Positions 1 to 64,000 of a stretch of 64,000 nucleotides of DNA are shown here, piece after piece (within the stretch, counting starts at the first letter, position 1; every line of letters starts with the position of its first letter). This stretch comes from Nitrososphaerota archaeon (GTDB lineage Archaea > Thermoproteota > Nitrososphaeria > Nitrososphaerales > Gagatemarchaeaceae). The stretch is from NCBI GenBank assembly GCA_027887005.1, contig JAPCJI010000001.1:62001-126000 (forward strand), written 5' to 3'. Made by a program: the position numbers and the translations under genes. The notes beneath the pieces were generated by a model. The model was given only the letters and a program-made list of their open reading frames with translations. It did no database searches and had not been told where the DNA came from.

Positions 1-1
1 T

Positions 2-301
2 ACTGCAGACTTGGCCGTATTCGAGACTGCCAACGCGATATGGAAGCACCAGGTCCTTCTGCATGAGATCGATGACGGTATCCCATTTCTCTCGGTTCTT
101 TTTGGCCTGTTGAGGACGAACTCGGTAATCGCAATCAAGCCTGACGAGCAACTCATGAAGGTTGCGTACCAACTCGCTTCGCGGCACAACGCTCCAGTCT
201 ACGATATGGTCTTCGTCGCTCTCGCACTGGGCACAGGCCTCGAATTGAAGTCCTTCGACGATTCGCAGATGGCGATAATGAAGAGCGAATCCAACCGATG
301 A
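2..301 (+). CDS. PIN-domain protein (VapC-like), C-terminal part, cut by the window edge
   Basis: The frame is open from the first base, so the true start lies outside the window. The visible ~99 residues match the second half of a PIN-domain ribonuclease: an E-x-x-N-x-I-W-K helix, then a Y-D-M-V-F-V-A-L-A-L segment and a late aspartate pair near S-F-D-D. In the family these residues are part of the acidic metal site, and VapC-type members cleave RNA as toxins. The stop codon overlaps the ATG of the PadR-like gene (ATGA), so the two are translationally coupled. No antitoxin is visible, because it would be upstream. PIN fold is likely; a toxin role is inference. Confidence 0.75.
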   Translation, partial: TADLAVFETANAIWKHQVLLHEIDDGIPFLSVLFGLLRTNSVIAIKPDEQLMKVAYQLASRHNAPVYDMVFVALALGTGLELKSFDDSQMAIMKSESNR

Positions 302-672
302 TAAGCGCCCCCAAGGGAGTCCTCCGCCTGGCTGCGCTCAAAATGCTCTCTGATTCCTCGCTTTCTGGCACCGACCTTGCTCAGCAGATCAGGAGAGTCA
401 GCGACGGTGAATGGAAGCCCGGACCAGGTTCCATCTACCTGATACTGGGAGAGCTTCTCAAGAAGGGTCTGATTACTGAGCTCCCGAAACGCGAAGGAAA
501 CGTCCGCCGTTACATTGTCTCCGGCAAGGGGAAGATGGAGCTCGCAAGGCTGACGAAGGAAGCAAGCGCCGAGGTCCAAAAACAGCTCAGGCTCCTCGCA
601 GTGTACTCCTCCCTCGCAGGGGAACCGGAGCTTCAGAAGCGCGTCCGTTCCTTCGCCGACTCCCTTTCCTGA
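298..672 (+). CDS. PadR-family winged-helix transcriptional regulator
   Basis: A 124-residue DNA-binding protein. It has the PadR signature: an N-terminal helix (LRLAALKMLS), a helix-turn-helix around residues 22-45, the P-G-x-G-S-I-Y-L-I-L recognition segment, then K-K-G-L-I-T and a wing with R-R-Y-I-V-S-G-K-G. The length fits short PadR members (about 100-120 residues), with a C-terminal helix for dimerisation. The ATG overlaps the stop of the PIN gene by four bases. PadR proteins usually repress a nearby gene in response to a ligand; the transporter downstream at 724 is one possible target, but that link is only positional. Confidence 0.85.
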   Translation: MISAPKGVLRLAALKMLSDSSLSGTDLAQQIRRVSDGEWKPGPGSIYLILGELLKKGLITELPKREGNVRRYIVSGKGKMELARLTKEASAEVQKQLRLLAVYSSLAGEPELQKRVRSFADSLS

Positions 673-723
673 CATGCCAGTCGCCAAAGCCTAAGAATAC
701 CCGATAGGCGACTCAAACCTGCC

Positions 724-2067
724 TTGTCTGACAAGCCGGTCGCGGTCGAGAAGGTCGGAATCGAGCACGTAACGGAGGAGCAGCGCCACGGTTCTCCCGG
801 GCGGAACTTCACCCTCTGGTTCGCCGCCAACCTCACCGTCGCAGACTACGTGATCGGGGTGCTGACAACGGCGGTCTTCCATCTGCCGCTTAGCCAGGCG
901 ATCCCTATCTTCCTGTTTGGCAACCTCCTCGGAGGCCTGTTTCTCGGTTTCGCCGCGGCCATGGGGCCGAGCCTTGGATTCCCACAGATGCTCTCGTCGC
1001 GGGCGTCGTTCGGTCGGTTCGGGAACTACCTGCCTGGGGGTCTGAACTGGGTCAGCACGGTGGGCTGGTTCACTGTGAACACGATCCTGGCCACCGAGGC
1101 GGTCCAGGTCCTTTACCCAGGCGCCAACTTCGCCGTGGTGGCGGTTCTGCTCGTGGTCGTCCAGGTCCTCATCGCCGTCTACGGTCACGACTTCATCCAC
1201 CTCTTCGAGAAGGTCATGGCGGTCGTCCTCGGCCTCCTCTTCCTATGGCTGTTCTACCTGGCGACTCCAGACCTCGGGCCCGCGGCCTCGGTCGGTTCGC
1301 CGGCTGGCATCGGGGTCCTGGCTACGGTCTTCGCCATCGTCTTTTCATATCTGATGTCTTGGGCTCCCTACGCCTCCGACTACTCGAGGTACATCCCTTC
1401 GGGAGCGTCGAGGAGGAAGATCCTAGTCCTGGCCCTTGCGGGAGGAGCTGCTTCGTCCTTTGCCATCGAGGCGATAGGGGGAATCGTCGGGGTCCTCTCC
1501 CCACCCCACGCCCTTCCGAGCGGCGGGCTCAATTACTTCGGCGCCCTCAATTCGTTCGCTGGCTCGTCCGGGGCCCTGGCCATGCTGACGATAATCCTGG
1601 GGGCCCTGGCCGCGAACGCGCTCAACCTTTACACCAACGCCCTATCCGCGTTGGTGCTCGACGTCAAGGCCCGGCGCTGGGTGACAGTCGTAGCGGGCGG
1701 TGTGGTCGGCTTGGCCCTAACAATTGTATTCGGCTCCGACTTCGAACCCTTCTTCGAGAACTTCCTCCTCGCCCTCGCCTACTGGATCACGCCATGGCTC
1801 GGAGTCATCCTGGTCGACTTCTACCTCGCTAGGCGGACTTCGGTTGAAAGCACTCTCGGGGCGCCTCGAATCGACGGCCCCGCCCTCGGAGTCTACCTCG
1901 TTTCGCTCCTTGTATCGGTGCCATTCATGGTGCCCCTCCTGTCGTACTCCTTCCCGGTTGGCTCCCTCGCCTCAGTCTTCGGAGGGGCAGACTTGAGCTA
2001 CTTCGTCTCGTTCGCCGTGGCCGTGGCCCTCACCTACGCTGTCCGGAGACGCTCCCTGCGTGTTTAA
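724..2067 (+). CDS. NCS1-family nucleobase:cation symporter
   Basis: A 447-residue integral membrane protein with about 12 hydrophobic helices. The N-terminus carries the family signature (I-E-H-V-T-E-E-Q-R-H-G followed by F-T-L-W-F-A-A-N-L), typical of cytosine/purine/allantoin permeases that import nucleobases or related compounds with Na+ or H+. Other family-like parts are the P-x-L-G-F-P-Q-M-L-S-S-R-A-S-F-G loop and W-I-T-P-W-L-G-V near helix 10. Translation starts at TTG, just after the PadR gene. The substrate cannot be read from the sequence. Confidence 0.9.
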   Translation: MSDKPVAVEKVGIEHVTEEQRHGSPGRNFTLWFAANLTVADYVIGVLTTAVFHLPLSQAIPIFLFGNLLGGLFLGFAAAMGPSLGFPQMLSSRASFGRFGNYLPGGLNWVSTVGWFTVNTILATEAVQVLYPGANFAVVAVLLVVVQVLIAVYGHDFIHLFEKVMAVVLGLLFLWLFYLATPDLGPAASVGSPAGIGVLATVFAIVFSYLMSWAPYASDYSRYIPSGASRRKILVLALAGGAASSFAIEAIGGIVGVLSPPHALPSGGLNYFGALNSFAGSSGALAMLTIILGALAANALNLYTNALSALVLDVKARRWVTVVAGGVVGLALTIVFGSDFEPFFENFLLALAYWITPWLGVILVDFYLARRTSVESTLGAPRIDGPALGVYLVSLLVSVPFMVPLLSYSFPVGSLASVFGGADLSYFVSFAVAVALTYAVRRRSLRV

Positions 2068-2149
2068 GCAAAGCTCACCCGCAGGGGGGTGTCAGTCGTT
2101 TCCTTCTCGCCCTGGAGCCATGCGCAGATTTTTATCCTAAGCCCGCGAC

Positions 2150-2425
2150 GTGTCGACCGTGTCTACCGAGACCAAGTTCAAGGTGAATGTCTATCCTTCA
2201 CCCAAGCCCAAGAAGGTCCCCAAGGTCGTCTCTGCGGAGCTCAAGGGAGGCGCGAGCCCCAAGGCAATCTCGAGGATGAAGAAAGAGAGCGTCGACTGTC
2301 CCGTCGTGAAAAAGGAGGTTGGCTTCCTCGTGTGCTTCGCCTGCCCGTCGTTCCTCAGGCGCGTTTCAGGGGTGGTCGACTGCGCGGGGGGTTCGGGCCC
2401 ACCGGCTGACTGGCTGCTCGGCTAA
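2150..2425 (+). CDS. Small four-cysteine protein, unknown function
   Basis: A 91-residue protein with a basic N-terminal half and four cysteines at 50, 62, 65 and 78 (C-x11-C-x2-C-x12-C), consistent with one zinc or Fe-S site. A T-rich TATA-like box at about 2128-2135 sits upstream of GTG codons at 2150 and 2159, so a leaderless start is likely and either GTG could be used. It converges with the membrane gene at 2422-2730 and the stop codons overlap. I do not recognise the family. Confidence 0.55.
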   Translation: MSTVSTETKFKVNVYPSPKPKKVPKVVSAELKGGASPKAISRMKKESVDCPVVKKEVGFLVCFACPSFLRRVSGVVDCAGGSGPPADWLLG

Positions 2426-2730
2426 CCCTTGAGGAAGCCGATGGCCAGACCGACGATGAAAGTCAGCGAAGAGTAGGGCAAGTAGCCAGATAGCCGTTGT
2501 ACATCGGATGTCAGCGCCCCGCCCGACTTTATCAGCGAAAGGAGGGGAGTAAGGATCTGGCCAGGGGCGACGACTCCCAGGAGGATTAGAACGATGACGA
2601 GTATCGCGAGCGCTATCCCGATCTTCAGAACGCTCTTGATTATCAGGCCGACTATGAATCCGAGGATGAGAGGGAGTATGGCTGCCACGAGGAAGGTGGT
2701 CGAAAGGTCAGGAGGTAGTATGCTCACCAT
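2422..2730 (-). CDS. Small membrane protein, FUN14-like
   Basis: A 102-residue protein with two or three hydrophobic helices. Glycines are regularly spaced (G-F-I-V-G-L-I-I-K-S-V-L-K-I-G) and there is a C-terminal helix ending in G-F-L-K-G. This resembles archaeal FUN14-domain proteins, whose function is unknown. The frame stays open upstream to 2886, but the ATG at 2730 begins the hydrophobic protein sensibly and the extra 52 residues look non-coding, so I start here. Confidence 0.6.
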   Translation of the reverse strand: MVSILPPDLSTTFLVAAILPLILGFIVGLIIKSVLKIGIALAILVIVLILLGVVAPGQILTPLLSLIKSGGALTSDVQRLSGYLPYSSLTFIVGLAIGFLKG

Positions 2731-2880
2731 TGGGTGAGAACCCCTTCGCATTTCCTTATGAACGTATCCATTTAGACGAAGGCCCCTTTCTAGTCTCCAA
2801 AAGGTCGAAGGACGTGACCCTTCGACGAAGGGCAGATCCCGCCAGAAACCGTTTAAAGCGCTGCGACATCCCGCCCGAAT

Positions 2881-4005
2881 GTGCAAGGAAGAAAGAGCCT
2901 TTACTTTGCAGGCTCCTCTGTCCTGGCAGCAACTGTCTTAAGCATCTTTCTCCACTCTTCTCTTTCTTCGCCAAACCTCTACAGCGACATTGGGTCGTTT
3001 TGGGGCCGAGACTGGATTCGCGCCGGGCTTTTTCCCAATCTCTCCCAGAACACCTTCTTCGAGTACCCGCCCCTGGCAAGCTACTTCCTCTACTTCGCCA
3101 GGGCCGTCGGCGGGAGTTATGATGGTTACTACGCCGTCTTCAGTGTCCTGAGCCTTTGCACCGCCGTGGGAATCGGTTGGTCATCCTGGCGGCTTGCCAA
3201 GGCCTTGGGGAGGGAATTGAACCCAGTCTACTTCATACTTCCCAGCATGGTAGTCTACGGCCTCTACAGCTTCGACCTCTTCAACGCCTTCCTCATCGTA
3301 CTGAGCCTCCAGTTCTTCGTGGAGGGCAAGAAGACTGCATCAGGTATCGCGCTCGCGCTGGCGGTCTCGACCAAACTGGTCGGAATACTTCTACTTCCTA
3401 TCTTCCTGATGGGCATGAACGGCTCAAGGCGGAGGAGAAGGTACTTGCTCGTGGTCGCAATCGTCGTCCTCCTAACCTATGCTCCCTTCCTAATCCTCAA
3501 CTTCGGGTATTTCTCTCAATTTCTGTCCTTCTTCCGGACCTGGGGCCTGGAGGACGCCTGGTATGTCTGGATATTCCAGAATCCCGCGACCTGGGGATAC
3601 GCGAAGGCCTTCGGCCTCGGCCTCACCTGCCTCCTTCTCTTCTTTGTCTACACCCGGAGGCTCGAGGTGACCACGAAGTCATTTCTTGCACTCTCCGCGT
3701 ATCTGGTGGGGACCTACCTCTACGCGCCACAGTTCAGCCTGATGCTGATTCCACTGGTCGCAGTATTGGACCTCAGGAATCCCGCGGTATTCTTCTGGGA
3801 CGCTTTCAACGTGCTTATCATCCTGACGTGGTTCGGTGTCTCAAACCCGACGATGGCTGGCACTCTACCCCAGGCCGTCGCCCTGATTCGGACCGGGATG
3901 CTGGCAGTGATGATGGCAGCTTTGCTGAAATCCAACGGCGTATGGTTCCCCCCGCGCTTTCACCTCGGGGGAGGGAAAGTCGAAAAGCCGAGCGACCTTC
4001 TTTGA
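2881..4005 (+). CDS. Multi-membrane glycosyltransferase (GT-C type, DUF2029/GT87-like)
   Basis: A 374-residue protein with about ten hydrophobic helices. The first outside loop contains Y-S-D-I-G-S-F-W and later F-E-Y-P-P-L-A-S, the pattern of GT-C enzymes that use polyprenyl-phosphate sugars; the acidic residue (D or E) of the loop is the usual catalytic position. A TATA-like tttaaa at 2851-2856 lies ~28 bases before the GTG start, so the transcript is probably leaderless. With the PMT-family enzyme at 4064-6001 (opposite strand, convergent) it suggests surface glycosylation. Acceptor and sugar are unknown. Confidence 0.75.
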   Translation: MQGRKSLYFAGSSVLAATVLSIFLHSSLSSPNLYSDIGSFWGRDWIRAGLFPNLSQNTFFEYPPLASYFLYFARAVGGSYDGYYAVFSVLSLCTAVGIGWSSWRLAKALGRELNPVYFILPSMVVYGLYSFDLFNAFLIVLSLQFFVEGKKTASGIALALAVSTKLVGILLLPIFLMGMNGSRRRRRYLLVVAIVVLLTYAPFLILNFGYFSQFLSFFRTWGLEDAWYVWIFQNPATWGYAKAFGLGLTCLLLFFVYTRRLEVTTKSFLALSAYLVGTYLYAPQFSLMLIPLVAVLDLRNPAVFFWDAFNVLIILTWFGVSNPTMAGTLPQAVALIRTGMLAVMMAALLKSNGVWFPPRFHLGGGKVEKPSDLL

Positions 4006-4063
4006 CAATTCAAAGAGCCAGCCGGTTCCATTCCAGTCCAATAGGGCCCCTCCCCCGAGGGTT

Positions 4064-6001
4064 CTATCTTCCTAGGAGGGCTCTGACAAAGTTGGGCAGA
4101 AATGCCTTGTCCGGGAAATACACGAAGAAGAAGACGAAAGCCATGGCAAGATAGACTAGCGCAAGCTTCCGCGGGAACCATTCCCGGGTGAGGAGGAACC
4201 CCGCCCCGAGGGCGAGGGAGGGGATTGCGGGGACGATGTAGAATGGGTAAGTTACTCTCCCGAACGCAAAGAGGAAGATGTAGGGAATGTAGCTCCACAG
4301 GAACCAGGTCAGGGCTAGGGCCGCAGTCCCAAGTTCATCTGAGAAGCGCGCCCCAGGACTTGCAGAGAAGCCGAATTCTTCGAGGCTCGGTTGCAGTCCT
4401 CTGAACCTCTTCCAGAGCAGGAAGACGGCAATCGGTGCCCAGATGAAGAGGGCCCAAGTCACTATCAAGTTGGTGACCCCGTAGTATGCCAGACCCACGA
4501 AGGAGTAGGCTCCGCCCTGGCAGACACCGCCCACGGAATTGGGACAGACGCTGACGGAGGTGGCGTAGTAGGTCACCGGGTTGTAGTACAGTATCCAGTC
4601 CGTGGGAAGGATCGGAGCGCCGCCCGGATTATTGGCGAACTTACACCAATAGCCTGTGGTGGGCGAGCAGGCCAGCTGCTTCGCGATCAGTCCGGAGCCG
4701 TAGCTCAGCATGTACCTGAGCTGGTCCACAAAAGTCGGGACGGCCGGGCTCGCTAGAAGCGAGTCGTAGGTCTGCAGCCCGACCGAGAAGACGGCCACGA
4801 GGACCACCGCCATCTTGACAGCCGAGAGGTACCTTTGCCTCCTATTCCCGTCGCCGAAGAGAAGATGGTACGTGAGAAGGCCAAGGGCGAGGAATATGGC
4901 CGTCTCCTTCGAAAGTCCAGCAAGAGCCAACATGATCCCAGTCACCACATACCTGTCGAACTTCCAGAATCCGACCCTCCAGGTGTAGGTGAAGAATGCG
5001 AGGATGCCGAAGAAGGCCATGGGAACGTCAAGGAGTGCGGCACTAGATTGTGCAAAGAACATCACATCGAATGCGAAAAGAAGGGCCGCGAAATAAGCCA
5101 GGCGGCGGTTACCGGACACCTTCCAGGCGACCCCGAAGAGCAGGGGGATGCTGAAGCTTCCCAGGATCACGGGAAGAATCCTCCACCCGAAGGAGTTGTA
5201 CTCGCCAAACAAAGCCATCCCGCCCGCTATCAGTGCGGCCGAAAGGTATGGGTGCTCCATGTGGCAATTTGACAACGACGTCGAACAGTGCTGGCCGACG
5301 AGGATCCCCTGGGCCTCAGGGACATAGTACGATTCGTCCATGATGCAGCCATAGGTCATCTTCGACGTGTCGTAGCACGTAAGGTACTCGTAGGAGACTG
5401 CAAGCATGTCGACAGGACCCTGCACCGCCCAAGATCCTGTAACTCCCTGGCCCGGCTCAAGTGGCAGAGCGTAGCTCGGTGCAGGACTAAGCCCAGAGGG
5501 AGGGAGCAAGACAGAGTCGACTGAAACGTCAACGGCGACAATCGCCGACCCTCCGGTTGCCTCCACGCGTATCGTCAACTGCTCCCCTGTCGCAGTCGAG
5601 TTCACGGTGACATGATCGTCTTGAAGGGCCGTGCCGACCGATCCTGAGAGAGTCACCGACTGTCCAGCCTGTGGAGCATCGATGACGTATAGGTGCGCGA
5701 GGAGCGTCCCCAGGGTCAGGATTGCAACGAAGGCCAGCGGCCTCCTCGCGCCTGGGTAGACCTGATAGGCGTGAAGTGCCCCGAAGATCAGACTGGATAG
5801 AGACAGAAGCACGAGAGATACGGTCAAGAGGAAGGCAGGGAATAGTAGCAGAGAGCTGCCTGTAGCCGCATGTGCCACCAACACACCGACGAGCAAGAAA
5901 AGGTCGCCGAACACGGTAGCGAGCAGTAGCCGAATAGACGACCAGGTGAACCTAGTGCTCCCCGGTCTGCCTCCTATACGCACCCAACGACGGACATCCA
6001 C
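4064..6001 (-). CDS. PMT-family (GT39) membrane glycosyltransferase
   Basis: A 645-residue membrane protein with about 12 predicted helices. After two or three N-terminal helices there is an extracellular insertion (roughly residues 105-240), then the conserved H-M-E-H-P-Y-L-S-A segment and F-D-V-M-F-F-A-Q-S-S and L-L-D-V-P-M loops typical of dolichyl-phosphate-mannose:protein mannosyltransferases. Such enzymes transfer a lipid-linked sugar to proteins outside the membrane. The large beta-rich insertion is unusual for the family. Start is GTG. Pilins and Ig-repeat proteins elsewhere in the window are plausible acceptors, but this is inference. Confidence 0.8.
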   Translation of the reverse strand: MDVRRWVRIGGRPGSTRFTWSSIRLLLATVFGDLFLLVGVLVAHAATGSSLLLFPAFLLTVSLVLLSLSSLIFGALHAYQVYPGARRPLAFVAILTLGTLLAHLYVIDAPQAGQSVTLSGSVGTALQDDHVTVNSTATGEQLTIRVEATGGSAIVAVDVSVDSVLLPPSGLSPAPSYALPLEPGQGVTGSWAVQGPVDMLAVSYEYLTCYDTSKMTYGCIMDESYYVPEAQGILVGQHCSTSLSNCHMEHPYLSAALIAGGMALFGEYNSFGWRILPVILGSFSIPLLFGVAWKVSGNRRLAYFAALLFAFDVMFFAQSSAALLDVPMAFFGILAFFTYTWRVGFWKFDRYVVTGIMLALAGLSKETAIFLALGLLTYHLLFGDGNRRQRYLSAVKMAVVLVAVFSVGLQTYDSLLASPAVPTFVDQLRYMLSYGSGLIAKQLACSPTTGYWCKFANNPGGAPILPTDWILYYNPVTYYATSVSVCPNSVGGVCQGGAYSFVGLAYYGVTNLIVTWALFIWAPIAVFLLWKRFRGLQPSLEEFGFSASPGARFSDELGTAALALTWFLWSYIPYIFLFAFGRVTYPFYIVPAIPSLALGAGFLLTREWFPRKLALVYLAMAFVFFFVYFPDKAFLPNFVRALLGR

Positions 6002-6107
6002 CTACTAGAAAAACTCTGATTCACTGCTTACGACGTAATCGGATTACCCTGGCCCTGTCAAAGAGCACGGCACCTTCCGGCTGCGTTTGAAGATACGATC
6101 TTTGAGG

Positions 6108-6548
6108 TTACCCGAACGCGCCGGTTCGGGGAACCAGGCCGAATCCCCGCACGAAGCCGAACGCGCTCTGCAGAGACGCATTCTTGACCGCGGAGACTTC
6201 ATGCATTTCTATGCTCCTTTCCCAGAGCTGTTCCAGGATCTTCCGTTTCACGACCATCCACCCTATCTCCCCAAGGAGGCTGGTGAGCGCCCGCTCAAGC
6301 CTTGCTGGGTCCTGGCTCGCCTGTTCCAAGGTAAGGCTGGACTCTTTCGACATGTAAAACAGGACTGTCTTCTTCCCCTCTTCAGTGAAGACCGTCGTCA
6401 GCGCCTTGTCGAGTTTGAGACGAATACGTTCGAACTCGCTCGTCTGTTCTGCGCCCCCCCAAACGGACAGTTTTCTGCCTAGCAGGTTCACTTGGCTGAA
6501 TTCCAAACTGCGCTTATTAGTAATTGTGGATTCCAGATACGAATTCAC
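6108..6548 (-). CDS. Solitary NitrOD5-like domain protein
   Basis: A 146-residue soluble, helical protein starting at GTG. Its middle part (V-F-T-E-E-G-K-K-T-V-L-F-Y, then D-P-A-R-L-E-R-A-L-T-S-L-L-G-E-I-G) aligns by eye with the smaller protein at 16683-16898 and less clearly with 61249-61737. The pattern resembles the thaumarchaeal output domain called NitrOD5, whose role is unknown but which occurs with signalling domains. No catalytic residues are visible. It is divergent from the winged-helix gene at 6692, and they may share a control region. Confidence 0.6.
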   Translation of the reverse strand: MNSYLESTITNKRSLEFSQVNLLGRKLSVWGGAEQTSEFERIRLKLDKALTTVFTEEGKKTVLFYMSKESSLTLEQASQDPARLERALTSLLGEIGWMVVKRKILEQLWERSIEMHEVSAVKNASLQSAFGFVRGFGLVPRTGAFG

Positions 6549-6657
6549 CTACTTAGTGAAGCGACAGCCTGAGGATCCGCTCGCAAGGCACGTTCCCTCG
6601 CGGTCGGCCTCAGCCAGACTCAGTTGTACTTGGAAAAATGGACGACTAATCTATAAT

Positions 6658-6666
6658 GATTATATA
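6658..6666 (+). promoter_or_regulatory. TATA box for the winged-helix gene at 6692
   Basis: An A/T-only run (gattatata) inside a longer ctataatgattatatag stretch, centred ~30 bases before the ATG at 6692. This spacing predicts a leaderless transcript. Confidence 0.6.
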
Positions 6667-6691
6667 GAACAGGGGGCACACTTAGCTCAAG

Positions 6692-7036
6692 ATGTCAATT
6701 TCCGAGTCCTACGTCTCGGTTCAGGTCGACAACGCTGTGAGCAAGAAAGGCCCGGCGCGAAGGTCTGAACTGGAGATCAAGATGGACGTACTGCAAGTGG
6801 TCTCGAACGGAATCGACAGGCCGACCCAGATAATGTACAAGGCAAACCTTTCTTGGGTGGCCCTCCAATCGAATCTGAAGACTCTCGTCGCCGCGAGCTT
6901 CCTAAGGGAAGAGGACCTTGGGAGCAGGAAGAGGTACGAGCTCACGCAGAGAGGTTTCGACATATTGCGGTCGTTCCAAAAGGTCATCGAGACGATGGGT
7001 TCCTTCCAGCCTGTGCAGAAGCAGGTCTCGTTCTGA
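6692..7036 (+). CDS. HTH_45-type archaeal winged-helix regulator (copy 1)
   Basis: A 114-residue protein with one winged-helix domain. The core reads M-D-V-L-Q-V-V, then P-T-Q-I-M-Y-K-A-N-L-S-W and a wing with R-K-R-Y-E-L-T-Q-R-G. This is the archaeal HTH_45 family, which includes regulators related to ArnR of archaellum control. Three more copies occur at 57212, 57501 and 60819. The domain lacks any sensor, so it probably acts as a small DNA-binding switch. The next gene on the same strand is the ACT-V4R protein. Confidence 0.85.
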   Translation: MSISESYVSVQVDNAVSKKGPARRSELEIKMDVLQVVSNGIDRPTQIMYKANLSWVALQSNLKTLVAASFLREEDLGSRKRYELTQRGFDILRSFQKVIETMGSFQPVQKQVSF

Positions 7037-7164
7037 GTTATTCAGGCAATAGCCCTCGAGCCCGGCGGGTCTTCTGCCCTCCTCTTTCTGAATTCGCATA
7101 GAAACTTGTCCGCACGGTTCTCCTTCCAAAGACTTACTTACCCTCTCTTTCCGTTCAAGGCTCC

Positions 7165-7944
7165 GTGCAAGGTCACGAGAAGCACGTAATGGTTTTTCAC
7201 TACGACCCCAAGAAGAAGTTCTTCCTCGTGTCCTTGGAGCTCGAGAACAGACCTGGCGCCCTCGGTAACCTCGCGAATCTTCTCGGCATACGCGGGATGA
7301 ATATGCTCGAGGGGTTCTTCGGGGCAAATACGGCCGAATCAAACGGCACCGTAAGTTTCTTTCTTGAATCGGCGAATTCCCGACTTGACGAGAGGTGGTT
7401 GAAGGAGTTCATAGAATCCTCTGTCGGCGTTCAGGACGTTGAGGTCAAAGGAAGCGTGGAAGGGTTCCTCGCAGACTCTCTGAACTTCCCAGTCGTTTGG
7501 AACACTGGGGACCGTTCGATCGTCATGAGGATGGAATACGTCAGGAAGATTTTCGATGCGGTTAGGAAGGGGATCGGCGCGAGCGGGGACCAGGTAATCT
7601 ACAACCAAGGCTTCGACTACGGAAAGGCCACTTGGGTGAACACATTCTCGGTATTTCGTCCTACGAGTGTTGCGGCACTCTCAGAAGTGCTCCAAATCTA
7701 CTCGGCCGTAGGGTGGGGTCAAGTCGCGCTCCTTGAGTTGGATGTGAAGACTAGGCGCGCTAGGATTACAATGACGGACGGGTTTGAATGCACGGGGCTT
7801 GCCACAGGAAAGGCGGAGAGCTATTTCGTCAGAGGTCATATCGCGGGAGCTATGTCCGCTTATTTTGGCACAGATGTTAAAGCAAGTGAGACCAAGTGCC
7901 TATCCATGGGAGACAAGCACTGTGAGTTCGAGCTCTCGCCCTAG
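7165..7944 (+). CDS. ACT-V4R ligand-sensing protein
   Basis: A 259-residue soluble protein. Residues ~12-85 form an ACT domain (F-L-V-S-L-E-L-E-N-R-P-G-A-L-G-N-L), which binds amino acids or other small ligands. Residues ~110-259 form a V4R domain ending in the typical K-C-L-S-M-G-D-K-H-C-E-F. V4R domains bind small, often hydrophobic molecules and feed regulatory proteins. There is no DNA-binding part, so it presumably acts through a partner such as the winged-helix protein just upstream. Start is GTG at 7165; an ATG eight codons later is an alternative. Confidence 0.85.
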   Translation: MQGHEKHVMVFHYDPKKKFFLVSLELENRPGALGNLANLLGIRGMNMLEGFFGANTAESNGTVSFFLESANSRLDERWLKEFIESSVGVQDVEVKGSVEGFLADSLNFPVVWNTGDRSIVMRMEYVRKIFDAVRKGIGASGDQVIYNQGFDYGKATWVNTFSVFRPTSVAALSEVLQIYSAVGWGQVALLELDVKTRRARITMTDGFECTGLATGKAESYFVRGHIAGAMSAYFGTDVKASETKCLSMGDKHCEFELSP

Positions 7945-7948
7945 CCAA

Positions 7949-9343
7949 CTAGCTTCCCTTCTGAACCCCCAACTGACCGTTGGTATATGCGAGGTGATTG
8001 CTGAAGAGGCTCTTTACGACGTTCACTTCTCTGTCAGAGTGAGCTCCTTGGGTCATCAGGAAGACTGATGTCACTTTGTTGTTGTTTATCATCTCGTTCG
8101 CCTGCTTCAGGAACTTGTAAGTCGTCTCTAGCCCGGAAGATAGCAAGAGATCTGTCACACTGTCGAAGATGACTGCGAGCTTGAGGTTCGGATTAGTAGT
8201 GATAGCCTTGTCGAGAACGTTTAGCAGGACGGATTGATCCGTGCTAGGGACCATCACTTCGTTCGGCTTCTCCCCTGGTTTCGGATACGACACCTTGCTC
8301 GTCATGGTAAAGAACCTGACGTTCCCCAATGGTGAGAGGGATGAGTATACCGGAGACCCTCGCGCCGTGAAAGCGAAGACCACATACTGCTCAGACGCAA
8401 GCTCGTTTGCGAAGTCCTTGATGCTTTCCTCGAACCTTACCGCAGGGTTCACTTCAAGCAGGAACTCCTTTCCAACTATTGCCTCGGGCTTGAACCCCAA
8501 CCTGCCAGAGAAAGTCGCGCTAGGCTCGACGGCGCCTGTCGGCGCCACGGGCGGAAGGAAGAATGACGAGAGCAACGTCGCCCTCCTGAAAGTGGCGGCA
8601 GTCGCGGCAAAAGCCGCAGCTGCAAACAAGTATCCGACCGCACTCGCGTCTATTCCTGAATTTAGGAGGTAGCCGTTGAATACGAGCAGGTCCAGCCCGA
8701 TTCCTGCCCACGCGATCGGCAAGATCGCGAATGCTCTCCGGACCTGCCTATCTGTCGATCTTGCGCGAGCAGCGAGGAGGAGAGTGGAAGGGTATGTGAT
8801 GAATATCACCAGTATCCCGAGCAACATGTCGAGGTAGAGCGGATTGAACTGAGTGGCTATCACGTTCGTCCCGACGATATTGGGAATAGCTTCAGAGCCG
8901 AAGGGCCGGAAGGCGAGCAGGTACCCCTCCGCTATGGCGATGTAAACGACATAGATTCCCAAGAACGTCGCCTGCATCTGATGCCTGAACACTTCCTTCA
9001 GGATGTCAAGGAGGCCCCTGCCGTTCGGCCTGTAGTAGATTGCGAGGGCAATCAGAGTCAGTATCAGGACATCGACCAGGACGAATGTCGTGTTAGAGAT
9101 TGTATAGACTCCCAGGAAGAACGAGGTTGCCCCTTGCGTTGGACTAGGTGCGGGAACGAAGTTCCGTGCCAGCTCGAAAGCAACGACGGCCATGTAAAAG
9201 ATGTGGACCATCACCAGTAGGTTCCTGACCTGCAGGTACTCGGTTGTCTTCTGTCTCAGAACATATGTTGCCGAGGTGCCCGTAATCAGGAGAGTTACTA
9301 TGTGAATGGTTGGGATTAGGAGGTCAGTTGGTTCCACAGTCAT
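7949..9343 (-). CDS. Seven-helix membrane protein with C-terminal DUF835 domain
   Basis: A 464-residue protein. The first ~270 residues contain about seven hydrophobic helices, similar to a membrane sensor. The last ~170 residues match DUF835, a RecA/KaiC-like fold without a Walker A motif; the segment L-A-V-I-F-D-S-V-T-D-L-L-L-S-S-G corresponds to the Walker B strand. It begins with ATG two bases after the stop of the diphosphate synthase gene, so it is the last gene of the leftward lipid operon. A role in sensing membrane state and signalling to KaiC-like or other partners is inference from layout. Confidence 0.8.
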   Translation of the reverse strand: MTVEPTDLLIPTIHIVTLLITGTSATYVLRQKTTEYLQVRNLLVMVHIFYMAVVAFELARNFVPAPSPTQGATSFFLGVYTISNTTFVLVDVLILTLIALAIYYRPNGRGLLDILKEVFRHQMQATFLGIYVVYIAIAEGYLLAFRPFGSEAIPNIVGTNVIATQFNPLYLDMLLGILVIFITYPSTLLLAARARSTDRQVRRAFAILPIAWAGIGLDLLVFNGYLLNSGIDASAVGYLFAAAAFAATAATFRRATLLSSFFLPPVAPTGAVEPSATFSGRLGFKPEAIVGKEFLLEVNPAVRFEESIKDFANELASEQYVVFAFTARGSPVYSSLSPLGNVRFFTMTSKVSYPKPGEKPNEVMVPSTDQSVLLNVLDKAITTNPNLKLAVIFDSVTDLLLSSGLETTYKFLKQANEMINNNKVTSVFLMTQGAHSDREVNVVKSLFSNHLAYTNGQLGVQKGS

Positions 9344-9345
9344 TA

Positions 9346-10371
9346 CTACTTCCTCCTTGCCTCCAGCCAGAGGGTGACCTTCTCCAGGATATCTCTTGCA
9401 GGTCCTTCTGGGAGGGATTTCAGCTTCCCTCTCGCCAGTGCCGCATGCTTTCCACATAGCCCCGCCGCATATTCCACCGACCCAAGGTCGTCTAGGATCG
9501 CAAGCAACTCATCGACTTCGACGAAACCATAGAGACTCCTTACCATCATAGATCGAATCTGGTTCCTTCTCGTGGGGTCGGCGTGTCTCAATGCGTGTAC
9601 GATCACTACATTGGCGGCGTTGTTCTGGAGGTCCTTCAGCATGGGCTTCCCCATTTCCTTGCTCGTCCCAGTCATATCGAGGATGTCGTCGACCATCTGG
9701 AAAGCGACCCCGAGGTTCCTCCCGAATTCGTACATCTCCTTCACTACCCTGGGCTTTCCTCCCCCCACCACCGCGCCGGACGCGGCCGCTGCGCCGAAGA
9801 GGGCTCCTGTCTTCAGGCCCGCGAGCTTGACATACTCTTCAATCGTTGGCTCCGCCTTCTTCGACAACTGCATCTCCAGGTACTCCCCTTCCGCGGCCTC
9901 TTTCGCTGACTTCGCTACATATCGGATCAATGTTGTCAGCTGTGATTTCGAAACGTCGGCATCTTCATACTCAGCCAACATCTCGAAGATGTTGAATATC
10001 ATCATGTCCGACAAGAGGATGGCAGTAGTTACGCCATGGGCCGTGTGCGCGGTTGGCCTGTTGTGCCTTGTCGGAGAATTGTCGATGATATCATCCTGGG
10101 TGAGTGAAGCTGCGTGTGCGAGCTCGTACGCTACCGCGATTGGAACCGCTTCGGCGTAGGAACCTTTGATGGCATCGCAGGTCAGCAGAGTGATTGTGGG
10201 CCGGATTCTCTTGCCCCCGCCTTCTAGGAATCCGAAAGCGAGCTTGTCCAGCTTGCTGTCCTTTTCCTTCAGTTTCTTGAGCCCGGATTCAACCGCTTCC
10301 CGGTATGGCCGCAACATTCGTTCGACGTCCTTCTCGTCAGCGGAGTAATCCGACCTTTCATAGGTGGCCAA
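9346..10371 (-). CDS. Geranylgeranyl-type (polyprenyl) diphosphate synthase
   Basis: A trans-isoprenyl diphosphate synthase of about 341 residues. It shows G-G-G-K-R-I-R-P near residue 52, the first aspartate-rich motif D-D-I-I-D (93-97) and the second F-Q-M-V-D-D-I-L-D. These bind Mg-diphosphate during chain elongation from dimethylallyl or farnesyl diphosphate plus isopentenyl diphosphate. In archaea the C20 or C25 product feeds ether lipids and quinones. The frame is open to 10458; I start at TTG 10371 because a GGGGAG lies ~12 bases upstream and the overlap with UbiA is then short. TTG 10383 or ATG 10317 are alternatives. The chain length made cannot be judged by eye. Confidence 0.85.
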   Translation of the reverse strand: MATYERSDYSADEKDVERMLRPYREAVESGLKKLKEKDSKLDKLAFGFLEGGGKRIRPTITLLTCDAIKGSYAEAVPIAVAYELAHAASLTQDDIIDNSPTRHNRPTAHTAHGVTTAILLSDMMIFNIFEMLAEYEDADVSKSQLTTLIRYVAKSAKEAAEGEYLEMQLSKKAEPTIEEYVKLAGLKTGALFGAAAASGAVVGGGKPRVVKEMYEFGRNLGVAFQMVDDILDMTGTSKEMGKPMLKDLQNNAANVVIVHALRHADPTRRNQIRSMMVRSLYGFVEVDELLAILDDLGSVEYAAGLCGKHAALARGKLKSLPEGPARDILEKVTLWLEARRK

Positions 10372-11218
10372 GGTATGTGACAACTCCCCAGAGGATGTAC
10401 TCACCGTCCGCTGCGAAGTCCCTGACAGAATCCTGATGCCTCGATGACCTTCTGGCATACACCCTGTACAAGACCGAGTAGGGCACGAAGAGTAGGAGGA
10501 CGCCCACGAATACGGGGAGCACCCCCACGACTAAGAGCGCTGCGAGGTAGACCCCAGAAGTCACGTCCAGCAAGTCCATTACCCTCCAGGATTTGTCGAG
10601 TCCCATGACACTTGGTAGGGTTCTGACCCCGACTGCACGGTCTGCTTCGACATCTCGCTGGTCGAAGAATACGGAATTGACCATAAGCCTAAGGAAGATG
10701 AACGGTGCCAAGGCGAGGATTGCCGTAGGGAGCTCAAGGTAATAGAGGCCGACCAGCAGGGGAATGAGCGCCCAACCGAATGATATTGTGATGTTCTTGA
10801 TGAGGAGGCCCTCCTTGAGTCTAGACATCCCGAACATCTTCTTGGTCCTAGAGGAACCTACGCTGTAGGCTACTGCGAGGGCCAGGGGAACGAGTAGCCC
10901 CGTGAAGAATACGAGATTCCTGAGAAAGGCCAGGCCATACCCGACCAAGAAAGAGGCTACCGCTATAGCCACAAGCGCGCCACGCCTCCCCTCGAGGTGG
11001 GAAGTCCTTTCAGGATGCGACACCCTATCCTGCTCGAAGTCAGAGATTCTGTTGACCGTGTAGGCGCCGTAGGAGAACAGGTACGCCATCAGCAGTAGGT
11101 CTAGGGGAGGGGACTTGCCGAGCACCAGGGCAGCGGTCGCTGCAATGCTAGAAGTCCCTAGGGCTAGAAGGTGGCCCCCGTAAACCAATTCTGCATAGAC
11201 CGCTGACCAGACTTTCAA
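10358..11218 (-). CDS. UbiA-family prenyltransferase
   Basis: A 286-residue membrane enzyme with about eight to nine helices. The two aspartate motifs are present: N-R-I-S-D-F-E-Q-D (N56, D60, D64) and D-Q-R-D-V-E-A-D-R later. They bind Mg and a prenyl diphosphate, which is attached to an acceptor. With a prenyl diphosphate synthase directly downstream, likely products are an archaeal ether lipid intermediate or a quinone precursor. The start is TTG at 11218, overlapping the upstream stop (TTGA), with GGGGAAGGA just before it. The acceptor is not determined. Confidence 0.85.
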   Translation of the reverse strand: MKVWSAVYAELVYGGHLLALGTSSIAATAALVLGKSPPLDLLLMAYLFSYGAYTVNRISDFEQDRVSHPERTSHLEGRRGALVAIAVASFLVGYGLAFLRNLVFFTGLLVPLALAVAYSVGSSRTKKMFGMSRLKEGLLIKNITISFGWALIPLLVGLYYLELPTAILALAPFIFLRLMVNSVFFDQRDVEADRAVGVRTLPSVMGLDKSWRVMDLLDVTSGVYLAALLVVGVLPVFVGVLLLFVPYSVLYRVYARRSSRHQDSVRDFAADGEYILWGVVTYLGHL

Positions 11219-12309
11219 TCGTCCTTCCCCAGCGTGTCGATGGGATTCGCCTCCCCCTCGGTGTACAGCCTCCACCCCCTCTTTGGGTCGAACATTTCGT
11301 CGGGTATCGTCAGAGGCCTCGACTTGGATGTGTCCATCATCGTGACTTCGTATGCCTCTCCCACTCCCTGGAGATGGAGTTCGACCTGCTGGACGCAGGT
11401 CTGGAAGTCTGACATGGGAATGTCTACAATCGCGAGGTACGTCTTATCCTCGGTCCCGGCCTCGAGCCACGTGAAGGGTAGACTATTGCAGAACTTCCTC
11501 ACCTTTGTCATCCCTTCCTCGTCTAGCTTCTTCGCAGAGATAACAGCCTGCATCACACCCCCGGGGTTACCCTCTTGGAATGGTTTGATCCACCTAATGT
11601 TGTTGCCGAGAATGTAACTGTTCTTCACCACGTGCTCTGAGTGGTGATATCGAACAGTCCTTGGGTTGACGTTGATCTCCTTCGCCGTCTTAGCGAGGGG
11701 CATCGTCGGGTCCTTCATCATCGCGCTCAGAATCTTAAGGTCAACGAAGTCAACATCAGACTCACGATTGACCGAGACGAACGATGGCCCTATCTCTGAC
11801 ATTGTCATCTCGAACCTGTTCCAGTCAACCTTCCAACTGCGTTCGTCGAAGTCGTAGTATTCGGGCCTGAAAGGGGGGAATCTCATCCAGTAGAGCTCCT
11901 TGTACTCGTAGTCGTCTATCAGACCGTCAGCCTTCGTTTGTTCGAGGCTGTCCTGGTACTTCTTCTTCAGTCTGTAAGGGACGGCCGTCAGGCAGAAGTA
12001 CTTGTTTGAGCCCATGTTCTTGCCAGTAAAGACAAGGTAGCTCATCCTGTCCATCCAGGACTTGCCGGAATTCCTGTTGGGACGTACCTGCAGGTATCCT
12101 ATGGAGAGCCCTAGCTGCCCATAATTGACATTCACCGTCGTCCCGAGCCCGAGCTTCGTCAGGTGACGGTTCACCTTGTAGCGTATGGTTTCCGCGTTGA
12201 GACCGGTGAGCCTGGAAAGCAGGGAGTAGTTCTGCACTCCAACCCGCTTGATGGTTTCCAGCAGTTTGTAGTCCTGGTTCCTCCTCTGAAGCTTGTCTAC
12301 GGAACCCAA
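11215..12309 (-). CDS. Double Lrp/AsnC-like winged-helix regulator
   Basis: A 364-residue protein with two DNA-binding segments. The first (residues ~10-60) reads L-L-E-T-I-K-R-V-G, then L-T-G-L-N-A-E-T-I-R-Y-K-V-N-R-H. The second (residues ~195-235) reads V-D-L-K-I-L-S-A-M-M-K-D, then A-K-E-I-N-V-N-P-R-T-V-R-Y-H. Each is followed by a stretch resembling an Lrp-type ligand/dimer region. It is the first gene of the leftward operon with UbiA and the diphosphate synthase, so lipid-pathway regulation is plausible. The TTG start lies ~28 bases after a TATA box (12333-12342, reverse strand), predicting a leaderless mRNA. Confidence 0.75.
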   Translation of the reverse strand: MGSVDKLQRRNQDYKLLETIKRVGVQNYSLLSRLTGLNAETIRYKVNRHLTKLGLGTTVNVNYGQLGLSIGYLQVRPNRNSGKSWMDRMSYLVFTGKNMGSNKYFCLTAVPYRLKKKYQDSLEQTKADGLIDDYEYKELYWMRFPPFRPEYYDFDERSWKVDWNRFEMTMSEIGPSFVSVNRESDVDFVDLKILSAMMKDPTMPLAKTAKEINVNPRTVRYHHSEHVVKNSYILGNNIRWIKPFQEGNPGGVMQAVISAKKLDEEGMTKVRKFCNSLPFTWLEAGTEDKTYLAIVDIPMSDFQTCVQQVELHLQGVGEAYEVTMMDTSKSRPLTIPDEMFDPKRGWRLYTEGEANPIDTLGKDD

Positions 12310-12332
12310 TTACAAAAGAAGTTCGAAGAACT

Positions 12333-12342
12333 CTTAATAAAG
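12333..12342 (-). promoter_or_regulatory. TATA box of the prenyl-lipid operon
   Basis: The reverse strand reads ctttattaag, about 28 bases upstream of the TTG start at 12309. It lies in the divergent region shared with the KaiC-like gene. Confidence 0.55.
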
Positions 12343-12485
12343 AAATGTGGATTTGTGCTCTATTTCTCTCCTCCTGCATATAAGGCTCTTTGGCGCACAT
12401 TTGAACTCAATACCCTTGCCAACCGACCAGCCTAAATGACAAAATGGTTATAGTGTAAGCCCGGCAGACCTAGGGTGGAGATCCA

Positions 12486-13184
12486 TTGCCATCGAATTCA
12501 GATGTGCGAATCCCGACGGGTATCCCGGGCCTCGACGGGCTCATTCAGGGCGGGCTTCAGGCAGGCGATTTCGTCCTGCTCGTCGGAGGGATTGGCACTG
12601 GGAAGACGATTTTCTCGTCTGAATTTGCGTATCTGGGCGCGAAGGAACTAAAGCAACCTGCGGTATATGCTACCTTCGAAGAGGACATACTGAGCCTCAA
12701 GAGGAACATGCAAAAGTTCGGAATAGACTTTCAGGCACTCGAGGAGGAAAAGAAGCTAAGGCTTCTGGACCTGGAGGCACTAGAGGGCCGAGGGATGGGC
12801 TCGAACCTGGAGACAATACTCTCCGCGATCGACGAAGTCAAAGCCAAGAGGCTGGTGATCGACTCGCTCACTGCGTTCCTTAGCGGTGCCAGCGGCAAGT
12901 TCGACTACAGCTTCCTTATGCACCTGATTTACAAGACCTTGAAGCGCGAAGGGATAACCACAATCATGACAGTCAGCAAGTTCAACGTGCGGACTGAATA
13001 CTCGCAAGGGTTAGAGGAGTTCGTCGCGGACGGTGTTTTTGAAATCGAGAACTATCTAGCAGACAATATGGAACTGAAGACCAGATTTATGGTCAAGAAA
13101 CTTCGAGGAACCGAGCACTCCAGGAGATATCATACCGTGGTCTTCTCAACCAAAGGAATCGAGATACTTCCTTATACCGTCTAG
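12486..13184 (+). CDS. KaiC-like RecA-fold ATPase
   Basis: A 232-residue single-domain KaiC-type ATPase. It has the entry motif I-P-T-G-I-P-G-L-D-G-L-I-Q-G-G, a Walker A G-G-I-G-T-G-K-T at 34-41, the paired acidic residues F-E-E-D near 60 and Walker B R-L-V-I-D-S-L-T near 120. Archaeal members are signalling or regulatory ATPases; FlaH of the archaellum belongs to the same superfamily. The TTG start follows GGGTGGAGA, a good ribosome site. It is divergent from the Lrp-like/UbiA operon. Nothing ties it directly to the pilus loci 15 kb away. Confidence 0.85.
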   Translation: MPSNSDVRIPTGIPGLDGLIQGGLQAGDFVLLVGGIGTGKTIFSSEFAYLGAKELKQPAVYATFEEDILSLKRNMQKFGIDFQALEEEKKLRLLDLEALEGRGMGSNLETILSAIDEVKAKRLVIDSLTAFLSGASGKFDYSFLMHLIYKTLKREGITTIMTVSKFNVRTEYSQGLEEFVADGVFEIENYLADNMELKTRFMVKKLRGTEHSRRYHTVVFSTKGIEILPYTV

Positions 13185-13256
13185 CGCCCGCAGCAAGCAA
13201 GTTCTTGCACAAAAGGGACAAAACGGAGATAACCCCTCGAAGGCAAAGGAAGCCAA

Positions 13257-14303
13257 ATGAAGTGGAAGTTGCTCGGTTCGCTTCTGGTTCTTCCGCTCCT
13301 TTTCGCGCCTGTCGCTTCCGCAAAGAGCTCTCAGCCTCTAACACTCACTATCACCGGGTCGATCGACTCTTCCGGGACGCAACACTATGTCGTTAACCAA
13401 GTTGGAGGATTCCTTTACGCCAGTGTGAAAGGGTCCATTCTCAACCCCTCGTCTGGAACAATCCACTACTCCCTTGTGGCAGACGTCAACGGACTCTCAG
13501 TAAAGGGGCAGGCCGAGGTCCACGTAAAGGGCGTGACGACAGGTGGCTCACCGGTCACTATGGATGGGAAGGTTTCGATATCGGGGATGATCCCAGCCGA
13601 AGCCTTCCCGTTTGGTTGCACTCCGCCTGGCTGTCTTTCGGCAATCCCGAGCGCCTTCCTCGGTTCGCTGAAGGGATCATTTTCGCTTAGTGGGTTATCG
13701 CAACATATCTCACTCCCCATATCGCTGGAGTCCCCCTTCCTCAATCCTTTCGGCCAGCCAGTCGTCGTCGCGACCGCGGATAATCCCAATTCAATTGTGG
13801 TTGTGACCGATTATGGTGTGGCGAAGGTCATCTACGCCCACGTCCAGTCTAGCAGCTTCACCGTTTCAGGGACGCTCGGCTCCGGCTCCTCCCCAGTTTC
13901 AGGAGGAAGTGCGCTCCTGAGCACATGGGCCTATGAGGATCTGTTCGCTGGAACGGAGAGGGAGGTAGGGACGATCGCCTTCACTGGTATGACACCAAGC
14001 GTATTGGACGCGTCAGGATTTTACTTAGGGAATTCGGCGATCCCGCCGGCCCCTACGTTTGACTGCACAGCTTACCTTCTAGGGATAGTTATCAATCTGA
14101 GCCCGTCGCTCCCGACCACCCTCCCGCCCCTGTGCACACTCACAGGCTTCCTCTCGTCGGGGTCTTTTGCGATGGTAGGCGACGACGTACACATCAAGGG
14201 GTCCTATGTCACAGTCTGGGACATCCCTGCAGTGACCTTCGGCGTATTCTTACTCCCGCCGTTCGGTGGGACAACCGTGACAGCCTCCGTTATGGGCAAT
14301 TGA
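13257..14303 (+). CDS. Secreted protein with signal peptide, unknown function
   Basis: A 348-residue protein with a classical Sec signal peptide: M-K-W-K, a hydrophobic stretch to about residue 20, then A-S-A before K-S-S. The rest is rich in G, S, V and T with alternating beta-like patterns and no second membrane helix, so it is probably exported and free or loosely bound. There are two close cysteine pairs (one in F-G-C-T-P-P-G-C-L and one in the last third), possibly disulfides. ATG follows a GGAAG site. No family recognised. Confidence 0.65.
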   Translation: MKWKLLGSLLVLPLLFAPVASAKSSQPLTLTITGSIDSSGTQHYVVNQVGGFLYASVKGSILNPSSGTIHYSLVADVNGLSVKGQAEVHVKGVTTGGSPVTMDGKVSISGMIPAEAFPFGCTPPGCLSAIPSAFLGSLKGSFSLSGLSQHISLPISLESPFLNPFGQPVVVATADNPNSIVVVTDYGVAKVIYAHVQSSSFTVSGTLGSGSSPVSGGSALLSTWAYEDLFAGTEREVGTIAFTGMTPSVLDASGFYLGNSAIPPAPTFDCTAYLLGIVINLSPSLPTTLPPLCTLTGFLSSGSFAMVGDDVHIKGSYVTVWDIPAVTFGVFLLPPFGGTTVTASVMGN

Positions 14304-14453
14304 AGGCCCCACACACTCGGCGAAAACATCCATTCACTTCATCTTTCTCTTCGCTAGCTATTCTGCTTCGAGGCAGAAATCAATAATAGCTACATCCCCT
14401 TTTTCGGTCAACGCCGCAAATTGATATATTACTCGCGGCAAACAGTCGAAGAC

Positions 14454-14675
14454 ATGAACGCGAACGCGAACCCGGAGTCGTACGACTGCCGAATCTGTCA
14501 CAAGGCCTTCGCGGACAAGACGACCCTTGTCGAACACCTCAGGACTGAACACGAAATCCTGGAGATTGCCTCCTACGCGGCCACGACAATGATGATTGAG
14601 CAGGACCGGGACAGGATAGCACGCGAATACTTCAGGCAGCTCGAGCAAATCAAGAAGGAAATTGCGAGCGGATAG
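14454..14675 (+). CDS. C2H2 zinc-finger miniprotein
   Basis: A 73-residue protein with one classical zinc finger: C12-x2-C15-x12-H28-x4-H33, with the usual F and L core residues. A charged helical tail follows (residues ~35-73). A TATA-like ttgatatatt at about 14419-14428 lies ~28 bases before this ATG, which is why I prefer it over an in-frame start 33 bases upstream. Single C2H2 fingers in archaea usually bind DNA or protein; the target is unknown. A second tiny finger protein is at 26954. Confidence 0.75.
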   Translation: MNANANPESYDCRICHKAFADKTTLVEHLRTEHEILEIASYAATTMMIEQDRDRIAREYFRQLEQIKKEIASG

Positions 14676-14696
14676 TCACGAGTGCCTCAGGAGTAG

Positions 14697-14737
14697 AATT
14701 GTTAGACTATCTATCTGGATTTGCTATACTAACAATT
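14697..14737. promoter_or_regulatory. Inverted repeat between zinc-finger and surface-protein genes
   Basis: Perfect 9-base arms, AATTGTTAG at 14697-14705 and CTAACAATT at 14729-14737, with 23 bases between. The repeat lies just downstream of the zinc-finger gene and just upstream of the TATA-like aatactaaag before the TTG at 14776. It could be a regulator site for the secreted protein or a transcript-end hairpin. There is no T-run after it, which favours an operator. Confidence 0.4.
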
Positions 14738-14775
14738 GAAATACTAAAGTCGGGGAGTTTCAGGGGATTAGTGGT

Positions 14776-16617
14776 TTGAGCAAGGATACAAGGCTCGCAG
14801 TCGCAGCCCTTTCTATAATGCTCTTGGCTCAATTCCTGCCTGCTGGCCTCGCAGCCCCGGCAACAGTTCCGAGCGTGGCTACTGGCCTTGTTCTCACCAT
14901 AACTCCTCCGAAGCTCCCGTCTGACGGAGGCACATATTCAGCCGTCGTAGTCTCACTTGCGGACTCCACCGGCAAGCCTTCTGTAGCAATCAACAATACC
15001 GAAGTCTTCCTTACTGCTGCGCCTGCGGGCATCGTCAGCGTCCCGGCTTCTGTGAACATAGGTGCAGGCAAGGAATACGTCATCGTCAACGTAACCACTA
15101 CTGTGGTTCCCGGGGCTGCCGAAATAACGGCATCGTCTCATGGGCTGTCTTCTCCTTCTCCTGTCCTACTCACCACCTTAGGTCCTGCAGGTTATCCTTC
15201 GCGCCTGAAGGTCTTCGTCTCCCCTGGCCAATACCTTCCAAGGGCTGACGTCGGTACTCTTAGGGTTGAGCTGGTTGACGACGCCGGGGAGCCTTCCAAG
15301 GCAATCTCGGCCGTGACTGTATTGCTTACCTCATCCAATTCCAGCATAGCTGGCCTCTCTCAGACCTCGCTTACGATTCAAGCGGGCGACTTTTATGCAG
15401 ATGGGGCATTCAGCACTGGCGGATCCCCAGGGTTCGCCGTCATCACGGCTGCCGCGAGTTCGACCGGCTTCACGTCGGGGTCTGCACTTGTTTCGGTCTC
15501 GAAGAACGAATTGTGTGTGGGAAGCTGCGGCCCCAGCAAGATTCAATTGAAAATGGTGGTACCAGGGTCACCGGGCATCCTACCGACTGACGGACGGACC
15601 TACGCGGTCCTCGAAGTCAGCCTTGCCGACTCGACGGGGGCCCCAGCGGTATCTCCATCTGCCTCCCTAGTCCAACTTTCATCCTCCAGGTCTGAGGTGG
15701 CGTCTACGCCTGATCTCGTGACCATCCCGCCGAACACGGTCTCTACTCTTGTCCCTGTCACGACAAGCTCGCTCGCCGGAATCGACAATGTTACCGCATT
15801 CGCGAGCGGCCTGTTCCCCGCCACCATCAGTATTCAGACAGTCATCCCTGCGCCCTCCAAGCTGCAGGTATTCGTGTCCCCCCCGGCGAGCACTTTCGCT
15901 TCGAACGGCAACTGGCCACTCCTGATCGTCCAGTTGCAGGATAGCGCTGGGAATCCGGCTAGGGCGAGGCAGAGCACCAACATCATCATAACATCCTCTA
16001 ACAGCTCCCTGGTGAAGTCATTTCTGTCTCTCACCATACCTGCCAGGTCAGACTACGCTTACGCCCTCGTCAGGACAAACGGAGTGGGGATGAGCGTCAT
16101 GACCGCTGTTTCGCCGGGGCTGAGCTCCTCAAACGCAAACCTCCAGACGGTGCCGAGTCCCCTGGTCGTCACACTCACTCCTCAGTTCCCGTCCTCGAGG
16201 CCCTACATCTACACGAACGAGTCAATGACCTTCGTGCTATCCGCCACGTTCCTGGGCAGGCCCTTGGCAGGAACCAACGTTACGTGGGTAACCCCAACAG
16301 GTACAGTCACTCCTGCCACCGGGCTGACAAGTTCTGGTGGAACCGCCTATTCGACTTTCAAGCCGGCCGGTTACGGGCAAGATAACGTGACTGCAAGCTC
16401 AAGCTCCCCGCAGACGGGGTCCTTCACAAAGACCTACCCGTTCACCGTCTTCCAGGTGCCGCAAAAGGCACCCCTCACCTGGGTGCAGGTCCTGCTGTTG
16501 TACTGGTACTTCATCGCAGCCGCGGTGGCAATCGCAATAATCGCCGTCTTCTACCTCTTCAGGATGAGGAGGAAGAAGCAAAGGGCAGAAATAGAAGCTG
16601 GGTTCGAAGTAGTCTAA
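14776..16617 (+). CDS. Membrane-anchored surface protein with Ig-like repeats
   Basis: A 613-residue protein. Residues ~6-28 form a Sec signal peptide ending near G-L-A-A-P. The body has repeated ~110-residue beta units marked by V-S-L-A-D-S-T-G-x-P or V-E-L-V-D-D-A-G-E-P, similar to bacterial Ig-like (Big/invasin) folds. A C-terminal transmembrane helix (about 570-592) ends in basic F-R-M-R-R-K-K, so the chain is anchored with its repeats outside. It starts at TTG. Unlike the pilus-locus giants it has no pilin signal. A role in the cell envelope or adhesion is inferred. Confidence 0.7.
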   Translation: MSKDTRLAVAALSIMLLAQFLPAGLAAPATVPSVATGLVLTITPPKLPSDGGTYSAVVVSLADSTGKPSVAINNTEVFLTAAPAGIVSVPASVNIGAGKEYVIVNVTTTVVPGAAEITASSHGLSSPSPVLLTTLGPAGYPSRLKVFVSPGQYLPRADVGTLRVELVDDAGEPSKAISAVTVLLTSSNSSIAGLSQTSLTIQAGDFYADGAFSTGGSPGFAVITAAASSTGFTSGSALVSVSKNELCVGSCGPSKIQLKMVVPGSPGILPTDGRTYAVLEVSLADSTGAPAVSPSASLVQLSSSRSEVASTPDLVTIPPNTVSTLVPVTTSSLAGIDNVTAFASGLFPATISIQTVIPAPSKLQVFVSPPASTFASNGNWPLLIVQLQDSAGNPARARQSTNIIITSSNSSLVKSFLSLTIPARSDYAYALVRTNGVGMSVMTAVSPGLSSSNANLQTVPSPLVVTLTPQFPSSRPYIYTNESMTFVLSATFLGRPLAGTNVTWVTPTGTVTPATGLTSSGGTAYSTFKPAGYGQDNVTASSSSPQTGSFTKTYPFTVFQVPQKAPLTWVQVLLLYWYFIAAAVAIAIIAVFYLFRMRRKKQRAEIEAGFEVV

Positions 16618-16682
16618 TCCGATCAAAAGGACGAACTCAACCGCACGCCCTGCAGATGCTCTTAGCAGGATTCTTGACTACT

Positions 16683-16898
16683 TCACAAAGGATGCTGCCG
16701 AAGTGAGGACCTCTTGTTGATCCTCCCCATCACGAAGTTCGACCCAAGTTCGCCCGACAAGAAGGAAAGGGCGATCCGGAATTCGTTTGGTCGTCTTACG
16801 ACATCTTTGACGGTCACGCTGTATCTGCTTGAAAACTCCTTGAGCAGGACCTGCTTCCCGGAACTACCGAATATAGTCTCGAGCTCAGCTTCTACCAC
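16683..16898 (-). CDS. Minimal NitrOD5-like domain protein
   Basis: A 71-residue protein starting at GTG, with a strong reverse-strand TATA (tttaaag, about 16921-16927) ~26 bases upstream. It aligns by eye with the central part of the protein at 6108-6548: L-E-T-I-F-G-S-S-G-K-Q-V-L-L, then P-N-E-F-R-I-A-L-S-F-L-S-G-E-L-G. It looks like the bare domain alone. The function of this domain is unknown. Confidence 0.55.
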   Translation of the reverse strand: MVEAELETIFGSSGKQVLLKEFSSRYSVTVKDVVRRPNEFRIALSFLSGELGSNFVMGRINKRSSLRQHPL

Positions 16899-17061
16899 AA
16901 TAACGGCTTTGTCTTCTTGGCTTTAAACGAAGATTGAAGGAAATTCTCCGATTTCGTGTCGGATTTCCTGCGACATCATCTGACATTATTCCTGCTTTCT
17001 GCTAACAAGACGTGTGAAGAGTCCATCTGGATTGCCGAAGTTTCCGTCCGTGGTCGCTGCT

Positions 17062-17622
17062 CTACCCTGAGAGGACAGACCTTTGGGCCCTGAGGGCTAG
17101 CCTCGAGGGAAGGATAGACGCCATGATCCTCGAGGCCCCTACTGCCGTGGTGAGGACCAAGAGGGCACTGGGGGTGATTCCGGCCCACCCTCCGACGAGC
17201 ACCAGAATCGAGCATGATAAAAGACTCGACACGAAAGTCGGAGCAAGGTCAGTCAGGAGCAGGCCATAGGCAAATATCACGAGTGCAGCGACCCATCCTA
17301 AATACGCAACACTAACCAAGTTTCCTGCTGCTGAGAAAGCAAGGTAAGAGAGAGCGAGACCTACACCTGCGGGTCTCAGGTACCTTCCGATCAGGGTTCC
17401 GGCTACGATGCCCGCCCCGATCCCCAACCACGCGACGTCTGCGTTCAAGCTGATGGCTAGAGTCTCGCCCAAGACCGCTCCAACTAGTGCAGAAACAGCG
17501 ATTGATACCTGTTTGAGGAACCTCTTCCCTGTTACAAGGAGCAAGATGCTGATTTGGACCAGGCCGACCGCAAGGCCATAACTGAATATCTCCGGTAGAG
17601 ACTGGAAGATCAAGGGTCCCAT
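17062..17622 (-). CDS. Multi-helix membrane protein (DUF4203/TMEM198-like)
   Basis: A 186-residue protein with about seven short glycine-rich hydrophobic helices and few charged residues. The G-A-V-L-G-E, G-I-G-A-G-I-V-A-G and G-R-Y-L spacing resembles DUF4203-type proteins of unknown function. It begins with ATG. The gene stands alone between two small leftward genes. No transport motif is visible. Confidence 0.6.
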   Translation of the reverse strand: MGPLIFQSLPEIFSYGLAVGLVQISILLLVTGKRFLKQVSIAVSALVGAVLGETLAISLNADVAWLGIGAGIVAGTLIGRYLRPAGVGLALSYLAFSAAGNLVSVAYLGWVAALVIFAYGLLLTDLAPTFVSSLLSCSILVLVGGWAGITPSALLVLTTAVGASRIMASILPSRLALRAQRSVLSG

Positions 17623-17751
17623 GATGGTGCAGAAACCTCCTTCGAAATATAAGCCGATGGAATCGGGAATCCATACTTGGTGTCGATTTACCCTGTTCGA
17701 TGCTCCCCCGGACGGGTTGTTGGGCTACCCTTTGGTTGCGACAGCAGAAAG

Positions 17752-17952
17752 CTAGGGTACTACACCCTGAGAGACCCGCTCACTGCAGAAGCTCGCGCTC
17801 CGCATAGCGGTCCTCGTGTGCTTCGCACACAAGTGCGAGGTATCGGCTCCGAATGATATGAGCCAGAATGCGATCTCGTAGCAACCCTGAATTTCACACC
17901 TGTTTCCGGTAACGACTCGTTGGAGCCCGGTCTGCTGAACTCTGCTCTGCAT
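17752..17952 (-). CDS. Possible small zinc-binding protein
   Basis: A 66-residue frame with C19-x4-C24 and C42-x2-H45, spaced like a treble-clef zinc site (R-C-E-I-Q-G-C, then H-L-C-A-K-H-T). The C-terminal 20 residues are unremarkable. A longer frame on the same strand (17760-18266) overlaps it but has no protein-like pattern. The promoter is weak, so this is a tentative call. Confidence 0.4.
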   Translation of the reverse strand: MQSRVQQTGLQRVVTGNRCEIQGCYEIAFWLISFGADTSHLCAKHTRTAMRSASFCSERVSQGVVP

Positions 17953-18183
17953 GGCGGTGCATTAGTCTTGAGGATACTTGATGTTTTTCGAATTTTCCGT
18001 AAGAGACGTCCGTCACCTCTGTGGAAAAAACATCGACTTGCGGTACTGTTCGATGAACCTCCTTCAATGATGCTCCAAACGAAGGGGGTTGCGAGTCTCA
18101 CACTTCCCAAGTGAGAACAAACCTCCTGTTGGATATGGATTTTGAATTCACAACCGCTTTTTAGGTGCCTTGCGCCTCCTAAA

Positions 18184-18327
18184 ATGTCATTGATTGAAAT
18201 TGAAGTCTTTCGCCTCCAAGGCGAAACGGTCTGCCCCCGCTGTATGTCTGGAAACGTAGACGACAAGTTCGGTTACATGGGTGAGTATGGGTGCAGACAC
18301 TGCCATCTCTTCTGGAGAACGAACTAG
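18184..18327 (+). CDS. Zinc-ribbon miniprotein
   Basis: A 47-residue protein with C17-x2-C20 and C37-x2-C40, the two knuckles of a zinc ribbon. A TATA-like cttttta (about 18157-18164) lies ~25 bases before ATG 18184, giving a leaderless start; the frame is open 14 codons further upstream but that part lacks support. Role unknown. Confidence 0.6.
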   Translation: MSLIEIEVFRLQGETVCPRCMSGNVDDKFGYMGEYGCRHCHLFWRTN

Positions 18328-18689
18328 AAAGCACTAGTTGCCTGTTCTTATGCAGAAGTCTTCGGTTGTGACTTCGCACCTCGTGCCTCGAACCACATGT
18401 GTCAGGGATTGCAATCCCCTGCTCCTCAAGATCGGATGAAGGGAAGGATTCGGCCAGCTTCGACCCATTTAGAGCCAGCAAGCCGTGGCAATCCTAGGAA
18501 GCTCGAGGAAACACCCAAGTTCCGCCATGGTCGGTATAGCGACCGACTAGGGGTCTCGATTTCGCATAGTTCAAGGTGTCAACGGTCTATCCAATTGGCG
18601 AATAATGCTGATTTCTTGTTCAGCGAAGCGACAATCTGGATTGGAGATTCACAACGCTTATTTTTGTCTCAGGTTCAAATGGATTCAAG
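18328..18689. other. Gene-free stretch
   Basis: Open frames here are short or carry no recognisable pattern. Near its end the cttatttttg box (about 18657-18666) fits as TATA for the small membrane peptide at 18690. I see nothing else I can support. Confidence 0.4.
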
Positions 18690-18776
18690 ATGGAAGTCGA
18701 AGAGGCAATCGTCACTGCGTTGCTGGCCGTGGGTATGGTTGTCCTTGCGGCAGCCACGATAATGATCTTCTTCTAG
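18690..18776 (+). CDS. One-helix membrane miniprotein (28 residues)
   Basis: The frame begins M-E-V-E-E-A-I-V-T-A-L-L and continues as one uninterrupted hydrophobic helix ending I-M-I-F-F before the stop. A TATA-like cttatttttg lies ~28 bases before the ATG. The short acidic N-terminus followed by one helix is typical of small membrane peptides that modify larger complexes. The combination of promoter spacing and clean helix is the evidence; there is no family match. Confidence 0.5.
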   Translation: MEVEEAIVTALLAVGMVVLAAATIMIFF

Positions 18777-18795
18777 AATACAGAAGAAGAAGCCA

Positions 18796-19011
18796 CTACA
18801 CTGGTCCTGAAACCATGAGGACGGGGTTGAGTATCCCCGGAGTCGACTCAGCTGCGATCTGACCGCTCCAATTAACCAAGTTGCAAGCCACTTCGAAGCA
18901 GAAGACGACCGCCACGATGGACGAGAATGCCTTGATGAGAGACTTCATGTCCGGAGATAGGCGCCTCACCCATTCTTTCCCCAGCTCGAGGCCGCTGTTC
19001 TCCTGGTCCAT
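18796..19011 (-). CDS. Small one-helix protein, unknown
   Basis: A 71-residue protein with an acidic start (M-D-Q-E-N-S-G-L), a charged part and a hydrophobic helix around residues 28-45 (I-V-A-V-V-F-C-F-E-V-A). The frame continues upstream to 19149 but I prefer the internal ATG. It converges with the miniprotein at 18690. No family recognised. Confidence 0.4.
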   Translation of the reverse strand: MDQENSGLELGKEWVRRLSPDMKSLIKAFSSIVAVVFCFEVACNLVNWSGQIAAESTPGILNPVLMVSGPV

Positions 19012-19192
19012 CGTCAGGGATATTGCCAACAAATTACTCTCAGAGTATGTCAAATGTGATAACGGTTCTACGGCCCGAGAATGGACTACCCCTGAACTTC
19101 CCTCTCCTATCTCGTCGTCCTTCCCCTGGAGATACGTATCATGAATCAAGGTTCTAGCTTGGCAACCTTTATCATCAAAAATCCGCCAAACA

Positions 19193-20113
19193 GTGAACGT
19201 GGACCTAGCTTCGTTGGTAACAGAACTTCAGTTCCGGGGGCTAGACCAGTCAAAGGTTGATTCAGCATTGAGATGCCTCGTCCACGTCTACGTTGTGCAA
19301 GATGTTACTGCTTCTGAAGCTGGAGGTGTGATTGTCCAGGACGTGATCAGCACCTACCCGCTGGATGTCGTCCAGGCGGCCTCGGACCTCTTCCTGGAGA
19401 GGCTCAAGACCCTTGGTGTGGAAGTATACAGGGTCAAATGGGGCTACGAAGACGCTGCCCGGACGATGGAGAAACAGCTGTGGGATAACACGTCGCTCAG
19501 ATGGGAGGAGTTCGTGACTGGAATGGATGACAGATATCTAGGCTTCGTCCTGCCCGCATCCTACGAGAACGCCCGTGTAGTGGACAGTTGGAAGACCAGG
19601 AAGGACCTGAAGTGGCTTTCTGTTGAGCTTCCGGCGCACGGTTGGAATGTACTAAGAATGGTTGACGATATCGTCGCAGTGGCCTGGAAGCTCGACCTCG
19701 CTTTCGGATTCCGACCCTTTGGACCAAACGGAGCCGAAGGCCAACGGATTCTGGTGCACAAGAAGGCGTTTCAGCGCCTGAAAGAAGAGGGGGCTATCCC
19801 TCCGGAGGAGTTGAGAATCGGTATCAACCTCTGGAAGTTCTTCTCCGAGTACCGGCAAGAGGAATCTGACTTCGTTACCCTGATGAAGGATTGCGGGCTG
19901 ACGATAGAGGAAGTGAAGCGTCAAATTGCGTCCTTCGCTCTTAAAGGATTGACTTCTGAGTTCAGGGAGGGGCAGTATCCCCCTTTCCTTGTCAACGAGA
20001 AGGCGAAGAAAGAGTACCAACAGGCTGTTAGAATGCTCCTGACTCCGATGGATTCTTGGCTAACGAGGCTGGACGTCCCGGCGATTCCCGAGATCCAAGA
20101 AGTGCGAGCGTAG
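19193..20113 (+). CDS. Conserved-looking soluble protein, unknown function
   Basis: A 306-residue protein of mixed charge with no membrane helix or signal peptide. It contains many W and Y residues (for example K-W-G-Y-E-D-A and L-K-W-L-S-V-E-L-P) and a basic, helical C-terminal third. A clear TATA-like cctttatcat at 19166-19175 lies ~24 bases before the GTG start, so the mRNA is probably leaderless. It is the longest unrecognised gene in the 17-27 kb patch. Confidence 0.7.
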   Translation: MNVDLASLVTELQFRGLDQSKVDSALRCLVHVYVVQDVTASEAGGVIVQDVISTYPLDVVQAASDLFLERLKTLGVEVYRVKWGYEDAARTMEKQLWDNTSLRWEEFVTGMDDRYLGFVLPASYENARVVDSWKTRKDLKWLSVELPAHGWNVLRMVDDIVAVAWKLDLAFGFRPFGPNGAEGQRILVHKKAFQRLKEEGAIPPEELRIGINLWKFFSEYRQEESDFVTLMKDCGLTIEEVKRQIASFALKGLTSEFREGQYPPFLVNEKAKKEYQQAVRMLLTPMDSWLTRLDVPAIPEIQEVRA

Positions 20114-20396
20114 CCCCGTCTGGGCTAAGCCTCAGGCTAGCCTTCCTCCCCTATCAGGAGTGATCACAGGCACACATAAACTCCAAAACGTCAACAAGAG
20201 TTCCTAGTCTTAGCCCGATTTGCCTATCTGAGCAGCATCATCTCAGACATGAGGCTTCTCTCAAATGGAACCCGAGCATCATTTCACAGCCCTAGCAGGT
20301 ACTCTGGGAGTCCTGAGCGGAATCCTGGATTAACAGTCCGCTATGATATGGATTAGGCAAAAAGCGGTATATCCGCTCGTTCTGCATTTGGGGACT

Positions 20397-20594
20397 ATGA
20401 GCGAAGACCCACAGACGACCCAGACGAAGTACGTTTACAAGCTCAGTCTCCCCGCTAGAAGCGAGAGGGTTGAGACCGTAGCCGCCGTATCGGAGGCGGA
20501 CATTCGTGCTTTCGTGTCGGAGATTCTGGGAGTGCAGAACCCCTGGCAGAACAAGAAAGCACCGGGAAAGGACAGAACTACAATAGGCCGCTAG
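20397..20594 (+). CDS. Small basic protein, paralogue of the gene at 23796
   Basis: A 65-residue protein. Its K-Y-V-Y-K-L-S-L-P-A-R start and A-F-V-S-E-I-L-G-V segment match R-Y-T-Y-K-L-R-L-E-H-R and A-Y-I-S-E-I-L-R-S of the 51-residue protein at 23796. A TATA box (ggtatatcc, 20366-20374) lies ~27 bases before the ATG. The C-terminal tail is basic. Function unknown; the shared pattern shows a real small family. Confidence 0.65.
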   Translation: MSEDPQTTQTKYVYKLSLPARSERVETVAAVSEADIRAFVSEILGVQNPWQNKKAPGKDRTTIGR

Positions 20595-20783
20595 GCTCCG
20601 TCTCGGGCAACGCAGAAGGTTGCGTGCGTCCGTAGTCCATAGCTGTCTTTGTGCCAGAATGGAGATCCTCAGAGGGAGGCTGGCTGTTCAGTGTATCCTG
20701 CCATCGGGTTCGCGCGAAATTGACCAATTCGGCAGTAATTGAAGACAAAGCACGTTATTCCACAGCGAAGAGACGCATGAACC

Positions 20784-20918
20784 ATGAGCGGAGTAAGAGG
20801 GAAGCCAAAGTTCGACCTTGATGGATCACGCCCATTCAAATGGAAGGGCAGGTTCATTATCCAGATGCCGAGCCATCTCGTCAAGTACGGGAAGCACGCC
20901 AGAACTGGCGGGGCCTGA
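20784..20918 (+). CDS. Possible 44-residue basic miniprotein
   Basis: The frame M-S-G-V-R-G-K-P-K-F-D-L-D-G continues with a beta-like W-K-G-R-F-I-I-Q-M-P and a basic tail. A TATA-like acgttattcc (about 20752-20761) sits ~28 bases before the ATG, matching the leaderless layout of neighbours. No family match. Confidence 0.4.
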   Translation: MSGVRGKPKFDLDGSRPFKWKGRFIIQMPSHLVKYGKHARTGGA

Positions 20919-21408
20919 AGGCCCAGTCGCTGGTCGCGACTTCCATCCCATCCCGGACAGATTCGGTACCTTGGATTGAGAAGTTGGCGACAAGGGCAGC
21001 CCTGACCGAAGCGTGACGCAAACCGGCCCGGCAAGACCCATATAGTTCCGAGCTTGTTCAGTTCATACCGACTTGGTGTTGTGCGACCCTTTCGAGGAGG
21101 TCTACAACAAACACATCAGCCCTTCGAAGACTTACAGCCGGAAACGCCGAATAGTCCCCAAAGTGCCATTATGACGAGGTTGATAGGTTGACTGCGTATC
21201 GAGGCAGGCGCAAATGCGGGGACGGCGGTAATTTTTTGGAGCAAGACCTATCTCGACAGGCACGTTTGAGTGATGTCATCTCGCCTGCGGTTCTGATTAG
21301 ATGACAGTGAGAACAGGGGGTGGATAGATTCTTTCAGGATTACTCACAAGACGAAAGGCAGGGCTTTGTCTCTAGGATGAAGTATTTGCAAAGTTAGCTC
21401 GACGGTTC
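20919..21408. other. Gene-poor stretch
   Basis: No confident gene. A 33-codon frame at 21073-21174 (TTG start, TATA-like ccatatagttc near 21039) is the best small candidate: it has F-E-E-V-Y-N-K-H-I and a basic end. I do not call it. The remainder shows no structure I can support. Confidence 0.35.
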
Positions 21409-22026
21409 TCAGTAGGTTGCCTCTTTCAGCCTGGTCACAGTTTCTCGGGCGTAGACGATCCTTCCACAGTACTCGCACTCTGCAGATCCACCTGTCTTGG
21501 GGACATCAATCTGACTACCGCAAGAATGGCACATAAGCTTCCCAACCACGATTCCCGCCCCCTGCAGGATATTCATGAGTCTAGGGAAGTCGAGTCCGAC
21601 TACGGCCACTTCCTTTTCCAACAAGGTGCGGAGTTCCGCCTTTCTTGTGGACACGGCCTCATTAATCATTCGGGGGGCATTCTCGAGTCCTTCGTTGTCG
21701 GTTGACTCAATCTCGATGGACCCCCTTCCTCTCTCAATAATGCGGAGGGGCCCGTAGTCGGCTCTCGTGGCTAGCAGAACGTCTTCCAGGTTCACCTGCA
21801 TCAGTACGCCAGGAAGGCCGGGAGACATGCCCTGCTGATTGACGCAGAGGATTCTCTCGTTGGTCAAGATCAGTATGTCCTTGTGCGTCGGCTCCCTCCC
21901 CAATGACCCGAGTATGTGGGCTTCAGTGACCCAGAATATCGGTTTCTCCCCTTCCCGCCAGGTTACCGTGTCCCCCCAAGGGGTCTTCGCGCCGAAGGTG
22001 CTCTGATAGTGGAAGGTTTCTGACAT
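21409..22026 (-). CDS. PH-like domain fused to a zinc ribbon
   Basis: A 205-residue soluble protein. Residues ~25-125 look like a PH/GRAM-type beta domain (I-L-I-L-T-N-E-R-I-L-C-V-N, then L-E-D-V-L-L-A-T-R, a family hallmark). A helical linker follows, then a zinc ribbon near residues 165-187 (C-H-S-C-G and C-E-Y-C-G). The same two parts occur as separate neighbouring genes at 25121-25435 and 24605-25114. ATG start. The biochemical role is unknown; PH-like domains often bind membranes or partners. Confidence 0.65.
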   Translation of the reverse strand: MSETFHYQSTFGAKTPWGDTVTWREGEKPIFWVTEAHILGSLGREPTHKDILILTNERILCVNQQGMSPGLPGVLMQVNLEDVLLATRADYGPLRIIERGRGSIEIESTDNEGLENAPRMINEAVSTRKAELRTLLEKEVAVVGLDFPRLMNILQGAGIVVGKLMCHSCGSQIDVPKTGGSAECEYCGRIVYARETVTRLKEATY

Positions 22027-22266
22027 CCCAGACGAGGATGTCTCGTATCAAGGTGATATAAATCTGGACTCCAAATCTAGTTCGGGCTAGGCAGTCCAGT
22101 GAGATTCAAGCTTGAGCCAAACCAAGTATCCTTCATTCGACCTCAGGGGGGTCGACAGTATTAGGCAGCTAGGCCGTAATTGGCCTGCTGAGCTACACAA
22201 CCAAGTCTAAGAAAATGAACCCGAGTGCCTTTGTGCAGCGGTGGACCCAAAAGATAGGAAACCGAC

Positions 22267-22425
22267 ATGGGGTTTGGCAATTTGGTCGCGGAGCGGTTCT
22301 GGCTCGTCCTCGCCCTTTCCTTGGGAGGAATTATGCTTTTCATCGCCTTTCCGGCTCTCGCGGTCTTGGCTGTAATTGCCATCGTTGCGGTCTTCCTCGT
22401 TACCAACAGCCCGAGAAGCAAATAA
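22267..22425 (+). CDS. Two-helix membrane miniprotein (52 residues)
   Basis: The frame starts M-G-F-G-N-L-V-A-E-R and has two hydrophobic helices (W-L-V-L-A-L-S-L-G-G and L-A-V-L-A-V-I-A-I-V-A-V-F-L) before a polar N-S-P-R-S-K end. The pattern is typical of a real small membrane protein, although frames on the other strand also span it. A short GGAAA precedes the ATG. No family match. Confidence 0.55.
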   Translation: MGFGNLVAERFWLVLALSLGGIMLFIAFPALAVLAVIAIVAVFLVTNSPRSK

Positions 22426-22572
22426 CGAATCAAGGTCCAGCCATGCCCCGAGGTCCTTCATCGACGCCGACATGGAAATTGCTGATCCAGACTCGCTAAG
22501 GAAAGCGAAATCCGGCGACGGCGATACGGCGTCCCTGTGAATTGTCTCCCATGAACTCCCCGAGGCAGCGAT

Positions 22573-22953
22573 CTAGTCGGGGATGTTGACTACTTGTTCT
22601 GGACGGCTTATGACGCCAATGCGGTCTATGTTGAAGAAGGAGTCGATGTCCGCCGGTCCTAGGATTGTAATCCCGTAGTCGTCTGCCAGCTTCGCTACCT
22701 CCTTCCTAGGTCTGCCGCGCAGACTTATGATGAATGTCAGGACCTCGGTGTCAAGTCTTTTCATGTAGGTCCTTAGCACCTCTTCTTCGCTCACATCGCT
22801 GTAGAAGTCAAAGCCGTACTGGAACTTTCCATCAGTTGCGAGGAACGAGAACTTCTGGTAAACGCCAGACTTCCCCTGGAAGAAGGGGGGCTTGACCGTC
22901 TTCCATCCGGCCTTGCCCGCGTGTATTTCCAGCACGAGGCTCTCGAAGTACAT
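22573..22953 (-). CDS. Soluble protein, unknown function
   Basis: A 126-residue protein starting with M-Y-F-E-S-L-V-L-E-I-H-A-G. It ends in R-P-R-K-E-V-A-K-L-A-D-D-Y-G-I-T-I-L-G-P-A-D-I, a pattern seen in nuclease-like or restriction-like folds, but no catalytic motif is certain. A TATA-like cttaact lies ~26 bases upstream of this ATG, better placed than the longer frame to 23088. Role unknown. Confidence 0.5.
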   Translation of the reverse strand: MYFESLVLEIHAGKAGWKTVKPPFFQGKSGVYQKFSFLATDGKFQYGFDFYSDVSEEEVLRTYMKRLDTEVLTFIISLRGRPRKEVAKLADDYGITILGPADIDSFFNIDRIGVISRPEQVVNIPD

Positions 22954-23185
22954 CAGCAGTTGGACTGCGAATGAAGTAGTTAAGCGATAGGCAGTTTTCT
23001 TCCTTTGAATGGACGGCTTTCTTGGTAAAATGGCAGTCCGAAGAATCGCAAATCCATATTGGCCACGGGTTGAAGATAGGACTGTCATCCCATAGATGAG
23101 TCAAGAGCGCTCCTCAAGAGAGACCTAAGGCTCCTCGTTGGAGCGGAAGGGTAAGACCGAAGAAGAACTTCCCTCTCATGTAGAA

Positions 23186-23608
23186 CTATGCGATTGCGGA
23201 GAGGAGGACATAATCCGCGTATTTGTGAAGGACTTCCTCGCGAGTGAGGTGTCTTGCCCCGAGGGTGCCCTGGGTAAAGTGCCTTCTGTAGTCTCCGTAG
23301 TTGGTATCACCCGGATTCATGCACTCTTTCAGCCAGCATTCAGTGAAGTCCTGCTGAAGCATCTCAACCTCCTCAGTTAGGCTGGGTATTGGCCAGGGAG
23401 GTTGGTTTGATGCCTGCCGGTCGCTAATATTGAACCGGCGTTGCTTCCCATCCTTCCAAAGGCTAGTTGCATGGTTCCTTCCGCAGAGGTAGGAAAGCTC
23501 CTCCTGAAGGTAATAGACCCGGGTGCAGGTAGGACAATAGTAGAGCTTCAAGAGCAATATCTCGAGATTTGATCTAAGGTTGCGGTATGCTTGGTGTCGG
23601 GAACCCAA
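23186..23608 (-). CDS. Cysteine-containing small protein, unknown
   Basis: A 140-residue frame with an N-terminal C-P-T-C followed by C-G-R-N-H ~15 residues later, suggesting one zinc site. The rest is polar, with a later C-W-L-K-E-C. The start is uncertain (TTG at 23608, with no clear promoter). No family recognised. Confidence 0.5.
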   Translation of the reverse strand: MGSRHQAYRNLRSNLEILLLKLYYCPTCTRVYYLQEELSYLCGRNHATSLWKDGKQRRFNISDRQASNQPPWPIPSLTEEVEMLQQDFTECWLKECMNPGDTNYGDYRRHFTQGTLGARHLTREEVLHKYADYVLLSAIA

Positions 23609-23795
23609 CTTTGCCTTAGAGATGAGAAATGAACTGACAATCTCAGCCTATCTCCATAGAAGGCGGAATTGACCTCTTAAGTCTTAGAGGCAGGCTGGTC
23701 CGTCACAAAGGGTGAGCTTCTCCCCCTTTGGTAAAGATTACGACACCCCACTCATCCTCAAACGATATAAGCCTAGTTTCTGAATATGGATTTAC

Positions 23796-23951
23796 ATGAC
23801 TGAAGAGCAAGAGCAGCTGCAACCGAAGCGATACACCTACAAACTTAGATTGGAACATCGAGGGCCCAAGAAGGACGAGGAGAGCGAGTTCTCGCCAGAG
23901 GAACTCCAAGCATACATCTCCGAAATACTTAGGTCAAAGACCGAAAACTAG
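23796..23951 (+). CDS. 51-residue paralogue of the 20397 protein
   Basis: The protein reads M-T-E-E-Q-E-Q-L-Q-P-K-R-Y-T-Y-K-L then an acidic middle and A-Y-I-S-E-I-L-R-S. TATA box gatataa (23764-23770) lies ~27 bases before ATG. The matching positions with the 20397 protein (aromatic-Y-K-L start, S-E-I-L end) show common ancestry. Function unknown. Confidence 0.6.
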   Translation: MTEEQEQLQPKRYTYKLRLEHRGPKKDEESEFSPEELQAYISEILRSKTEN

Positions 23952-24078
23952 GCGAAGCGTCTTCGTAGGGCCGTAGATCTGCCTCCTCCACCCACTCGTG
24001 CCCGCAGCCAGACTGTTTGGCGAGGGAATCCGGGATTCGGCAACTTGTCTAAAATAGACGGTCATTGCTGATCATGAT

Positions 24079-24288
24079 GTGAATTCGGAGACAAGGAGTA
24101 GGTCAATTGCAAAAACCCTTACCTATCGCGTAGTTATTGCTGCCCTCCTCGCATTGATTGCGTTCTACTTTACAGGCAATCCAGCCCAGACAACAGTCAT
24201 TACCATTACCTTCAATCTTGGCGGGGCAGCAGTCTATTATGGCTTCGAGAGGCTTTGGGACGCCATAGACTGGGGAAGAAGAATCTAA
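24079..24288 (+). CDS. DUF2061 membrane protein
   Basis: A 69-residue protein with two hydrophobic helices. It opens with R-S-I-A-K-T-L-T-Y-R-V-V and ends with Y-Y-G-F-E-R-L-W-D-A-I-D-W-G-R, both characteristic of DUF2061. The family function is unknown. GTG start, with TATA-like ctaaaatag ~28 bases upstream. Confidence 0.8.
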   Translation: MNSETRSRSIAKTLTYRVVIAALLALIAFYFTGNPAQTTVITITFNLGGAAVYYGFERLWDAIDWGRRI

Positions 24289-24442
24289 CATCAGTTCGCC
24301 GCGGTTACGCTTAGGGTCAGGAATCTTGCAGAGAGAAAAGTCGGCAGCTAACCACTTACTTTCGTATCGCGAATACTCACTGAGGCCTCGAGGTCAGGTG
24401 TTTCGGCTGGCCCCAAGATGTGGCGACTGCCGGGATTGCGAT

Positions 24443-24592
24443 TCACGTTCCTCGTCGGAGAAAGGCTAGTACAAAACCGAACAGAAGAGACAGACCTCCA
24501 AGCCAGAAGAAACCTGCTGCGCCAGGGACATACCACGAAACTGCAATCAGAGCGATTCCCAGCAGCCAGAGGATGATGTAGGATGGAATCAC
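24443..24592 (-). CDS. Two-helix membrane miniprotein (49 residues)
   Basis: GTG start 12 bases after the stop of the zinc-ribbon gene at 24605. Two hydrophobic stretches (I-I-L-W-L-L-G-I-A-L-I-A-V and G-F-F-W-L-G-G-L-S-L-L-F-G-F-V-L) are followed by L-R-R-G-T. It is probably the third gene of the leftward operon with 25121 and 24605. Frames on the other strand are shadows. Confidence 0.5.
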   Translation of the reverse strand: MIPSYIILWLLGIALIAVSWYVPGAAGFFWLGGLSLLFGFVLAFLRRGT

Positions 24593-24604
24593 TTTACTAC
24601 CCGC

Positions 24605-25114
24605 CTAGATGCCCTGAATCATTGTTCTGATCTGTGGTCCAACGTCTTGGATTGATAGGGTCGCCTTGCAATACTGGCACTCGATGAAGCGTCCAGTGGG
24701 CATTGGGAGGGGGGCACCACAGGTTGGGCACTTCAGCTGATCAGTCTTAAGGGTACCCGTCCGCTGCGGAAAAGGCTGACCTGATTGAGTGGCCTGTTCC
24801 TCCTGGAGTACCTGATTGGAGATCTCAGAAAGCTTGTTGTTTATCTCCGCCTGAAGTTTCTTGACTTCGTCGGAATGAACTTCTCGATCATGGTCCTTGC
24901 GAACCCTGGACGAGATAGACAGAATGACATTCCGGTCGACACGGCTCTGCTCCCCCCTGAGGACCTCCAAAATCACTAGGAGATTGCGCTGCACGGCAGC
25001 GATGTTGGTGATGGCCTGCTTGGTGCCCTGAGACAGATTCGCTTCATTGATGGGGTAGCCTATGTCGGTCTCAATCCGCTTGAGAACTTCCTGCCTCGAA
25101 GTTCGGGATAGCAT
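24605..25114 (-). CDS. Coiled-coil protein with C-terminal zinc ribbon
   Basis: A 169-residue protein. The first ~110 residues are charged and helical; residues ~125-155 form a zinc ribbon (C-P-T-C-G and C-Q-Y-C-K). It starts with ATG six bases after the PH-like gene stop, so the two are probably co-transcribed. Together they match the parts of the fused protein at 21409. Confidence 0.65.
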   Translation of the reverse strand: MLSRTSRQEVLKRIETDIGYPINEANLSQGTKQAITNIAAVQRNLLVILEVLRGEQSRVDRNVILSISSRVRKDHDREVHSDEVKKLQAEINNKLSEISNQVLQEEQATQSGQPFPQRTGTLKTDQLKCPTCGAPLPMPTGRFIECQYCKATLSIQDVGPQIRTMIQGI

Positions 25115-25120
25115 TTTGAT

Positions 25121-25435
25121 CTACATGAACTGCATCATTTGTTGGTACAGCGCTTTGATATCCAAAGCCGGCCCCGACAGGTCCATCTCGGTCTTGAAGG
25201 TCTGCACTCGTATCGTCCCTCTCCTGCCGATTATTCCCTGCTCGCTGTACTTGACCCCCTGCAGGTCCTCGAGCTTCTGAGTGACGATATCATCGCTTTT
25301 GAAGATGGCTCCCCTCTGAGCGTATAACAGGATACGTCTGTCGCTCAGTATGACCTGATACAACTTGTTGCCGAAGCGGACCCTCCTGCTGCTGTGGAAC
25401 TTCACCTGCTCTCCAGGCATCAAGAAATCTTCCAT
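25121..25435 (-). CDS. PH-like domain protein
   Basis: A 104-residue protein. The pattern L-M-P-G-E-Q-V-K-F, Y-Q-V-I-L-S-D-R-R-I-L-L-Y and L-E-D-L-Q-G-V-K matches bacterial-type PH/GRAM folds. It pairs with the next gene (24605). ATG at 25435 is preferred over a TTG two codons earlier. Its role is unknown; it resembles residues 25-125 of the protein at 21409. Confidence 0.65.
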   Translation of the reverse strand: MEDFLMPGEQVKFHSSRRVRFGNKLYQVILSDRRILLYAQRGAIFKSDDIVTQKLEDLQGVKYSEQGIIGRRGTIRVQTFKTEMDLSGPALDIKALYQQMMQFM

Positions 25436-25772
25436 TGGCAATGGATAATCTCAGCTCGACGACGGAGAGCTCCAGAATAAGGCGTATCCTGTCAGCAAGA
25501 ATCCGATAAGGACGGATTTTCGACTCAATTTGTCTCTACGGATGATATCTTATCTTGAATTCGTAAATGAGCGGGAGATAGGTTTCCTTCACAGGTAAGT
25601 GGAAAAGTTTAGACGGTGAAGCAGAGAATTTGAAGGGTCCCCATGAGGCGCCCTGCAGAGCTTGAAGAACAGACATTTGGCCGCCCTAAGGCGATTGCGA
25701 GACTGAGGCAATCGTGAAGGGATCTTTCTGGCTGAATTCGATAGATAGCCCGGTTGTATTCGGCCTCGAGAC
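25436..25772. other. Gene-free stretch
   Basis: Two overlapping frames on the reverse strand have no protein-like pattern. The region upstream of the PH-like gene should carry its promoter, but no box stands out. Nothing else is supported. Confidence 0.4.
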
Positions 25773-26165
25773 CTATTCGGTATAGTCGTCCCACGCCTTC
25801 TTCGCGGCTTCCCACTGGTCATACCATTTCTTTAGAGCACTCTCAATGTCTTCAAGGACCTCGACCTTCATTCCAATTTCTTGCTGTGCCAGAAGTGAGA
25901 TTTGCAGCACGAGGAGCATCAGTATACGGGTCCCCTGCGCGTTCACTTGGTTCCCGTTCATGGCCAAACGCACCTGGAGTGCGAGGGCTCGTGCCTCCTC
26001 GACGGTGATTGGTTGGTTTCCCTGGCTGCTATCAAGCCTCTTGATTATCTGATCGATGGCTTCGAAGTCACTTGCAAGGAACTTTTCGAATCTCGACTGA
26101 TCGGCGAGCACCTCTTCGCAGTAAGATGCGACTTTCGCGAGTTCCTCTTTGATTGTTGTGGTCAT
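25773..26165 (-). CDS. Helical protein of unknown function
   Basis: A 130-residue, acidic, alpha-helical protein (long E/K/L-rich stretches, ending K-K-W-Y-D-Q-W-E-A-A-K-K-A-W). There is no signal peptide or cysteine. ATG start. It may be a coiled-coil adaptor; no family recognised. Confidence 0.55.
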   Translation of the reverse strand: MTTTIKEELAKVASYCEEVLADQSRFEKFLASDFEAIDQIIKRLDSSQGNQPITVEEARALALQVRLAMNGNQVNAQGTRILMLLVLQISLLAQQEIGMKVEVLEDIESALKKWYDQWEAAKKAWDDYTE

Positions 26166-26530
26166 CTCGCACTCATCGTGCCGAATTCTCCATAGCTATC
26201 TCCATTATCATCCCTACTCGTATCCTATCACCAATCTCGCAGAGCGGGATCGACTGGAGGTTTTCCACGACGAATGGCCGGAATGCCGAGTTAGGCCGCA
26301 GTGCCGTGGGATCTCTTCCTAGGACTCCCTCGATTTGCATCAGTGTCCTAGAAGGTTTGACACTTAATCTGCCTTATGTATTCCTCATCCATAGTGTGAG
26401 CCAGCCGCACTTCTTACCCTCTCATGTTCGGGGGCGGGGTTGAACTTTGGGTGGGGCGATTCTACTATTGATGATATGCGGGTGTTGAATTGAAGAAGTA
26501 CTCGAGGAAGTCAGTGTGAGACTGCGAGTA
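26166..26530. other. Gene-free stretch
   Basis: I see no frame with a protein-like pattern here except a 14-codon one on the reverse strand, too short to support. No repeat or hairpin stands out. Confidence 0.35.
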
Positions 26531-26776
26531 TCATTTTCCCACCTTGGTGCGGGACTTCGAGGGCGTGAGCGTCGCTACAATTCCTCGGAAGTCATGGCTG
26601 CCTCCGGCCATCCTTCCCGAACATCGAATCCCTAAACCTCCAGGACGGCTACCGCAGTAGGTGCAGGCTATGTCACTGGTTCCGATTACAAAAGCATGAG
26701 GCCCCCTAGAGAAGTAGGCAGGGCAACCTAAGGCAGTTGCCTCTCTTGTCGCGCCGCAATTTTCGCAAAAGTGCAA
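26531..26776 (-). CDS. Cysteine-rich zinc-binding protein
   Basis: An 81-residue protein with C4, C7, C18, C38, C41 and C52: a C-x2-C knuckle at the N-terminus, a second in A-C-T-Y-C-G, and two single cysteines, suggesting one or two zinc ribbons. The TTG start lies ~24 bases after a TATA-like ccttaaacc on the reverse strand. No family recognised. Confidence 0.55.
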   Translation of the reverse strand: MHFCENCGATREATALGCPAYFSRGPHAFVIGTSDIACTYCGSRPGGLGIRCSGRMAGGSHDFRGIVATLTPSKSRTKVGK

Positions 26777-26927
26777 TAGGTCTGGTTTAAGGTCGTCGAA
26801 GTAGTTAGGTCTTGCGTACAGTCTTGCCTAATTCCGAGAAAATGCCTTCTGAGAACCCTATTCGCGCGTTCTTGAAATGCCTTCGACTACCCCATTCCTC
26901 TCCCAGGGGCAGAAAGTATTACATGAC

Positions 26928-26937
26928 GATATAAAAG
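26928..26937 (+). promoter_or_regulatory. TATA box for the zinc-finger miniprotein
   Basis: The gatataaaag run is a near-perfect archaeal TATA box about 20-25 bases before the ATG at 26954, so the mRNA should be leaderless. Confidence 0.6.
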
Positions 26938-26953
26938 CGGGTTCGAGACAGCA

Positions 26954-27064
26954 ATGAAGTGCTATTGTGGCTTCGCCTGTGAGACGGAGGACGAACTCAG
27001 GTCTCACGTTCTCGCCGTCCACGGAACAAGGGACGGCGACTGGAAGGGGTGGATCAGTAGGTGA
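26954..27064 (+). CDS. Zinc-finger miniprotein (36 residues)
   Basis: The frame M-K-C-Y-C-G-F-A-C-E-T-E-D-E-L holds cysteines at 3, 5 and 9 and an H-x4-H pair (S-H-V-L-A-V-H-G), so it is a compact C2H2-like finger with a short C-W tail. A strong TATA box precedes it. Compare the larger C2H2 protein at 14454. Function unknown. Confidence 0.6.
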   Translation: MKCYCGFACETEDELRSHVLAVHGTRDGDWKGWISR

Positions 27065-27128
27065 CCAATCCCGCCAGGCCGACCGATTATGTTCCAATGA
27101 CCGGGTGACCCTCGTAGCCTAGTTTGTC

Positions 27129-27644
27129 TTAGAGTTGATGACTGGGGATGTCGGTGCTTCCAGCCTTCAGTTCTTCGTCCGCCTTTTGTATTGCCTCCAC
27201 GAGGGACTTGTAGGGTGGTTCCTGGGGAACCTTCTCGCTGAGCAGGCTCTCCTTGTCTGTGAGACCGTCGATGCCGCCAAGGACCCCCTTGGCGCTGGCT
27301 CCAAACATCTTGGAGATTGTCCTTGCGAACCGTTCCGGGTTGTCCCGAGCCCTTCTTCCCACCCAGGTCCTGAGGACATGAGCCGGGTCTTCTCCAAAGA
27401 GATGGGGCAAAGTAGCGAGGAGGATCTCGTCGAAGGTCAGCCCCGCATTCTGGAGATCTCTCATAGTGTCAATGAAAGAAAGCTCCCAAACCTTGGGGAT
27501 TCTTCTCCACTTGAAAGTGTAGGCCATTCTGCGGAGCGTCGGAGGGACCTGACGGGAGAAGGAGCGCCAACGTAACACGAGCCAGTAGGACTCGTCCACC
27601 TCGTACTTCCTCCTGAGCTTCGGGCGGGGCGGCCATGTCTTCAC
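27129..27644 (-). CDS. Soluble basic protein, unknown function
   Basis: A 171-residue protein with a basic W-rich first third (R-R-K-Y-E-V-D-E-S-Y-W-L-V-L-R-W-R) and a helical remainder. There is no membrane segment. GTG start. Its upstream region (27703-27738) shares a box and TATA with the pilin at 41314, which suggests common regulation. No family recognised. Confidence 0.55.
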   Translation of the reverse strand: MKTWPPRPKLRRKYEVDESYWLVLRWRSFSRQVPPTLRRMAYTFKWRRIPKVWELSFIDTMRDLQNAGLTFDEILLATLPHLFGEDPAHVLRTWVGRRARDNPERFARTISKMFGASAKGVLGGIDGLTDKESLLSEKVPQEPPYKSLVEAIQKADEELKAGSTDIPSHQL

Positions 27645-28010
27645 GGCCGACTTTCACCGCTCCGCGGCCTGTTCATTTGAGGTCTCTTGGGCGACTAGGT
27701 TCTTAAATTCGATGGATTCTGGCTCAGTCAAGCAAAACAGGGCAGAACCCATGAGCACGGTCCAATGCTGCCCCGAAACTCAGAAGGAAGGCAGCCCGCA
27801 TCCCTGGCCAAGGTGTGCGCCTGACCTCATCGCTCTCCAGTATGATCACAAGACCAGGTTCGAAAGTACAAAGGCCCCCCACGGTGTGTTGTCACAGAAA
27901 GTTTGAGTTCTACCATACGTCCGGCTGTCGAAATCCTTAACACCGCGGGGTTTTCCTTGGGTTCCGCCTCAAATCGTATTATCGGGCTGAATCCACGGAG
28001 TCTTCCAGAT
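27645..28010. other. Intergenic region between the 27129 gene and pilus locus A
   Basis: It holds a leftward TATA/box element (27703-27738) and, near its right end, the rightward TATA-like gtattatcgg (~27977) for the pilin at 28011. Small frames here show no protein-like pattern. Confidence 0.5.
27703..27738 (-). promoter_or_regulatory. Pilin-type promoter element upstream of 27129-27644
   Basis: This 36-base stretch matches 41341-41376, upstream of a pilin, at 28 of 36 positions with no gaps, including ttaaat (TATA) and the following gatggattctg at identical spacing. In both places the element faces a leftward gene. Confidence 0.45.
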
Positions 28011-28451
28011 TTGAGGCGCAGAGGGACATCGCAGATGATCGGGGAGTTCATGGTGATGGTGAGTGTCATACTCATCGGCGCCCCTTTGATTGGTTTCACC
28101 TTCGGGAATCTGGGTGCATTCAGCAAGCCAGCTGAAGTGCTTGTAAGCTCGTCTTTCTGTGGTCCGGGCGCCAACTCAGGCACCGTTTGCAGTTTCACCC
28201 TCACAAACTTGGGCGTCAGCAGTACTCAGGTCGAGCCCACCGCAGTCCTTCTCATCAATCACGGAAATGTAACGCGGACGAGTGATTCTGACGCCTGCGC
28301 GGGAGATGCCGGGATCACGGTTGGAGGTGGCTCAAGCCTTCACCTGAGCTGTCAGTTCAACATTGCTCCCGGGACATCGGGAGACGCCTATAGCGGCTCG
28401 GTCACCCTAGCGAACGGCGCTGTTGTCCCGTTCGTGGGCAAGTTCGGATAG
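28011..28451 (+). CDS. Archaeal type IV pilin (locus A, first)
   Basis: A 146-residue pilin. The class III signal reads L-R-R-R-G-T-S-Q-M-I-G-E-F then a hydrophobic helix (V-M-V-S-V-I-L-I-G), the site cut by a PibD-type peptidase. The C-terminus S-V-T-L-A-N-G-A-V-V-P-F-V-G matches the pilins at 40880 and 41486. I start at TTG 28011 because TATA-like gtattatcgg lies ~30 bases upstream and the basic stretch then starts the signal; the longer frame from 27903 adds an unlikely leader. It should assemble into a pilus or be a minor subunit. Confidence 0.75.
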   Translation: MRRRGTSQMIGEFMVMVSVILIGAPLIGFTFGNLGAFSKPAEVLVSSSFCGPGANSGTVCSFTLTNLGVSSTQVEPTAVLLINHGNVTRTSDSDACAGDAGITVGGGSSLHLSCQFNIAPGTSGDAYSGSVTLANGAVVPFVGKFG

Positions 28452-28614
28452 CCCCTTGCAAGGGTACCATTCAGGGTTCGCCTTCTGGTACAGGGGTGGA
28501 ATTCCTTGGCATAGAACTTCTAACTTCATAATCTAGGTTCTGTTGGACGGTAATCCATCAGCGCTTATATTAGGGAGAACAAATACGAACACAAATTCCG
28601 AATTGTCATCAAGA

Positions 28615-29145
28615 ATGGTTCGCCATCGTAGGCCAGGAGTCTCCGAGGTTTTGGCGGCTGTTATCACAATTGCGATTACGCTTGTCGCTGGGTACGCCCT
28701 CTTTGGCTACGTGAACGGCCAGGCCGCGGTAAGCGAAGATCAGCTCGGAGTCGCAAATGCACACAACGTCAACTTCCTCAATGAACAGTTCGTCGTTGCC
28801 CAGGTTGCCTATGCATCGAGCGGTAGTTCGATTTCGGTCTACATCTACGACAGCGGTCAGGCCACATTCCAGCCGGCGTCAATTGAGGTGTATAACACCC
28901 AGTCCCGTTCAAGCATGGACCTGCTTTACGATGGAACTCGTGTCGCAGACCTGAACAATCCTGGGTGCCATGAACCTACAAGCGGTCTAGCAACATTCTC
29001 GGTCAATCCCTTGAGCACTTCCATGATTACCCTCTCATTACCGGGTTGCTTCCAAGGATCCTTCCTATCGCCCGCTTCGCAATTCTTCACAGTTACGGTC
29101 GTGGGAATCTACGGCAATGTTGTAAGTTACTTCCAGGAGGCGTAA
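28615..29145 (+). CDS. Type IV pilin-like protein (locus A, second)
   Basis: A 176-residue protein. The signal R-H-R-R-P-G-V-S-E-V-L-A-A-V-I-T-I-A-I-T-L is class III-type and is followed by G-Y-A-L-F-G-Y-V-N-G-Q. The same layout (signal, then F/W-x-V-N-G-Q-A) occurs in the 206-residue protein at 42673 of locus B. ATG 28615 is preferred to the earlier start at 28543, which adds a non-hydrophobic leader. The stop lies four bases before the GTG of the giant gene. Confidence 0.75.
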   Translation: MVRHRRPGVSEVLAAVITIAITLVAGYALFGYVNGQAAVSEDQLGVANAHNVNFLNEQFVVAQVAYASSGSSISVYIYDSGQATFQPASIEVYNTQSRSSMDLLYDGTRVADLNNPGCHEPTSGLATFSVNPLSTSMITLSLPGCFQGSFLSPASQFFTVTVVGIYGNVVSYFQEA

Positions 29146-29149
29146 GTGT

Positions 29150-32100
29150 GTGCGTTTGATTGGCGGGAGCTCCTCCAAAAGGCCAGCGATCTCAGGAATA
29201 GTAGCAGGCCTGATTCTTTTCGTGATGCTTTTCACAATTGGAACGGGATACTTCCTATGGGTCAATACACTCAATGGGAATTACTCCCAAGCGCTCGCTA
29301 ACAGGGGGGCAGCCGTACAGAGTGCCCTTCAGGAGAACTTGGTCCTTAGTGCGACCGCCCCGACCGGTACGCTTCAGTTCGACGTCACGAATATGGGTGG
29401 CCTTGCGGCGGAAGTCAACGACCTCTTCGTGACCCTTCCGTCAGGAACAGTGTGCACTCCGTTCGGCCTTAGCACGAACACGAGTCCACCATTGCCAATG
29501 CCAGTCTCACAAGGAGACCCCCCAAACATCAACACAGGAATAAATGTCGTCGTTAGCGGCGGGACATGTCTCCAGGGGGGGCCGGGGACGTACACAATCA
29601 AGGTTCTCACCGCGAGAGGGAACACGTTCAGTACCAGCTTTTCGGCCCCGACAACCATACTCTCGACGAAACTCGGACCCTCTTCTAATGTCCCGATCGG
29701 TTCGTTTGTGTTCGATACGGCGACTTTGACGGAAGTCCCGACCAGCGCGGGAGGCTTGATTACCTTCTTCTTCACTACGACTAATGCTTGCCCCGCTTCG
29801 GGAGCTACCCAGGTGGGATTGCCTGTCACCGTTTCTGGAAATGGTGACTATCAGTCCGATTCATACACCTTCAACAGCGCAGGGACTTACAACTATTACG
29901 CGGTCTATAGCGGTGACGCTAACAACCCCTCGGCTTCCAGTCTCTGTGAGCCTCTGACTGTCCAGGCCACTCCCACTGTCTCTACCTTGTTATCATCGCA
30001 ACTGGCGGCAGTTGGCGCGCCAGTTAGTGACGCTGCCACCATAAACGGCGGGACCCGGACCATCCCTGCAGGCGGCTACGTCACATACTATTACTCGACG
30101 GTGGACTCTTGCCCCGAAACTGGCGCGGCCTTAGTGGGAACGCCTCTCCCCGTGACGAATGGTGCAGTCGCTTCCTCATCGACAGTGAGCTTCTCGGCTG
30201 CAGGAACCTACTACTGGTACGCAGTCTACAGTGGCGACACTTATAACGCGCCGGCGACGAGCCCGTGCGAGCCGCTCGCAGTCGGCAGCACCCCGGCACT
30301 CAGGACTACACTAACATTTTCCTCCATCCAGCAGACCGGAACGACGACAGACTCTGCGACTCTATCGGGCGCTGCCAGCGACCCCGGAGGAGGGGCTACC
30401 ATAACCTTCTGGTATTCGTCCATCGGCATTTGCCCCGCAGCAAATCCTTCCCAGCTAGGGCTGACAGAGGTCGGTTTGCCCGTACCAGTATCGAGTTCCG
30501 AGAACGGCATGTATCCGTCAGGAAGTTCGGGCCCGTTCGGCACGCAAGGAACCTACTACTGGTACGCGGTCTACAGCGGCGACACCTACAACGCGCCGGC
30601 GACGAGCAGCTGCGAACCTATGACCGTCGGACTTGCAATCACTACGACACTTTCAGCTGGAACGGTTTATCTCGGAGGGTCTGCGACCGACTCCGCAACG
30701 CTTCACTTTGGAACAGCGAACGCCGGAGGGAGTGTCACTTACTATTATTTCAGCGGAACCGATTGCTCCGGTCCTTCAACGCTGGTAAACACTGTGACCG
30801 TCACCGGCGGGCTCGTTCCCAATTCCAATCCAGTCAGTTTCTCCAGCACCGGTTCCTTCAGTTGGGACGCCGTCTATAGTGGCGATTCGAATAATGTTGG
30901 GCCGGTGACCAGCTCCTGCGAGCAGTTGACCGTCCTACCGCCCAACGGCAGCGGCCAGACCGGGTCTCTGCAGCAAGTAATAGGGTCATTCAAGTTCTAT
31001 TTCACGAACTGTAACCCCCTCGGGACTGGTAACAGCTGTAGTGGGGCAGGCCAGAACGGTCTGGGCGACGGGGTGAAGGTAAACGGGTATTACGGCTACG
31101 GTCTTTCATTCAGCGGCGTTTGTGAGGAGTTCGACTCCACTTGCAGCTCCGATGTTTTCCAGGTCGCGCTGACAAATCAGGACCCATCCGGCAGGTCGAT
31201 AGTTCTTAGTGCGCAGTCCTTCTTGTTCCTTCAAGGTGTTTGTCTTGACGGCCAATCCGATTGTGGGGGTCGTGATGCCCCGATCTATTCCCAAGGGTTT
31301 TGGATTATCGATGGGATCTGTCCTCCTTCTCCCCCCTGCACCGGACTGGGAGCGATTCCGGCGCCGTATTCGAGCGCGGTTACCGTTGGAGCGGGCGCCA
31401 CGGTAACTCTGTACTTCTACTGCATGGGCCCCTGCACAACTTCCGGCGCCCTCCAGCCACCCGCGAACCTTCCTTTGGCGGGAGATTATCTGTCGGTCTC
31501 GCTAAACCTTTACGGGCTCTACAGTGATGGAACCCCGTTCGGCCAGGACATTCCTTTCATTTCTTCGTACGTTTCACCTGTGCAGATAGTTCAATGCGCC
31601 ATTGGCCCCCTCCAAACAGGGCCAAGCTGTTGGGCACAGAACAACCCTGCCCAGCAGTTGAATGGCCTCGCGGGGAGCCAGATCACACTTGGAGTATCAA
31701 ACTTCCAACCACAACCTACGGATCCCTTCCCGATTAGCGTCTACTGGGTTAGCGCTTCCGGGGCAACGAGCGTCGTCAGCCCCCCAAACACCCTCTGTTC
31801 TGTTAGTTCCCAACCTTGCTATGTGACGTTTACCATCCCACCCAACTCACCTAGCGGATTCTTCGCTCTCTACGTCACCTCGGACGGAGTGAATAACGCA
31901 TATGCGACTGTGGACGTGACCGGCCCCTCGGGGACGACCGTTACGTGTACGCCTTCTACGGTCATTATCGGCGGGACTTCCTCTTGCAAAGCAGTTGTGA
32001 CGGGGGTGTCCCCAACCGGGACCATTTCATGGTCACAATCCCCGACAGGCATCGTAACCTTCTCCTCCTCGACCTGCACTCTTTCCGGCGGGACCTGCTC

Positions 32101-34261
32101 GGTCACAGTGACGGGAAGGGCCGGCGGCTCGACGACAATCACTGGGACCTACTCGGGTGACAACAGTAACCAGGGCAGCTCTGCCACAACAAGCGTCAGA
32201 GTCTTGAGCCTGACCGTCAGCCCGACATCAGGCCCAGTCGGCACCACCGTAACGGTCTCAGGTACAGCCTTTGCCGCCTCTTCCACTATCACGATAACCT
32301 TCAACGGCGTAACACAGACGACGGTCCCTCCTACGGTCACTTCATCTGTAACTGGTGACTTCTCTGCCACGTTTGTCGTACCCGCCTCTACGTCTGGTGC
32401 TAAGACGGTCACAGCAACGGATGCTAGTGCCAACACGGCGTCGGCCACATTTACGGTCACGATTGCTACGATTACCCTGAATCCGACCTCCGGTCCGGTT
32501 GGAACTACCACAACCCTCACCGGTTCCGGGTACTCTTCTACGACCACTTACAGCGACTGCCTAAGCACCAGCGCCATTTCCACTGGCGGCTGCATCCCCG
32601 CCTCAGTGGGGAGCTTCACGTCTACCGGTGCGGGGAGTATCCCTGGTGGCACAAGAGTGACAATCCCCGGCACAGCTGTAGGCTCGTACTTCGTGCTCGT
32701 ATACCAGGGGACCACACCAATATCATCAGCCACGTTCGCAGTGACAGCAGCCATTACTCTATCACCCGTCCAGGGCCCGGTTGGTGTCTCGGTCACCGTC
32801 ACTGGTTCCGGATTCTCTGCGAGCACCCTCTTAGGATCGATTGCATATGCTGGCGGCACGATCGCCACGCAGACGTGCACTTCAACGACGACCTCGCCCA
32901 CAGGCGCATTCACCTGTACCTTCACAGTTCCCAGCTCCTCGGCCGGTTCGTACACGGTCACGGTTTCGGGCAGCGACGTGGGCACAGTGACGGGTGACAA
33001 AGCTACCGCGTCCTTCACGGTCACGACCCCGAAAATCACGCTGACCCCATCAAGCGGCTCGGCGGGGACCGCCGTATCAGTGAGCGGCACAGGATTCTCC
33101 CCGAGCACGGCCTCTCCTCCCTTAACAATAACGGTGGCCAAGTTCACCTTCAACGGGGCTACGCCTGCAACGCAGACCTGCATCTCGCAGACGATCTCCG
33201 CTACAGGCGCCTTCTCTTGCTCCTTCACGGTTCCGTCGGTCGCTTTGGGCCCATATATCGTGACAGCGTCGGGCAGCGACATAAGCACGGTCCCCACAGA
33301 CACGGCCTCCGCAACCTTTACGGTCGCAAAACACGTGAGTCTCGTTCAACAGGCGGCAGGCTTAGCAAAGGCGGCCTCGCCATTCACCTGCGCATTTTCG
33401 AGTCAACCGGCCACAGGTGACCTGGTTGTTGTCGCTTTCATCGTGACCCCCAGCTCCTTAACGGTAACTTCCGTCAATGATGCGCATGCTCACGGACTAC
33501 CTTTGGTGACTTCTAGAAGTCAAGGCGCTCCATCCACAACGACCCTTCAAGCCTTCATGTATGCTGAAATAATCACGAGCAGCGGGAGCAGCCCGTTCAC
33601 GATTACTCTGAGTGGTACCCCGACTAGCGCGATAGTTACTTGCACTGAATGGAGCGGTGTCCTCTCTGCATCCCCTGTGCTAACCGGTTCCGGGGCAGGA
33701 ACATCGACATCAAACACGATTAACATCGTGTCATCCTCTGTTACGCCCACATCTAATGACTTGGTATACGCTTATGCCGGATATTCGAACTGCGGTAGCA
33801 CGTCACCTCCGAACGCGGTTTCTCCCCCGTTTACCTCCGGAAGCGCGAGCATTGGTTCAGGAAGCCCCACTCTTACTTCCTGCGGTTCTGGAAACAACTA
33901 TCGTCTAAACGATGGAGATCAGTATGACGCCAGCTGGGGCAGCGGAAGTACAACTGCACCCTTTGCTGTCAGTCAATCGTCGCCTACCACTGGTTCTTCT
34001 GGCTGGGTCGAGCTTGTAGTTGACTTCGATCCGCCGACTCAGGCCAACTCCAATGTCGCCTCTCTAGTCCTTGGTTCGCCAGCGGGAGCCATAGGCACAG
34101 GTTCGAATGCCGGCCGCTCTTCTGTCCCAATGGTGCCGGTAATTACCGGAAGCGCACCAATCCTGGTCCTTCTGACCCAGCTGTTTTCTCGGCGGAACGA
34201 GCAACATCAACCTCAGTCCAGCCACTTGCATCTTGAAGCAAAGGAAAGAGGCACAAAATGA
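29150..34261 (+). CDS. Giant pilin-signal surface protein with Ig-like repeats (1703 residues)
   Basis: The N-terminus (S-K-R-P-A-I-S-G then a ~22-residue hydrophobic helix) is a class III signal like those of pilins, so this protein is expected to enter the pilus pathway. After it come ~four ~100-residue beta repeats marked by Y-Y-W-Y-A-V-Y-S-G-D (about residues 180-560), a cysteine-rich non-repeated part, IPT/TIG-like units marked by S-P-T-S-G-P-V-G-T (about 1010-1330) and a C-terminal beta domain. A short hydrophobic stretch is near residue 1665. GTG start, stop overlapping the ATPase ATG. It looks like a pilus-tip or surface adhesin; the ligand is unknown. Confidence 0.75.
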   Translation: MRLIGGSSSKRPAISGIVAGLILFVMLFTIGTGYFLWVNTLNGNYSQALANRGAAVQSALQENLVLSATAPTGTLQFDVTNMGGLAAEVNDLFVTLPSGTVCTPFGLSTNTSPPLPMPVSQGDPPNINTGINVVVSGGTCLQGGPGTYTIKVLTARGNTFSTSFSAPTTILSTKLGPSSNVPIGSFVFDTATLTEVPTSAGGLITFFFTTTNACPASGATQVGLPVTVSGNGDYQSDSYTFNSAGTYNYYAVYSGDANNPSASSLCEPLTVQATPTVSTLLSSQLAAVGAPVSDAATINGGTRTIPAGGYVTYYYSTVDSCPETGAALVGTPLPVTNGAVASSSTVSFSAAGTYYWYAVYSGDTYNAPATSPCEPLAVGSTPALRTTLTFSSIQQTGTTTDSATLSGAASDPGGGATITFWYSSIGICPAANPSQLGLTEVGLPVPVSSSENGMYPSGSSGPFGTQGTYYWYAVYSGDTYNAPATSSCEPMTVGLAITTTLSAGTVYLGGSATDSATLHFGTANAGGSVTYYYFSGTDCSGPSTLVNTVTVTGGLVPNSNPVSFSSTGSFSWDAVYSGDSNNVGPVTSSCEQLTVLPPNGSGQTGSLQQVIGSFKFYFTNCNPLGTGNSCSGAGQNGLGDGVKVNGYYGYGLSFSGVCEEFDSTCSSDVFQVALTNQDPSGRSIVLSAQSFLFLQGVCLDGQSDCGGRDAPIYSQGFWIIDGICPPSPPCTGLGAIPAPYSSAVTVGAGATVTLYFYCMGPCTTSGALQPPANLPLAGDYLSVSLNLYGLYSDGTPFGQDIPFISSYVSPVQIVQCAIGPLQTGPSCWAQNNPAQQLNGLAGSQITLGVSNFQPQPTDPFPISVYWVSASGATSVVSPPNTLCSVSSQPCYVTFTIPPNSPSGFFALYVTSDGVNNAYATVDVTGPSGTTVTCTPSTVIIGGTSSCKAVVTGVSPTGTISWSQSPTGIVTFSSSTCTLSGGTCSVTVTGRAGGSTTITGTYSGDNSNQGSSATTSVRVLSLTVSPTSGPVGTTVTVSGTAFAASSTITITFNGVTQTTVPPTVTSSVTGDFSATFVVPASTSGAKTVTATDASANTASATFTVTIATITLNPTSGPVGTTTTLTGSGYSSTTTYSDCLSTSAISTGGCIPASVGSFTSTGAGSIPGGTRVTIPGTAVGSYFVLVYQGTTPISSATFAVTAAITLSPVQGPVGVSVTVTGSGFSASTLLGSIAYAGGTIATQTCTSTTTSPTGAFTCTFTVPSSSAGSYTVTVSGSDVGTVTGDKATASFTVTTPKITLTPSSGSAGTAVSVSGTGFSPSTASPPLTITVAKFTFNGATPATQTCISQTISATGAFSCSFTVPSVALGPYIVTASGSDISTVPTDTASATFTVAKHVSLVQQAAGLAKAASPFTCAFSSQPATGDLVVVAFIVTPSSLTVTSVNDAHAHGLPLVTSRSQGAPSTTTLQAFMYAEIITSSGSSPFTITLSGTPTSAIVTCTEWSGVLSASPVLTGSGAGTSTSNTINIVSSSVTPTSNDLVYAYAGYSNCGSTSPPNAVSPPFTSGSASIGSGSPTLTSCGSGNNYRLNDGDQYDASWGSGSTTAPFAVSQSSPTTGSSGWVELVVDFDPPTQANSNVASLVLGSPAGAIGTGSNAGRSSVPMVPVITGSAPILVLLTQLFSRRNEQHQPQSSHLHLEAKERGTK

Positions 34262-35850
34262 GTCAGCCTGTCAAGAAAGATGGCAAGGGGCTAGGCGAAG
34301 AGCTGAAGCATCCCCCCACGGGCAAGAGATTGTCGTCAGATTTCAAGGTGCTTGAAAGATATCCCCTCGCAGCGCCCTTCTCCTACGCCGTCATCGCGGA
34401 GGCTCCGGGTTCCACTTCGAAGATTTATTCCGTTGACGAAATAGGGCTCTCACCTCCTGAAGTCGGCGCGTATTATTACATGCTGGGCGCCATCGAGAAC
34501 GAACTCACCATTTCCAGGAAGCGAGTGGATCCGAAGGCCTACTTCCGGCTTGAGGCAAAGAAAATCGCAAAGAAATACTCGATCACTATCCCCCGGTTGG
34601 CATGGTCGAAGATCTTCTACTATGCGGAGAGGGACATCGCTGGCTTTGGCGTGCTCGATGGCATTATGCACGACCAGAATATAGAAGACATATCGGTCGA
34701 CGGCACCCACAACCCCGTCCTTGTCTATCATAGGAAGTACGAGAGGATACCGACGAACATAGTCTTTGAGAACGAAGTGGTCCTCAACGACCTGATTGCG
34801 AAGTTCGCACACGTGGCGGGGAAGCACATCTCAGTAGCGTTTCCGATCATGCAGGGAACCCTCCCCGGCGGCCACAGGGTGATGGCGACCTACAGAAAGG
34901 AGGTCTCCCCGCACGGCGGGACCATGAGCATCAGGAAGTTCAGGGAGGACCCCATCACAATCATCGACATGTTGAGCCTTGGCGTCTTGGACTCTTACGC
35001 GGCTGCTTACGTGTGGCTCCTTATGGAGAACCATGCAACCGCCATCGTCGTGGGCGCAACAGGGGCCGGCAAGACGACGACGCTCAACGCACTCCTCACC
35101 TTCACCCCAACAAACAGCAAGATAGTCACCATCGAAGAGGTCCAGGAAATCAACCTGGCTCAGAAGGGCTGGACTGCTCTCGTGTCAAGAGAAGCCTACG
35201 GGGTCACTGAGGAAGGGCCCAAGGGGGTCGTCCTCTTCGACCTGGTGAAAGCAGCCATGAGAATGAGGCCCGATGTCCTGGTCGTCGGAGAGGTCCGCGG
35301 GGATGAGGCATACGTCCTCTTCCAGGCCATCAGCACAGGCCACGGGGGTCTCTGCACCCTTCATGCGGACGATGGCCCCTCGGCTATTCAGAGACTGATT
35401 TCGAAGCCCATGGACGTCCCTGAAGCTTTCATCCCCTTCCTGAATCTGGCGATCACCGTCAGAAGACTCACCTTACATGTCAAGGGCGGGGGGACCCGTG
35501 TGGTCAGGAGGATAATCTCCATCGATGAGGTCAATGGGGTGGGGGACTACAATTCCATCTTCACCTGGGACCCGGGAAGTGACACGCTAATCCCGGACTC
35601 CCTGAAAAAGAGCAAGAGGCTTGCAAGGATTGCCAAGGATCTTGGAATCACATTCCCTCAGGTTGAAGAGGAACTCATGCGGAGAAGCACGGTGCTGAAG
35701 TGGATGCAGAGGAAGGGCCTGCGGAACTTCAAGGAGATTACCCCGCTCTTTCAAGCCTACATTGAAGACTCCAAGAAAGTCTACGAGAAGGCGAAGGAGG
35801 AACTGGAGGCGTCGACTGCGCCCATCCCCCATGTGGAGGCGGAAAACTGA
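34258..35850 (+). CDS. Type IV pilus assembly ATPase, FlaI/TadA-type (locus A)
   Basis: A 530-residue secretion ATPase. It has Walker A (G-A-T-G-A-G-K-T, residues 266-273), the aspartate box (I-E-E-V-Q-E-I-N), Walker B (V-L-V-V-G-E-V-R-G, near 338-346) and the histidine box (S-T-G-H-G-G-L-C-T-L-H). These hydrolyse ATP to drive pilin assembly at the cytosolic membrane face. Its ATG overlaps the giant gene stop by four bases. It is closely related to the locus B ATPase (51909) but lacks that protein's proline-rich extension. Confidence 0.92.
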   Translation: MSQPVKKDGKGLGEELKHPPTGKRLSSDFKVLERYPLAAPFSYAVIAEAPGSTSKIYSVDEIGLSPPEVGAYYYMLGAIENELTISRKRVDPKAYFRLEAKKIAKKYSITIPRLAWSKIFYYAERDIAGFGVLDGIMHDQNIEDISVDGTHNPVLVYHRKYERIPTNIVFENEVVLNDLIAKFAHVAGKHISVAFPIMQGTLPGGHRVMATYRKEVSPHGGTMSIRKFREDPITIIDMLSLGVLDSYAAAYVWLLMENHATAIVVGATGAGKTTTLNALLTFTPTNSKIVTIEEVQEINLAQKGWTALVSREAYGVTEEGPKGVVLFDLVKAAMRMRPDVLVVGEVRGDEAYVLFQAISTGHGGLCTLHADDGPSAIQRLISKPMDVPEAFIPFLNLAITVRRLTLHVKGGGTRVVRRIISIDEVNGVGDYNSIFTWDPGSDTLIPDSLKKSKRLARIAKDLGITFPQVEEELMRRSTVLKWMQRKGLRNFKEITPLFQAYIEDSKKVYEKAKEELEASTAPIPHVEAEN

Positions 35851-35897
35851 GCCAACAGGTTTTCGAACGATTCTACCCGACTTCGCCCACCCTCAGC

Positions 35898-37562
35898 TTG
35901 TTTGACAGGTTTTCATTGGTCTCCTACAGGATATTCAAGGCACCCGCGGAACGTATTTCGAAGAGAATCCCGCTTCTTAGGGAGGACCTTCTTCGGTCGA
36001 ACCTCCGAGTGACACCCGTCGGTCTCATCGCGGTTGCGCTTTTTTCAACCGTGGTATCTGGGGTCGTTGCGTTAGGAATAATCGCGTGGGCGGCAACCAC
36101 CCCGTATTTCTACCTCTATTTCGTGGCCGTTGCTCCGTTAGTCGCATTCCTTGTAGTAATCAACGGACCGAAGTTTAGCCACTCGTCTAGGGGGGCGGCG
36201 CTGGAGAACGAACTCCCCTTCGTTGTTGGATACATGTCGGTATTGGCGGGCGGCGGGATAACTTTGATTGATACGCTCAGGCAGATTTCCGAAATCGACT
36301 TATTCACCGCTGCGTCCAAGGAGGCAAAGAGAATCCTGATTGACATCGACGTGTTCGGGCGCGACCCGATCTCGGCGCTCGAGAGGGCAGCGAAGTACAG
36401 CCCGAACAGAAACTGGGAGGAGCTGCTTACGGGCTACACGACCGTGCTGAGGACCGGGGGCGACCACGTCAACTTCCTAAGCCTCCGTCTAAAGGAGACC
36501 TTTGAAATCATGGCAGCGAAGCTCAAGAGGACCGTCGAAATGGTGGGGCTAATTTCAGAGTCCTTCCTCATCGTGACGGTCGTGCTGGGCATGGTGCTAT
36601 TCACTCTGTACCTAACCGAAACTCTAGTCAACGGGAACGCCGGGGGGTTATCAAGCGTATACCTCTTCTCCTACCTAGTTGTCCCTATCCTTTCCGCAGC
36701 ATTCATCTGGTTGATCGATGCGTACAGCCAGAAGTGGCCCTCCACAGACATGAGAGCGTACAAGATATTCCTCGCCTTCATCCCGTTAGGTCTAATCATT
36801 TTCCTTATTCCGCTACCGTTGAGGTTCTATCAGCACATGGCGATTTCGCTGCTAGCCATAAGTGCGGTTCCAGCGCTCTATGCTACCAAGTACTCGAGGG
36901 AGAGGAGGACCGTAGAGAGAATGATTCCAGAGTTCATTGAAGACGTGGCGGAACAGAGGAAGATCGGCCTTTCACCAGAGGATAGCATAGAGCGACTCGA
37001 GGGAAGCACCAGGTATGGATCCTTTTCAAAGCACGTAAACAAGATGGCGGGGCAGCTCTCATGGGGGGTTCCCCTGAGAAAGGTGGTCGCCTCGTTCTCC
37101 AATGAGGTGCACAGCTGGGTAGGAAGGGTTGTGGGCACTTTGATGCTCGAGGTCGTCGAGATTGGTGGCGGGACTTTGAAGGGCTTCGAAGACATGGCTG
37201 CTTTCACGAAACGTGTGAGCGTCACTGAATCCGATACCCGGTCTTCACTGAGGCCTTACGTGATGATAATCTACATAGGGGGGCTGATGCTGACCCTGAC
37301 CACCTTCATGATGGTCAACATGCTTTCACAGCAGTCCATATTGGCGCCTAAGGGAATCCACACATCCCTGGGTTTTGCAAGCCCTGCGACCATCGACGGT
37401 CTGGTGGGCGCGAGCGTTTTCCAGACCTGGGTACTCGGATTGGTCGCGGGTAAGATGGGGGAAGGCTCATTGGCTGAAGGCTTCAAGCACAGCGTCATCC
37501 TGGTGCTCCTCACGCTTCTAGCCGTTGTCGTTGTGGGCCGCTTCATCCCACTGAACATCTAA
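35898..37562 (+). CDS. Type IV pilus platform protein, FlaJ/TadC-type (locus A)
   Basis: A 554-residue membrane protein with two T2SSF-like halves. It shows the conserved P-F-V-V-G-Y-M-S-V-L-A-G-G-G and the matching second half with G-G-G-T-L-K-G-F-E-D-M-A. Hydrophobic helices flank each half. It anchors the ATPase and guides pilins through the membrane. The start is unclear: TTG 35898 is the first usual codon, but 17 open codons precede it back to a CTG at 35847, exactly where the locus B gene has GTG overlapping the ATPase stop. The N-terminus may therefore be longer. Confidence 0.9.
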   Translation: MFDRFSLVSYRIFKAPAERISKRIPLLREDLLRSNLRVTPVGLIAVALFSTVVSGVVALGIIAWAATTPYFYLYFVAVAPLVAFLVVINGPKFSHSSRGAALENELPFVVGYMSVLAGGGITLIDTLRQISEIDLFTAASKEAKRILIDIDVFGRDPISALERAAKYSPNRNWEELLTGYTTVLRTGGDHVNFLSLRLKETFEIMAAKLKRTVEMVGLISESFLIVTVVLGMVLFTLYLTETLVNGNAGGLSSVYLFSYLVVPILSAAFIWLIDAYSQKWPSTDMRAYKIFLAFIPLGLIIFLIPLPLRFYQHMAISLLAISAVPALYATKYSRERRTVERMIPEFIEDVAEQRKIGLSPEDSIERLEGSTRYGSFSKHVNKMAGQLSWGVPLRKVVASFSNEVHSWVGRVVGTLMLEVVEIGGGTLKGFEDMAAFTKRVSVTESDTRSSLRPYVMIIYIGGLMLTLTTFMMVNMLSQQSILAPKGIHTSLGFASPATIDGLVGASVFQTWVLGLVAGKMGEGSLAEGFKHSVILVLLTLLAVVVVGRFIPLNI

Positions 37563-37723
37563 GAAGTGAAGGGCAGATCCATACAGGCTAACGGGACATC
37601 CCCTTCGGCAGGAACTCGCTTTTTCCAGGAACGCGGGGAATCCGACGACATCCTTCCAGGCCCTGTGGCTTGTCTGCAGACTCGATACCGGGCGATGACT
37701 TTTGAGAATCCAAGAGTTTGGAC

Positions 37724-37957
37724 ATGAATCTCTTGATTGCGGCAGTCTTTGCTGTGGCCTTCATCGCCCTGGGAGGCAACTCCTTCGTCCTTCTGACTGA
37801 GAATTCCGAGCTGGACTTAAACAAAGCGGACCTGATAGTCCCAGATAACGGTGCTGTGGGACGCTCTCGGGTCGCTTCAGTCGACTGCAAACTTGTTGAA
37901 GGGCCAACTTTCTCAGTCCCCAGCAGGCGCAGAATTATCGGGTTCTCTATCGGGTAA
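37724..37957 (+). CDS. Small one-helix protein, unknown
   Basis: A 77-residue frame starting M-N-L-L-I-A-A-V-F-A-V-A-F-I-A-L, one N-terminal hydrophobic helix, then a polar C-terminal part with a cysteine. It could be a small membrane-anchored protein. No family match and no clear promoter, so it is tentative. Confidence 0.35.
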   Translation: MNLLIAAVFAVAFIALGGNSFVLLTENSELDLNKADLIVPDNGAVGRSRVASVDCKLVEGPTFSVPSRRRIIGFSIG

Positions 37958-38372
37958 CTGGATAACAGGGGGTCTGCAGGATTTTGGTGATACGATTCGG
38001 GATTGTCTCGCCTACCGAAGGCATAGTCAGTCTCATGAAAATGAGCATGCGAAAATGTGGAACCTGCATGAGAAGAGGATAGTCTCCGCAGACGGTTCTG
38101 TCATCATCGAATCCGAGCGCCCTCTCATGGGCCAGGATCTCTCCTCCGTTTGTCACCGCCATAACTGCCTGAATGGAGCTGTGACATGCAAGAATATTCC
38201 TGACCGAATAGGCGATGGGCACCTGTAGAGACTGGTTCCCTATTTCGGACTGCGCCAAGTTGATCAAGTCATCTCCTGCTCGAGCCCGTTTAGTCGTTCG
38301 TGCCAGTTGCCCAATAATCGGGAACTCAATTCTTGGGAACCGACGAGTCAAGAAATCCCATCCCCTCGGCAA
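37947..38372 (-). CDS. Possible DUF6659-like protein, start uncertain
   Basis: A 141-codon frame. Its middle (I-L-A-C-H-S-S-I-Q-A-V-M-A-V-T-N-G-G-E-I-L) resembles the start of thaumarchaeal DUF6659-type proteins. The expected middle portion of that family is missing, while the end (I-P-N-R-I-T-K-I-L) again fits. It may be a short relative or a decayed copy. The first ~50 residues are doubtful. Confidence 0.35.
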   Translation of the reverse strand: MPRGWDFLTRRFPRIEFPIIGQLARTTKRARAGDDLINLAQSEIGNQSLQVPIAYSVRNILACHSSIQAVMAVTNGGEILAHERALGFDDDRTVCGDYPLLMQVPHFRMLIFMRLTMPSVGETIPNRITKILQTPCYPVTR

Positions 38373-38426
38373 TAAGCACGAAGATAAAACGGAGGCCCGA
38401 GCGTCCAGACTGATCGGAAATTTGCT

Positions 38427-38891
38427 TTATGCTTTGGTCGTCAGCAAAGCGTCGACCTGAGCGTTCCTCTCTTCATCGACTACAATCCTCAGAGGAACCC
38501 CATGGCGCAGGTACAGGATCAAGGATGCGCCCTTGGGGACGCCAAGATCCTCTAGTTCGTCGATATTCGTAAGTACTTCCCTCGTCCTATTGGCCTTCGC
38601 CTTGTAATCCTCCATCACTTCGATCATGAGTTCCAGGGTGCCAACTTTTGATTCCTTTGTGTTGACCATGATCATCCCCACCTTCTTCCACCCGGTCTCT
38701 TTCATCTTTCCTAGGTTCTTCCCGTGGGGTTCCTTTTCCAATATCCGCATTAGGTCGCCGACTTTTACTCCGTAAAGGTCGCATTCCCTCTCATAATGCA
38801 GGAGGAGGGTTTTCAGATATGCCGTAAGACTCTGCATTGATTCGAATTTCACGAGTCCGGGAAGAGGAAGAGGTTGAACTTCCTGCATCAT
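38427..38891 (-). CDS. 154-residue protein, locus-A copy of a paralogous pair
   Basis: A soluble 154-residue protein. It aligns by eye along most of its length with the 154-residue protein at 58459: Y-L-K-T-L-L-L-H-Y-E-R-E against Y-L-K-E-L-L-D-T-Y-Q-R-E, and G-A-S-L-I-L-Y-L-R-H-G-V-P against D-A-T-F-L-L-Y-L-R-G-G-I-P. ATG 38891 follows a strong reverse-strand TATA (ttaaatataa, 38913-38922) by ~26 bases. One copy sits beside each pilus locus. Function unknown. Confidence 0.65.
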   Translation of the reverse strand: MMQEVQPLPLPGLVKFESMQSLTAYLKTLLLHYERECDLYGVKVGDLMRILEKEPHGKNLGKMKETGWKKVGMIMVNTKESKVGTLELMIEVMEDYKAKANRTREVLTNIDELEDLGVPKGASLILYLRHGVPLRIVVDEERNAQVDALLTTKA

Positions 38892-39195
38892 GTTCCTAAT
38901 CCACAATCTGGATTATATTTAAGGGTAGGTTGACTAACTGGCAGGCAAGTCTAGACTTGGCGTTGTTCTTTTCTAATAGGCCTTGCCCCAAATAGTCGAA
39001 CTGTTGTTCTGCAGACGATACGAGACCGTCCATACCCTCAGGAAGGCGCCTAGACGCGTAAAAGGAAACTCGTTTGGAGGAATGAGAAAAAAGGGAGTTC
39101 ACATCCCTATTCCCATACAGGCATAACTTCCCCTCTTGGAATCGGCATGTTCGGATATCTGGGTCCCTCCCCTTGGTTGAATCTGGTGATACGCG
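38892..39195. other. Divergent intergenic region
   Basis: It holds the leftward TATA (38913-38922) and the upstream region of the small membrane gene at 39196. A T-rich tract on the reverse strand near 39088-39095 could end a leftward transcript. I see no further gene. Confidence 0.45.
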
Positions 39196-39471
39196 GTGAA
39201 GCTGGTTAAGGACTTCGCATTCGGAGCGCTGTATCTGGTCAGCGGGATATACTCGGTCGGTTTCAGCATGGCTCTGACGGGTGCGACGAAGGCCCTAAGT
39301 GGCCGCACCGCGTTCGTTCCGGTTCCTGACGGCCTCTTCCCGTACGAGGTTCTGCTTTTCGGGCTGTTCGGTGTGGTTTTCCTTGGGGCTTCCCTCTACC
39401 ATTTCCGAATGGGTTTTCGCTCGGTTTCAACCGGGACAGCCGAGTACAGCTCGCGTCTGCCGGTCAACTAA
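39196..39471 (+). CDS. Small two-helix membrane protein
   Basis: A 91-residue protein with two helices (about residues 8-28 and 50-68) separated by a polar loop, and a polar C-terminal tail. GTG start. It lies between the two pilus loci. No family recognised. Confidence 0.5.
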   Translation: MKLVKDFAFGALYLVSGIYSVGFSMALTGATKALSGRTAFVPVPDGLFPYEVLLFGLFGVVFLGASLYHFRMGFRSVSTGTAEYSSRLPVN

Positions 39472-39588
39472 GGCAGGCAAGCGCTCAAGGGGTCGAGTCG
39501 AACCAGAGGAGACACCTAGTCTCTCCGACCACTGGGATTGAGCCTGTAGGGTCGTGGAGTGTACAAACTCAAGAGAAGGAAGGGGCGT

Positions 39589-40023
39589 CTATTGGGCTGA
39601 GCCAGCGAAGAGGACTTCGGCACCGTTTCCTAGGGCGACCGAGCCAACGATCTGGGTGTCAGGAACAGCGTGGAGGAATCCAGGGGTCGTGCAGGTAACT
39701 GTAGCGCTATTACCCCCATGAAGATTACCCGTAACTATGCCCGCAGCGCTTAGGTAATTCCCGCCGAGGAATGCCATAGTGCAGGTCCCTGTGATTGCGA
39801 CATCAGCGCTGCCCGAATTCCGCAGAGTCAAGGTGCAAACCTCAGGCGTTCCGGAACATGCAACCACGCCCGCTGAAACCTGAGCAGTGCTCGTGAACGT
39901 TCCCATGAGGCCGAAGACGAATCCGGCGATAGCGGTTGCTGCTACCAGGGTTATTGCGATGAGTATCACAGTTGCCAAGACAGGGGAAATCGCCCTCCTA
40001 CCATGATGCCGTGTAAGGCGCAT
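39589..40023 (-). CDS. Type IV pilin, 144 residues (interlocus copy 1)
   Basis: The signal H-H-G-R-R-A-I-S-P-V-L-A-T-V-I-L-I-A is the classical archaeal pilin motif, followed by a ~20-residue helix and G-F-V-F-G. ATG 40023 gives 144 residues, the same length as the neighbours at 40880 and 41486; an earlier ATG at 40050 is possible. A TATA-like box (ctaatat on the reverse strand, about 40049-40055) and the operator-like box at 40062-40089 lie upstream. Its C-terminal part differs from the other two, so it may be a different subunit. Confidence 0.85.
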   Translation of the reverse strand: MRLTRHHGRRAISPVLATVILIAITLVAATAIAGFVFGLMGTFTSTAQVSAGVVACSGTPEVCTLTLRNSGSADVAITGTCTMAFLGGNYLSAAGIVTGNLHGGNSATVTCTTPGFLHAVPDTQIVGSVALGNGAEVLFAGSAQ

Positions 40024-40061
40024 TTGAGTTCTGAGGTAGAGATTTCCCATATTAGCAGTTG

Positions 40062-40089
40062 TGGAGCCTGAATCTGTTTCTCCAGTCAA
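40062..40089 (-). promoter_or_regulatory. Operator-like box upstream of the pilin at 39589
   Basis: Matches 41962-41989 upstream of the pilin at 41486 at 24 of 28 positions without gaps; the shared core is aatctgtttctc. Both copies sit ~40 bases upstream of the start and just before the TATA. This is the typical place for an activator site. Confidence 0.55.
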
Positions 40090-40117
40090 GGAATCCTTAC
40101 CGGCACCCACTGCCTGC

Positions 40118-40357
40118 TCAGATTGGAATATGTCTGAGGGTCTTTCGTTTCCATGTTTGCAGCTTGCTGTCGAGCGGGCCGTTGGCGACCCCTACCTCAT
40201 TGATTCCGTGAAGGATCGAGTCCAATACCTGATCGTGGAGGCCCTCCTCTACGATGACGTCGATTAGGTAGTTTGCTCTCCCTTGCGGCGTCTTGGCATC
40301 GAGAGCCTTTAGTAGCTTGTCCTGCATCCTCTTGGTCAGTATCTTCCTTCTTGGCAT
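40118..40357 (-). CDS. Small basic protein, unknown function
   Basis: A 79-residue protein with a basic start (M-P-R-R-K-I-L-T-K-R-M-Q) and a helical remainder (A-N-Y-L-I-D-V-I-V-E-E-G-L). TATA-like ctaaacgg lies ~30 bases upstream on the reverse strand. It is next to the pilin at 39589 and may be a regulator, but no domain is clear. Confidence 0.5.
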   Translation of the reverse strand: MPRRKILTKRMQDKLLKALDAKTPQGRANYLIDVIVEEGLHDQVLDSILHGINEVGVANGPLDSKLQTWKRKTLRHIPI

Positions 40358-40520
40358 GTGCTTGTCCTCTACGATGGTGCCCCGTTTAGCCAAGCAACGA
40401 CTCTGCTGATTGTGCGAGGATGTGTGTATGGGCTTGTTTCGGGTTGTTCTTGGCGTCCTTTCAGCTTCCACTCGGCATATTCCGCAGAATCGCGCCTGGT
40501 AGTGGGCAAAAGGCGCTGTT

Positions 40521-40697
40521 TCACGGGTTCAACTGGTCGAAGATGAGCGTTTTGTTTGCAATTTTCGCCCATTTTAGGTGTCCAAACAGGAGGCTGTTCG
40601 GATAGCGCCTGATAGAAAACCTTGCGCATGGTGGCAGAGGGATTGCTCTGTTGCCGATCCTTCCGCACCTTACGCAAGTATAGTTTTTCTGAGCCAT
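40521..40697 (-). CDS. Possible small zinc-binding protein (58 residues)
   Basis: The frame M-A-Q-K-N-Y-T-C-V-R-C-G-R-I has a C-x2-C knuckle and a third cysteine in L-P-P-C-A-R, with a basic, aromatic C-terminal half. Promoter spacing is poor, so this is tentative. The remaining ~180 bases towards 40880 hold only the pilin terminator. Confidence 0.3.
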   Translation of the reverse strand: MAQKNYTCVRCGRIGNRAIPLPPCARFSIRRYPNSLLFGHLKWAKIANKTLIFDQLNP

Positions 40698-40816
40698 ACC
40701 CAAGGATTGGCTCGCCTGACTTGCGCCTGACTCGATAATGAACACTTGCTCTATAGAGGGTGGCCTGGAACTATCCGAAATGACAAAGAATTGTCTCTTT
40801 CAAATCATTAAATGAG

Positions 40817-40851
40817 AAAAAGGAGCGCACATCCTTGTTCAGGCTGTGCGC
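40817..40851 (-). terminator. Hairpin and T-run after the pilin at 40880
   Basis: Seven-base arms (GCGCACA 40825-40831, TGTGCGC 40845-40851) with a 13-base loop, followed on the reverse strand by a T-run (40817-40821 and the preceding bases). This looks like an intrinsic-type terminator of the pilin gene. The same element recurs at 41422-41457 as part of the tandem duplication. Confidence 0.6.
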
Positions 40852-40879
40852 CTGACGTTATCGCCATCTAGCGCTGTGC

Positions 40880-41314
40880 TTATGGGAAGGTTCCCGTGAA
40901 TGGGACAGAGGCCCCATTGGACAGCGAAATCGAGCCTGTGAACGCTGAGCCGTGTGTCGGAACTACCGCCGCCGTCATTGTACATGTAGCTGGGGTAGTT
41001 GCTCCTGCTGTGGCTGTGACTCCTCCGCAGGCGTTTCCTGTGTAGGTCACGCCGCCGTATTTGATGCTAGACCCTACTGTGTTTGCGTTTGAGGTGCCGC
41101 TGTTGAGCAGGTTGATGGTGCAGACCGTATTCGCTACGGCGGTGCATCCTACGACCTGTGCACTGACCTGTGCCGAGCTCGTGAACGACCCGAAGAGGCC
41201 GAAGACGAATCCAGCGATGGCTATGGCTGCGATGAGTGTGATCGCTATCAGGATCACGGTCGCTAGGACTGGTGAGATGGCTTTCCGCTGTTTGCCGTAC
41301 TTCGTTATCTTCAT
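40880..41314 (-). CDS. Type IV pilin, 144 residues (interlocus copy 2)
   Basis: Signal K-Q-R-K-A-I-S-P-V-L-A-T-V-I-L-I-A-I-T-L, then an alanine/isoleucine-rich helix and G-F-V-F-G-L-F-G. The C-terminus ends in S-I-S-L-S-N-G-A-S-V-P-F-T-G. It differs from copy 3 only in patches around residues 6-9, 57-63, 84-88 and 113-120, presumably exposed parts of the mature subunit. The TATA (ttattaaat, 41338-41346 reverse) gives a near-leaderless mRNA. It is a major-type pilin. Confidence 0.88.
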   Translation of the reverse strand: MKITKYGKQRKAISPVLATVILIAITLIAAIAIAGFVFGLFGSFTSSAQVSAQVVGCTAVANTVCTINLLNSGTSNANTVGSSIKYGGVTYTGNACGGVTATAGATTPATCTMTAAVVPTHGSAFTGSISLSNGASVPFTGTFP

Positions 41315-41340
41315 TTGAGCTTCTTTGTGCGAGTGGGTTA

Positions 41341-41376
41341 TTAAATGAGATGGATTCTGCGTCCATCAAACAGAAC
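41341..41376 (-). promoter_or_regulatory. Promoter element of the pilin at 40880-41314
   Basis: TATA plus adjoining box that matches 27703-27738 at 28 of 36 positions, ungapped. It differs from the box of the other two interlocus pilins. Confidence 0.45.
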
Positions 41377-41421
41377 GGGGTAAAAGACGAAAATACGATT
41401 CAATTCTGACTCAGATTAGAG

Positions 41422-41457
41422 AAAAAAGGAGCGCACATCCTTGTTCAGGCTGTGCGC
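41422..41457 (-). terminator. Hairpin and T-run after the pilin at 41486
   Basis: Same arms as the upstream-paired copy: GCGCACA 41431-41437 and TGTGCGC 41451-41457, with the A-run 41422-41427 giving a T-tract in the reverse transcript. Confidence 0.6.
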
Positions 41458-41485
41458 CTGACGTTATCGCCATCTAGCGCTGTGC

Positions 41486-41920
41486 TTATGGGAAGGTTCC
41501 CGTGAATGGGACAGAGGCCCCATTGGACAGCGAGATTGACCCAGTGAATGCGGAACCTGAAGCTGGGACTGGAACATTGGTCATTACGCACGTAGCTGGG
41601 GTAGTTGCTCCTGCTGTGGCTGTGACTCCTCCGCAGGCGTTTCCTGTGTAGGTCACGCCGGCGAACCTGATGCTAGACCCTACTGTGTTTGCGTTTGAGG
41701 TGCCGCTGTTGAGCAGGTTGATGGTGCACGATGATAGTGTTGTCGTTGTGCATCCTACGACCTGTGCACTGACCTGTGCCGAGCTCGTGAACGACCCGAA
41801 GAGGCCGAAGACGAATCCAGCGATGGCTATAGCTGCGATGAGGGTGATGGCGATGAGGATGACTGTTGCTAGGACTGGTGAGATGGCTTTCCTATTTTTT
41901 CTGCTGTTGACGATTTTCAT
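41486..41920 (-). CDS. Type IV pilin, 144 residues (interlocus copy 3)
   Basis: Signal K-N-R-K-A-I-S-P-V-L-A-T-V-I-L-I-A-I-T-L and the same helix, length and C-terminus as copy 2; differences are clustered patches. ATG start, with TATA-like ttttaaag (about 41949-41956, reverse) and the operator-like box at 41962-41989. It is probably a structural pilin that is assembled by one of the two ATPase/platform pairs. Confidence 0.88.
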   Translation of the reverse strand: MKIVNSRKNRKAISPVLATVILIAITLIAAIAIAGFVFGLFGSFTSSAQVSAQVVGCTTTTLSSCTINLLNSGTSNANTVGSSIRFAGVTYTGNACGGVTATAGATTPATCVMTNVPVPASGSAFTGSISLSNGASVPFTGTFP

Positions 41921-41961
41921 CGTTGTGTCCCTAAAGAACCGGTTTGTCTTTAAAAGGCGTA

Positions 41962-41989
41962 TGGAGTTTCAATCTGTTTCTCGAGTCAA
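41962..41989 (-). promoter_or_regulatory. Operator-like box upstream of the pilin at 41486
   Basis: 24 of 28 bases match 40062-40089, with the same distance to the start codon. The pilin between them (40880) lacks this box and uses a different element, so these two pilins may be switched together. Confidence 0.55.
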
Positions 41990-42008
41990 CTTTTGAACAG
42001 TCAATCCT

Positions 42009-42044
42009 TCCTTAAGGCAACAGAGTTATATCCTTAAGGCAACA
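42009..42044 (+). promoter_or_regulatory. Paired direct repeats flanking a TATA box
   Basis: TCCTTAAGGCAACA occurs at 42009-42022 and 42031-42044, exactly 22 bases apart (about two helical turns), with the palindromic core CCTTAAGG in each. The TATA (gttatatcc, 42025-42033) sits between and partly under the second copy. Binding there should affect transcription of the gene at 42059. Confidence 0.6.
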
Positions 42045-42058
42045 CAGACACAATCGCA

Positions 42059-42370
42059 TTGGTGACCGTGGTCGGCGTATCACGTCCCCGGACCAGTGGC
42101 AGTTATGTCACAAAATCCGGTAAGAAGGCATACCGGGGGAACAGAAAGCACTGGTATGTGTACTTCTACGACGACGATGGCAAGTTCAGTAAGAGAAGGA
42201 TAAACCAAGTACAGGTGCCCTACTACGGATCGCTTATCAGGAGGAGGAAGACCTACCTCTGCCCGAAATGCGGGACCAAGTTCCGTTCGTTGCAGGATTC
42301 GTGCCCAAAGTGCGGCGCCAAAGCGACCAAGGCGGTGAGACGGCCCGGACCAACGATCAGACGATTCTAA
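42059..42370 (+). CDS. Basic zinc-ribbon protein
   Basis: A 103-residue protein. It is basic throughout (K/R-rich), with a middle part reading K-H-W-Y-V-Y-F-Y-D-D-D-G-K and a C-terminal zinc ribbon (C-P-K-C-G-T-K-F, then C-P-K-C-G-A-K). It may bind nucleic acid. TTG 42059 or GTG 42062 is the start; the unusual repeated promoter box lies just upstream. It stands next to pilus locus B on the same strand and could regulate it. Confidence 0.6.
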   Translation: MVTVVGVSRPRTSGSYVTKSGKKAYRGNRKHWYVYFYDDDGKFSKRRINQVQVPYYGSLIRRRKTYLCPKCGTKFRSLQDSCPKCGAKATKAVRRPGPTIRRF

Positions 42371-42460
42371 GCGTAGAATGATTGACGCCGAAGCAAGAGT
42401 GATCGTTTAGCAAGTTCATCCAAATGACTTGGATAGTGTATTCTGTTTTAGCGTTCACAA

Positions 42461-42467
42461 TATATAA
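42461..42467 (+). promoter_or_regulatory. TATA box upstream of 42482
   Basis: A clear tatataa within cacaatatataactag, ~20-25 bases before the ATG of the small open frame at 42482. It could also drive the whole locus B operon. Confidence 0.5.
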
Positions 42468-42481
42468 CTAGCCAAGATGAA

Positions 42482-42676
42482 ATGAACACTCGTCTATACA
42501 TGAGGCTGACCCCGAGAAACCTTCCGAGTTCGAACGCCGTTTGTCTTACCTACAACACGTTCCTTCCTAGAAAGTGGGAGTTGGTATGGATCTTATCCGG
42601 GAATATGGATGCCAGCTCCATGCATTCAATTCATAATTCCTATAAGCAATCTGAAGGTTTTGGAGGCAGACATTGA
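42482..42676 (+). CDS. Possible leader frame of locus B, unknown
   Basis: A 64-codon frame whose stop overlaps the TTG start of the pilin at 42673 (TTGA), the same coupling used by UbiA at 11218. A strong TATA precedes it. The protein has no recognisable pattern and many serines, so it may be chance; a second TATA-like cctataagc at about 42638 could serve the pilin directly. Confidence 0.35.
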   Translation: MNTRLYMRLTPRNLPSSNAVCLTYNTFLPRKWELVWILSGNMDASSMHSIHNSYKQSEGFGGRH

Positions 42677-43293
42677 AGCTTAGTGTGCATAAGAGACGTA
42701 TTGCTATCAGCGAAATCATGGGGACTCTCATCATGGTTTCCATCACCTTGGTTGCAGGTGCGGCTGTCTTTGGCTGGGTCAACGGCCAGGCCGGAGTCAG
42801 CGAGAACGCATACGGGCAGAGTGCAGCGAATGGGATAAACTACCTGCGGGAACATTTCGTTCCAGTCACCACTACGTTCTCCGGGACAGGCCCCGGAGGC
42901 ATTTGCACCGGTTCACCGACGATATGCACGGGCGCCAACTTCTGGGTCTTCAACAACGGCCAGCTCGCCTTCACGCTTCGCAGTATACAGATACAGAGTG
43001 CGCCCAACGCTCCTTCTTCCAACTTATTGAACATCGTTTTCAACTCGACGAAATTCACCGCGTACAACAACGCGACTCCGCCTGTAGTACTATCTTGCAG
43101 TCCTAGAACGCCAGGGTTTTCTTTCTCAGGCATCAATCCCGTACCGGTAGGCACACTCACCACATCCTCTTACTCAATAACGATCCCCTCTTGCGTAGGC
43201 GTCAACCCCATCGCGGTTGGACAGGGCTATATCGTCACCATGACAGGGCTATTCGGCAACGTAGTCCAGTTCCAAGTAACGGCGAACGGATAA
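42673..43293 (+). CDS. Type IV pilin-like protein (locus B)
   Basis: A 206-residue pilin-like protein starting at TTG. The signal K-R-R-I-A-I-S-E-I-M-G-T-L-I-M-V-S-I-T-L is class III-type, then G-A-A-V-F-G-W-V-N-G-Q-A-G-V-S-E-N. It is the counterpart of the 176-residue protein at 28615 in locus A (shared V-N-G-Q-A-x-V-S-E). Several cysteines (C-T-G-S-P-T-I-C) may form a disulfide. Seven bases separate it from the 554-residue gene. Confidence 0.75.
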   Translation: MKLSVHKRRIAISEIMGTLIMVSITLVAGAAVFGWVNGQAGVSENAYGQSAANGINYLREHFVPVTTTFSGTGPGGICTGSPTICTGANFWVFNNGQLAFTLRSIQIQSAPNAPSSNLLNIVFNSTKFTAYNNATPPVVLSCSPRTPGFSFSGINPVPVGTLTTSSYSITIPSCVGVNPIAVGQGYIVTMTGLFGNVVQFQVTANG

Positions 43294-43300
43294 GCGAGGG

Positions 43301-44965
43301 ATGGAGCAAATGCGTGCCTCCCGAAAGAGGAAGGGGGTAGCAGGGATATTCGTGGCGTTGATTCTATTCGCCGTCATCTTCACAGCAGGAGCCAACTACT
43401 TCCTCTTCGTCAACCAGGCCACGCTCGGGACGAACCAGGCCAACGTAATACGGCAGGACGCCCTGCTGCAGGAGCGCCAAGAGAACCTGGCATTGAACGT
43501 GGTTTTATGGGGGGCCAGCACGCTTGTTCTCTCTGCAGTAAATACAGGGGGGTCTCCAACTTCAATATCATCAATCTATCTGGTCGACGGTACGGGAAAG
43601 ACGATCAACCCGGGCCCCGTCGGCACGAACATCTCTGCCTCATATTGGCCCCTTTCGCTTAATGTCGGGGCGTCGACTAACCGCAATTCTGCATGCATAG
43701 CTGGCATGAGTGGATGCAACATTGCCCTGACAGGGTACTCGTATACATCTGGCACCGTCCTTGTCAAAGTCCTGACTGGGAGAGGGAATGTATTCTCTGC
43801 ACGATTTCCACCGCAGATCAGCGGGGGCGTCGGCAGCGATGCGATTGTGGTAACAATGGTCGCAACACCGACTCCGCCTTTGACAGAGGTTTTCACTTGT
43901 ACCGGTTGCGTGACCCTCACCGTTACTGCCTATAATTTCGCCTCAAGTTCCGTGATCGGTGCGTTTCTCAGCCCGGCTGTGCCCTTCGTTGGAAGGAGCG
44001 GAACGGCCTCCCTCTCTGGCGGCAGCTGCGGCGCGCCCTTCCCTAGTAGTACAATCTCCGCGTACTCGGGCTCCGGCAACGCGCCCTCTATCACGTTCAC
44101 CTGCACCTACAATGCGCAGACAGGGGCAGTAGGTGGCTTCGCCTCATTGTCGGGGTACGTCCAAGGCACCCTGAACGGCATAATAACATCCTCGTCGGAA
44201 GCGGTGTCGAACAACATTCAGATAGGCGCGAACGCGAACGTCCCTACCCAGGGAGCTTTTTCTGCCAACTTCTTCTTCTCCAAATTCAGCTCGTGCCAGA
44301 ATGGCCCTTCAGGGTCCATCGGATCTTACACGTATTCGTCTGCTTGCACCACCGCCGTGACCATGCCTCCTTCCAATCCCGCTAGCCTCCCCAGCGCGGC
44401 GACCGTAAGCGCGGGCGGCAATTACTACGTCGCGTTCTATGCTCAGATAACGAACAACTACCCATCGACCCTAGCTGTCCTCCAATACACCTTCCTCCAG
44501 CTCGATTCTTCTCACCCTCCACCCAATGTAGGCAACGAGACGGACTTCTGGCTCGTCGGCGCCGCGAGCACCTACAATGCTCAGCTCTCCTACTACCCTA
44601 GCTACTGCAACGGCGGGGGGTGCGGAGGCAACAAACTACCTACTCTTGCTCCCTATGCGGGCAACGAGGTAACCTGTGCTGAGACAGGTCCCCTCTGGAC
44701 CCCATCTACAAACTGCATTGACATCGCCTACGAGCAGACCGTGACGCTCGCGCTGGCGGCCTGCGGATTCGGGACCACCTATTGGGATTGGGGAGGCTCC
44801 CAGTACGCAAACCACTTCGACCACAGCAATGGATGCACAAGTTCTGCTCCTGGCTTTTCCTCGAGCGGCGCCGCGAATGTCCTAACCCTTGTAATCTGTT
44901 ACCTCTACCAGGGCCAAATGTACACCCAGGCCATCCAATTCCAGGGTATTGCGGTGACTCCGTGA
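43301..44965 (+). CDS. Pilin-signal surface protein, module-only form (554 residues)
   Basis: Signal K-R-K-G-V-A-G then a hydrophobic helix ending Y-F-L-F-V-N-Q. The remaining ~510 residues form the module shared with the next two genes: a first beta part (to ~170), a C-T-G-C-V-T-L-T-V-T-A-Y-N-F part, and a final W-D-W-G-G-S-Q-Y domain with several cysteine pairs. Unlike its neighbours it has nothing after the module. It may be a minor pilin or base subunit. ATG start; 16 bases to the next gene. Confidence 0.75.
   Translation: MEQMRASRKRKGVAGIFVALILFAVIFTAGANYFLFVNQATLGTNQANVIRQDALLQERQENLALNVVLWGASTLVLSAVNTGGSPTSISSIYLVDGTGKTINPGPVGTNISASYWPLSLNVGASTNRNSACIAGMSGCNIALTGYSYTSGTVLVKVLTGRGNVFSARFPPQISGGVGSDAIVVTMVATPTPPLTEVFTCTGCVTLTVTAYNFASSSVIGAFLSPAVPFVGRSGTASLSGGSCGAPFPSSTISAYSGSGNAPSITFTCTYNAQTGAVGGFASLSGYVQGTLNGIITSSSEAVSNNIQIGANANVPTQGAFSANFFFSKFSSCQNGPSGSIGSYTYSSACTTAVTMPPSNPASLPSAATVSAGGNYYVAFYAQITNNYPSTLAVLQYTFLQLDSSHPPPNVGNETDFWLVGAASTYNAQLSYYPSYCNGGGCGGNKLPTLAPYAGNEVTCAETGPLWTPSTNCIDIAYEQTVTLALAACGFGTTYWDWGGSQYANHFDHSNGCTSSAPGFSSSGAANVLTLVICYLYQGQMYTQAIQFQGIAVTP
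44063..44137 (+). repeat. 75-base block identical to 45762-45836
   Basis: Within the third domain of the 554-residue protein, 75 bases are identical with 45762-45836 in the next gene while flanking sequence diverges. This suggests recent gene conversion or recombination. Confidence 0.7.
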
Positions 44966-44981
44966 TAGTGGAGGAGCCAAG

Positions 44982-47900
44982 TTGACCCCAAATATCACGT
45001 CTAGAGGACACCAACACCGACGGCATCGGCGCGGCATCTCGGGCATACTAGCGGCTGTGATACTCTTCGCAATGATATTCACCACTGGTTTCGGTTATCT
45101 CCTCTTTGTCACCCAGGGGAGTCTGTCGATAAGCCAAGCGAACGCAGCCAGGCAAGACGCCCTTCTGCAGGCGGGCCAAGAGGCGTTGCTTTCGAAGGTC
45201 GTGGTGGCTGGGGGAACTACTCTCGTGCTGTCAGTGAACAACACAGGGGGCACGCCCGTCTCCTTGTCCAGGATCTACATTGATGATAACACAGGAAAGA
45301 TGATCACTCCGCCCGGTTTCATGGGGCCAGGAGGGGGGACTAACGCAACGGCGAATTGGCCAATCTCGCTCCCGGTCGGCCAGTCGACGAATACACTCGG
45401 AGGATGTGTCGCCGGGAAGACGGGCTGCAACATCGCTCTAACCAGCTACACCTATGCAGGAGCATCCGTCTCGGTCGAGATCGTTACATCAAAGGGGAAC
45501 ACGTTTGGCACCCCTTATCCTCCCATTAGCACACTCACATCGAAGGGCAACGCACTGGTCGTCAAGATGCTCGCCACTCCTTCACAGACACTGTCTTGCA
45601 CGGGCTGTGTGACTGTCACGGTCACGGTGTACAACTACGCCCCCTCCTCGGTGACGGGTGTCGCGCTTAGCCCGTCCCCTCCTACGGCTCAGGTGACCGG
45701 CACCGCGAGCGTTACTGGGGGCAGTTGCCTCGCACCTGTTCCCAGCAACACGATTGTTGCCTACTCGGGCTCCGGCAACGCGCCCTCTATCACGTTCACC
45801 TGCACCTACAATGCGCAGACAGGGGCAGTAGGTGGCCTCGCAACTTTCTCTACGAGCGCCATCGGGACCCTGAATGCAAAAGGAGTGAGCTCGGCCGTGG
45901 CTATGTCAAACAACATCCAGATCGGAGGCAACTCCAATGTCCCAACCCAGGGCGCCTTTGCAGTGAACTACTTCTTCCTGAAGTTCAGCGCCTGCCAGTA
46001 CGCCCCTTCAGGTTCCGTCGGATCCTACACATACTCGTCCCCCTGCGTCACGACGCCTGTGACGATGCCTCCCACGTCCCCCTACTCACTGACCAACGGG
46101 AACTACATCAGCGCCATCAGTGACTACTACGTTGCCTACTACGTTCAGGTTACGAACGTGTTCAACGCGACCCTCCCTATCCTCGAGTATAGCTACCTCT
46201 TCATGGACCCAAGCGTATCCACCGAAGCCTTCAACTTCCTTGTCGGAACTGCTACGAACCCGCAGGTACCCTACTATCCCAACTACTGCGGCAGCATCGG
46301 GTGCGGAGGCGACAAACTTCCCCTCTTCACACCGTACGCTGCGACGGCCGCGACTTGCGCCGAATCACCGCCGAACTATAATCCTCCCTCTCCTACTCAG
46401 TGCATAGACGTGGCCCCTGGGCAAACGGTGACTCTCACCTTCGCGGCCTGCGGCTACGGAGCGTCCAACTGGGTGTGGGGCGGAACTCCCTACGCGCAGC
46501 AGCTTGACCACAGCGCCGGGTGTATCACGACCCCTCCGAATTTCAAGGGCGCCGTGCCGGAAGGGCAGACGCTCGGAGTCGTCTTATCCTATCTCTACAA
46601 GAACCAGGCCTATTCCCAGGTGATGCCCTTCGAAGGGCAGACACTTACGAACGTGCGAACTAGTTCGACCGCGGTCGCGTGCTCTCCATCCCCAGTCGCG
46701 GTTAACGCCCCCTCTACATGCACGATGACGGTCACGGACACAGCATTCGGAAACCCCTTCACGCCAACAGGCATGGTGACGCTTACTCAGACTCCTGGCA
46801 CAGGCGGTACCATCAGCAACGGGGGCACCTGCACCCTGAGTGGAAGCGGTGCAACTGCGACCTGCGTGCTCACCTTTACCCCGGCGCTGGGTCAGGAAAT
46901 CACGAACATGCTGAATGCCACCTACCCCGGCGACACGAACCACTCGCCAAGCTGGGGAATAACCTCCCTAACCGCGACCCAGCGATCCACGTCGACGACG
47001 GAGATTTGCTCACCATCGTACGCGGTTCCGAACACCCCTACCAACTGCGTCACCACCGTGACAGATAATTCGCCGGGGAACGCAGTCACCCCCACTGGTA
47101 CAATCAGCTTCACTCAGAGCCCTCTATCTTCGGGTACCTTCACTCCATTGACGACCTGTCCCCTCAGCCAGGTCTCGCCTGGCGTCGCTAGCTGCCCCAT
47201 CACCTACACCCCGAACCCCAACTTCCAAGGCACGGTGACGGTCACTGGTTCCTATGGCGGCGACACCGACCACGCCGTCAGCTCCAACGCTGCTCAAGTG
47301 AAGTGGGCCCGGTCGACCTTGACCTCCGTATCATGCGCAAGTCCGGTGGTAGTCGGAAGTCCATCCGCGTGTACCCTGACCGTGACCGACACGTACACAG
47401 GAATTCCTATCACGCCAACTGGGACGGTGACACTCTCCCAAAGTCTGCCCTCCACTGGAACCTTCAGCAACGGGGGCTCCTGTGTACTCTCGGGCGGTTC
47501 ATGCGCTCCTTTCACGTTCACTCCCGGCTCAGGACAGGTGTGGCCGCCGTCTGTTACGATAACTGCCTCCTACCCAGGCGACGCGAACCACATTCCAAGC
47601 TCAGGGTCTGCTTCGATACATGTCAACGGGGCTTCACCAATGATCGCTACGCTGGTTTCAAGCAGCGGGACCATCTCCATAGGAGGTTCAGCCACAGACC
47701 AAGGCACCTTCTCGAATGGATACGGCACTTTGACCGGTACCCTGGTCTTCAGGGCGTACACTTCCTCTGCATGCAGCAGCGGACTCTCCTTCACCAGCAA
47801 CACCATCACCGTTAGCGGAAACGGGCCGTATACCTCCAACCCGTACACTCCTTCACTTCCGGGTAGTTATCCTGCCCATTACTACTATCAGGCAACCTTC

Positions 47901-48929
47901 ACCGACACCGACGGGAACAACATCGGCTTCACCAGCGCATGCGGAGGCGCCGGAGAGACCCTTACGGTCAACAAGGCTTCGCCAACGATAGCCACTACGG
48001 TCTCCTCTGGCGGGACCATCTCCATAGGAGGTTCAGCCACCGACCAAGGCACCTTCTCGAATGGATACGGCACTTTGACCGGTACCCTGGTCTTCAAGGC
48101 CTATAGTGCCTCTTCCTGTCTCAGCGGGCTTTCATTCACAAGTAACACCATAACGGTGAATGGCAACGGACCGTACACCTCGAATTCGTTTGCTCCGAAT
48201 CCTGCAGGAACCTACTACTATCAGGCAACCTTCACCGACACCGACGGGAACAACATCGGCTTCACCAGCGCATGCGGAGGCGCCGGAGAGACCCTTACGG
48301 TCAACAAGGCTTCGCCAACGATAGCCACTACTCTCTCAGCAACGACCATCCAGGCAGCGGGCTCTGTGTTCGATCGGGCTACGCTCTCTGGTACTTTCGG
48401 CTCGGCAGGAGGCACGGTCCAGTATGAGTACTTCACAGGGAGCTCGTGCCCTGGCTCCCCCAGCAACGTCGGCTCAGCTGTGACAGTGAGCGGCGGCGCG
48501 GTGCCGAACTCTGTTTCACAGACCTTCAATACCGCGGGACTCTACGGCTGGGAAGCGGTCTACAGTGGCGACGCGAACAACAACGGCGCTACTAGTTCTT
48601 GCGAGCCGCTTTCCGTGCTGAGCCTCACAGTCAGTCCCACTTCAGTTTCGGCCAGCGGCACCAGCTCCCAGCGCAGAGTAACGTTGCAGAGTTCGAGTGC
48701 CGGCTACGACACTAGTACGACCTATAATTATTGTATGAGCACGAGCGCAGTCTCAATAACCTGTGTCGGCGGGACAAGCGGCACATTCACAGGAACTGGA
48801 GCAACAGGGACGATTCCAAGCGGAACAAGGTTCACCGTGCCGCACAACCAGGCAACAGGCACCTACTACGTCATCATCTATACAGGCGCTACCATCTGGA
48901 TTACCGCAACCTTGACGGTGACACCCTAA
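44982..48929 (+). CDS. Giant pilin-signal surface protein with Ig-like repeats (1315 residues)
   Basis: Class III signal H-R-R-G-I-S-G then a ~22-residue helix. Residues to ~560 are the module shared with the 554- and 897-residue neighbours. From ~565 the chain has three Ig-like units (each with S-P-x-x-V-x-x-P-S-x-C-x-x-T-V-T-D), two tandem ~112-residue units (T-I-S-I-G-G-S-A-T-D-Q-G-T), one further unit and a short C-terminal domain. No C-terminal membrane helix. TTG start. Predicted as a long, externally displayed pilus or cell-surface adhesin. Confidence 0.75.
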   Translation: MTPNITSRGHQHRRHRRGISGILAAVILFAMIFTTGFGYLLFVTQGSLSISQANAARQDALLQAGQEALLSKVVVAGGTTLVLSVNNTGGTPVSLSRIYIDDNTGKMITPPGFMGPGGGTNATANWPISLPVGQSTNTLGGCVAGKTGCNIALTSYTYAGASVSVEIVTSKGNTFGTPYPPISTLTSKGNALVVKMLATPSQTLSCTGCVTVTVTVYNYAPSSVTGVALSPSPPTAQVTGTASVTGGSCLAPVPSNTIVAYSGSGNAPSITFTCTYNAQTGAVGGLATFSTSAIGTLNAKGVSSAVAMSNNIQIGGNSNVPTQGAFAVNYFFLKFSACQYAPSGSVGSYTYSSPCVTTPVTMPPTSPYSLTNGNYISAISDYYVAYYVQVTNVFNATLPILEYSYLFMDPSVSTEAFNFLVGTATNPQVPYYPNYCGSIGCGGDKLPLFTPYAATAATCAESPPNYNPPSPTQCIDVAPGQTVTLTFAACGYGASNWVWGGTPYAQQLDHSAGCITTPPNFKGAVPEGQTLGVVLSYLYKNQAYSQVMPFEGQTLTNVRTSSTAVACSPSPVAVNAPSTCTMTVTDTAFGNPFTPTGMVTLTQTPGTGGTISNGGTCTLSGSGATATCVLTFTPALGQEITNMLNATYPGDTNHSPSWGITSLTATQRSTSTTEICSPSYAVPNTPTNCVTTVTDNSPGNAVTPTGTISFTQSPLSSGTFTPLTTCPLSQVSPGVASCPITYTPNPNFQGTVTVTGSYGGDTDHAVSSNAAQVKWARSTLTSVSCASPVVVGSPSACTLTVTDTYTGIPITPTGTVTLSQSLPSTGTFSNGGSCVLSGGSCAPFTFTPGSGQVWPPSVTITASYPGDANHIPSSGSASIHVNGASPMIATLVSSSGTISIGGSATDQGTFSNGYGTLTGTLVFRAYTSSACSSGLSFTSNTITVSGNGPYTSNPYTPSLPGSYPAHYYYQATFTDTDGNNIGFTSACGGAGETLTVNKASPTIATTVSSGGTISIGGSATDQGTFSNGYGTLTGTLVFKAYSASSCLSGLSFTSNTITVNGNGPYTSNSFAPNPAGTYYYQATFTDTDGNNIGFTSACGGAGETLTVNKASPTIATTLSATTIQAAGSVFDRATLSGTFGSAGGTVQYEYFTGSSCPGSPSNVGSAVTVSGGAVPNSVSQTFNTAGLYGWEAVYSGDANNNGATSSCEPLSVLSLTVSPTSVSASGTSSQRRVTLQSSSAGYDTSTTYNYCMSTSAVSITCVGGTSGTFTGTGATGTIPSGTRFTVPHNQATGTYYVIIYTGATIWITATLTVTP
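45762..45836 (+). repeat. 75-base block identical to 44063-44137
   Basis: Partner of the block in the preceding gene; see that entry for the comparison. Confidence 0.7.
47667..48331 (+). repeat. Tandem repeat inside the 1315-residue gene
   Basis: Two neighbouring Ig-like units (about 333-345 bases apart). The block 47881-47998 equals 48214-48331 base for base (118 bases). The near-identity indicates a recent expansion of the repeat region. Confidence 0.75.
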
Positions 48930-48930
48930 G

Positions 48931-51624
48931 ATGAACCTCGGAAACCCCAACGGCTACCAGCGGCGGCGAAGAGCAGTGGCAAGCATACTGGCCACGATGA
49001 TCATGTTCGCGATGCTCTTTAGTGGCGGGGTCGGCTTCCTGCTCTTCATCAACCAGAACTCCCTCATCAACAACCAGGCGAGCGCGGGCAGGCAGGCAAC
49101 CCTCCAACAGGCATCCCTTGAGCACCTCGTCGTGGGTGTCAAACTATCGTCAGTGGCTGATCCGTGGGGGCAGATGGGCGACCTGGGGCTCACCCTGAAC
49201 AACACCGGCGGGGCAACAGTGACCGTCCTGGATGTCTACGTAACGAACGTGGCGAAAGGTCAGCCCGTCTCGAACTCCCAGGTCACGCCAGGTTCTCACT
49301 ATCTTAGTGTTCTTGGAACGGGGGCTCAGATGGGCGACCTGAACGTCACCCTGCCTCTTTCGATAAGCATGGGCGCCTCAACGAGAACAATGAGCGGATG
49401 CATCTCCGGGAAGACAGGCTGTGATCTCGCAATCAGCAAGACGTCCTATCCATATGTGTCCGGGACGACGGTGTTGGTGAGCGTTCTCACATCGACTGGC
49501 AACATCTTCTCCGCCCAGTATCCGCTACCCGGCGGCACGCCCGGGATCGGGAGCAACGCCCTAGTCGTCAAGTTGATCGCCGCCCCTCCTCAGACTCTGA
49601 CGTGCAGCGGGTGCGTGACTGTGACGGTCACTGTCTACAACTACGCCACATCGCCAGTAACGGGCGTCGCTCTTGACCCATCCCCTCCCACAGCCCAGGT
49701 GACAGGCACAGCCAGCATCACGGGGGGCAGCTGTCTAGCGCCCGTCCCCAGCAACACGATTACTGCGTACTCCGGCTCAGGCAGCGCGCCCTTCATAACA
49801 TTCACGTGCACCTACAATGCCAATACCGGCGCGGTAGGCGGCTTCGCTTCGTTCTCCGGCTCGGCGATAGGCACCCTCAACTCAGTCTCTGTCTCCTCCG
49901 CTCAGGAGGTCTCCAACACCATCCAGATCGGAGGCACCGTCAGCGTACTCAACCAGGGGCCATTCTCAGCGAATTCCTTCTTCTTCAAGGACACCTACTG
50001 CTACCAAAAGGGCGGCATCATCTTTGTCTCGCCGTGCACGCAGACCCCCTCCGGCACTCTCAGCATTGGCACCCTTCCCAGCGCTAACCCTCAGAACGGC
50101 AGCGCCGACTACTACGTAGCCTACTACGTCCAGGTCACCAACAACTTCAACACGACCGTGCCCTTGCTGCAGTATTCCTACTTCCAGACCGACCCCTCTT
50201 TGGGCGGAGAGTCGGACTTCTATCTCGTGGGAGCCGCTTCATCGTACAGTGCCTCGAGCTGCACAAGTGGGGTGAGTTGCTACTTCCCCGATTACAGCAA
50301 GTTCACCCCCACCCTAACCCCCTACGGTGGGGACGCGATCACATGCGCAGAGACCCCTCCCAACTACAATCTTCCTTCTTCGACAAACTGCATCGACATC
50401 GCTCCCGGACAGACGGTGACACTCACCTTCGCTGCATGCCGCTTCGGTACTGCGAACTGGAACTGGGGATTCAGTCAGTACGGTCGAGCATTCGACAACC
50501 CCCTCGGCTGCACCCCTCAGAATCCGCCGAACTACCAGACCCCAGAAGCAACCTACCTGAGCATAGTACTCTCCTTCATGTACAAGGGTCAGGTCTACGA
50601 CCAGCAGATCCCATTCCAGGGAGAAACAGTCCTGGGGGGGAAGACCAACAACGTGACACCCTGCAATACTGAGGTTCTCGCCTACTGCGGGACCGTGTTC
50701 TATACTCAATACTCTGGAGCCGTGGGATACTTCAATTTCGTATACAAACCGGGGACGCCCACTCCCTTTGCAATCCCTACTCCACCAGTTGTGATAAACA
50801 ACAACCTGCCGCACGGCTCAGACGGTGTTGTATTCAATCCTCAGGACCACATGATACTGACCGGGACAAACCAACCCTACAACGGTTTCAACGAGGTCAA
50901 CCCGAACACGGGTGTAGCCACCACTTATCCCTCGACGATCTACTCATACAATCTCATGGTTGACTCGGCTGGGACAAAGTTGTGGATGGACGGAGACCCA
51001 GGCGCAGGCAGCCTAGCATGGGTCCCACTTAGCGCGGCAAATCCATCGGTCGGGGCCCCCACAACTCTCTCGCTTTCGGGTGATGACGTCAACCTGAATA
51101 CAGTGATATTCGTAGATCCGACCCACGTGTACTACACTGCTGAGCTTGGGACGCGCTTCGAGGGAATGACAGGCCATGTCGGCAGCATCGACACAGCGAC
51201 AGGAGTGACGACCTGCTTCAAGGATGCTGGAGGGGCTTGCCATACCTTCACTGGGGTACACGGGGGGTCTTATGACCCATTCACGCAGGACCTTATGGTC
51301 TATGGTTGGAACGTCATCAATCAGATTAATCCCACCACCGGACCCCTCGGATGGACACTCGTGGCCAGCGAGACAGTGTCCGCTCTTACCCCGAGCGCGG
51401 GGAATGTTTTCGACCAGGGCGCAGTTGATGGCTTTGGCCACCTCTTCCTTTCCTGGGCCAGTGATACTGGGGCAATCTACTTCGAGGATTACTCAAGTGG
51501 GTCAGTCGGCATCGGCAACTTCCACTACATTACCCCTCAGACCCTGAAGAACAACCTTGGAGCTACAGCTTTCTTCGACCTCGACGACCTCGCCCCTATA
51601 GTTGGCCCCGGTTCGCAGGGATAG
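48931..51624 (+). CDS. Giant pilin-signal surface protein with propeller-like C-terminus (897 residues)
   Basis: Class III signal R-R-R-R-A-V-A-S-I-L then a hydrophobic helix. The first ~560 residues share the module of the two previous genes. The last ~330 residues read like a beta-propeller: repeated G-x-D-G-V-V-F-N-P-Q-D, M-V-D-S-A-G-T-K-L-W, F-V-D-P-T-H-V-Y-Y and I-D-T-A-T-G units. Such folds often bind sugars or proteins. ATG directly after the previous gene's TAA. It is another variant of the pilus-displayed protein. Confidence 0.75.
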   Translation: MNLGNPNGYQRRRRAVASILATMIMFAMLFSGGVGFLLFINQNSLINNQASAGRQATLQQASLEHLVVGVKLSSVADPWGQMGDLGLTLNNTGGATVTVLDVYVTNVAKGQPVSNSQVTPGSHYLSVLGTGAQMGDLNVTLPLSISMGASTRTMSGCISGKTGCDLAISKTSYPYVSGTTVLVSVLTSTGNIFSAQYPLPGGTPGIGSNALVVKLIAAPPQTLTCSGCVTVTVTVYNYATSPVTGVALDPSPPTAQVTGTASITGGSCLAPVPSNTITAYSGSGSAPFITFTCTYNANTGAVGGFASFSGSAIGTLNSVSVSSAQEVSNTIQIGGTVSVLNQGPFSANSFFFKDTYCYQKGGIIFVSPCTQTPSGTLSIGTLPSANPQNGSADYYVAYYVQVTNNFNTTVPLLQYSYFQTDPSLGGESDFYLVGAASSYSASSCTSGVSCYFPDYSKFTPTLTPYGGDAITCAETPPNYNLPSSTNCIDIAPGQTVTLTFAACRFGTANWNWGFSQYGRAFDNPLGCTPQNPPNYQTPEATYLSIVLSFMYKGQVYDQQIPFQGETVLGGKTNNVTPCNTEVLAYCGTVFYTQYSGAVGYFNFVYKPGTPTPFAIPTPPVVINNNLPHGSDGVVFNPQDHMILTGTNQPYNGFNEVNPNTGVATTYPSTIYSYNLMVDSAGTKLWMDGDPGAGSLAWVPLSAANPSVGAPTTLSLSGDDVNLNTVIFVDPTHVYYTAELGTRFEGMTGHVGSIDTATGVTTCFKDAGGACHTFTGVHGGSYDPFTQDLMVYGWNVINQINPTTGPLGWTLVASETVSALTPSAGNVFDQGAVDGFGHLFLSWASDTGAIYFEDYSSGSVGIGNFHYITPQTLKNNLGATAFFDLDDLAPIVGPGSQG

Positions 51625-51908
51625 GTAGAATGATAGAACAGAGGCCTTCGATAAAGTGCGAAGCAAACCCTCCCAGAGGGCGAATCATGAAGACCAATGG
51701 ACTGATATCTGGGTTGTGCTCCATAACGGATAAATACATTCTTGGTATGATGAAGCAAAAGACAGTCTTGCGTTTCAATTCGGTCGGCTGTAGGTTCTAT
51801 GAAGTACCGCGTGATGATTGCTACCAGACCCAGGACGCGAGGGGTCTTTATGGTCTCGAAATCCATATCGGTTATAAGCAGAGTCTGCCCCGAAAATGGA
51901 GTAGCTAG

Positions 51909-53942
51909 ATGTCCAGCGATGGAAACGAGGAGCGCAAGGGTTTCTTCAGACGCCTATTCAGGCGGAACAAGGAGGAATTAGAAGCCCCACCCCTGGAGCC
52001 AGCTGTGATGTCAAAGCCCACGCCCGCTTCTCAAGTTCCACTCGGAGCGGTGGCCCCTCAAGCGACGAGTTCCACACCGGTCAATCCCCGTCCTGCTCCT
52101 GGCCCATCTGTCCAGACCGGCGGAGCTCGGGAAGCCCAATCACCAAACCGTGACATTTCGCCAACGGAGGCAAGAATCCCCCCCGTGAAGCCGATCGAAG
52201 CTGAGCCACAGACTCCTGCGAAGCCAGAGCCCAAACAGGCGTCCCAGAACATGCAGGCGTCGAGGCAACAGACCGTACAAGTTCAGAAACCTGTTCCGAA
52301 GCAGCCCACACCCGAGGATCGCACTGAGGAGGAAGAGGCCACCATGGCAAAGAGATTCAGATTCCTCAAGAACGTCAAAGTAAGGTTCCCGTTCTCCGGT
52401 ACAACGATTCCCCCCTCCTGGAAAGTCCTAGAGAGATACCCTGTCAACAGCCCCTTCGCCTACGCAGTCGTGGCTCAGAGTCCCCTCCTGGCGAGGCGGT
52501 ACTTCATTGACGAGGTCCCCCTCACGAAGACCGAGGCCGCGATATACTCCTACCTGATCGACGCCCTCGAGGCGGAGCTTACAGTTCCAAGGGAACAGAT
52601 CAACCCAAGACAGTACTTCGCCGACCAGGCAAGGAAGATCCTGCTGAAGTACAACATCCGCGTCCCCGCCGCATCTTGGTCAAAGATCATCTACTTCGCA
52701 GAAAGAGATCTAGTCGGGTTCGGCGTGATGGACCCCTTGATGCGGGACCCGAACATTGAGGACATATCGATAGACGCTCTCGGAAAACCGATCTTCATCT
52801 ACCACAAGAGCCACGAGAGCCTCGAGACAAACATCACGATAAGCGACGATGAGGTGCTGGACAACCAGATCACTCGCCTCTCCCACATGGCAGGGAAGCA
52901 CGTCTCCACCGCGTTCCCTGTCGTCCAGGGAACTCTCCCAGGTAGGCACAGGCTCATCGCTACGTTCAGGCGTGAAGTTTCCCCCCAGGGCAGCTCCGCC
53001 ACCATCAGGAAATTCAGGGAGGACCCGTTGACCATCGTTGACATGCTCAACCTGAACCTGCTCGACCACAGAATGGCAGCCTACACCTGGTATTTGATGC
53101 AGAACAGGGCGACGGCTTGTGTGGTTGGTTCGACTGGGGCCGGCAAGACGACGCTGTTGAACGCACTCCTAACCCTGACTAGGCTAAACACGAAGCTCGT
53201 GACAATCGAGGAGGTCCAGGAAATTAACGTCCCCCACCTCAATTGGACCTCCCTCGTGTCTAGAGAAAGCTACGCGGCGACGGAAGAGAAGGCAGGCGAA
53301 GTAGGTCTGTTCGAGCTCGTAAAGGCCGCCATGAGGATGAGGCCTGATATCCTCTGTGTCGGCGAAGTGAGAGGAGAGGAGGCATATGTGCTATTCCAGG
53401 CAATCTCCACGGGCCACGGAGGCCTTTCGACTGTCCACGCAGACGACGCAGCGTCGGCCCTGCAGAGGCTTGTATCCGCTCCTATGAACGTCCCGAGGGC
53501 CTTCATACCATTCCTCGACCTCGTTTTCGTAGTCAGAAGGATCTCAGTCCCGGCCCCAGGGGGAGGCTTCAAGGCCGTGAGAAGGATCGTCTCGGTGGAC
53601 GAGGTGGTCAGCGACCAGGAGGTAATGAAGGCGTTCCGATGGGACGCACGCACCGACACTTTCAAGCCTAGTTTCGACAAAAGCACCAAGCTCGAGCGCA
53701 TCTCACGAGACAACGGCATCCCAATGGGTGACATACTGAAGGAGATCGAAAGGCGCGCCCTCATCCTCCGGTGGATTCAGCAGAAGGGAATCAGGAACTT
53801 CAAGGAACTCTCGCCGATACTCGAGCTTTACGTGGCAAGGCCTGAGGAAGTGTTCAACACCGCCGCCAACGAGCTCGAAGCGAAAGGGGTCGCGGTCGCT
53901 GAGATCATGGGCGAATACGGCCACGGCGGTCAGCGCCCGTGA
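51909..53942 (+). CDS. Type IV pilus assembly ATPase with proline-rich extension (locus B)
   Basis: A 677-residue secretion ATPase. Residues ~1-150 are low-complexity and rich in P, A, Q, E and S with no fold visible. The rest matches FlaI/TadA ATPases: Walker A (G-S-T-G-A-G-K-T, 407-414), the I-E-E-V-Q-E-I-N box, Walker B (I-L-C-V-G-E-V-R-G) and a His box (S-T-G-H-G-G-L-S-T-V-H). It powers pilin assembly. TATA-like ggttataag (about 51876-51884) suggests its own promoter, ~285 bases after the giant genes. Confidence 0.92.
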   Translation: MSSDGNEERKGFFRRLFRRNKEELEAPPLEPAVMSKPTPASQVPLGAVAPQATSSTPVNPRPAPGPSVQTGGAREAQSPNRDISPTEARIPPVKPIEAEPQTPAKPEPKQASQNMQASRQQTVQVQKPVPKQPTPEDRTEEEEATMAKRFRFLKNVKVRFPFSGTTIPPSWKVLERYPVNSPFAYAVVAQSPLLARRYFIDEVPLTKTEAAIYSYLIDALEAELTVPREQINPRQYFADQARKILLKYNIRVPAASWSKIIYFAERDLVGFGVMDPLMRDPNIEDISIDALGKPIFIYHKSHESLETNITISDDEVLDNQITRLSHMAGKHVSTAFPVVQGTLPGRHRLIATFRREVSPQGSSATIRKFREDPLTIVDMLNLNLLDHRMAAYTWYLMQNRATACVVGSTGAGKTTLLNALLTLTRLNTKLVTIEEVQEINVPHLNWTSLVSRESYAATEEKAGEVGLFELVKAAMRMRPDILCVGEVRGEEAYVLFQAISTGHGGLSTVHADDAASALQRLVSAPMNVPRAFIPFLDLVFVVRRISVPAPGGGFKAVRRIVSVDEVVSDQEVMKAFRWDARTDTFKPSFDKSTKLERISRDNGIPMGDILKEIERRALILRWIQQKGIRNFKELSPILELYVARPEEVFNTAANELEAKGVAVAEIMGEYGHGGQRP

Positions 53943-55654
53943 GCTTCAAGTTAATCCTGCCCAGGGGCAAGTCGAAAGAGAAGATCAAGCTCACCTTCTT
54001 CGACAGGTTAACACAAGCCTCGTTTCGGATCTTCGCCTGGCCCGCCACTAGGCTAAGCCGCTCGGTACCCCTACTCAGGGATAACATCCTGAAGTCGAAC
54101 CTCAGAATAACACCAGAGGGCTTGATCTCCGTGGCCCTCTTCTCAACCGCCCTTACCGCAATAATCGCCGGGGTCCTGATCTACGTTGGTTTTGCCTTCT
54201 TCCACATTCCCTACTTCCTGGCGCTCATCGCCGCTGTCCCCCTGGTGTTCACTCTGGTCATAAATGGCCCCAAAATCAGTGCGTCATCTCGTGGAGCAAG
54301 CATAGATACCGAGCTCCCCTTCGTGATCGGATACATGTCGGTGCTGGCAGGGGGAGGCGTTTCCCCTCTCTCGACACTCAGGAGGATCTCGGAAATGAAG
54401 CTATTCCCAGCCGCTCGAAGGGAGGCGAAGAGGGTCCTACTTGAGGTTGAAGTCTTCGGACACGACCCTATCACCGCGATTGAGATCGTAGCACGCTATA
54501 ACCCAAACAAGCGCTTCTCAGAATTCCTGTTCGGGTACACGGCAATCCTCAAGAGCGGAGGAAACTTCATCGCCTATGTCCAGTCTAAGCTCAGGGATAC
54601 TATGGAGGCCAAGGCAAACCAGGTGAAGAGGTCTGCCGACACGACGGGAACCATGGCAGAAGCGTACCTCACGGTCACAGTCATCCTAGGAATGGTGCTC
54701 TATACCCTGTACATGATTCAGACACTCATCAGCAACAACCTCAATGGGCTCACTAATCTTTACATCTTTGCCTTTGTCCTCGTTCCTGTAATCTCTGCTG
54801 GATTCATCTGGCTCATAGACGCCGTCCAGCCAAAGTGGCCCTACGTGGACTACAGGCCCTACAAATGGTTCCTAGTCACCGCGCCTATTGCAGCGCTGTT
54901 CTTCTTCCTGCCTCTCCCACTCCATTTGTACCAGAAGACCTCCGGAACCCTGATCATAGGTGTGTCAATCCCGGCCTTCCTGGCGATCAGATACGGCAGA
55001 GAGAGGAGAGGACTCGAGCGCATGCTCCCCGAGTTCATCCGAGACGTAGCCGAAGGCAGGAAGACTGGACTCTCTCCCGAAGTCGCGATTGAGAGGCTCG
55101 GAACGAGGCAATACGGGATCCTCTCAAAGCACGTAAGAAAGATGGGAGCCCAGCTATCGTGGGGTGTTGCCCTCTCGAAGGTCATATCGACTTTTACCGG
55201 CGCTGTTGGGAGCTGGATCACGAGAGCTGTCGGAACATTGCTTATCGAGGTTGTCGACGTCGGTGGTGGGACGATCAGGAGCTTCTCAGAGATGGCCGAG
55301 TTCACAAGGAGCATCAACGATATGGAATCGGACAGGCGGTCGGCCCTCAGGCCCTTCGTCTTTATCACCTACATCGCGGGAGTGATGGTCATCATTACAA
55401 CGTTCATCATGGTGTACCTGCTGTCAGCTCCTTCGGCGACCGGTTTCGCGACCTCAACCGTTCCAACGGTTTCACCCACCGTCATCGACACTCTTCTGAC
55501 GACCGCGGTCTTCGACGCATTTGTCATTGGGATAGTCGCAGGCAAGATGGGAGAGAGCGGAATCTCGGACGGATTCAAGCACGCCATCGCCCTGGTCGTC
55601 GTAAGCCTGCTAGCGATATTCGTCGCAAGGGGCTTCATTGCCATCCCCGTCTAA
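53939..55654 (+). CDS. Type IV pilus platform protein, FlaJ/TadC-type (locus B)
   Basis: A 571-residue membrane protein, GTG start overlapping the ATPase stop (GTGA). Two T2SSF-like halves are present (P-F-V-I-G-Y-M-S-V-L-A-G-G-G-V and G-G-G-T-I-R-S-F-S-E-M-A) with several flanking helices. It is similar throughout to the locus A protein. It forms the membrane platform on which the ATPase acts. Confidence 0.92.
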   Translation: MSFKLILPRGKSKEKIKLTFFDRLTQASFRIFAWPATRLSRSVPLLRDNILKSNLRITPEGLISVALFSTALTAIIAGVLIYVGFAFFHIPYFLALIAAVPLVFTLVINGPKISASSRGASIDTELPFVIGYMSVLAGGGVSPLSTLRRISEMKLFPAARREAKRVLLEVEVFGHDPITAIEIVARYNPNKRFSEFLFGYTAILKSGGNFIAYVQSKLRDTMEAKANQVKRSADTTGTMAEAYLTVTVILGMVLYTLYMIQTLISNNLNGLTNLYIFAFVLVPVISAGFIWLIDAVQPKWPYVDYRPYKWFLVTAPIAALFFFLPLPLHLYQKTSGTLIIGVSIPAFLAIRYGRERRGLERMLPEFIRDVAEGRKTGLSPEVAIERLGTRQYGILSKHVRKMGAQLSWGVALSKVISTFTGAVGSWITRAVGTLLIEVVDVGGGTIRSFSEMAEFTRSINDMESDRRSALRPFVFITYIAGVMVIITTFIMVYLLSAPSATGFATSTVPTVSPTVIDTLLTTAVFDAFVIGIVAGKMGESGISDGFKHAIALVVVSLLAIFVARGFIAIPV

Positions 55655-55703
55655 CGCGAAGGTACGAACAATAAATACAAGTTCCAGAGGGATGCCGTGA
55701 AAC

Positions 55704-56498
55704 ATGTCTTCTGATAGGCCTGTCAGCGTCCCTTCCCCTACAGGATCTCCCGTGAAAAGCCTCGGAAAGGTAGGATATGGAATCGACGAACCGAGGTCAA
55801 TCATTGAGTTAGTCATCGCCGGTGGTCTTGCAGTGGTGATTGGCTTCGTCATCTCAGCCTACACAGAGAGAGTGAACCCGGGGACGGCGCGGATTGGTCT
55901 CCTTGCCGGCCCTGCGGTGGGGTTCCTGATCCTCGCGGTGGCGGCTGCGCTCTACTGGAGCAGCAGACAGGGGAAGGTGAATGAGATGACTAGGATAGTC
56001 GCGAAGATTCCCTGGGGGGGTGAAGAGGTCGTGCTGGAACTTGGATGTGGAAGGGGGCTGGGAATGGTCCTCGCAAGCAAGAGGCTTACAAGCGGGTATG
56101 CGGTCGGAGTGGACCTCTGGCAAAAAGGCCATCTGTCTGGGAATGCTCCCAAATCAATATGGGCCAACGCCAGCCGAGAGGGGGTGCAGGACAAGGTCTT
56201 CGCCATCAAGGCAGACCCGAGGTTCCTCCCCTTCGCAGATTCCTCTGTTGATGTCGTTCTCTCTGCCGTCTCGATTCACAGGCTGACGAAGCGAAAGGAG
56301 AGAGGCTTGGCCTTTTCTGAGGTGGGGAGGATACTCAAGAACGGAGGCCGAGTAGGGATCCTCGAGGCGGGGAACGGCGGGATCTATTCCGACTTCCTGA
56401 AGAAGCAAGGCATGTCGGACGTGTCCGTCCATCGACTCCGTTTCTCTAGCTTTCCCCCCTTCCACGTGGTCATGGCAAGGAAACCATTTCCAGGATAG
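55704..56498 (+). CDS. SAM-dependent methyltransferase with N-terminal membrane helices
   Basis: A 264-residue protein. Two helices occupy residues ~35-80. The class I methyltransferase fold follows, with motif I V-L-E-L-G-C-G-R-G (about residues 112-120), the acidic G-V-D-L-W and the P-F-A-D-S-S-V-D-V-V segment. It likely methylates a lipid, protein or small molecule at the membrane. It follows the pilus operon on the same strand; a link to pilin modification is inference. Confidence 0.75.
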   Translation: MSSDRPVSVPSPTGSPVKSLGKVGYGIDEPRSIIELVIAGGLAVVIGFVISAYTERVNPGTARIGLLAGPAVGFLILAVAAALYWSSRQGKVNEMTRIVAKIPWGGEEVVLELGCGRGLGMVLASKRLTSGYAVGVDLWQKGHLSGNAPKSIWANASREGVQDKVFAIKADPRFLPFADSSVDVVLSAVSIHRLTKRKERGLAFSEVGRILKNGGRVGILEAGNGGIYSDFLKKQGMSDVSVHRLRFSSFPPFHVVMARKPFPG

Positions 56499-56577
56499 AA
56501 AAGCTTGGAAAACGCACGGGACAATATAAAGAAGGGTCAAATATACACTAAGATACCGTCATTGAGAGGGCACAGTC

Positions 56578-57111
56578 TTGTTTAGAGGTTCCCAGAAGAA
56601 GGAGCCACCGAAGGACGAGCCGTTTGACGTGGACGTTGAACACGGTACGATAAGACGGAAGGAGGATGGAATCCGGATGATGGCAGTGGGATCCATAGGC
56701 TGGGCGACGATCGAAAAGGAACTTGCGAGTACATTCATGACTGGTTCAGCGGTCATCCTCCAGAGAATGGGATACAGCAACGGGCGGTACCTAGGAAGGC
56801 TTGCGAAGACTCGTGAGGTCGCGCCACAGGGGGCCTACGAGGCGCTGCAGGGCTTCGCCAGGGAGCTTGGGTATGGCGAGATGCGTCTGGTCGGAGGCGA
56901 CCTCTACGGAGGCCAGGCCAGGATATTGGTCAAGAATTGCTTCTTCTGCCTGCACATCAGGGACTCGACGGATCCGGTCTGCAACCTACTTGGCGGCGTA
57001 ATTGGAGGGGTGGCAGACGAGATAATCGGATCCACGCATCGAGTCGTCGAGGAGAAGTGCGTGGCGAAGGGAGACAACATCTGCGAATTCCTGGTCGAGC
57101 GCGTAGGCTGA
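56578..57111 (+). CDS. V4R-domain protein
   Basis: A 177-residue protein with a V4R domain over most of its length, ending E-E-K-C-V-A-K-G-D-N-I-C-E-F, the same signature as in the ACT-V4R protein at 7165. There is no ACT part. TTG start; TATA-like aatatacac (about 56540-56548) lies ~30 bases upstream. It probably senses a small ligand and acts through a partner such as the winged-helix protein next to it. Confidence 0.8.
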   Translation: MFRGSQKKEPPKDEPFDVDVEHGTIRRKEDGIRMMAVGSIGWATIEKELASTFMTGSAVILQRMGYSNGRYLGRLAKTREVAPQGAYEALQGFARELGYGEMRLVGGDLYGGQARILVKNCFFCLHIRDSTDPVCNLLGGVIGGVADEIIGSTHRVVEEKCVAKGDNICEFLVERVG

Positions 57112-57211
57112 GCTACACCTTCGAGTTTGCTTCCGAGTCCGTGAAGTCCGAACCGGAATGTTTGGCATAAGGGCAGGAAATCTTAACTCGTTTTCTGCTG
57201 TCGGAACTCCA

Positions 57212-57544
57212 ATGATAAACGGGCAAAGGCGTCGGGACAGTTCAGAAATAATGTTCGCTATCCTTAGGTCAGTGCAGACAGGTCGGCGAAAGACGAAGGT
57301 GATGTACGAGGCCAATCTCAACCTAAAACAATTGAACACATACCTCGACATGCTCGCATCAAACCAAATGGTTGTCTTCCAGCCAGCGGGAAGGATCTTC
57401 CAGGCGACCGAAAGAGGGAAGGCCTTCGTGAAGGCGTACGAGCACTATAAAGAAACGACCGAGTTGCTCAGGGAGCAGCAATCTGCCCTAGGCGTTTTCT
57501 TCACCAAACAAACGAGTGAGCCTGTTTCTCCTCGGACTTGGTAG
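57212..57544 (+). CDS. HTH_45-type winged-helix regulator (copy 2)
   Basis: A 110-residue member: I-M-F-A-I-L-R-S, then K-T-K-V-M-Y-E-A-N-L-N-L and a wing with R-I-F-Q-A-T-E-R-G. ATG 57212 is preferred over 57158 because a cttaact TATA-like box is ~28 bases upstream and the length then fits the family. Its 3' end overlaps the opposite-strand copy by 44 bases. Confidence 0.75.
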   Translation: MINGQRRRDSSEIMFAILRSVQTGRRKTKVMYEANLNLKQLNTYLDMLASNQMVVFQPAGRIFQATERGKAFVKAYEHYKETTELLREQQSALGVFFTKQTSEPVSPRTW

Positions 57545-57890
57545 CCGTTCCAAGCAGCCCGAGCAGCTCTCCGGCCCCTGAAGGTTCCTTCCCCATGAGG
57601 CTCAACCTGAGCCCATCGTACACCTGAAGGATCGACTTTCCTCTGCCTGTAAGCTTGTAGGTGCTCCTTTTGCCCCCCTGTTCCTCCTTTTCAATCAGCC
57701 CCTTCCCTAGCAGGTAATCGAGGTAGGCCGCAAGGACCTTCCAGCTCATGTTCGCCTTGTATAAGATATGAGTCGGCTTGGTCGGACCTTCAGAGAGAAC
57801 GCCCAGGATGTCGCAGACCATCTCCATCGGCGACCGTCTCGCCTGACCGAGGGTCTCTCCAGGGAGCCCGAATGTTGCCGTGTTACTCAT
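57501..57890 (-). CDS. HTH_45-type winged-helix regulator (copy 3)
   Basis: A 129-residue member: M-V-C-D-I-L-G-V, then P-T-H-I-L-Y-K-A-N-M-S-W-K-V-L and a basic wing (K-R-S-T-Y-K-L-T-G-R-G). ATG 57890 is chosen with TATA-like cttaacta ~30 bases upstream. The C-terminal tail has an acidic/Gly stretch. It is convergent with copy 2 and their coding ends overlap. Confidence 0.8.
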   Translation of the reverse strand: MSNTATFGLPGETLGQARRSPMEMVCDILGVLSEGPTKPTHILYKANMSWKVLAAYLDYLLGKGLIEKEEQGGKRSTYKLTGRGKSILQVYDGLRLSLMGKEPSGAGELLGLLGTATKSEEKQAHSFVW

Positions 57891-57975
57891 ATCTCTGTAA
57901 AAGGCATGGAACCTAGTTAAGTATTGCTGTGCATATTCCAAATATCTACTCCCATTCGGCCCGTTTTCCAGACAA

Positions 57976-58359
57976 CTACTTCTTATCGGGTGCGGTTTTC
58001 AGCAAAGTAGGCAGCGGGCGGGGGATCTTCAGGCCCTCAGCGACGAGGTAGACTAGGCCGTAGATTCTCTCATATACGGTCGCCAGGACGAGCGGAGGGT
58101 TGGTGTCGTCAGGAGCTGCCAGGGCGCCCTGGATTTCGTCCTTCGTGCCAGTCAGAGTCGTTATCCCGGAGACCAATATCCTGGCCAGTTGTGGTTGGCT
58201 CGTAAGCTCGAGCGTGAAGCTGAGTAGGAGAGATGCGGGGCTTCGCTCGCGCTCGGAAAGCGAAACATTCAGGCCATAATTTGAGGCTGAGTTTTCGGTG
58301 ACCTTGTCAGAAAGTCGGGCGCCATCAATTCTTTCTATGAGAACGCCGATCTCGAGCAT
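57976..58359 (-). CDS. Soluble protein of unknown function
   Basis: A 127-residue protein with regular hydrophobic/charged alternation (E-I-G-V-L-I-E-R-I-D-G-A). A reverse-strand TATA region (cttaaatgttatattc, about 58383-58397) supports ATG 58359 over the longer frame. No family recognised. Confidence 0.5.
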   Translation of the reverse strand: MLEIGVLIERIDGARLSDKVTENSASNYGLNVSLSERERSPASLLLSFTLELTSQPQLARILVSGITTLTGTKDEIQGALAAPDDTNPPLVLATVYERIYGLVYLVAEGLKIPRPLPTLLKTAPDKK

Positions 58360-58458
58360 ACTACGCGCACGGCTCAAGAGAATATAACATTTAAGGGATT
58401 GTGGTCAAAATTCAGGCTCTGCATTCCTCACGTCAAGGACCACAAGAGCGCCAGCGGA

Positions 58459-58923
58459 CTAGACAGCCTTGAATTTCCCGTCGAACATGAACTTGGGAGG
58501 CCTTGTTTCGTTCATGTCTACGATTAACCTTTCAGGGATTCCGCCGCGGAGGTACAGCAGGAAGGTGGCGTCGTCTGGAATTGGGAGACCCTCTACCCCT
58601 TCGAATGCCTTTAGGACTTCTTCAGTCTTTACGACTCTCGGTTTCATCTCGTTTACTATCTGAAAAACGACCTCCATCCTCCCCTTCTCTGCGTCGGCCA
58701 TGTTGACGAACAGGGATCCGACCTTTGCCCACCCCTTCGAGATGATGACCTCCATGCCCTTCTGGCCCTCCGAGCGAAGCATCCCTCCGATGATATTGGA
58801 CGACTTGTCGTACTCGCGTTGGTACGTATCGAGAAGTTCTTTCAAGTAACGCCTGACGTCGTTCAGCTCGTAGAACCTTAGCACGCCGGAAACCATGCTC
58901 GTCCCCGTCTCAGGGATCAACAC
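58459..58923 (-). CDS. 154-residue protein, locus-B copy of the paralogous pair
   Basis: A soluble 154-residue protein matching the one at 38427 along most of its length. GTG start with TATA-like gttataac (about 58949-58956, reverse). It lies ~2.8 kb past locus B, as the other copy lies just past locus A. The two have diverged but keep the Y-L-K-x-L-L, W-x-K-V-G and L-Y-L-R-x-G-x-P positions. Role unknown. Confidence 0.65.
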   Translation of the reverse strand: MLIPETGTSMVSGVLRFYELNDVRRYLKELLDTYQREYDKSSNIIGGMLRSEGQKGMEVIISKGWAKVGSLFVNMADAEKGRMEVVFQIVNEMKPRVVKTEEVLKAFEGVEGLPIPDDATFLLYLRGGIPERLIVDMNETRPPKFMFDGKFKAV

Positions 58924-58971
58924 ACTTGTTGCACCAAGGGCGCGGTTATAACGTTTGTTTCCATTCGTCTT

Positions 58972-59406
58972 CTATCCTATGGCCAGGTAGAAGTGGGCGA
59001 GGGTGACGATATTCGACCCTACCACGGCAACATAGAAGATGTCGGCAGCCGCCAAGGCCACGAAGGCGCTAACCTTAACGATTCTGAAGACGACAGGCCT
59101 CGTCCCTTTGTCCTTCAGGTAGGTCGCGTAGATTAGGGGGGCAATGGGTGCGTACTTCAGACCGAGAGCGACGACGAACCCGTCGAAACTGAGCCGGAAG
59201 AGCTGCGAGGCGATTGGGTTCAGCTCGACGAATGTCGGACCCGAATGGATTGCTATCAACGTGCTGAGAGCGTCGAAGAAGTTCAGTGAGACGAAGACTC
59301 CCAGTAGGACTATGAGCCTCTTGTCGAGGCGTATCATGTTGAATGACATCAGGAACTTTGTCTCCCGAATGCGCGCGTCGTGATACCTCTCACGCCACCT
59401 TGCCAT
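58972..59406 (-). CDS. DUF5658-like membrane protein
   Basis: A 144-residue protein with three or four helices. It carries the S-L-N-F-F-D-A-L-S-T and E-L-N-P-I-A-S-Q-L pattern of DUF5658-type proteins. The function of that family is unknown. ATG 59406; an upstream TTG is possible. It is probably co-transcribed with its neighbour at 59479. Confidence 0.6.
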   Translation of the reverse strand: MARWRERYHDARIRETKFLMSFNMIRLDKRLIVLLGVFVSLNFFDALSTLIAIHSGPTFVELNPIASQLFRLSFDGFVVALGLKYAPIAPLIYATYLKDKGTRPVVFRIVKVSAFVALAAADIFYVAVVGSNIVTLAHFYLAIG

Positions 59407-59478
59407 GATGCGTTGCAACCCGAGTCAACTCTCGACTTCTGTCATACAGATTTGGGCTTGTCTTCGGAACGCAAATGC

Positions 59479-60171
59479 TCAAGAGGAGATGCCGGAGATC
59501 TCCTTCTTGTCGCCGAACGATCCCTTGAACACGAAGGCGCCTTTTGTCGCACGCAGGGGTACTTCGACCTGGTCTTGGACTTTCAGGGGCCTCTCTTCCT
59601 CAACGGCCTCGCTTGCCTCTTCCCTCGGCTCGTCTTCCGTTACCTCGAGCTCGTCCCTTTTAGCAAGCTTGAAGGTGGCCTGCGCCTTCTTCAGTTCCTT
59701 CAGGACCCTTTCCATCGACTTGACCTTGTTGCTCTCGGTCCGTCTCTTCTCTGAGATTAGCCTCCTTAGCTCCGGAGTGCACTCTTCTATTACTGAAATC
59801 AGCACGTTGGGGGGCAATCGGTAGAGGGGGCTTGAACTCATGTTGCGGCTCTTGTCGAAGGCGACGACGACTGCCTCTGACACCAGGTACGCTGAAGTGA
59901 CCCCGTTGCCCATCGTCTCCGGCCTAATGGGGATTGTAGTGTCGACCTCGAACTGCAGTGCCTTCATCATGTCCGAGAGCTTCTGGCCGTATATTCTTTG
60001 CCTCTCGTAGAGGTCATTGAGCTGTATGTATTCTCCTTGAATCTCGCGAAGGCTGTCGACGAAACTCCCGTTCTCTCCATCTGAAGCTTTCTGTTCTTGA
60101 GCCAATGTTCCAGACTGGGCTGTTTCAGCATTAAAGGCATTGTGAAGGTCCAATCTGATTTTGGAATCCAT
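59479..60171 (-). CDS. Coiled-coil protein, unknown function
   Basis: A ~230-residue protein rich in E, K, Q and L with coiled-coil parts around residues 40-85 and 120-175. There is no signal peptide. The C-terminal 60 residues are acidic then beta-like. I start at ATG 60171 since upstream codons look non-coding. It follows the pilin-like gene at 60215 and may be part of a structural or regulatory complex. Confidence 0.55.
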   Translation of the reverse strand: MDSKIRLDLHNAFNAETAQSGTLAQEQKASDGENGSFVDSLREIQGEYIQLNDLYERQRIYGQKLSDMMKALQFEVDTTIPIRPETMGNGVTSAYLVSEAVVVAFDKSRNMSSSPLYRLPPNVLISVIEECTPELRRLISEKRRTESNKVKSMERVLKELKKAQATFKLAKRDELEVTEDEPREEASEAVEEERPLKVQDQVEVPLRATKGAFVFKGSFGDKKEISGISS

Positions 60172-60214
60172 GAATGCCAGGTGTGCCTCAAGTAGCCTCG
60201 AACGAGAGTTGATA

Positions 60215-60649
60215 TCAGCTCGATGAAAACGCCGCGGAGTAGGAAGCGAGAGTACCGTCGTCGAAGCGAACCGTAAGGTTGTAACCTCCCCCGCCCTGGC
60301 CATTGAGAGTTGGGAGAAACTGTTGATTCATACCCATCGAACATAGGTATGCGGTAGTTCGGTTCGAAAGCATAGTCAAGGATGAGCCAAAAGAGACGGC
60401 AGGTGGGCCGGACCCGTACCGCAGGGTGAGCTCGGTTACGTGAACATCTGTGGCTCCCGGGTTGTGTAGTTCGATGCTGCACGATGACCCGTCAGGGGCG
60501 ATCATCGCGCTGAGAATGGTCGGCGTGGGTCTCGATGCGAAAGCCTCAAACCCCTGAAACCCCAAACCTGCAACTAGAACGAGAGTTGCGGCGGTGAGTA
60601 AGAGCGGAACGTGTGGGGTTATCTTTGCGGACAGGTGTCTTATTCTCAC
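60215..60649 (-). CDS. Exported one-helix pilin-like protein
   Basis: A 144-residue protein with a single N-terminal hydrophobic helix (P-L-L-L-T-A-A-T-L-V-L-V-A-G-L), then a beta-rich part with C-S-I-E-L-H-N-P-G and a later L-C-S-M-G, ending with Y-N-L-T-V-R-F-D-D-G. The mature part resembles the pilins here but the signal lacks the typical K/R-G/A-I-S motif, so pibD-type processing is uncertain. GTG start. Confidence 0.55.
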   Translation of the reverse strand: MRIRHLSAKITPHVPLLLTAATLVLVAGLGFQGFEAFASRPTPTILSAMIAPDGSSCSIELHNPGATDVHVTELTLRYGSGPPAVSFGSSLTMLSNRTTAYLCSMGMNQQFLPTLNGQGGGGYNLTVRFDDGTLASYSAAFSSS

Positions 60650-60818
60650 TCGTCGCCAGCGCCAGAAGACCTCAAGCGGTACCTAAGCGAACCTGCCATT
60701 GCGAATGAACTCGCAAGTGCCTATTCTATGATTCGGAAGCTTCCGGGCCTAAGGTAGTTACTGAATCCATATTGAAAATAGGCAAAGGCTAATTACGCTA
60801 AAGCGTCATTCGTGGACA

Positions 60819-61136
60819 ATGACTGAGAACCTGTTCCAGCCCGTAACGGTGCAGGGTGGGGAACCTGAGCAGTCGATTCCGGCAGGTCGGAGGTCGATCC
60901 TTCAGATAAGGGTAGACATCCTGCGGGTAGTTGCGCAGGGGTTCGGGAAGCCGACTCAAATAATGTACAAGGCGAACCTTTCCTGGAACGTCCTCCAGGC
61001 CCAGCTGAGGTCGTTCGTCGTCGCAGAAATGCTGACTGTTGAGGAGTACGGGAGCAGGAGGAGATACACGATTACAACACGAGGCGCCGACCTAGTCCGG
61101 TCCTATGAGAAGGTAGTCAACGAGATCCTGAATTGA
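60819..61136 (+). CDS. HTH_45-type winged-helix regulator (copy 4)
   Basis: A 105-residue member closest to copy 1: R-V-D-I-L-R-V-V-A-Q-G, then P-T-Q-I-M-Y-K-A-N-L-S-W-N-V and a wing with R-R-R-Y-T-I-T-T-R-G. TATA-like ctaattacgc is ~30 bases before the ATG. Confidence 0.85.
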   Translation: MTENLFQPVTVQGGEPEQSIPAGRRSILQIRVDILRVVAQGFGKPTQIMYKANLSWNVLQAQLRSFVVAEMLTVEEYGSRRRYTITTRGADLVRSYEKVVNEILN

Positions 61137-61248
61137 AAGTCAACGGGGAACTCTTGCGACTCACTTGGTCTGATAGTCGGATTGCTGCGGACAGGTTGAC
61201 ACCACCTACTCATGAATCATGCGCCTCCTACTTCAGAGAACAGTCGAC

Positions 61249-61737
61249 ATGACTCAGTCAAGAAAAGAAAGGAAACACTCCAACGGGTTCGGCAGGATAG
61301 CGTATCTTCCCCCGTCACCAACAAGGGGTATGGGAGCCAGCTTGATGCCCGGAAATATTCAGAGGAAAGCCCTGGGCAGGATGTCGGCCCTGATCAAGGA
61401 GAGCCTGGAAGAGGAGCTCATCGCCCTCAACGCGGTAGCCCCTGACCACATCGAACAGCTTCCACGAATTTTCGAACTTGCGGTCATGGACTCTTTGACC
61501 AATATCGTAGGAGAAGGCGAGGCAATTGCCCTTTCAAAGCTGGTTGGGAAGTCCGGCCTTGGAGAACCTATCACGGTCTATGCCCAGCTCGACCTCCTAC
61601 TTGGCGAAGGGTCTGGGATATTGAAGGGCGCAATCCAGGAGGAGTTTCGAGTGAAGGTTCATGAGCTTTACGTTCGAATGATCGATCAGTTTGTGCCAGT
61701 GCCTGAAGCATTGGCTGCATTCCCAATCGTTTCTTGA
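61249..61737 (+). CDS. NitrOD5-like domain protein with helical N-terminus
   Basis: A ~162-residue protein. The N-terminal third is basic and low in structure; the second half has I-V-G-E-G-E-A-I-A-L-S-K-L, then L-D-L-L-L-G-E-G-S-G-I-L-K-G-A, which fits the same domain as 6108 and 16683. The start is uncertain (ATG 61249 or 61219). Role unknown. Confidence 0.5.
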   Translation: MTQSRKERKHSNGFGRIAYLPPSPTRGMGASLMPGNIQRKALGRMSALIKESLEEELIALNAVAPDHIEQLPRIFELAVMDSLTNIVGEGEAIALSKLVGKSGLGEPITVYAQLDLLLGEGSGILKGAIQEEFRVKVHELYVRMIDQFVPVPEALAAFPIVS

Positions 61738-61861
61738 CCAGGACCACACGCCTGTGCAGGGTTTTTTGGCGCCCGATTCGAGGTTTCTCGACTGCAGTGA
61801 TTCAAGACGCCGATGTCTAGCCTTCAGATTACTGAAGGAGAGGGTCTAGGTCTGACGAGCC

Positions 61862-62386
61862 TCAGTATCTTGCGTCTCTTAGCCTGTCCTGGTACGGCTC
61901 CACAACGTTGTGGGCCGTGTCCCTTACAAACGTGAGGTTCTCTAATCGGAGCGTGTGTGCATTGGGGAATGCGGCGGCTGGCCCGAATGCAAGCTCCTCC
62001 TGCCTCCGTCCAGCCTTGTTCACGCTCTCCTTGTTCAGGTAGACTAACTCTAGCTCTTCGCGTATCTTCTGGGGCAGCTTCCACCCGAGCCCTAAGCGCT
62101 TGTATTCCATGTAAGCACGCTTGGAGTACCGAGGCATCGGTGCAATCGAGGTATCCCCAGAAAGCTGTGAGTCGGCATACTCCATTATCTTCCTCGTGAC
62201 AATCGCGTTCGTCTTCAGCTCGGCTCTCAAGGCGTTCCTAGCCTTCCGCCTATTGTTCCTAGCAGAAATTGAGAATGCGAGCCAGACCGAGAGGAAGGCG
62301 ATTACAAGCGTGAAGAGGTATGGAAAGACGTACATCTGAAGGTCGTCCAACAGCGTCTGCCAGAACAGGTCAAGAGGGGTGGCCAA
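61862..62386 (-). CDS. One-helix membrane protein with cytoplasmic domain
   Basis: A 174-residue protein. A hydrophobic helix at ~18-40 is followed by a basic, helical soluble part (R-N-N-R-R-K-A-R-N-A-L-R-A-E). TTG start with TATA-like ctttatacc ~30 bases upstream (reverse strand). No family recognised. Confidence 0.55.
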   Translation of the reverse strand: MATPLDLFWQTLLDDLQMYVFPYLFTLVIAFLSVWLAFSISARNNRRKARNALRAELKTNAIVTRKIMEYADSQLSGDTSIAPMPRYSKRAYMEYKRLGLGWKLPQKIREELELVYLNKESVNKAGRRQEELAFGPAAAFPNAHTLRLENLTFVRDTAHNVVEPYQDRLRDARY

Positions 62387-62475
62387 GTCCGAAAGTTGTA
62401 GGGGGCGTTCGGTATAAAGAGTAACCGGAAGTGCAATACAGATTCCGCGAAGAGGTTTCTCTCCCGGCCAGGATC

Positions 62476-62877
62476 CTACTTCCTCGAGATGTCGGCATAG
62501 TTCGAACCGGCCGAGATAACGTTCGCGAGGGCCAATTCAAGAGCGTCGAGCATATCGGTAAGCGTGAGTCTGTCTTCTGGGGGTTTGGACAGGTCGAGCG
62601 TTTCTCTCTTGAGTGCGAAGGCAACCCAACCAGTCGTTATGATTGTCGATGCCATCATGAATACAATCACGTGACTCCCGGTGAGTCCGATTTCTTTCGC
62701 GATCGAATGAGTCTGCCTTCGGATTAGCTCCTGAAGCCTGGTCTGTGTGGCTTCGATTTCCTCGGGAGTCTTGCCTGGGCCGATGTCAATTAGGACTCTT
62801 CTGAGCTCTTCTTCGATCTGGTCTATGTACTTCTTCATGTCGACTCGGCTCGTGACAGCCGGAAATCCTTCGCTCAT
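62476..62877 (-). CDS. Small membrane-associated protein, unknown
   Basis: A 133-residue protein with a coiled acidic N-terminal half (Q-I-E-E-E-L-R-R-V-L-I-D), then a helix (V-I-V-F-M-M-A-S-T-I-I-T-T-G-W-V-A) and a soluble tail. ATG 62877 fits a TATA-like gtttaagac ~30 bases upstream on the reverse strand. No family recognised. Confidence 0.5.
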   Translation of the reverse strand: MSEGFPAVTSRVDMKKYIDQIEEELRRVLIDIGPGKTPEEIEATQTRLQELIRRQTHSIAKEIGLTGSHVIVFMMASTIITTGWVAFALKRETLDLSKPPEDRLTLTDMLDALELALANVISAGSNYADISRK

Positions 62878-62990
62878 TCTTGTACCCAAATCATTTGTCT
62901 AGCCAGTCTTAAACGTTTGAGAAAATAGAATCAGTATTGGATAGGAAGTAATGGATTATGGCAACCCGCTCCTTCGCAAGGAATCCGCCA

Positions 62991-63209
62991 CTAGTTCCTG
63001 CAAAGCAAGCACTCATCCGATGTCTTGAACATTCGAATTCTCCTTTCACCGTCAGTTCCTCTTCGCCACGAAAAAATCAAATTGGGCATCATTACGTAAT
63101 ACTTCACTTCAGAATCTCCATAGATTATGAAGACTTTCACAGTCGCCTCGTGCTCTTCGCAGATGGCTTGGTCCAAGGCTTGGTTGGCCGTCCTGCCGCG
63201 CTTCAGCAT
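62991..63209 (-). CDS. Small soluble protein, unknown
   Basis: A 72-residue frame (M-L-K-R-G-R-T-A-N-Q-A-L, later Y-G-D-S-E-V-K-Y-Y-V-M-M-P-N) with two C-terminal cysteines. A TATA-like atatatcc (about 63234-63241, reverse strand) is ~28 bases upstream of the ATG, which supports it. No family match. Confidence 0.45.
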   Translation of the reverse strand: MLKRGRTANQALDQAICEEHEATVKVFIIYGDSEVKYYVMMPNLIFSWRRGTDGERRIRMFKTSDECLLCRN

Positions 63210-63564
63210 GTTTCAATACGAACGCCCCCTGTTGGATATATGCGAAGTGGAGCTAGAATTCAGTAAGAAGGTCTGTCGAGGATGAACTCTGCTTCGAAAC
63301 CCCACTGCTCCCGAGGGGAAACTGGCTCTGGACTCTTGGGCTCCCGTTCGAGGATGTCCTCAAATGGCATTTGTTCGAGAAGGAGGACCCTGCCTTATTC
63401 TGCTTTGTGTACTACGGGTACATAGTTCGCGTTTGTTGGACCTTCGTAGGTTCCCAAGTGACCTCTGAGAAATTCAGAAGGCCGACTAGGTTTCCAAATG
63501 CTATCACATCCTTCGCTCATCTAATCAGGAGTTGGGATTGAAATCTTAGGAGCCTGACTGCAGA
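63210..63564. other. Gene-poor stretch with a start-less open frame
   Basis: A frame at 63254-63541 is open for 95 codons with a protein-like pattern (W-L-W-T-L-G-L-P-F-E-D-V-L-K-W, later F-C-F-V-Y-Y-G-Y-I-V-R-V-C-W) but has no ATG, GTG or TTG near its beginning. It may be a fragment or frameshifted gene. I do not call a CDS. Confidence 0.35.
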
Positions 63565-63762
63565 CTAAGGAAATATCCTCTCGATCCAGAACTCTCGCTC
63601 ATCGCAGCAAGTTAGGGTCTCCGGAGTACTCTCCGGACTCTTTCCCTTGCGCCTGTTGACCTTTTGATAGGAGAGGAGCGTGATCATCGGCGTGGGATGC
63701 TCGCAGACTCGATGCCGTCCTTCCATGCATTGCCTGCAGGGTTCTTCCAGTCTCGCCATCAT
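63565..63762 (-). CDS. Small cysteine-containing protein
   Basis: A 65-residue protein with C-R-Q-C and V-C-E-H near the start, a zinc-site pattern, then a C-C pair later. ATG 63762 (or 63759). No family recognised. Confidence 0.45.
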   Translation of the reverse strand: MMARLEEPCRQCMEGRHRVCEHPTPMITLLSYQKVNRRKGKSPESTPETLTCCDEREFWIERIFP

Positions 63763-63904
63763 GGGCGAGTGAATCACCCCCATTTTCCTACTTGAGGGTT
63801 GTGAACTCTGGATTCGGATTTTGGTTTCTTGCCAGGTCTAGAATCAAGCCGGTCGAATGAGGCCCTCGTTCAAGCTTAACCTGGAAAAAAGGAGAGGGAG
63901 ATTC

Positions 63905-64000
63905 TCACTTGCCAGTTATTCGGAATAACTTGCTCCCGCAGGACGAGCACGTCCCCGAGATTGCCTTGCGACCATTCTTGAAGGTGACTGGTCGGGGTGA
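63905..64000 (-). CDS. DUF5679-like zinc-ribbon protein, C-terminal part, cut by window edge
   Basis: The visible 31 residues read P-V-T-F-K-N-G-R-K-A-I-S-G-T-C-S-S-C-G-S-K-L then the end: the second knuckle of a DUF5679-type zinc ribbon. The start and first knuckle lie beyond the right edge. An A-run at 63885-63890 gives a T-tract just after the stop on the reverse strand, a likely transcript end. Confidence 0.7.
   Translation of the reverse strand, partial: SPRPVTFKNGRKAISGTCSSCGSKLFRITGK

Follow-up and report, generated by a model that had tools for sequence, protein, structure and literature searches.

Large modular type IV pilins predicted in two pilus operons of a Nitrososphaerota archaeon

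Two type IV pilus operons in the genome of a Nitrososphaerota archaeon encode four large proteins that, judged from their sequences, are modular type IV pilins, some of them apparently built by insertion into a conserved scaffold. The stretch of DNA analyzed, called the window here, comprises 64,000 nt of contig JAPCJI010000001.1 (positions 62,001 to 126,000, forward strand; assembly GCA_027887005.1). The source genome is 1.6 Mb in 26 contigs and 96% complete; the closest named relative located is a Nitrososphaerales MAG, whose platform protein is 69% identical.

Two pilus loci and their assembly machinery

Both loci lie on the plus strand and share the gene order small pilin, large class III protein or proteins, FlaI-type ATPase, and FlaJ-type platform (Table 1). 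A sequence-only reading of the window had given each locus its own ATPase, platform, and pilin-like gene in the same order, which open reading frames and Pfam profiles bore out, together with the sizes it had listed for the large proteins, 1703 amino acids in locus 1 and 554, 1315, and 897 amino acids in locus 2 (43301 to 51624). The genes are tightly packed, with intergenic gaps of 4, -4, and 47 bases in locus 1 and of 7, 16, 1, 284, and -4 bases in locus 2. Among the features by which an archaeal type IV pilus is recognized, a T2SSE/VirB11 ATPase, a T2SSF/TadC platform, and linked class III pilins were found by profile searches. Between the loci, the ATPases are 54% and the platforms 51% identical, and the 96%-complete genome yielded no T2SSE ATPase or T2SSF platform protein beyond the one of each per locus. 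The loci had also been called complete; ATPase, platform, and pilins are indeed there, but the word needs qualifying because a prepilin peptidase is absent from both. The single PF01478 match in the genome lies outside the loci and scores 23.6 bits, below the cut-off of 26.5; this PibD-like candidate is a 205-amino-acid multi-helix protein with QD and GQAD motifs.

Table 1. Features of the two pilus loci and the interval between them (window positions; a slash marks the predicted cut site)
Feature	Position	Strand	Basis
PilA-like pilin, locus 1, signal RRRG/TSQMIGEF	28011-28451	+	Similarity to 40880-41314 pilin
Small partner pilin, locus 1, signal RRPG/VSEVLAAV	28618-29145	+	Weak Pilin_N
Predicted giant modular pilin, 1703 aa	29150-34261	+	D1 profile 178 bits; D2 E 2.8e-15
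D1 module of 1703-aa protein	29150-29641	+	D1 profile 116 bits, residues 8-164
Ig-like array between D1 and D2, 1703-aa protein	29642-30958	+	Three Big_3_5 (PF16640) stretches, E 1.6e-14
D2, pushed downstream by Ig array, 1703-aa protein	30959-31573	+	D2 profile E 2.8e-15, residues 604-808
C-terminal extension of 1703-aa protein, Big_3_5- and TIG-like	31574-34261	+	
FlaI/VirB11-type assembly ATPase, locus 1	34258-35850	+	PF00437 E 1.9e-35
FlaJ/TadC-type platform, locus 1	35898-37562	+	PF00482, two stretches, E 1.2e-17
PilA-type pilin, candidate major subunit	39589-40110	-	PF07790 33.6 bits, cut-off 25.2
PilA-type pilin, candidate major subunit	40880-41314	-	PF07790 31.7 bits; TIGR02537 42.8 bits, cut-off 20
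PilA-type pilin, candidate major subunit	41486-41920	-	PF07790 32.5 bits
Small partner pilin, locus 2, signal RRIA/ISEIMGTL	42673-43293	+	TIGR02537 30.8 bits, above cut-off
Predicted large modular pilin, 554 aa: D1, insert, divergent D2-like domain	43301-44965	+	D1 profile 196 bits
Predicted giant modular pilin, 1315 aa: 554-like core and C-terminal Ig array	44982-48929	+	
Predicted large modular pilin, 897 aa: 554-like core and unique C-terminal domain (50641-51624)	48931-51624	+	
FlaI/VirB11-type assembly ATPase, locus 2	51909-53942	+	PF00437 E 2e-35
FlaJ/TadC-type platform, locus 2	53939-55654	+	PF00482 E 3.2e-20

The ATPases and platforms are distantly related to those of the Ups pili and the bindosome (Bas) of Sulfolobus, and the bindosome likewise has large proteins with class III signals. 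UpsF and BasF are the top NCBIfam models for the platforms, below those models' cut-offs; bindosome-level similarity is not reached (BasE, 213 to 224 bits against a cut-off of 1000; BasF, 89 to 129 against 1300), nor is the level of archaellum equivalogs (FlaI, 334 to 336 bits against 550; ArlJ, 38 to 72 against 400 to 570). One could picture the FlaI/FlaJ pairs pushing out short assemblies, like a type II secretion pseudopilus or a bindosome, that expose the giant proteins just beyond the S-layer. The ranking of the platform models points that way, several giants per operon would suit a mixed assembly, and the known archaeal example with large class III substrates is the bindosome (PMC4858521). 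Against these points stand the scores far below the family cut-offs, Ig-like arrays here with no substrate-binding domains, the lack of any Pfam match to a sugar-binding domain in the large proteins, and the PilA-type major pilins adjoining the loci. We consider such assemblies improbable and prefer a type IV pilus.

In a tree of platform proteins, that of locus 1 groups with an operon (G004) whose large pilin is only 388 amino acids long, and that of locus 2 falls within a clade of five operons, every one with a large pilin of at least 1162 amino acids. The 284-base gap ahead of the locus 2 ATPase (51625 to 51908; 278 bases in G009) may hold a promoter; a 92-amino-acid open reading frame inside it had no relative among the loci searched. 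Directly 3' of the locus 2 platform is a SAM methyltransferase with N-terminal hydrophobic segments (55704 to 56498, plus strand). Homologues in G009 (63% identity), G100 (41%), G004 (33%), and G011 (35%, partial) are likewise located close to the platform or following it, and the enzyme possibly modifies pilins or envelope components.

The three minus-strand PilA-type genes between the loci (39589 to 41920), all above the PF07790 cut-off, had been passed over by the sequence-only reading. Together with the PilA-like gene at the start of locus 1, which has no Pfam or NCBIfam match of its own and is 31% identical over its length to the PF07790 pilin at 40880 to 41314 (E 7e-10), they are better candidates for the major pilins of the filament body. 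As for the small partner pilins, that of locus 1, for which an earlier start is possible, was aligned with 18 relatives, mostly from the same gene position (alignment A5), that of locus 2 is 64% identical to its G009 orthologue, and neither has a credible PDB relative across its length.

Near each pilus locus lies one of two related uncharacterized proteins (38427 to 38906 and 58459 to 58923, both on the minus strand; 32% identity over 130 residues, E 6e-24). Relatives of the first were found near pilus loci in six further cases (L027, L039, L040, L041, L078, and L088), and the two probably represent a pilus-linked family. Short proteins of winged-helix type, two of them near locus 2, are possible regulators; PF14947 is confirmed for that at 57158 to 57544, and those at 57501 to 57941, 60819 to 61136, and 6692 to 7036 look alike by eye.

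The pilin module and the four large proteins

The N-terminal residues of all four large proteins, about 170 in number, form a common module, D1. A profile built from 17 such modules (alignment A1) matched residues 6 to 141 of the 144 in the cryo-EM pilin 8FK7 (E 1.9e-9), which is from the archaeal type IV pilus of Pyrobaculum calidifontis (PMC12954529). The agreement comprises signal plus β domain, running through the soluble β domain at 'vvsvnNtGgvavtivsvyvtn' and 'vkvlTsrGnvfsatY.' Run across 299 genomes of the phylum, this profile also retrieved ordinary-size pilins, for example, of 135 to 190 amino acids, and its largest match outside the order was 1239 amino acids. Because the profile matches both 8FK7 and these ordinary-size pilins, D1 appears to be a whole pilin on its own, and we regard it as very probably the pilin module of the large proteins. 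The proposal of the sequence-only reading that these proteins are pilin-type subunits thus gains support from homology that spans almost all of a solved archaeal pilin; 8FK7 itself is a filament subunit without grafted domains. A large-pilin profile run on the organism's own genome gave four strong matches only, all in the two operons, the next, at 28 bits, being the small pilin of locus 1.

The class III signals of the large proteins read KRPA/ISGIV, KRKG/VAGIF, RRRG/ISGIL, and RRRA/VASIL (a slash marks the cut site). A simple class III filter flagged 43 of 45 large-pilin relatives, compared with 11 of 197 other open reading frames of at least 250 amino acids, several of which resemble Sec signals. 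The looseness of this filter might be taken to mean that the motifs are accidental and that the proteins are ordinary secreted Ig-repeat surface proteins next to pilus genes. We reject that reading, which is highly improbable, because D1 is homologous to a solved pilin across the whole domain; the motif is moreover carried by nearly all relatives, and the position of the gene is conserved throughout the order. Prepilins are generally thought to be inserted by Sec and then cleaved by prepilin peptidase. The earlier description of the signals as class III rather than Sec therefore stands for the motifs and not for the either/or opposition.

A 944-amino-acid protein encoded at L093:146-2980 has a clear class III signal, RRRG/VSSVIGTIFFILVVFI (cut after RRRG), and no match to the D1 profile; it perhaps represents a second family of modular pilins.

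Beyond D1, the four proteins differ. In the 1703-amino-acid protein, the Ig-like array following D1 is 46 to 47% identical to the array of a 2007-amino-acid relative (L030), and the C-terminal extension has PF16640 (E 6.6e-6) and PF01833 (E 4.5e-4) similarity, both under the curated cut-off. The 1315-amino-acid protein is 53% identical to the 554-amino-acid protein over residues 10 to 556 and has four Big_3_5 stretches (E 7.8e-12); the 897-amino-acid protein shares this core at 45 to 50% identity. Ig repeats, as earlier proposed for the large proteins, are thus found above cut-off (Big_3_5) in the 1703- and 1315-amino-acid proteins, which thereby possess the module non-specific to pilus biology that defines a modular pilin; Pfam found none in the other two and recognized no extra domain in the 554-amino-acid protein. 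A propeller, earlier suggested for the 897-amino-acid protein, was not found: its C-terminal domain, 73% identical in the G009 orthologue, has no Pfam match up to E 1 and no credible PDB relative.

AlphaFold models from window-only alignments had a mean pLDDT of 29.9 for the 897-amino-acid protein and 51.2 for residues 1 to 847 of the 1703-amino-acid protein. Neither is good enough for a pilin fold, and they were used only for a helix at residues 14 to 59 of the latter, followed by strands, at low to moderate confidence. A Foldseek search with the model of residues 1 to 847 returned generic tandem β-sandwich chains only (complement C3, Dscam, and FN3) at low TM-score, which we do not take as homology.

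A two-domain core and its insertions

The corresponding gene position in most related species encodes a protein of about 335 to 390 residues that consists of D1 (about 1 to 165) and a second domain, D2 (about 165 to 345), which ends in motifs like 'NYGQNSPYVSTLY' and has no detectable relation to D1. The D2 profile places D2 directly after D1 in these ordinary-size relatives, whereas in the giants it is displaced, to residues 604 to 808 of 1703 in the window, 1583 to 1818 of 2007 in L030, and 1901 to 2040 of 2138 in L084, and is split at 1044 to 1295 of the 1399-amino-acid L085. The core therefore appears to be kept while the middle grows. What separates D1 from D2 in the clearest giants is an Ig-like array or, among relatives, DUF2341, and more follows D2. 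The inserts include 10 Big_3_5 stretches in L030 and 7 in L085; DUF2341 occurs in the 2138-amino-acid giant D1 protein at L084:10888-17304 and in a D1 protein of at least 1699 amino acids, open at both ends, at L095:1-5097. Locus 2 differs in that D2 is divergent, being weakly recognized by profile-profile comparison (P 4e-5, probability 70%), and the Ig array of the 1315-amino-acid protein and the C-terminal domain of the 897-amino-acid protein come after the core, not inside it.

The arrays of L030 and L085 align together in several registers, as expected for gain and loss of repeats. A tree of D1 places the 1703-amino-acid protein among ordinary-size proteins (94/94, below the starred threshold) even as its array is close to that of the other operon type, which suggests, with moderate support, that arrays may move between systems. 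With giants defined as proteins of 859 amino acids or more, this tree requires six changes of the label, of which the starred branches force at least four, and these may be gains or losses.

FlaF and FlaG are thought to hold the base of the archaellum in the S-layer, and D1 itself matches FlaG and FlaF weakly (E 0.04 to 0.07). The large proteins might accordingly be processed like pilins without polymerizing and serve as helix-anchored stalks at the cell surface or associated with the S-layer, in which they might secure the base of the pilus. Their frequent pairing with a second pilin-like gene recalls that of FlaF with FlaG, and two large class III proteins, encoded at L027:6378-9866 (1162 amino acids) and L031:6502-12411 (1969 amino acids), are hydrophobic near the C terminus and then carry basic residues. 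Such endings would fix them in the membrane, possibly at both termini; the 1703-amino-acid protein shows a weak version by hydropathy (residues 1661 to 1679, then a basic tail). These tails argue for membrane retention of some giants and are the main reason for doubt about pilus assembly. Most giants, however, including those of 2007, 2138, and 1399 amino acids and three of the four window proteins, have no such anchor by hydropathy, the top match of D1 is a filament-forming pilin and not FlaF or FlaG, and members of the genus usually have the assembly ATPase after the large-pilin slot. Stalks are on balance unlikely, and we favor pilus subunits.

Linkage, proposed display, and relation to known modular pilins

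Linkage of a large-pilin gene was scored by fixed distances, 2.5 kb to a small pilin and 7.5 kb to an ATPase, which had to be on the same strand. The former held for 36 of the 45 large-pilin genes in relatives and the latter for 24, some of the unlinked genes being at contig ends. The sequence-only reading implied linkage to pilus ATPase and platform genes in close homologues. Within the genus this is so for same-slot homologues, with the exception of L077, a 451-amino-acid homologue that adjoins a small pilin without ATPase or platform beside it; in distant families, some homologues, L092 and L093 among them, are truly unlinked yet lie beside small and PilA-type pilins. Linkage is common, not universal, because of L077 and these distant homologues.

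In the explanation that we favor as a whole, each operon would supply the machinery of an archaeal type IV pilus together with its small partner pilin and at least one modular minor pilin. The large proteins would enter the membrane with the N terminus inside and lose their leader to a PibD-type peptidase, and the neighboring FlaI/FlaJ pair would draw the D1 helix into a filament with PilA-type pilins as its main component. Small and modular pilins would act as a pair, probably in the complex that initiates the filament or forms its tip, since bulk is easiest to accommodate there, and the Ig arms would project outward as adhesins with a reach that varies with repeat number. Assembly by the neighboring machine is likely, an adhesive role is somewhat favored, and a tip position is evenly balanced. 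The tip receives support from bulk, from bacterial modular pilins, for which the tip is likely and the filament body also possible (PMC8179133), and from DUF2341 in two giant relatives, a domain tied to PilY-type pilus-tip adhesins in the 2016 census (PMC4858521); a Methanococcus transformation screen also repeatedly hit a DUF2341 gene within a pilus cluster (PMC10133366). Three large pilins in one operon would be hard to place all at one tip, and against the explanation as a whole counts that roughly one in two large-pilin genes of relatives lacks an adjacent ATPase and platform.

The large pilins had earlier been described as an unusual layout, which overstated the case: a survey of bacterial modular pilins covers more than 1,200 proteins in 264 architectures, the most extreme of 860 amino acids (PMC8179133). 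Like the PilB and PilC proteins of Streptococcus sanguinis, of which PilB has been shown to be an adhesin (PMC8179133), the proteins described here have a class III signal, an N-terminal pilin module, a grafted, likely adhesive module, and a predicted minor-subunit role, likely at the tip. They differ in belonging to an archaeal pilin family outside that survey, in carrying grafts both between two conserved domains and C-terminally, with several such proteins per operon, and in reaching 1703 amino acids here and 2138 in relatives against 860, a size comparison that is not like for like because the survey was confined to one signature (IPR012902). The PilY1/PilC tip adhesins are likewise large, modular, and presented by type IV pili, and they share DUF2341 with L084 and L095; PilY1 is, however, not a pilin, whereas here the extra domains are fused to one, and no DUF2341 occurs in the window proteins. 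The census of Makarova in 2016 includes pili of thaumarchaeal type; in the part available to us (PMC4858521), the D1-plus-D2 core, the identity of the large protein as a pilin, and the insertion architecture are not described, and we found no description of the scaffold or of between-domain insertion in the open-access literature. What is new, on these sequence comparisons, is modular pilins in archaea that are larger than those reported in bacteria and would have arisen partly by insertion into a conserved scaffold.

The modular-pilin concept is thus extended to archaea, and a protein with a pilin module can apparently carry well over 1,000 extra residues. The insertion point lies between two conserved domains, which are both retained even when, as in the largest relative, up to about 1,700 residues apart. 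More speculatively, and with rather low probability, D1 plus D2 and the small pilin may act together as a device dedicated to presentation: D1 and D2 would pack against each other, pushing out the inserted array as a loop-shaped arm whose length can be adjusted, and in some operons the machine would serve to deploy such arms and not to build an ordinary pilus; if true, this would be a new way to mount adhesins on type IV filaments. The inflated second pilin genes suggest that the pili of these cells serve to present large adhesive arms, which raises the question of how the assembly machine extracts such bulky subunits. They also give a testable rule for adhesive pilins in an order that includes ammonia oxidizers and in which pilus function is nearly uncharted.

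Follow-up and report, generated by a model that had tools for sequence, protein, structure and literature searches.

The usual picture of an archaeal type IV pilus consists of pilins together with a membrane platform and an ATPase. Uncharacterised proteins of the cytoplasm that are tied to archaeal type IV pilus loci were reported by Makarova, Koonin and Albers (2016, PMC4858521), who also named the coiled-coil family arCOG07564 in another pilus subclade and noted a pair of a vWA protein and a GvpN-like ATPase in thaumarchaeal pilus loci. The family analysed here, FAM, resembles those proteins in lacking a known domain and in being bound to one pilus class, but its pairing with a second coiled-coil protein, COIL, is not described in the main-text sections consulted, supplementary tables aside. 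A literature search returned no paper on the FAM/COIL pair, with mention in supplementary files possible, and as a putative pilus assembly factor the pair is apparently undescribed so far.

The window, that is, the whole stretch of 64,000 nucleotides analysed, carries two pilus loci with the following genes:

34258..35850, plus strand: FlaI-type ATPase of pilus locus 1 (T2SSE)
35898..37562, plus strand: FlaJ-type membrane protein of pilus locus 1 (T2SSF; in the FlaJ tree)
38427..38891, minus strand: FAM copy 1, 154 residues from an ATG, FlaJ-adjacent type without a COIL neighbour
39589..40110, minus strand: pilin (Pilin_N, PF07790)
40880..41314, minus strand: pilin (Pilin_N, PF07790)
51909..53942, plus strand: FlaI-type ATPase of pilus locus 2 (T2SSE)
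53939..55654, plus strand: FlaJ-type membrane protein of pilus locus 2 (T2SSF; in the FlaJ tree)
57976..58377, minus strand: up133, conserved in the cassette (57 of 74 annotated loci) and without a family assignment
58459..58923, minus strand: FAM copy 2, 154 residues, GTG start, COIL-linked type
58972..59418, minus strand: DUF5658 membrane protein (PF18902), between COIL and FAM copy 2, a position common to relatives
59479..60303, minus strand: COIL, predicted to form two long helices separated by four short strands; the true start is probably inside the open reading frame

A near copy of the second pilin lies at 41486-41920. COIL is present as a single copy in the genome, and its sequence gave no meaningful match against Pfam and PDB sequences. 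Sequence searches with up133 gave no match either; a likeness to SecB was seen by eye, is backed by no search and is not claimed.

The sequence-only reading had proposed two related 154-residue proteins here. Both open reading frames exist, with the correction that they lie on the minus strand; the plus-strand frames at both positions are riddled with stops, and a TTG five codons upstream of the ATG of copy 1 would give 159 residues. BLASTP showed that the two are true paralogues (41/128 identical, 32%; 73/128 similar; 78.6 bits; E 5e-24). With copy 2 as query, copy 1 (E 2.2e-19) was the sole other match in the whole genome, so that both of its FAM copies lie in the window. The equal length, which had been offered as a sign of kinship together with the shared positions, is incidental and does not count as evidence, because relatives range from about 147 to 227 residues owing to a lysine-rich linker. 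The placement of one copy beside each pilus locus was borne out, copy 1 lying 0.9 kb and copy 2 2.8 kb past the respective FlaJ, and a genome-wide T2SSF search gave four domain matches in two genes, which are the two FlaJ genes of the window only. The earlier statement that no family was known for the two proteins also agrees with our searches: neither copy fits any Pfam (E up to 10) or NCBIfam (E up to 1) model, and neither matches ArlC, ArlD, ArlE or ArlX as far as these libraries hold their models.

We built a FAM tree from 50 sequences picked by locus number to span all families, and compared it with a FlaJ tree. In the FAM tree the four copies of the FlaJ-adjacent type cluster together (91/83), as do the FlaJ proteins of the same four loci in theirs (98/96), with identical inner branching; copy 1 and its FlaJ have the same three relatives in the same branching order. 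Copy 2 grouped with L032, L033 and L120, and copy 1 with L121. A sister relationship of the two window copies was rejected by the AU test (p 1e-9, for a pair named after the tree was seen). Tree and test together rule out a recent local duplication, and by these sequence comparisons the two copies are anciently separated. The match of FAM and FlaJ trees for the FlaJ-adjacent type strengthens the idea of one partner per machine.

For gene linkage, we sampled 78 FAM copies, used the 42 with at least 9 kb on each side and set 36 aside. FlaI or FlaJ was found in the stretch around 33 of the 42 copies, pilin-like genes around 39, and 40 had a COIL gene no more than 300 bp away in the same orientation; among the 36 others, which include L067 and L068, FlaI/FlaJ was seen for 8. 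As a control, we took four housekeeping genes in the 16 genomes whose gene positions had already been tabulated, and none of the 64 had a T2SSF match at 25 kb or closer, whereas 10 of 13 FAM copies (from 10 of the 16 genomes) did. The sequence-only reading had named a location of most homologues far from pilus genes as fatal to its proposal of a dedicated partner for each pilus machine, and this was not what we found; linkage, co-occurrence and matching FAM and FlaJ trees, all drawn from sequence, support that proposal. For the usual FAM type, the neighbour that recurs most steadily is COIL, not FlaI/FlaJ, and COIL lies directly 5' of FAM in 35/35 loci of one set. The copy-1 type has no adjoining COIL; in L038 and L041 it begins 4 bp downstream of a co-oriented flaJ, which is operon evidence. 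On three long contigs (L118, L126, L130) the rest of the cassette is near FAM and FlaI/FlaJ is not nearby, and in three loci FAM and FlaJ are on different contigs.

Of 400 genomes from the order to which Nitrosotalea belongs, 98 carry FAM, and its carriers include Nitrosotalea, Nitrosopumilus and Nitrosarchaeum. Compared with a high-scoring FlaJ class, 82 of the 400 genomes had both, 16 FAM only, 21 FlaJ only and 281 neither, an odds ratio of 69 that is not readable as a probability because genome counts share ancestry. For seven of the 98 FAM genomes the match is weak or fragmentary; excluding these, the FlaJ class was found in 77 of 91. Since FlaJ scoring took at most three candidates per genome, some FlaJ absences are likely misses (for example G138, with FlaI near FAM in L100). 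The 21 FlaJ-class genomes found without FAM include a complete one (G037, locus L321), in which FlaI, FlaJ and pilins are present and FAM is absent within 8 to 10 kb, and FAM therefore appears dispensable for some machines of the class.

These results indicate that the FAM family follows one type IV pilus class in ammonia-oxidising archaea and their relatives, and that it probably aids assembly of this pilus. Our main reading, to which we give a probability of roughly 0.6, is that FAM is a cytoplasmic accessory family of one archaeal type IV pilus class that works with COIL as a holder, either an adapter or a holdase. Each of the two FlaI/FlaJ machines would retain its own, long-separated FAM copy. 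The usual FAM, encoded together with COIL, would form with it a small heteromeric holder at the cytoplasmic face of the motor, which may keep pilins or motor subunits ready for assembly or dock them on FlaI/FlaJ. The copy-1 type, having no COIL neighbour, might act alone or share the single COIL. To this reading also belongs the predicted architecture of both proteins, a pair of long helices linked by short strands, arranged as in beta-like (FAM) and alpha-like (COIL) prefoldin subunits.

Alternatively, FAM/COIL may belong to the motor as a structural or regulatory element, for example a coiled-coil collar or switch that sits in the cytoplasm on FlaI/FlaJ and has no chaperone action, in a role that would be comparable to that of the cytoplasmic accessory proteins of the archaellum. 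We regard this as possible but rather unlikely. It would fit the copy-1 type, which directly follows flaJ in L038 and L041 and tracks FlaJ in the trees, and scaffolds often contain coiled-coil hairpins; the usual FAM, however, sits in a separate cassette on its own strand, often several kb from FlaI/FlaJ.

A more specific form of the holder reading makes FAM/COIL a second, pilus-dedicated prefoldin-like chaperone of an alpha-like and a beta-like subunit, which would capture pilins or motor subunits in the cytoplasm and pass them to FlaI/FlaJ, with one beta-like copy per machine; we consider this form unlikely. Prefoldin subunits have the topology helix, one or more strand hairpins, helix. The AlphaFold model of FAM copy 2 (pLDDT 82, pTM 0.72) reads strand-helix(33)-hairpin-helix(34)-hairpin, and the COIL model helix(46)-four strands-helix(57). 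The models suggest a prefoldin-like topology for both, with sequence and fold scores that fall short of proof. Compared with prefoldin (GimC), the predicted COIL is alpha-like with four strands and the predicted FAM beta-like with one hairpin, but FAM has an additional N-terminal strand and C-terminal hairpin.

When the FAM model was searched with Foldseek against 350,542 PDB chains, the best five matches were all prefoldin subunits at non-significant E values (0.12 to 0.29); for COIL the first prefoldin alpha came at rank 31 (E 1.7). VIA-align gave no prefoldin among the 50 matches listed for FAM, which were generic coiled-coil hairpins, and listed none for COIL. By hhalign, FAM and COIL scored E 0.04-0.42 against prefoldin alpha and beta from the same lineage, a result that decides nothing on kinship because these two subunits, compared with each other as a positive control, were missed as well (E 0.064). 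The window copies did not match the prefoldin models PF01920 and PF02996 in Pfam searches up to E 10, and 3 of 35 FAM members touched PF02996 (best E 0.012). Prefoldin membership by sequence is thus unsupported in the Pfam and hhalign searches. Ordinary prefoldin alpha and beta are encoded elsewhere in the same genome. Two other candidates were rejected: a paralogous origin of FAM and COIL, for which hhalign gave no significant score (E 0.017-0.021), and COIL as an ESCRT-III (Snf7) protein (no Pfam match); Snf7, GrpE and seryl-tRNA synthetase N-domains served as coiled-coil controls only.

It is improbable that FAM and COIL are adaptors of a MoxR/CbbQ-type ATPase and vWA pair in the cassette, touching the pilus only via that pair. 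We surveyed 74 loci (L098 and L099 left out, L067 and L068 dropped as window duplicates), and found a vWA gene in 56 and MoxR in 53. The ATPase was confirmed by Pfam AAA_5 and CbbQ_C in L044, L139 and L103, where VWA models also matched its partner, passing the curated cut-off in L139 alone, and such a pair is reported as tied to thaumarchaeal pilus loci (Makarova et al., 2016, PMC4858521). The pairs are cassette neighbours of FAM/COIL in most families, but they are neighbours rather than relatives: COIL and FAM matched no AAA or VWA model. Neither window copy has such a pair in the stretch around it; COIL, FAM and up133 are kept without vWA or MoxR in the window, L032, L033, L039, L042 and L059, and the copy-1 type likewise lacks both. 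Least probable is that the linkage is only an inherited neighbourhood and FAM/COIL serve another purpose. In its favour, gene order is common to related genomes, and in G062, G067 and G082 the contig with the cassette has no FlaJ; against it, order and strand differ strongly among families while cassette membership is constant, FAM is mostly absent from genomes without the FlaJ class, and FAM paralogues track their FlaJ in trees.

A small protein pair that tracks one pilus class through many families, with one FAM paralogue per machine, points to an assembly step absent from the usual picture. FAM/COIL could serve as a marker of this pilus class in environmental genomes, and lends itself to experiment in named ammonia oxidisers, for instance Nitrosotalea devanaterra, which has the FAM/COIL pair on its chromosome (locus L139).

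The two window genes that encode paralogous 154-residue proteins, here called FAM, are related genes lying one by each pilus locus, and this finding is real. Both genes were confirmed at the places given by the sequence-only reading, and their strand is corrected to minus. The paralogy claimed for them holds, with 41 of 128 aligned residues in common (E 5e-24). Neither copy gave a Pfam match at E up to 10 or an NCBIfam match at E up to 1. A search with copy 2 found no third FAM copy in the genome, and the T2SSF model for FlaJ-like proteins found no FlaJ gene beyond the two loci in the whole genome.

34258-35850, FlaI-type ATPase of locus 1
35898-37562, FlaJ-type membrane protein of locus 1
38427-38891, minus strand, FAM copy 1, 0.9 kb from the FlaJ gene of locus 1
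51909-53942, FlaI-type ATPase of locus 2
53939-55654, FlaJ-type membrane protein of locus 2
58459-58923, minus strand, FAM copy 2, 2.8 kb from the FlaJ gene of locus 2

The earlier suggestion that FAM is a dedicated partner of each pilus machine was supported by a test able to fail, as homologues were found near pilus genes. Among the 42 of 78 FAM copies in fetched loci whose two flanks each spanned 9 kb or more, FlaI or FlaJ was present in the stretch for 33, a pilin-like gene for 39, and a second coiled-coil gene (COIL), on the same strand and at most 300 bp from FAM, for 40. For the nine copies with neither FlaI nor FlaJ in the stretch, the matching FlaJ lay 11 to 23 kb off on the same contig in six and on another contig in three. 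As controls, the genes of prefoldin alpha, prefoldin beta, seryl-tRNA synthetase and GrpE were located in 16 genomes, and 0/64 had a T2SSF match 25 kb away or nearer. In 10 of the 16 genomes, such a match was that near to 10 of 13 FAM copies, and no more than 10 kb from 7 of 13.

We searched 400 genomes, all from the order holding Nitrosotalea, and found FAM in 94 with a profile of 31 relatives and in 98 with a broader profile of 37. The window belongs to this order too, but to a different family (f1) from Nitrosotalea. The 35 FAM loci from the named scan were thaumarchaeal in every case, the carriers including Nitrosotalea devanaterra, Nitrosotalea bavarica, Nitrosarchaeum, Nitrosopumilus and one Nitrososphaeraceae genome. 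Genome G011 carries a pair of oppositely oriented FAM genes less than 2 kb apart (L035:261-734 and L035:2463-3611). The best E-values of the FlaJ profile over the 400 genomes separated into a weaker and a stronger group, none lying between 1e-73 and 1e-98, and FAM accompanies the latter (both in 82 genomes, FAM alone in 16, FlaJ alone in 21, neither in 281), p-values for these counts being inflated by shared ancestry. In 20 stretches fetched from genomes with FlaJ but without FAM, or with weak FAM only, divergent FAM (E 2e-6 to 7e-5) was detected in three, all from family f13 and one of them 2.6 kb from FlaI; no FAM was found in the other 17, several of which are short contigs and which include the surroundings of FlaJ in the complete genome G037.

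Four FAM copies are adjacent to FlaJ and lack COIL, namely window copy 1 and those of loci L121, L038 and L041, and in the last two only 4 bp separate flaJ from the FAM start on the same strand. The FAM tree unites these copies (91/83, below the starred level) and the FlaJ tree unites their partners (98/96), and the inner pairs agree between the two trees: window with L121, and L038 with L041. Likewise, L032 is the companion of window copy 2 in the FAM tree and of its FlaJ in the other. The best supported reading is that FAM is a machine-specific accessory factor of one pilus class. A sister relationship of the two window copies was rejected (AU p 1e-9), this pair having been chosen for the test with the tree already in view.

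Across 74 loci, the cassette gene set stays the same across families while gene order and strand vary: COIL is present in 64, the conserved protein up133 in 57, vWA in 56 and a MoxR/CbbQ-type ATPase in 53. A Pfam check bore out the ATPase in L044, L139 and L103 (AAA_5 and CbbQ_C); VWA models matched its partner in these loci, passing the curated cut-off in L139 alone. In the window's genome COIL has one copy only, and up133 (57976-58377) gave no family match in searches; by eye its layout resembles SecB, which the searches do not support. The window's relatives (L032, L033, L039, L042, L059) keep COIL, DUF5658, FAM and up133, and no vWA or MoxR was seen in their stretches. Because the ATPase–vWA pair is part of the cassette in L034, L036, L037, L044, L139, L103 and most other FAM loci and is absent around the window's FAM copies, the results suggest its loss in the window's clade. 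The pair fits the vWA and GvpN-like ATPase pair tied to thaumarchaeal pilus loci by Makarova et al. 2016 (PMC4858521).

The AlphaFold model of FAM copy 2 (35 sequences; pLDDT 82, pTM 0.72) has a strand (13-17), a helix (20-52), a hairpin (65-74), a helix (78-111) and a hairpin (120-136), and the confident core of the COIL model (31 sequences) has a helix (24-69), four short strands and a helix (114-170). The predicted order of elements matches that of the prefoldin beta and alpha subunits, respectively. Foldseek placed prefoldin chains in all top five rows for FAM (E 0.12 to 0.29) and prefoldin alpha at rank 31 for COIL; VIA-align did not single out prefoldin for either model, and profile comparison with prefoldin was silent, its positive control (prefoldin alpha against beta) being missed too. 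In view of these outcomes, the modelled proteins perhaps act like prefoldin, as opposed to being prefoldin. FAM is probably cytoplasmic because, by eye, its sequences contain no membrane or export segment. The paired two-helix layout, and a cassette that holds other small proteins, lead us to place first the possibility that it would hold pilins or serve as their docking factor. A near second, given the flaJ–FAM gene pairs, is that FAM would be a part (collar) of the motor. As far as searches of article texts show, the family is undescribed as such.

Around copy 2 there are three winged-helix HTH_45 regulators (57158-57544, 57501-57941, 60819-61136), and HTH_45 genes occur in 34 of 74 FAM loci. 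Both pilus loci contain very long, secreted-looking proteins (29150-34261, 43301-44965, 44982-48929, 48931-51624) with repeat-rich bodies and a pilin-like hydrophobic stretch at the N-terminus, which look like adhesins borne on the pilus. Two very similar pilins stand in tandem (40880-41314 and 41486-41920), and a small protein with zinc-ribbon matches (42059-42370) lies between pilins; a double zinc-ribbon family (arCOG06883) is mentioned for thaumarchaeal pilus loci by Makarova et al. 2016 (PMC4858521).
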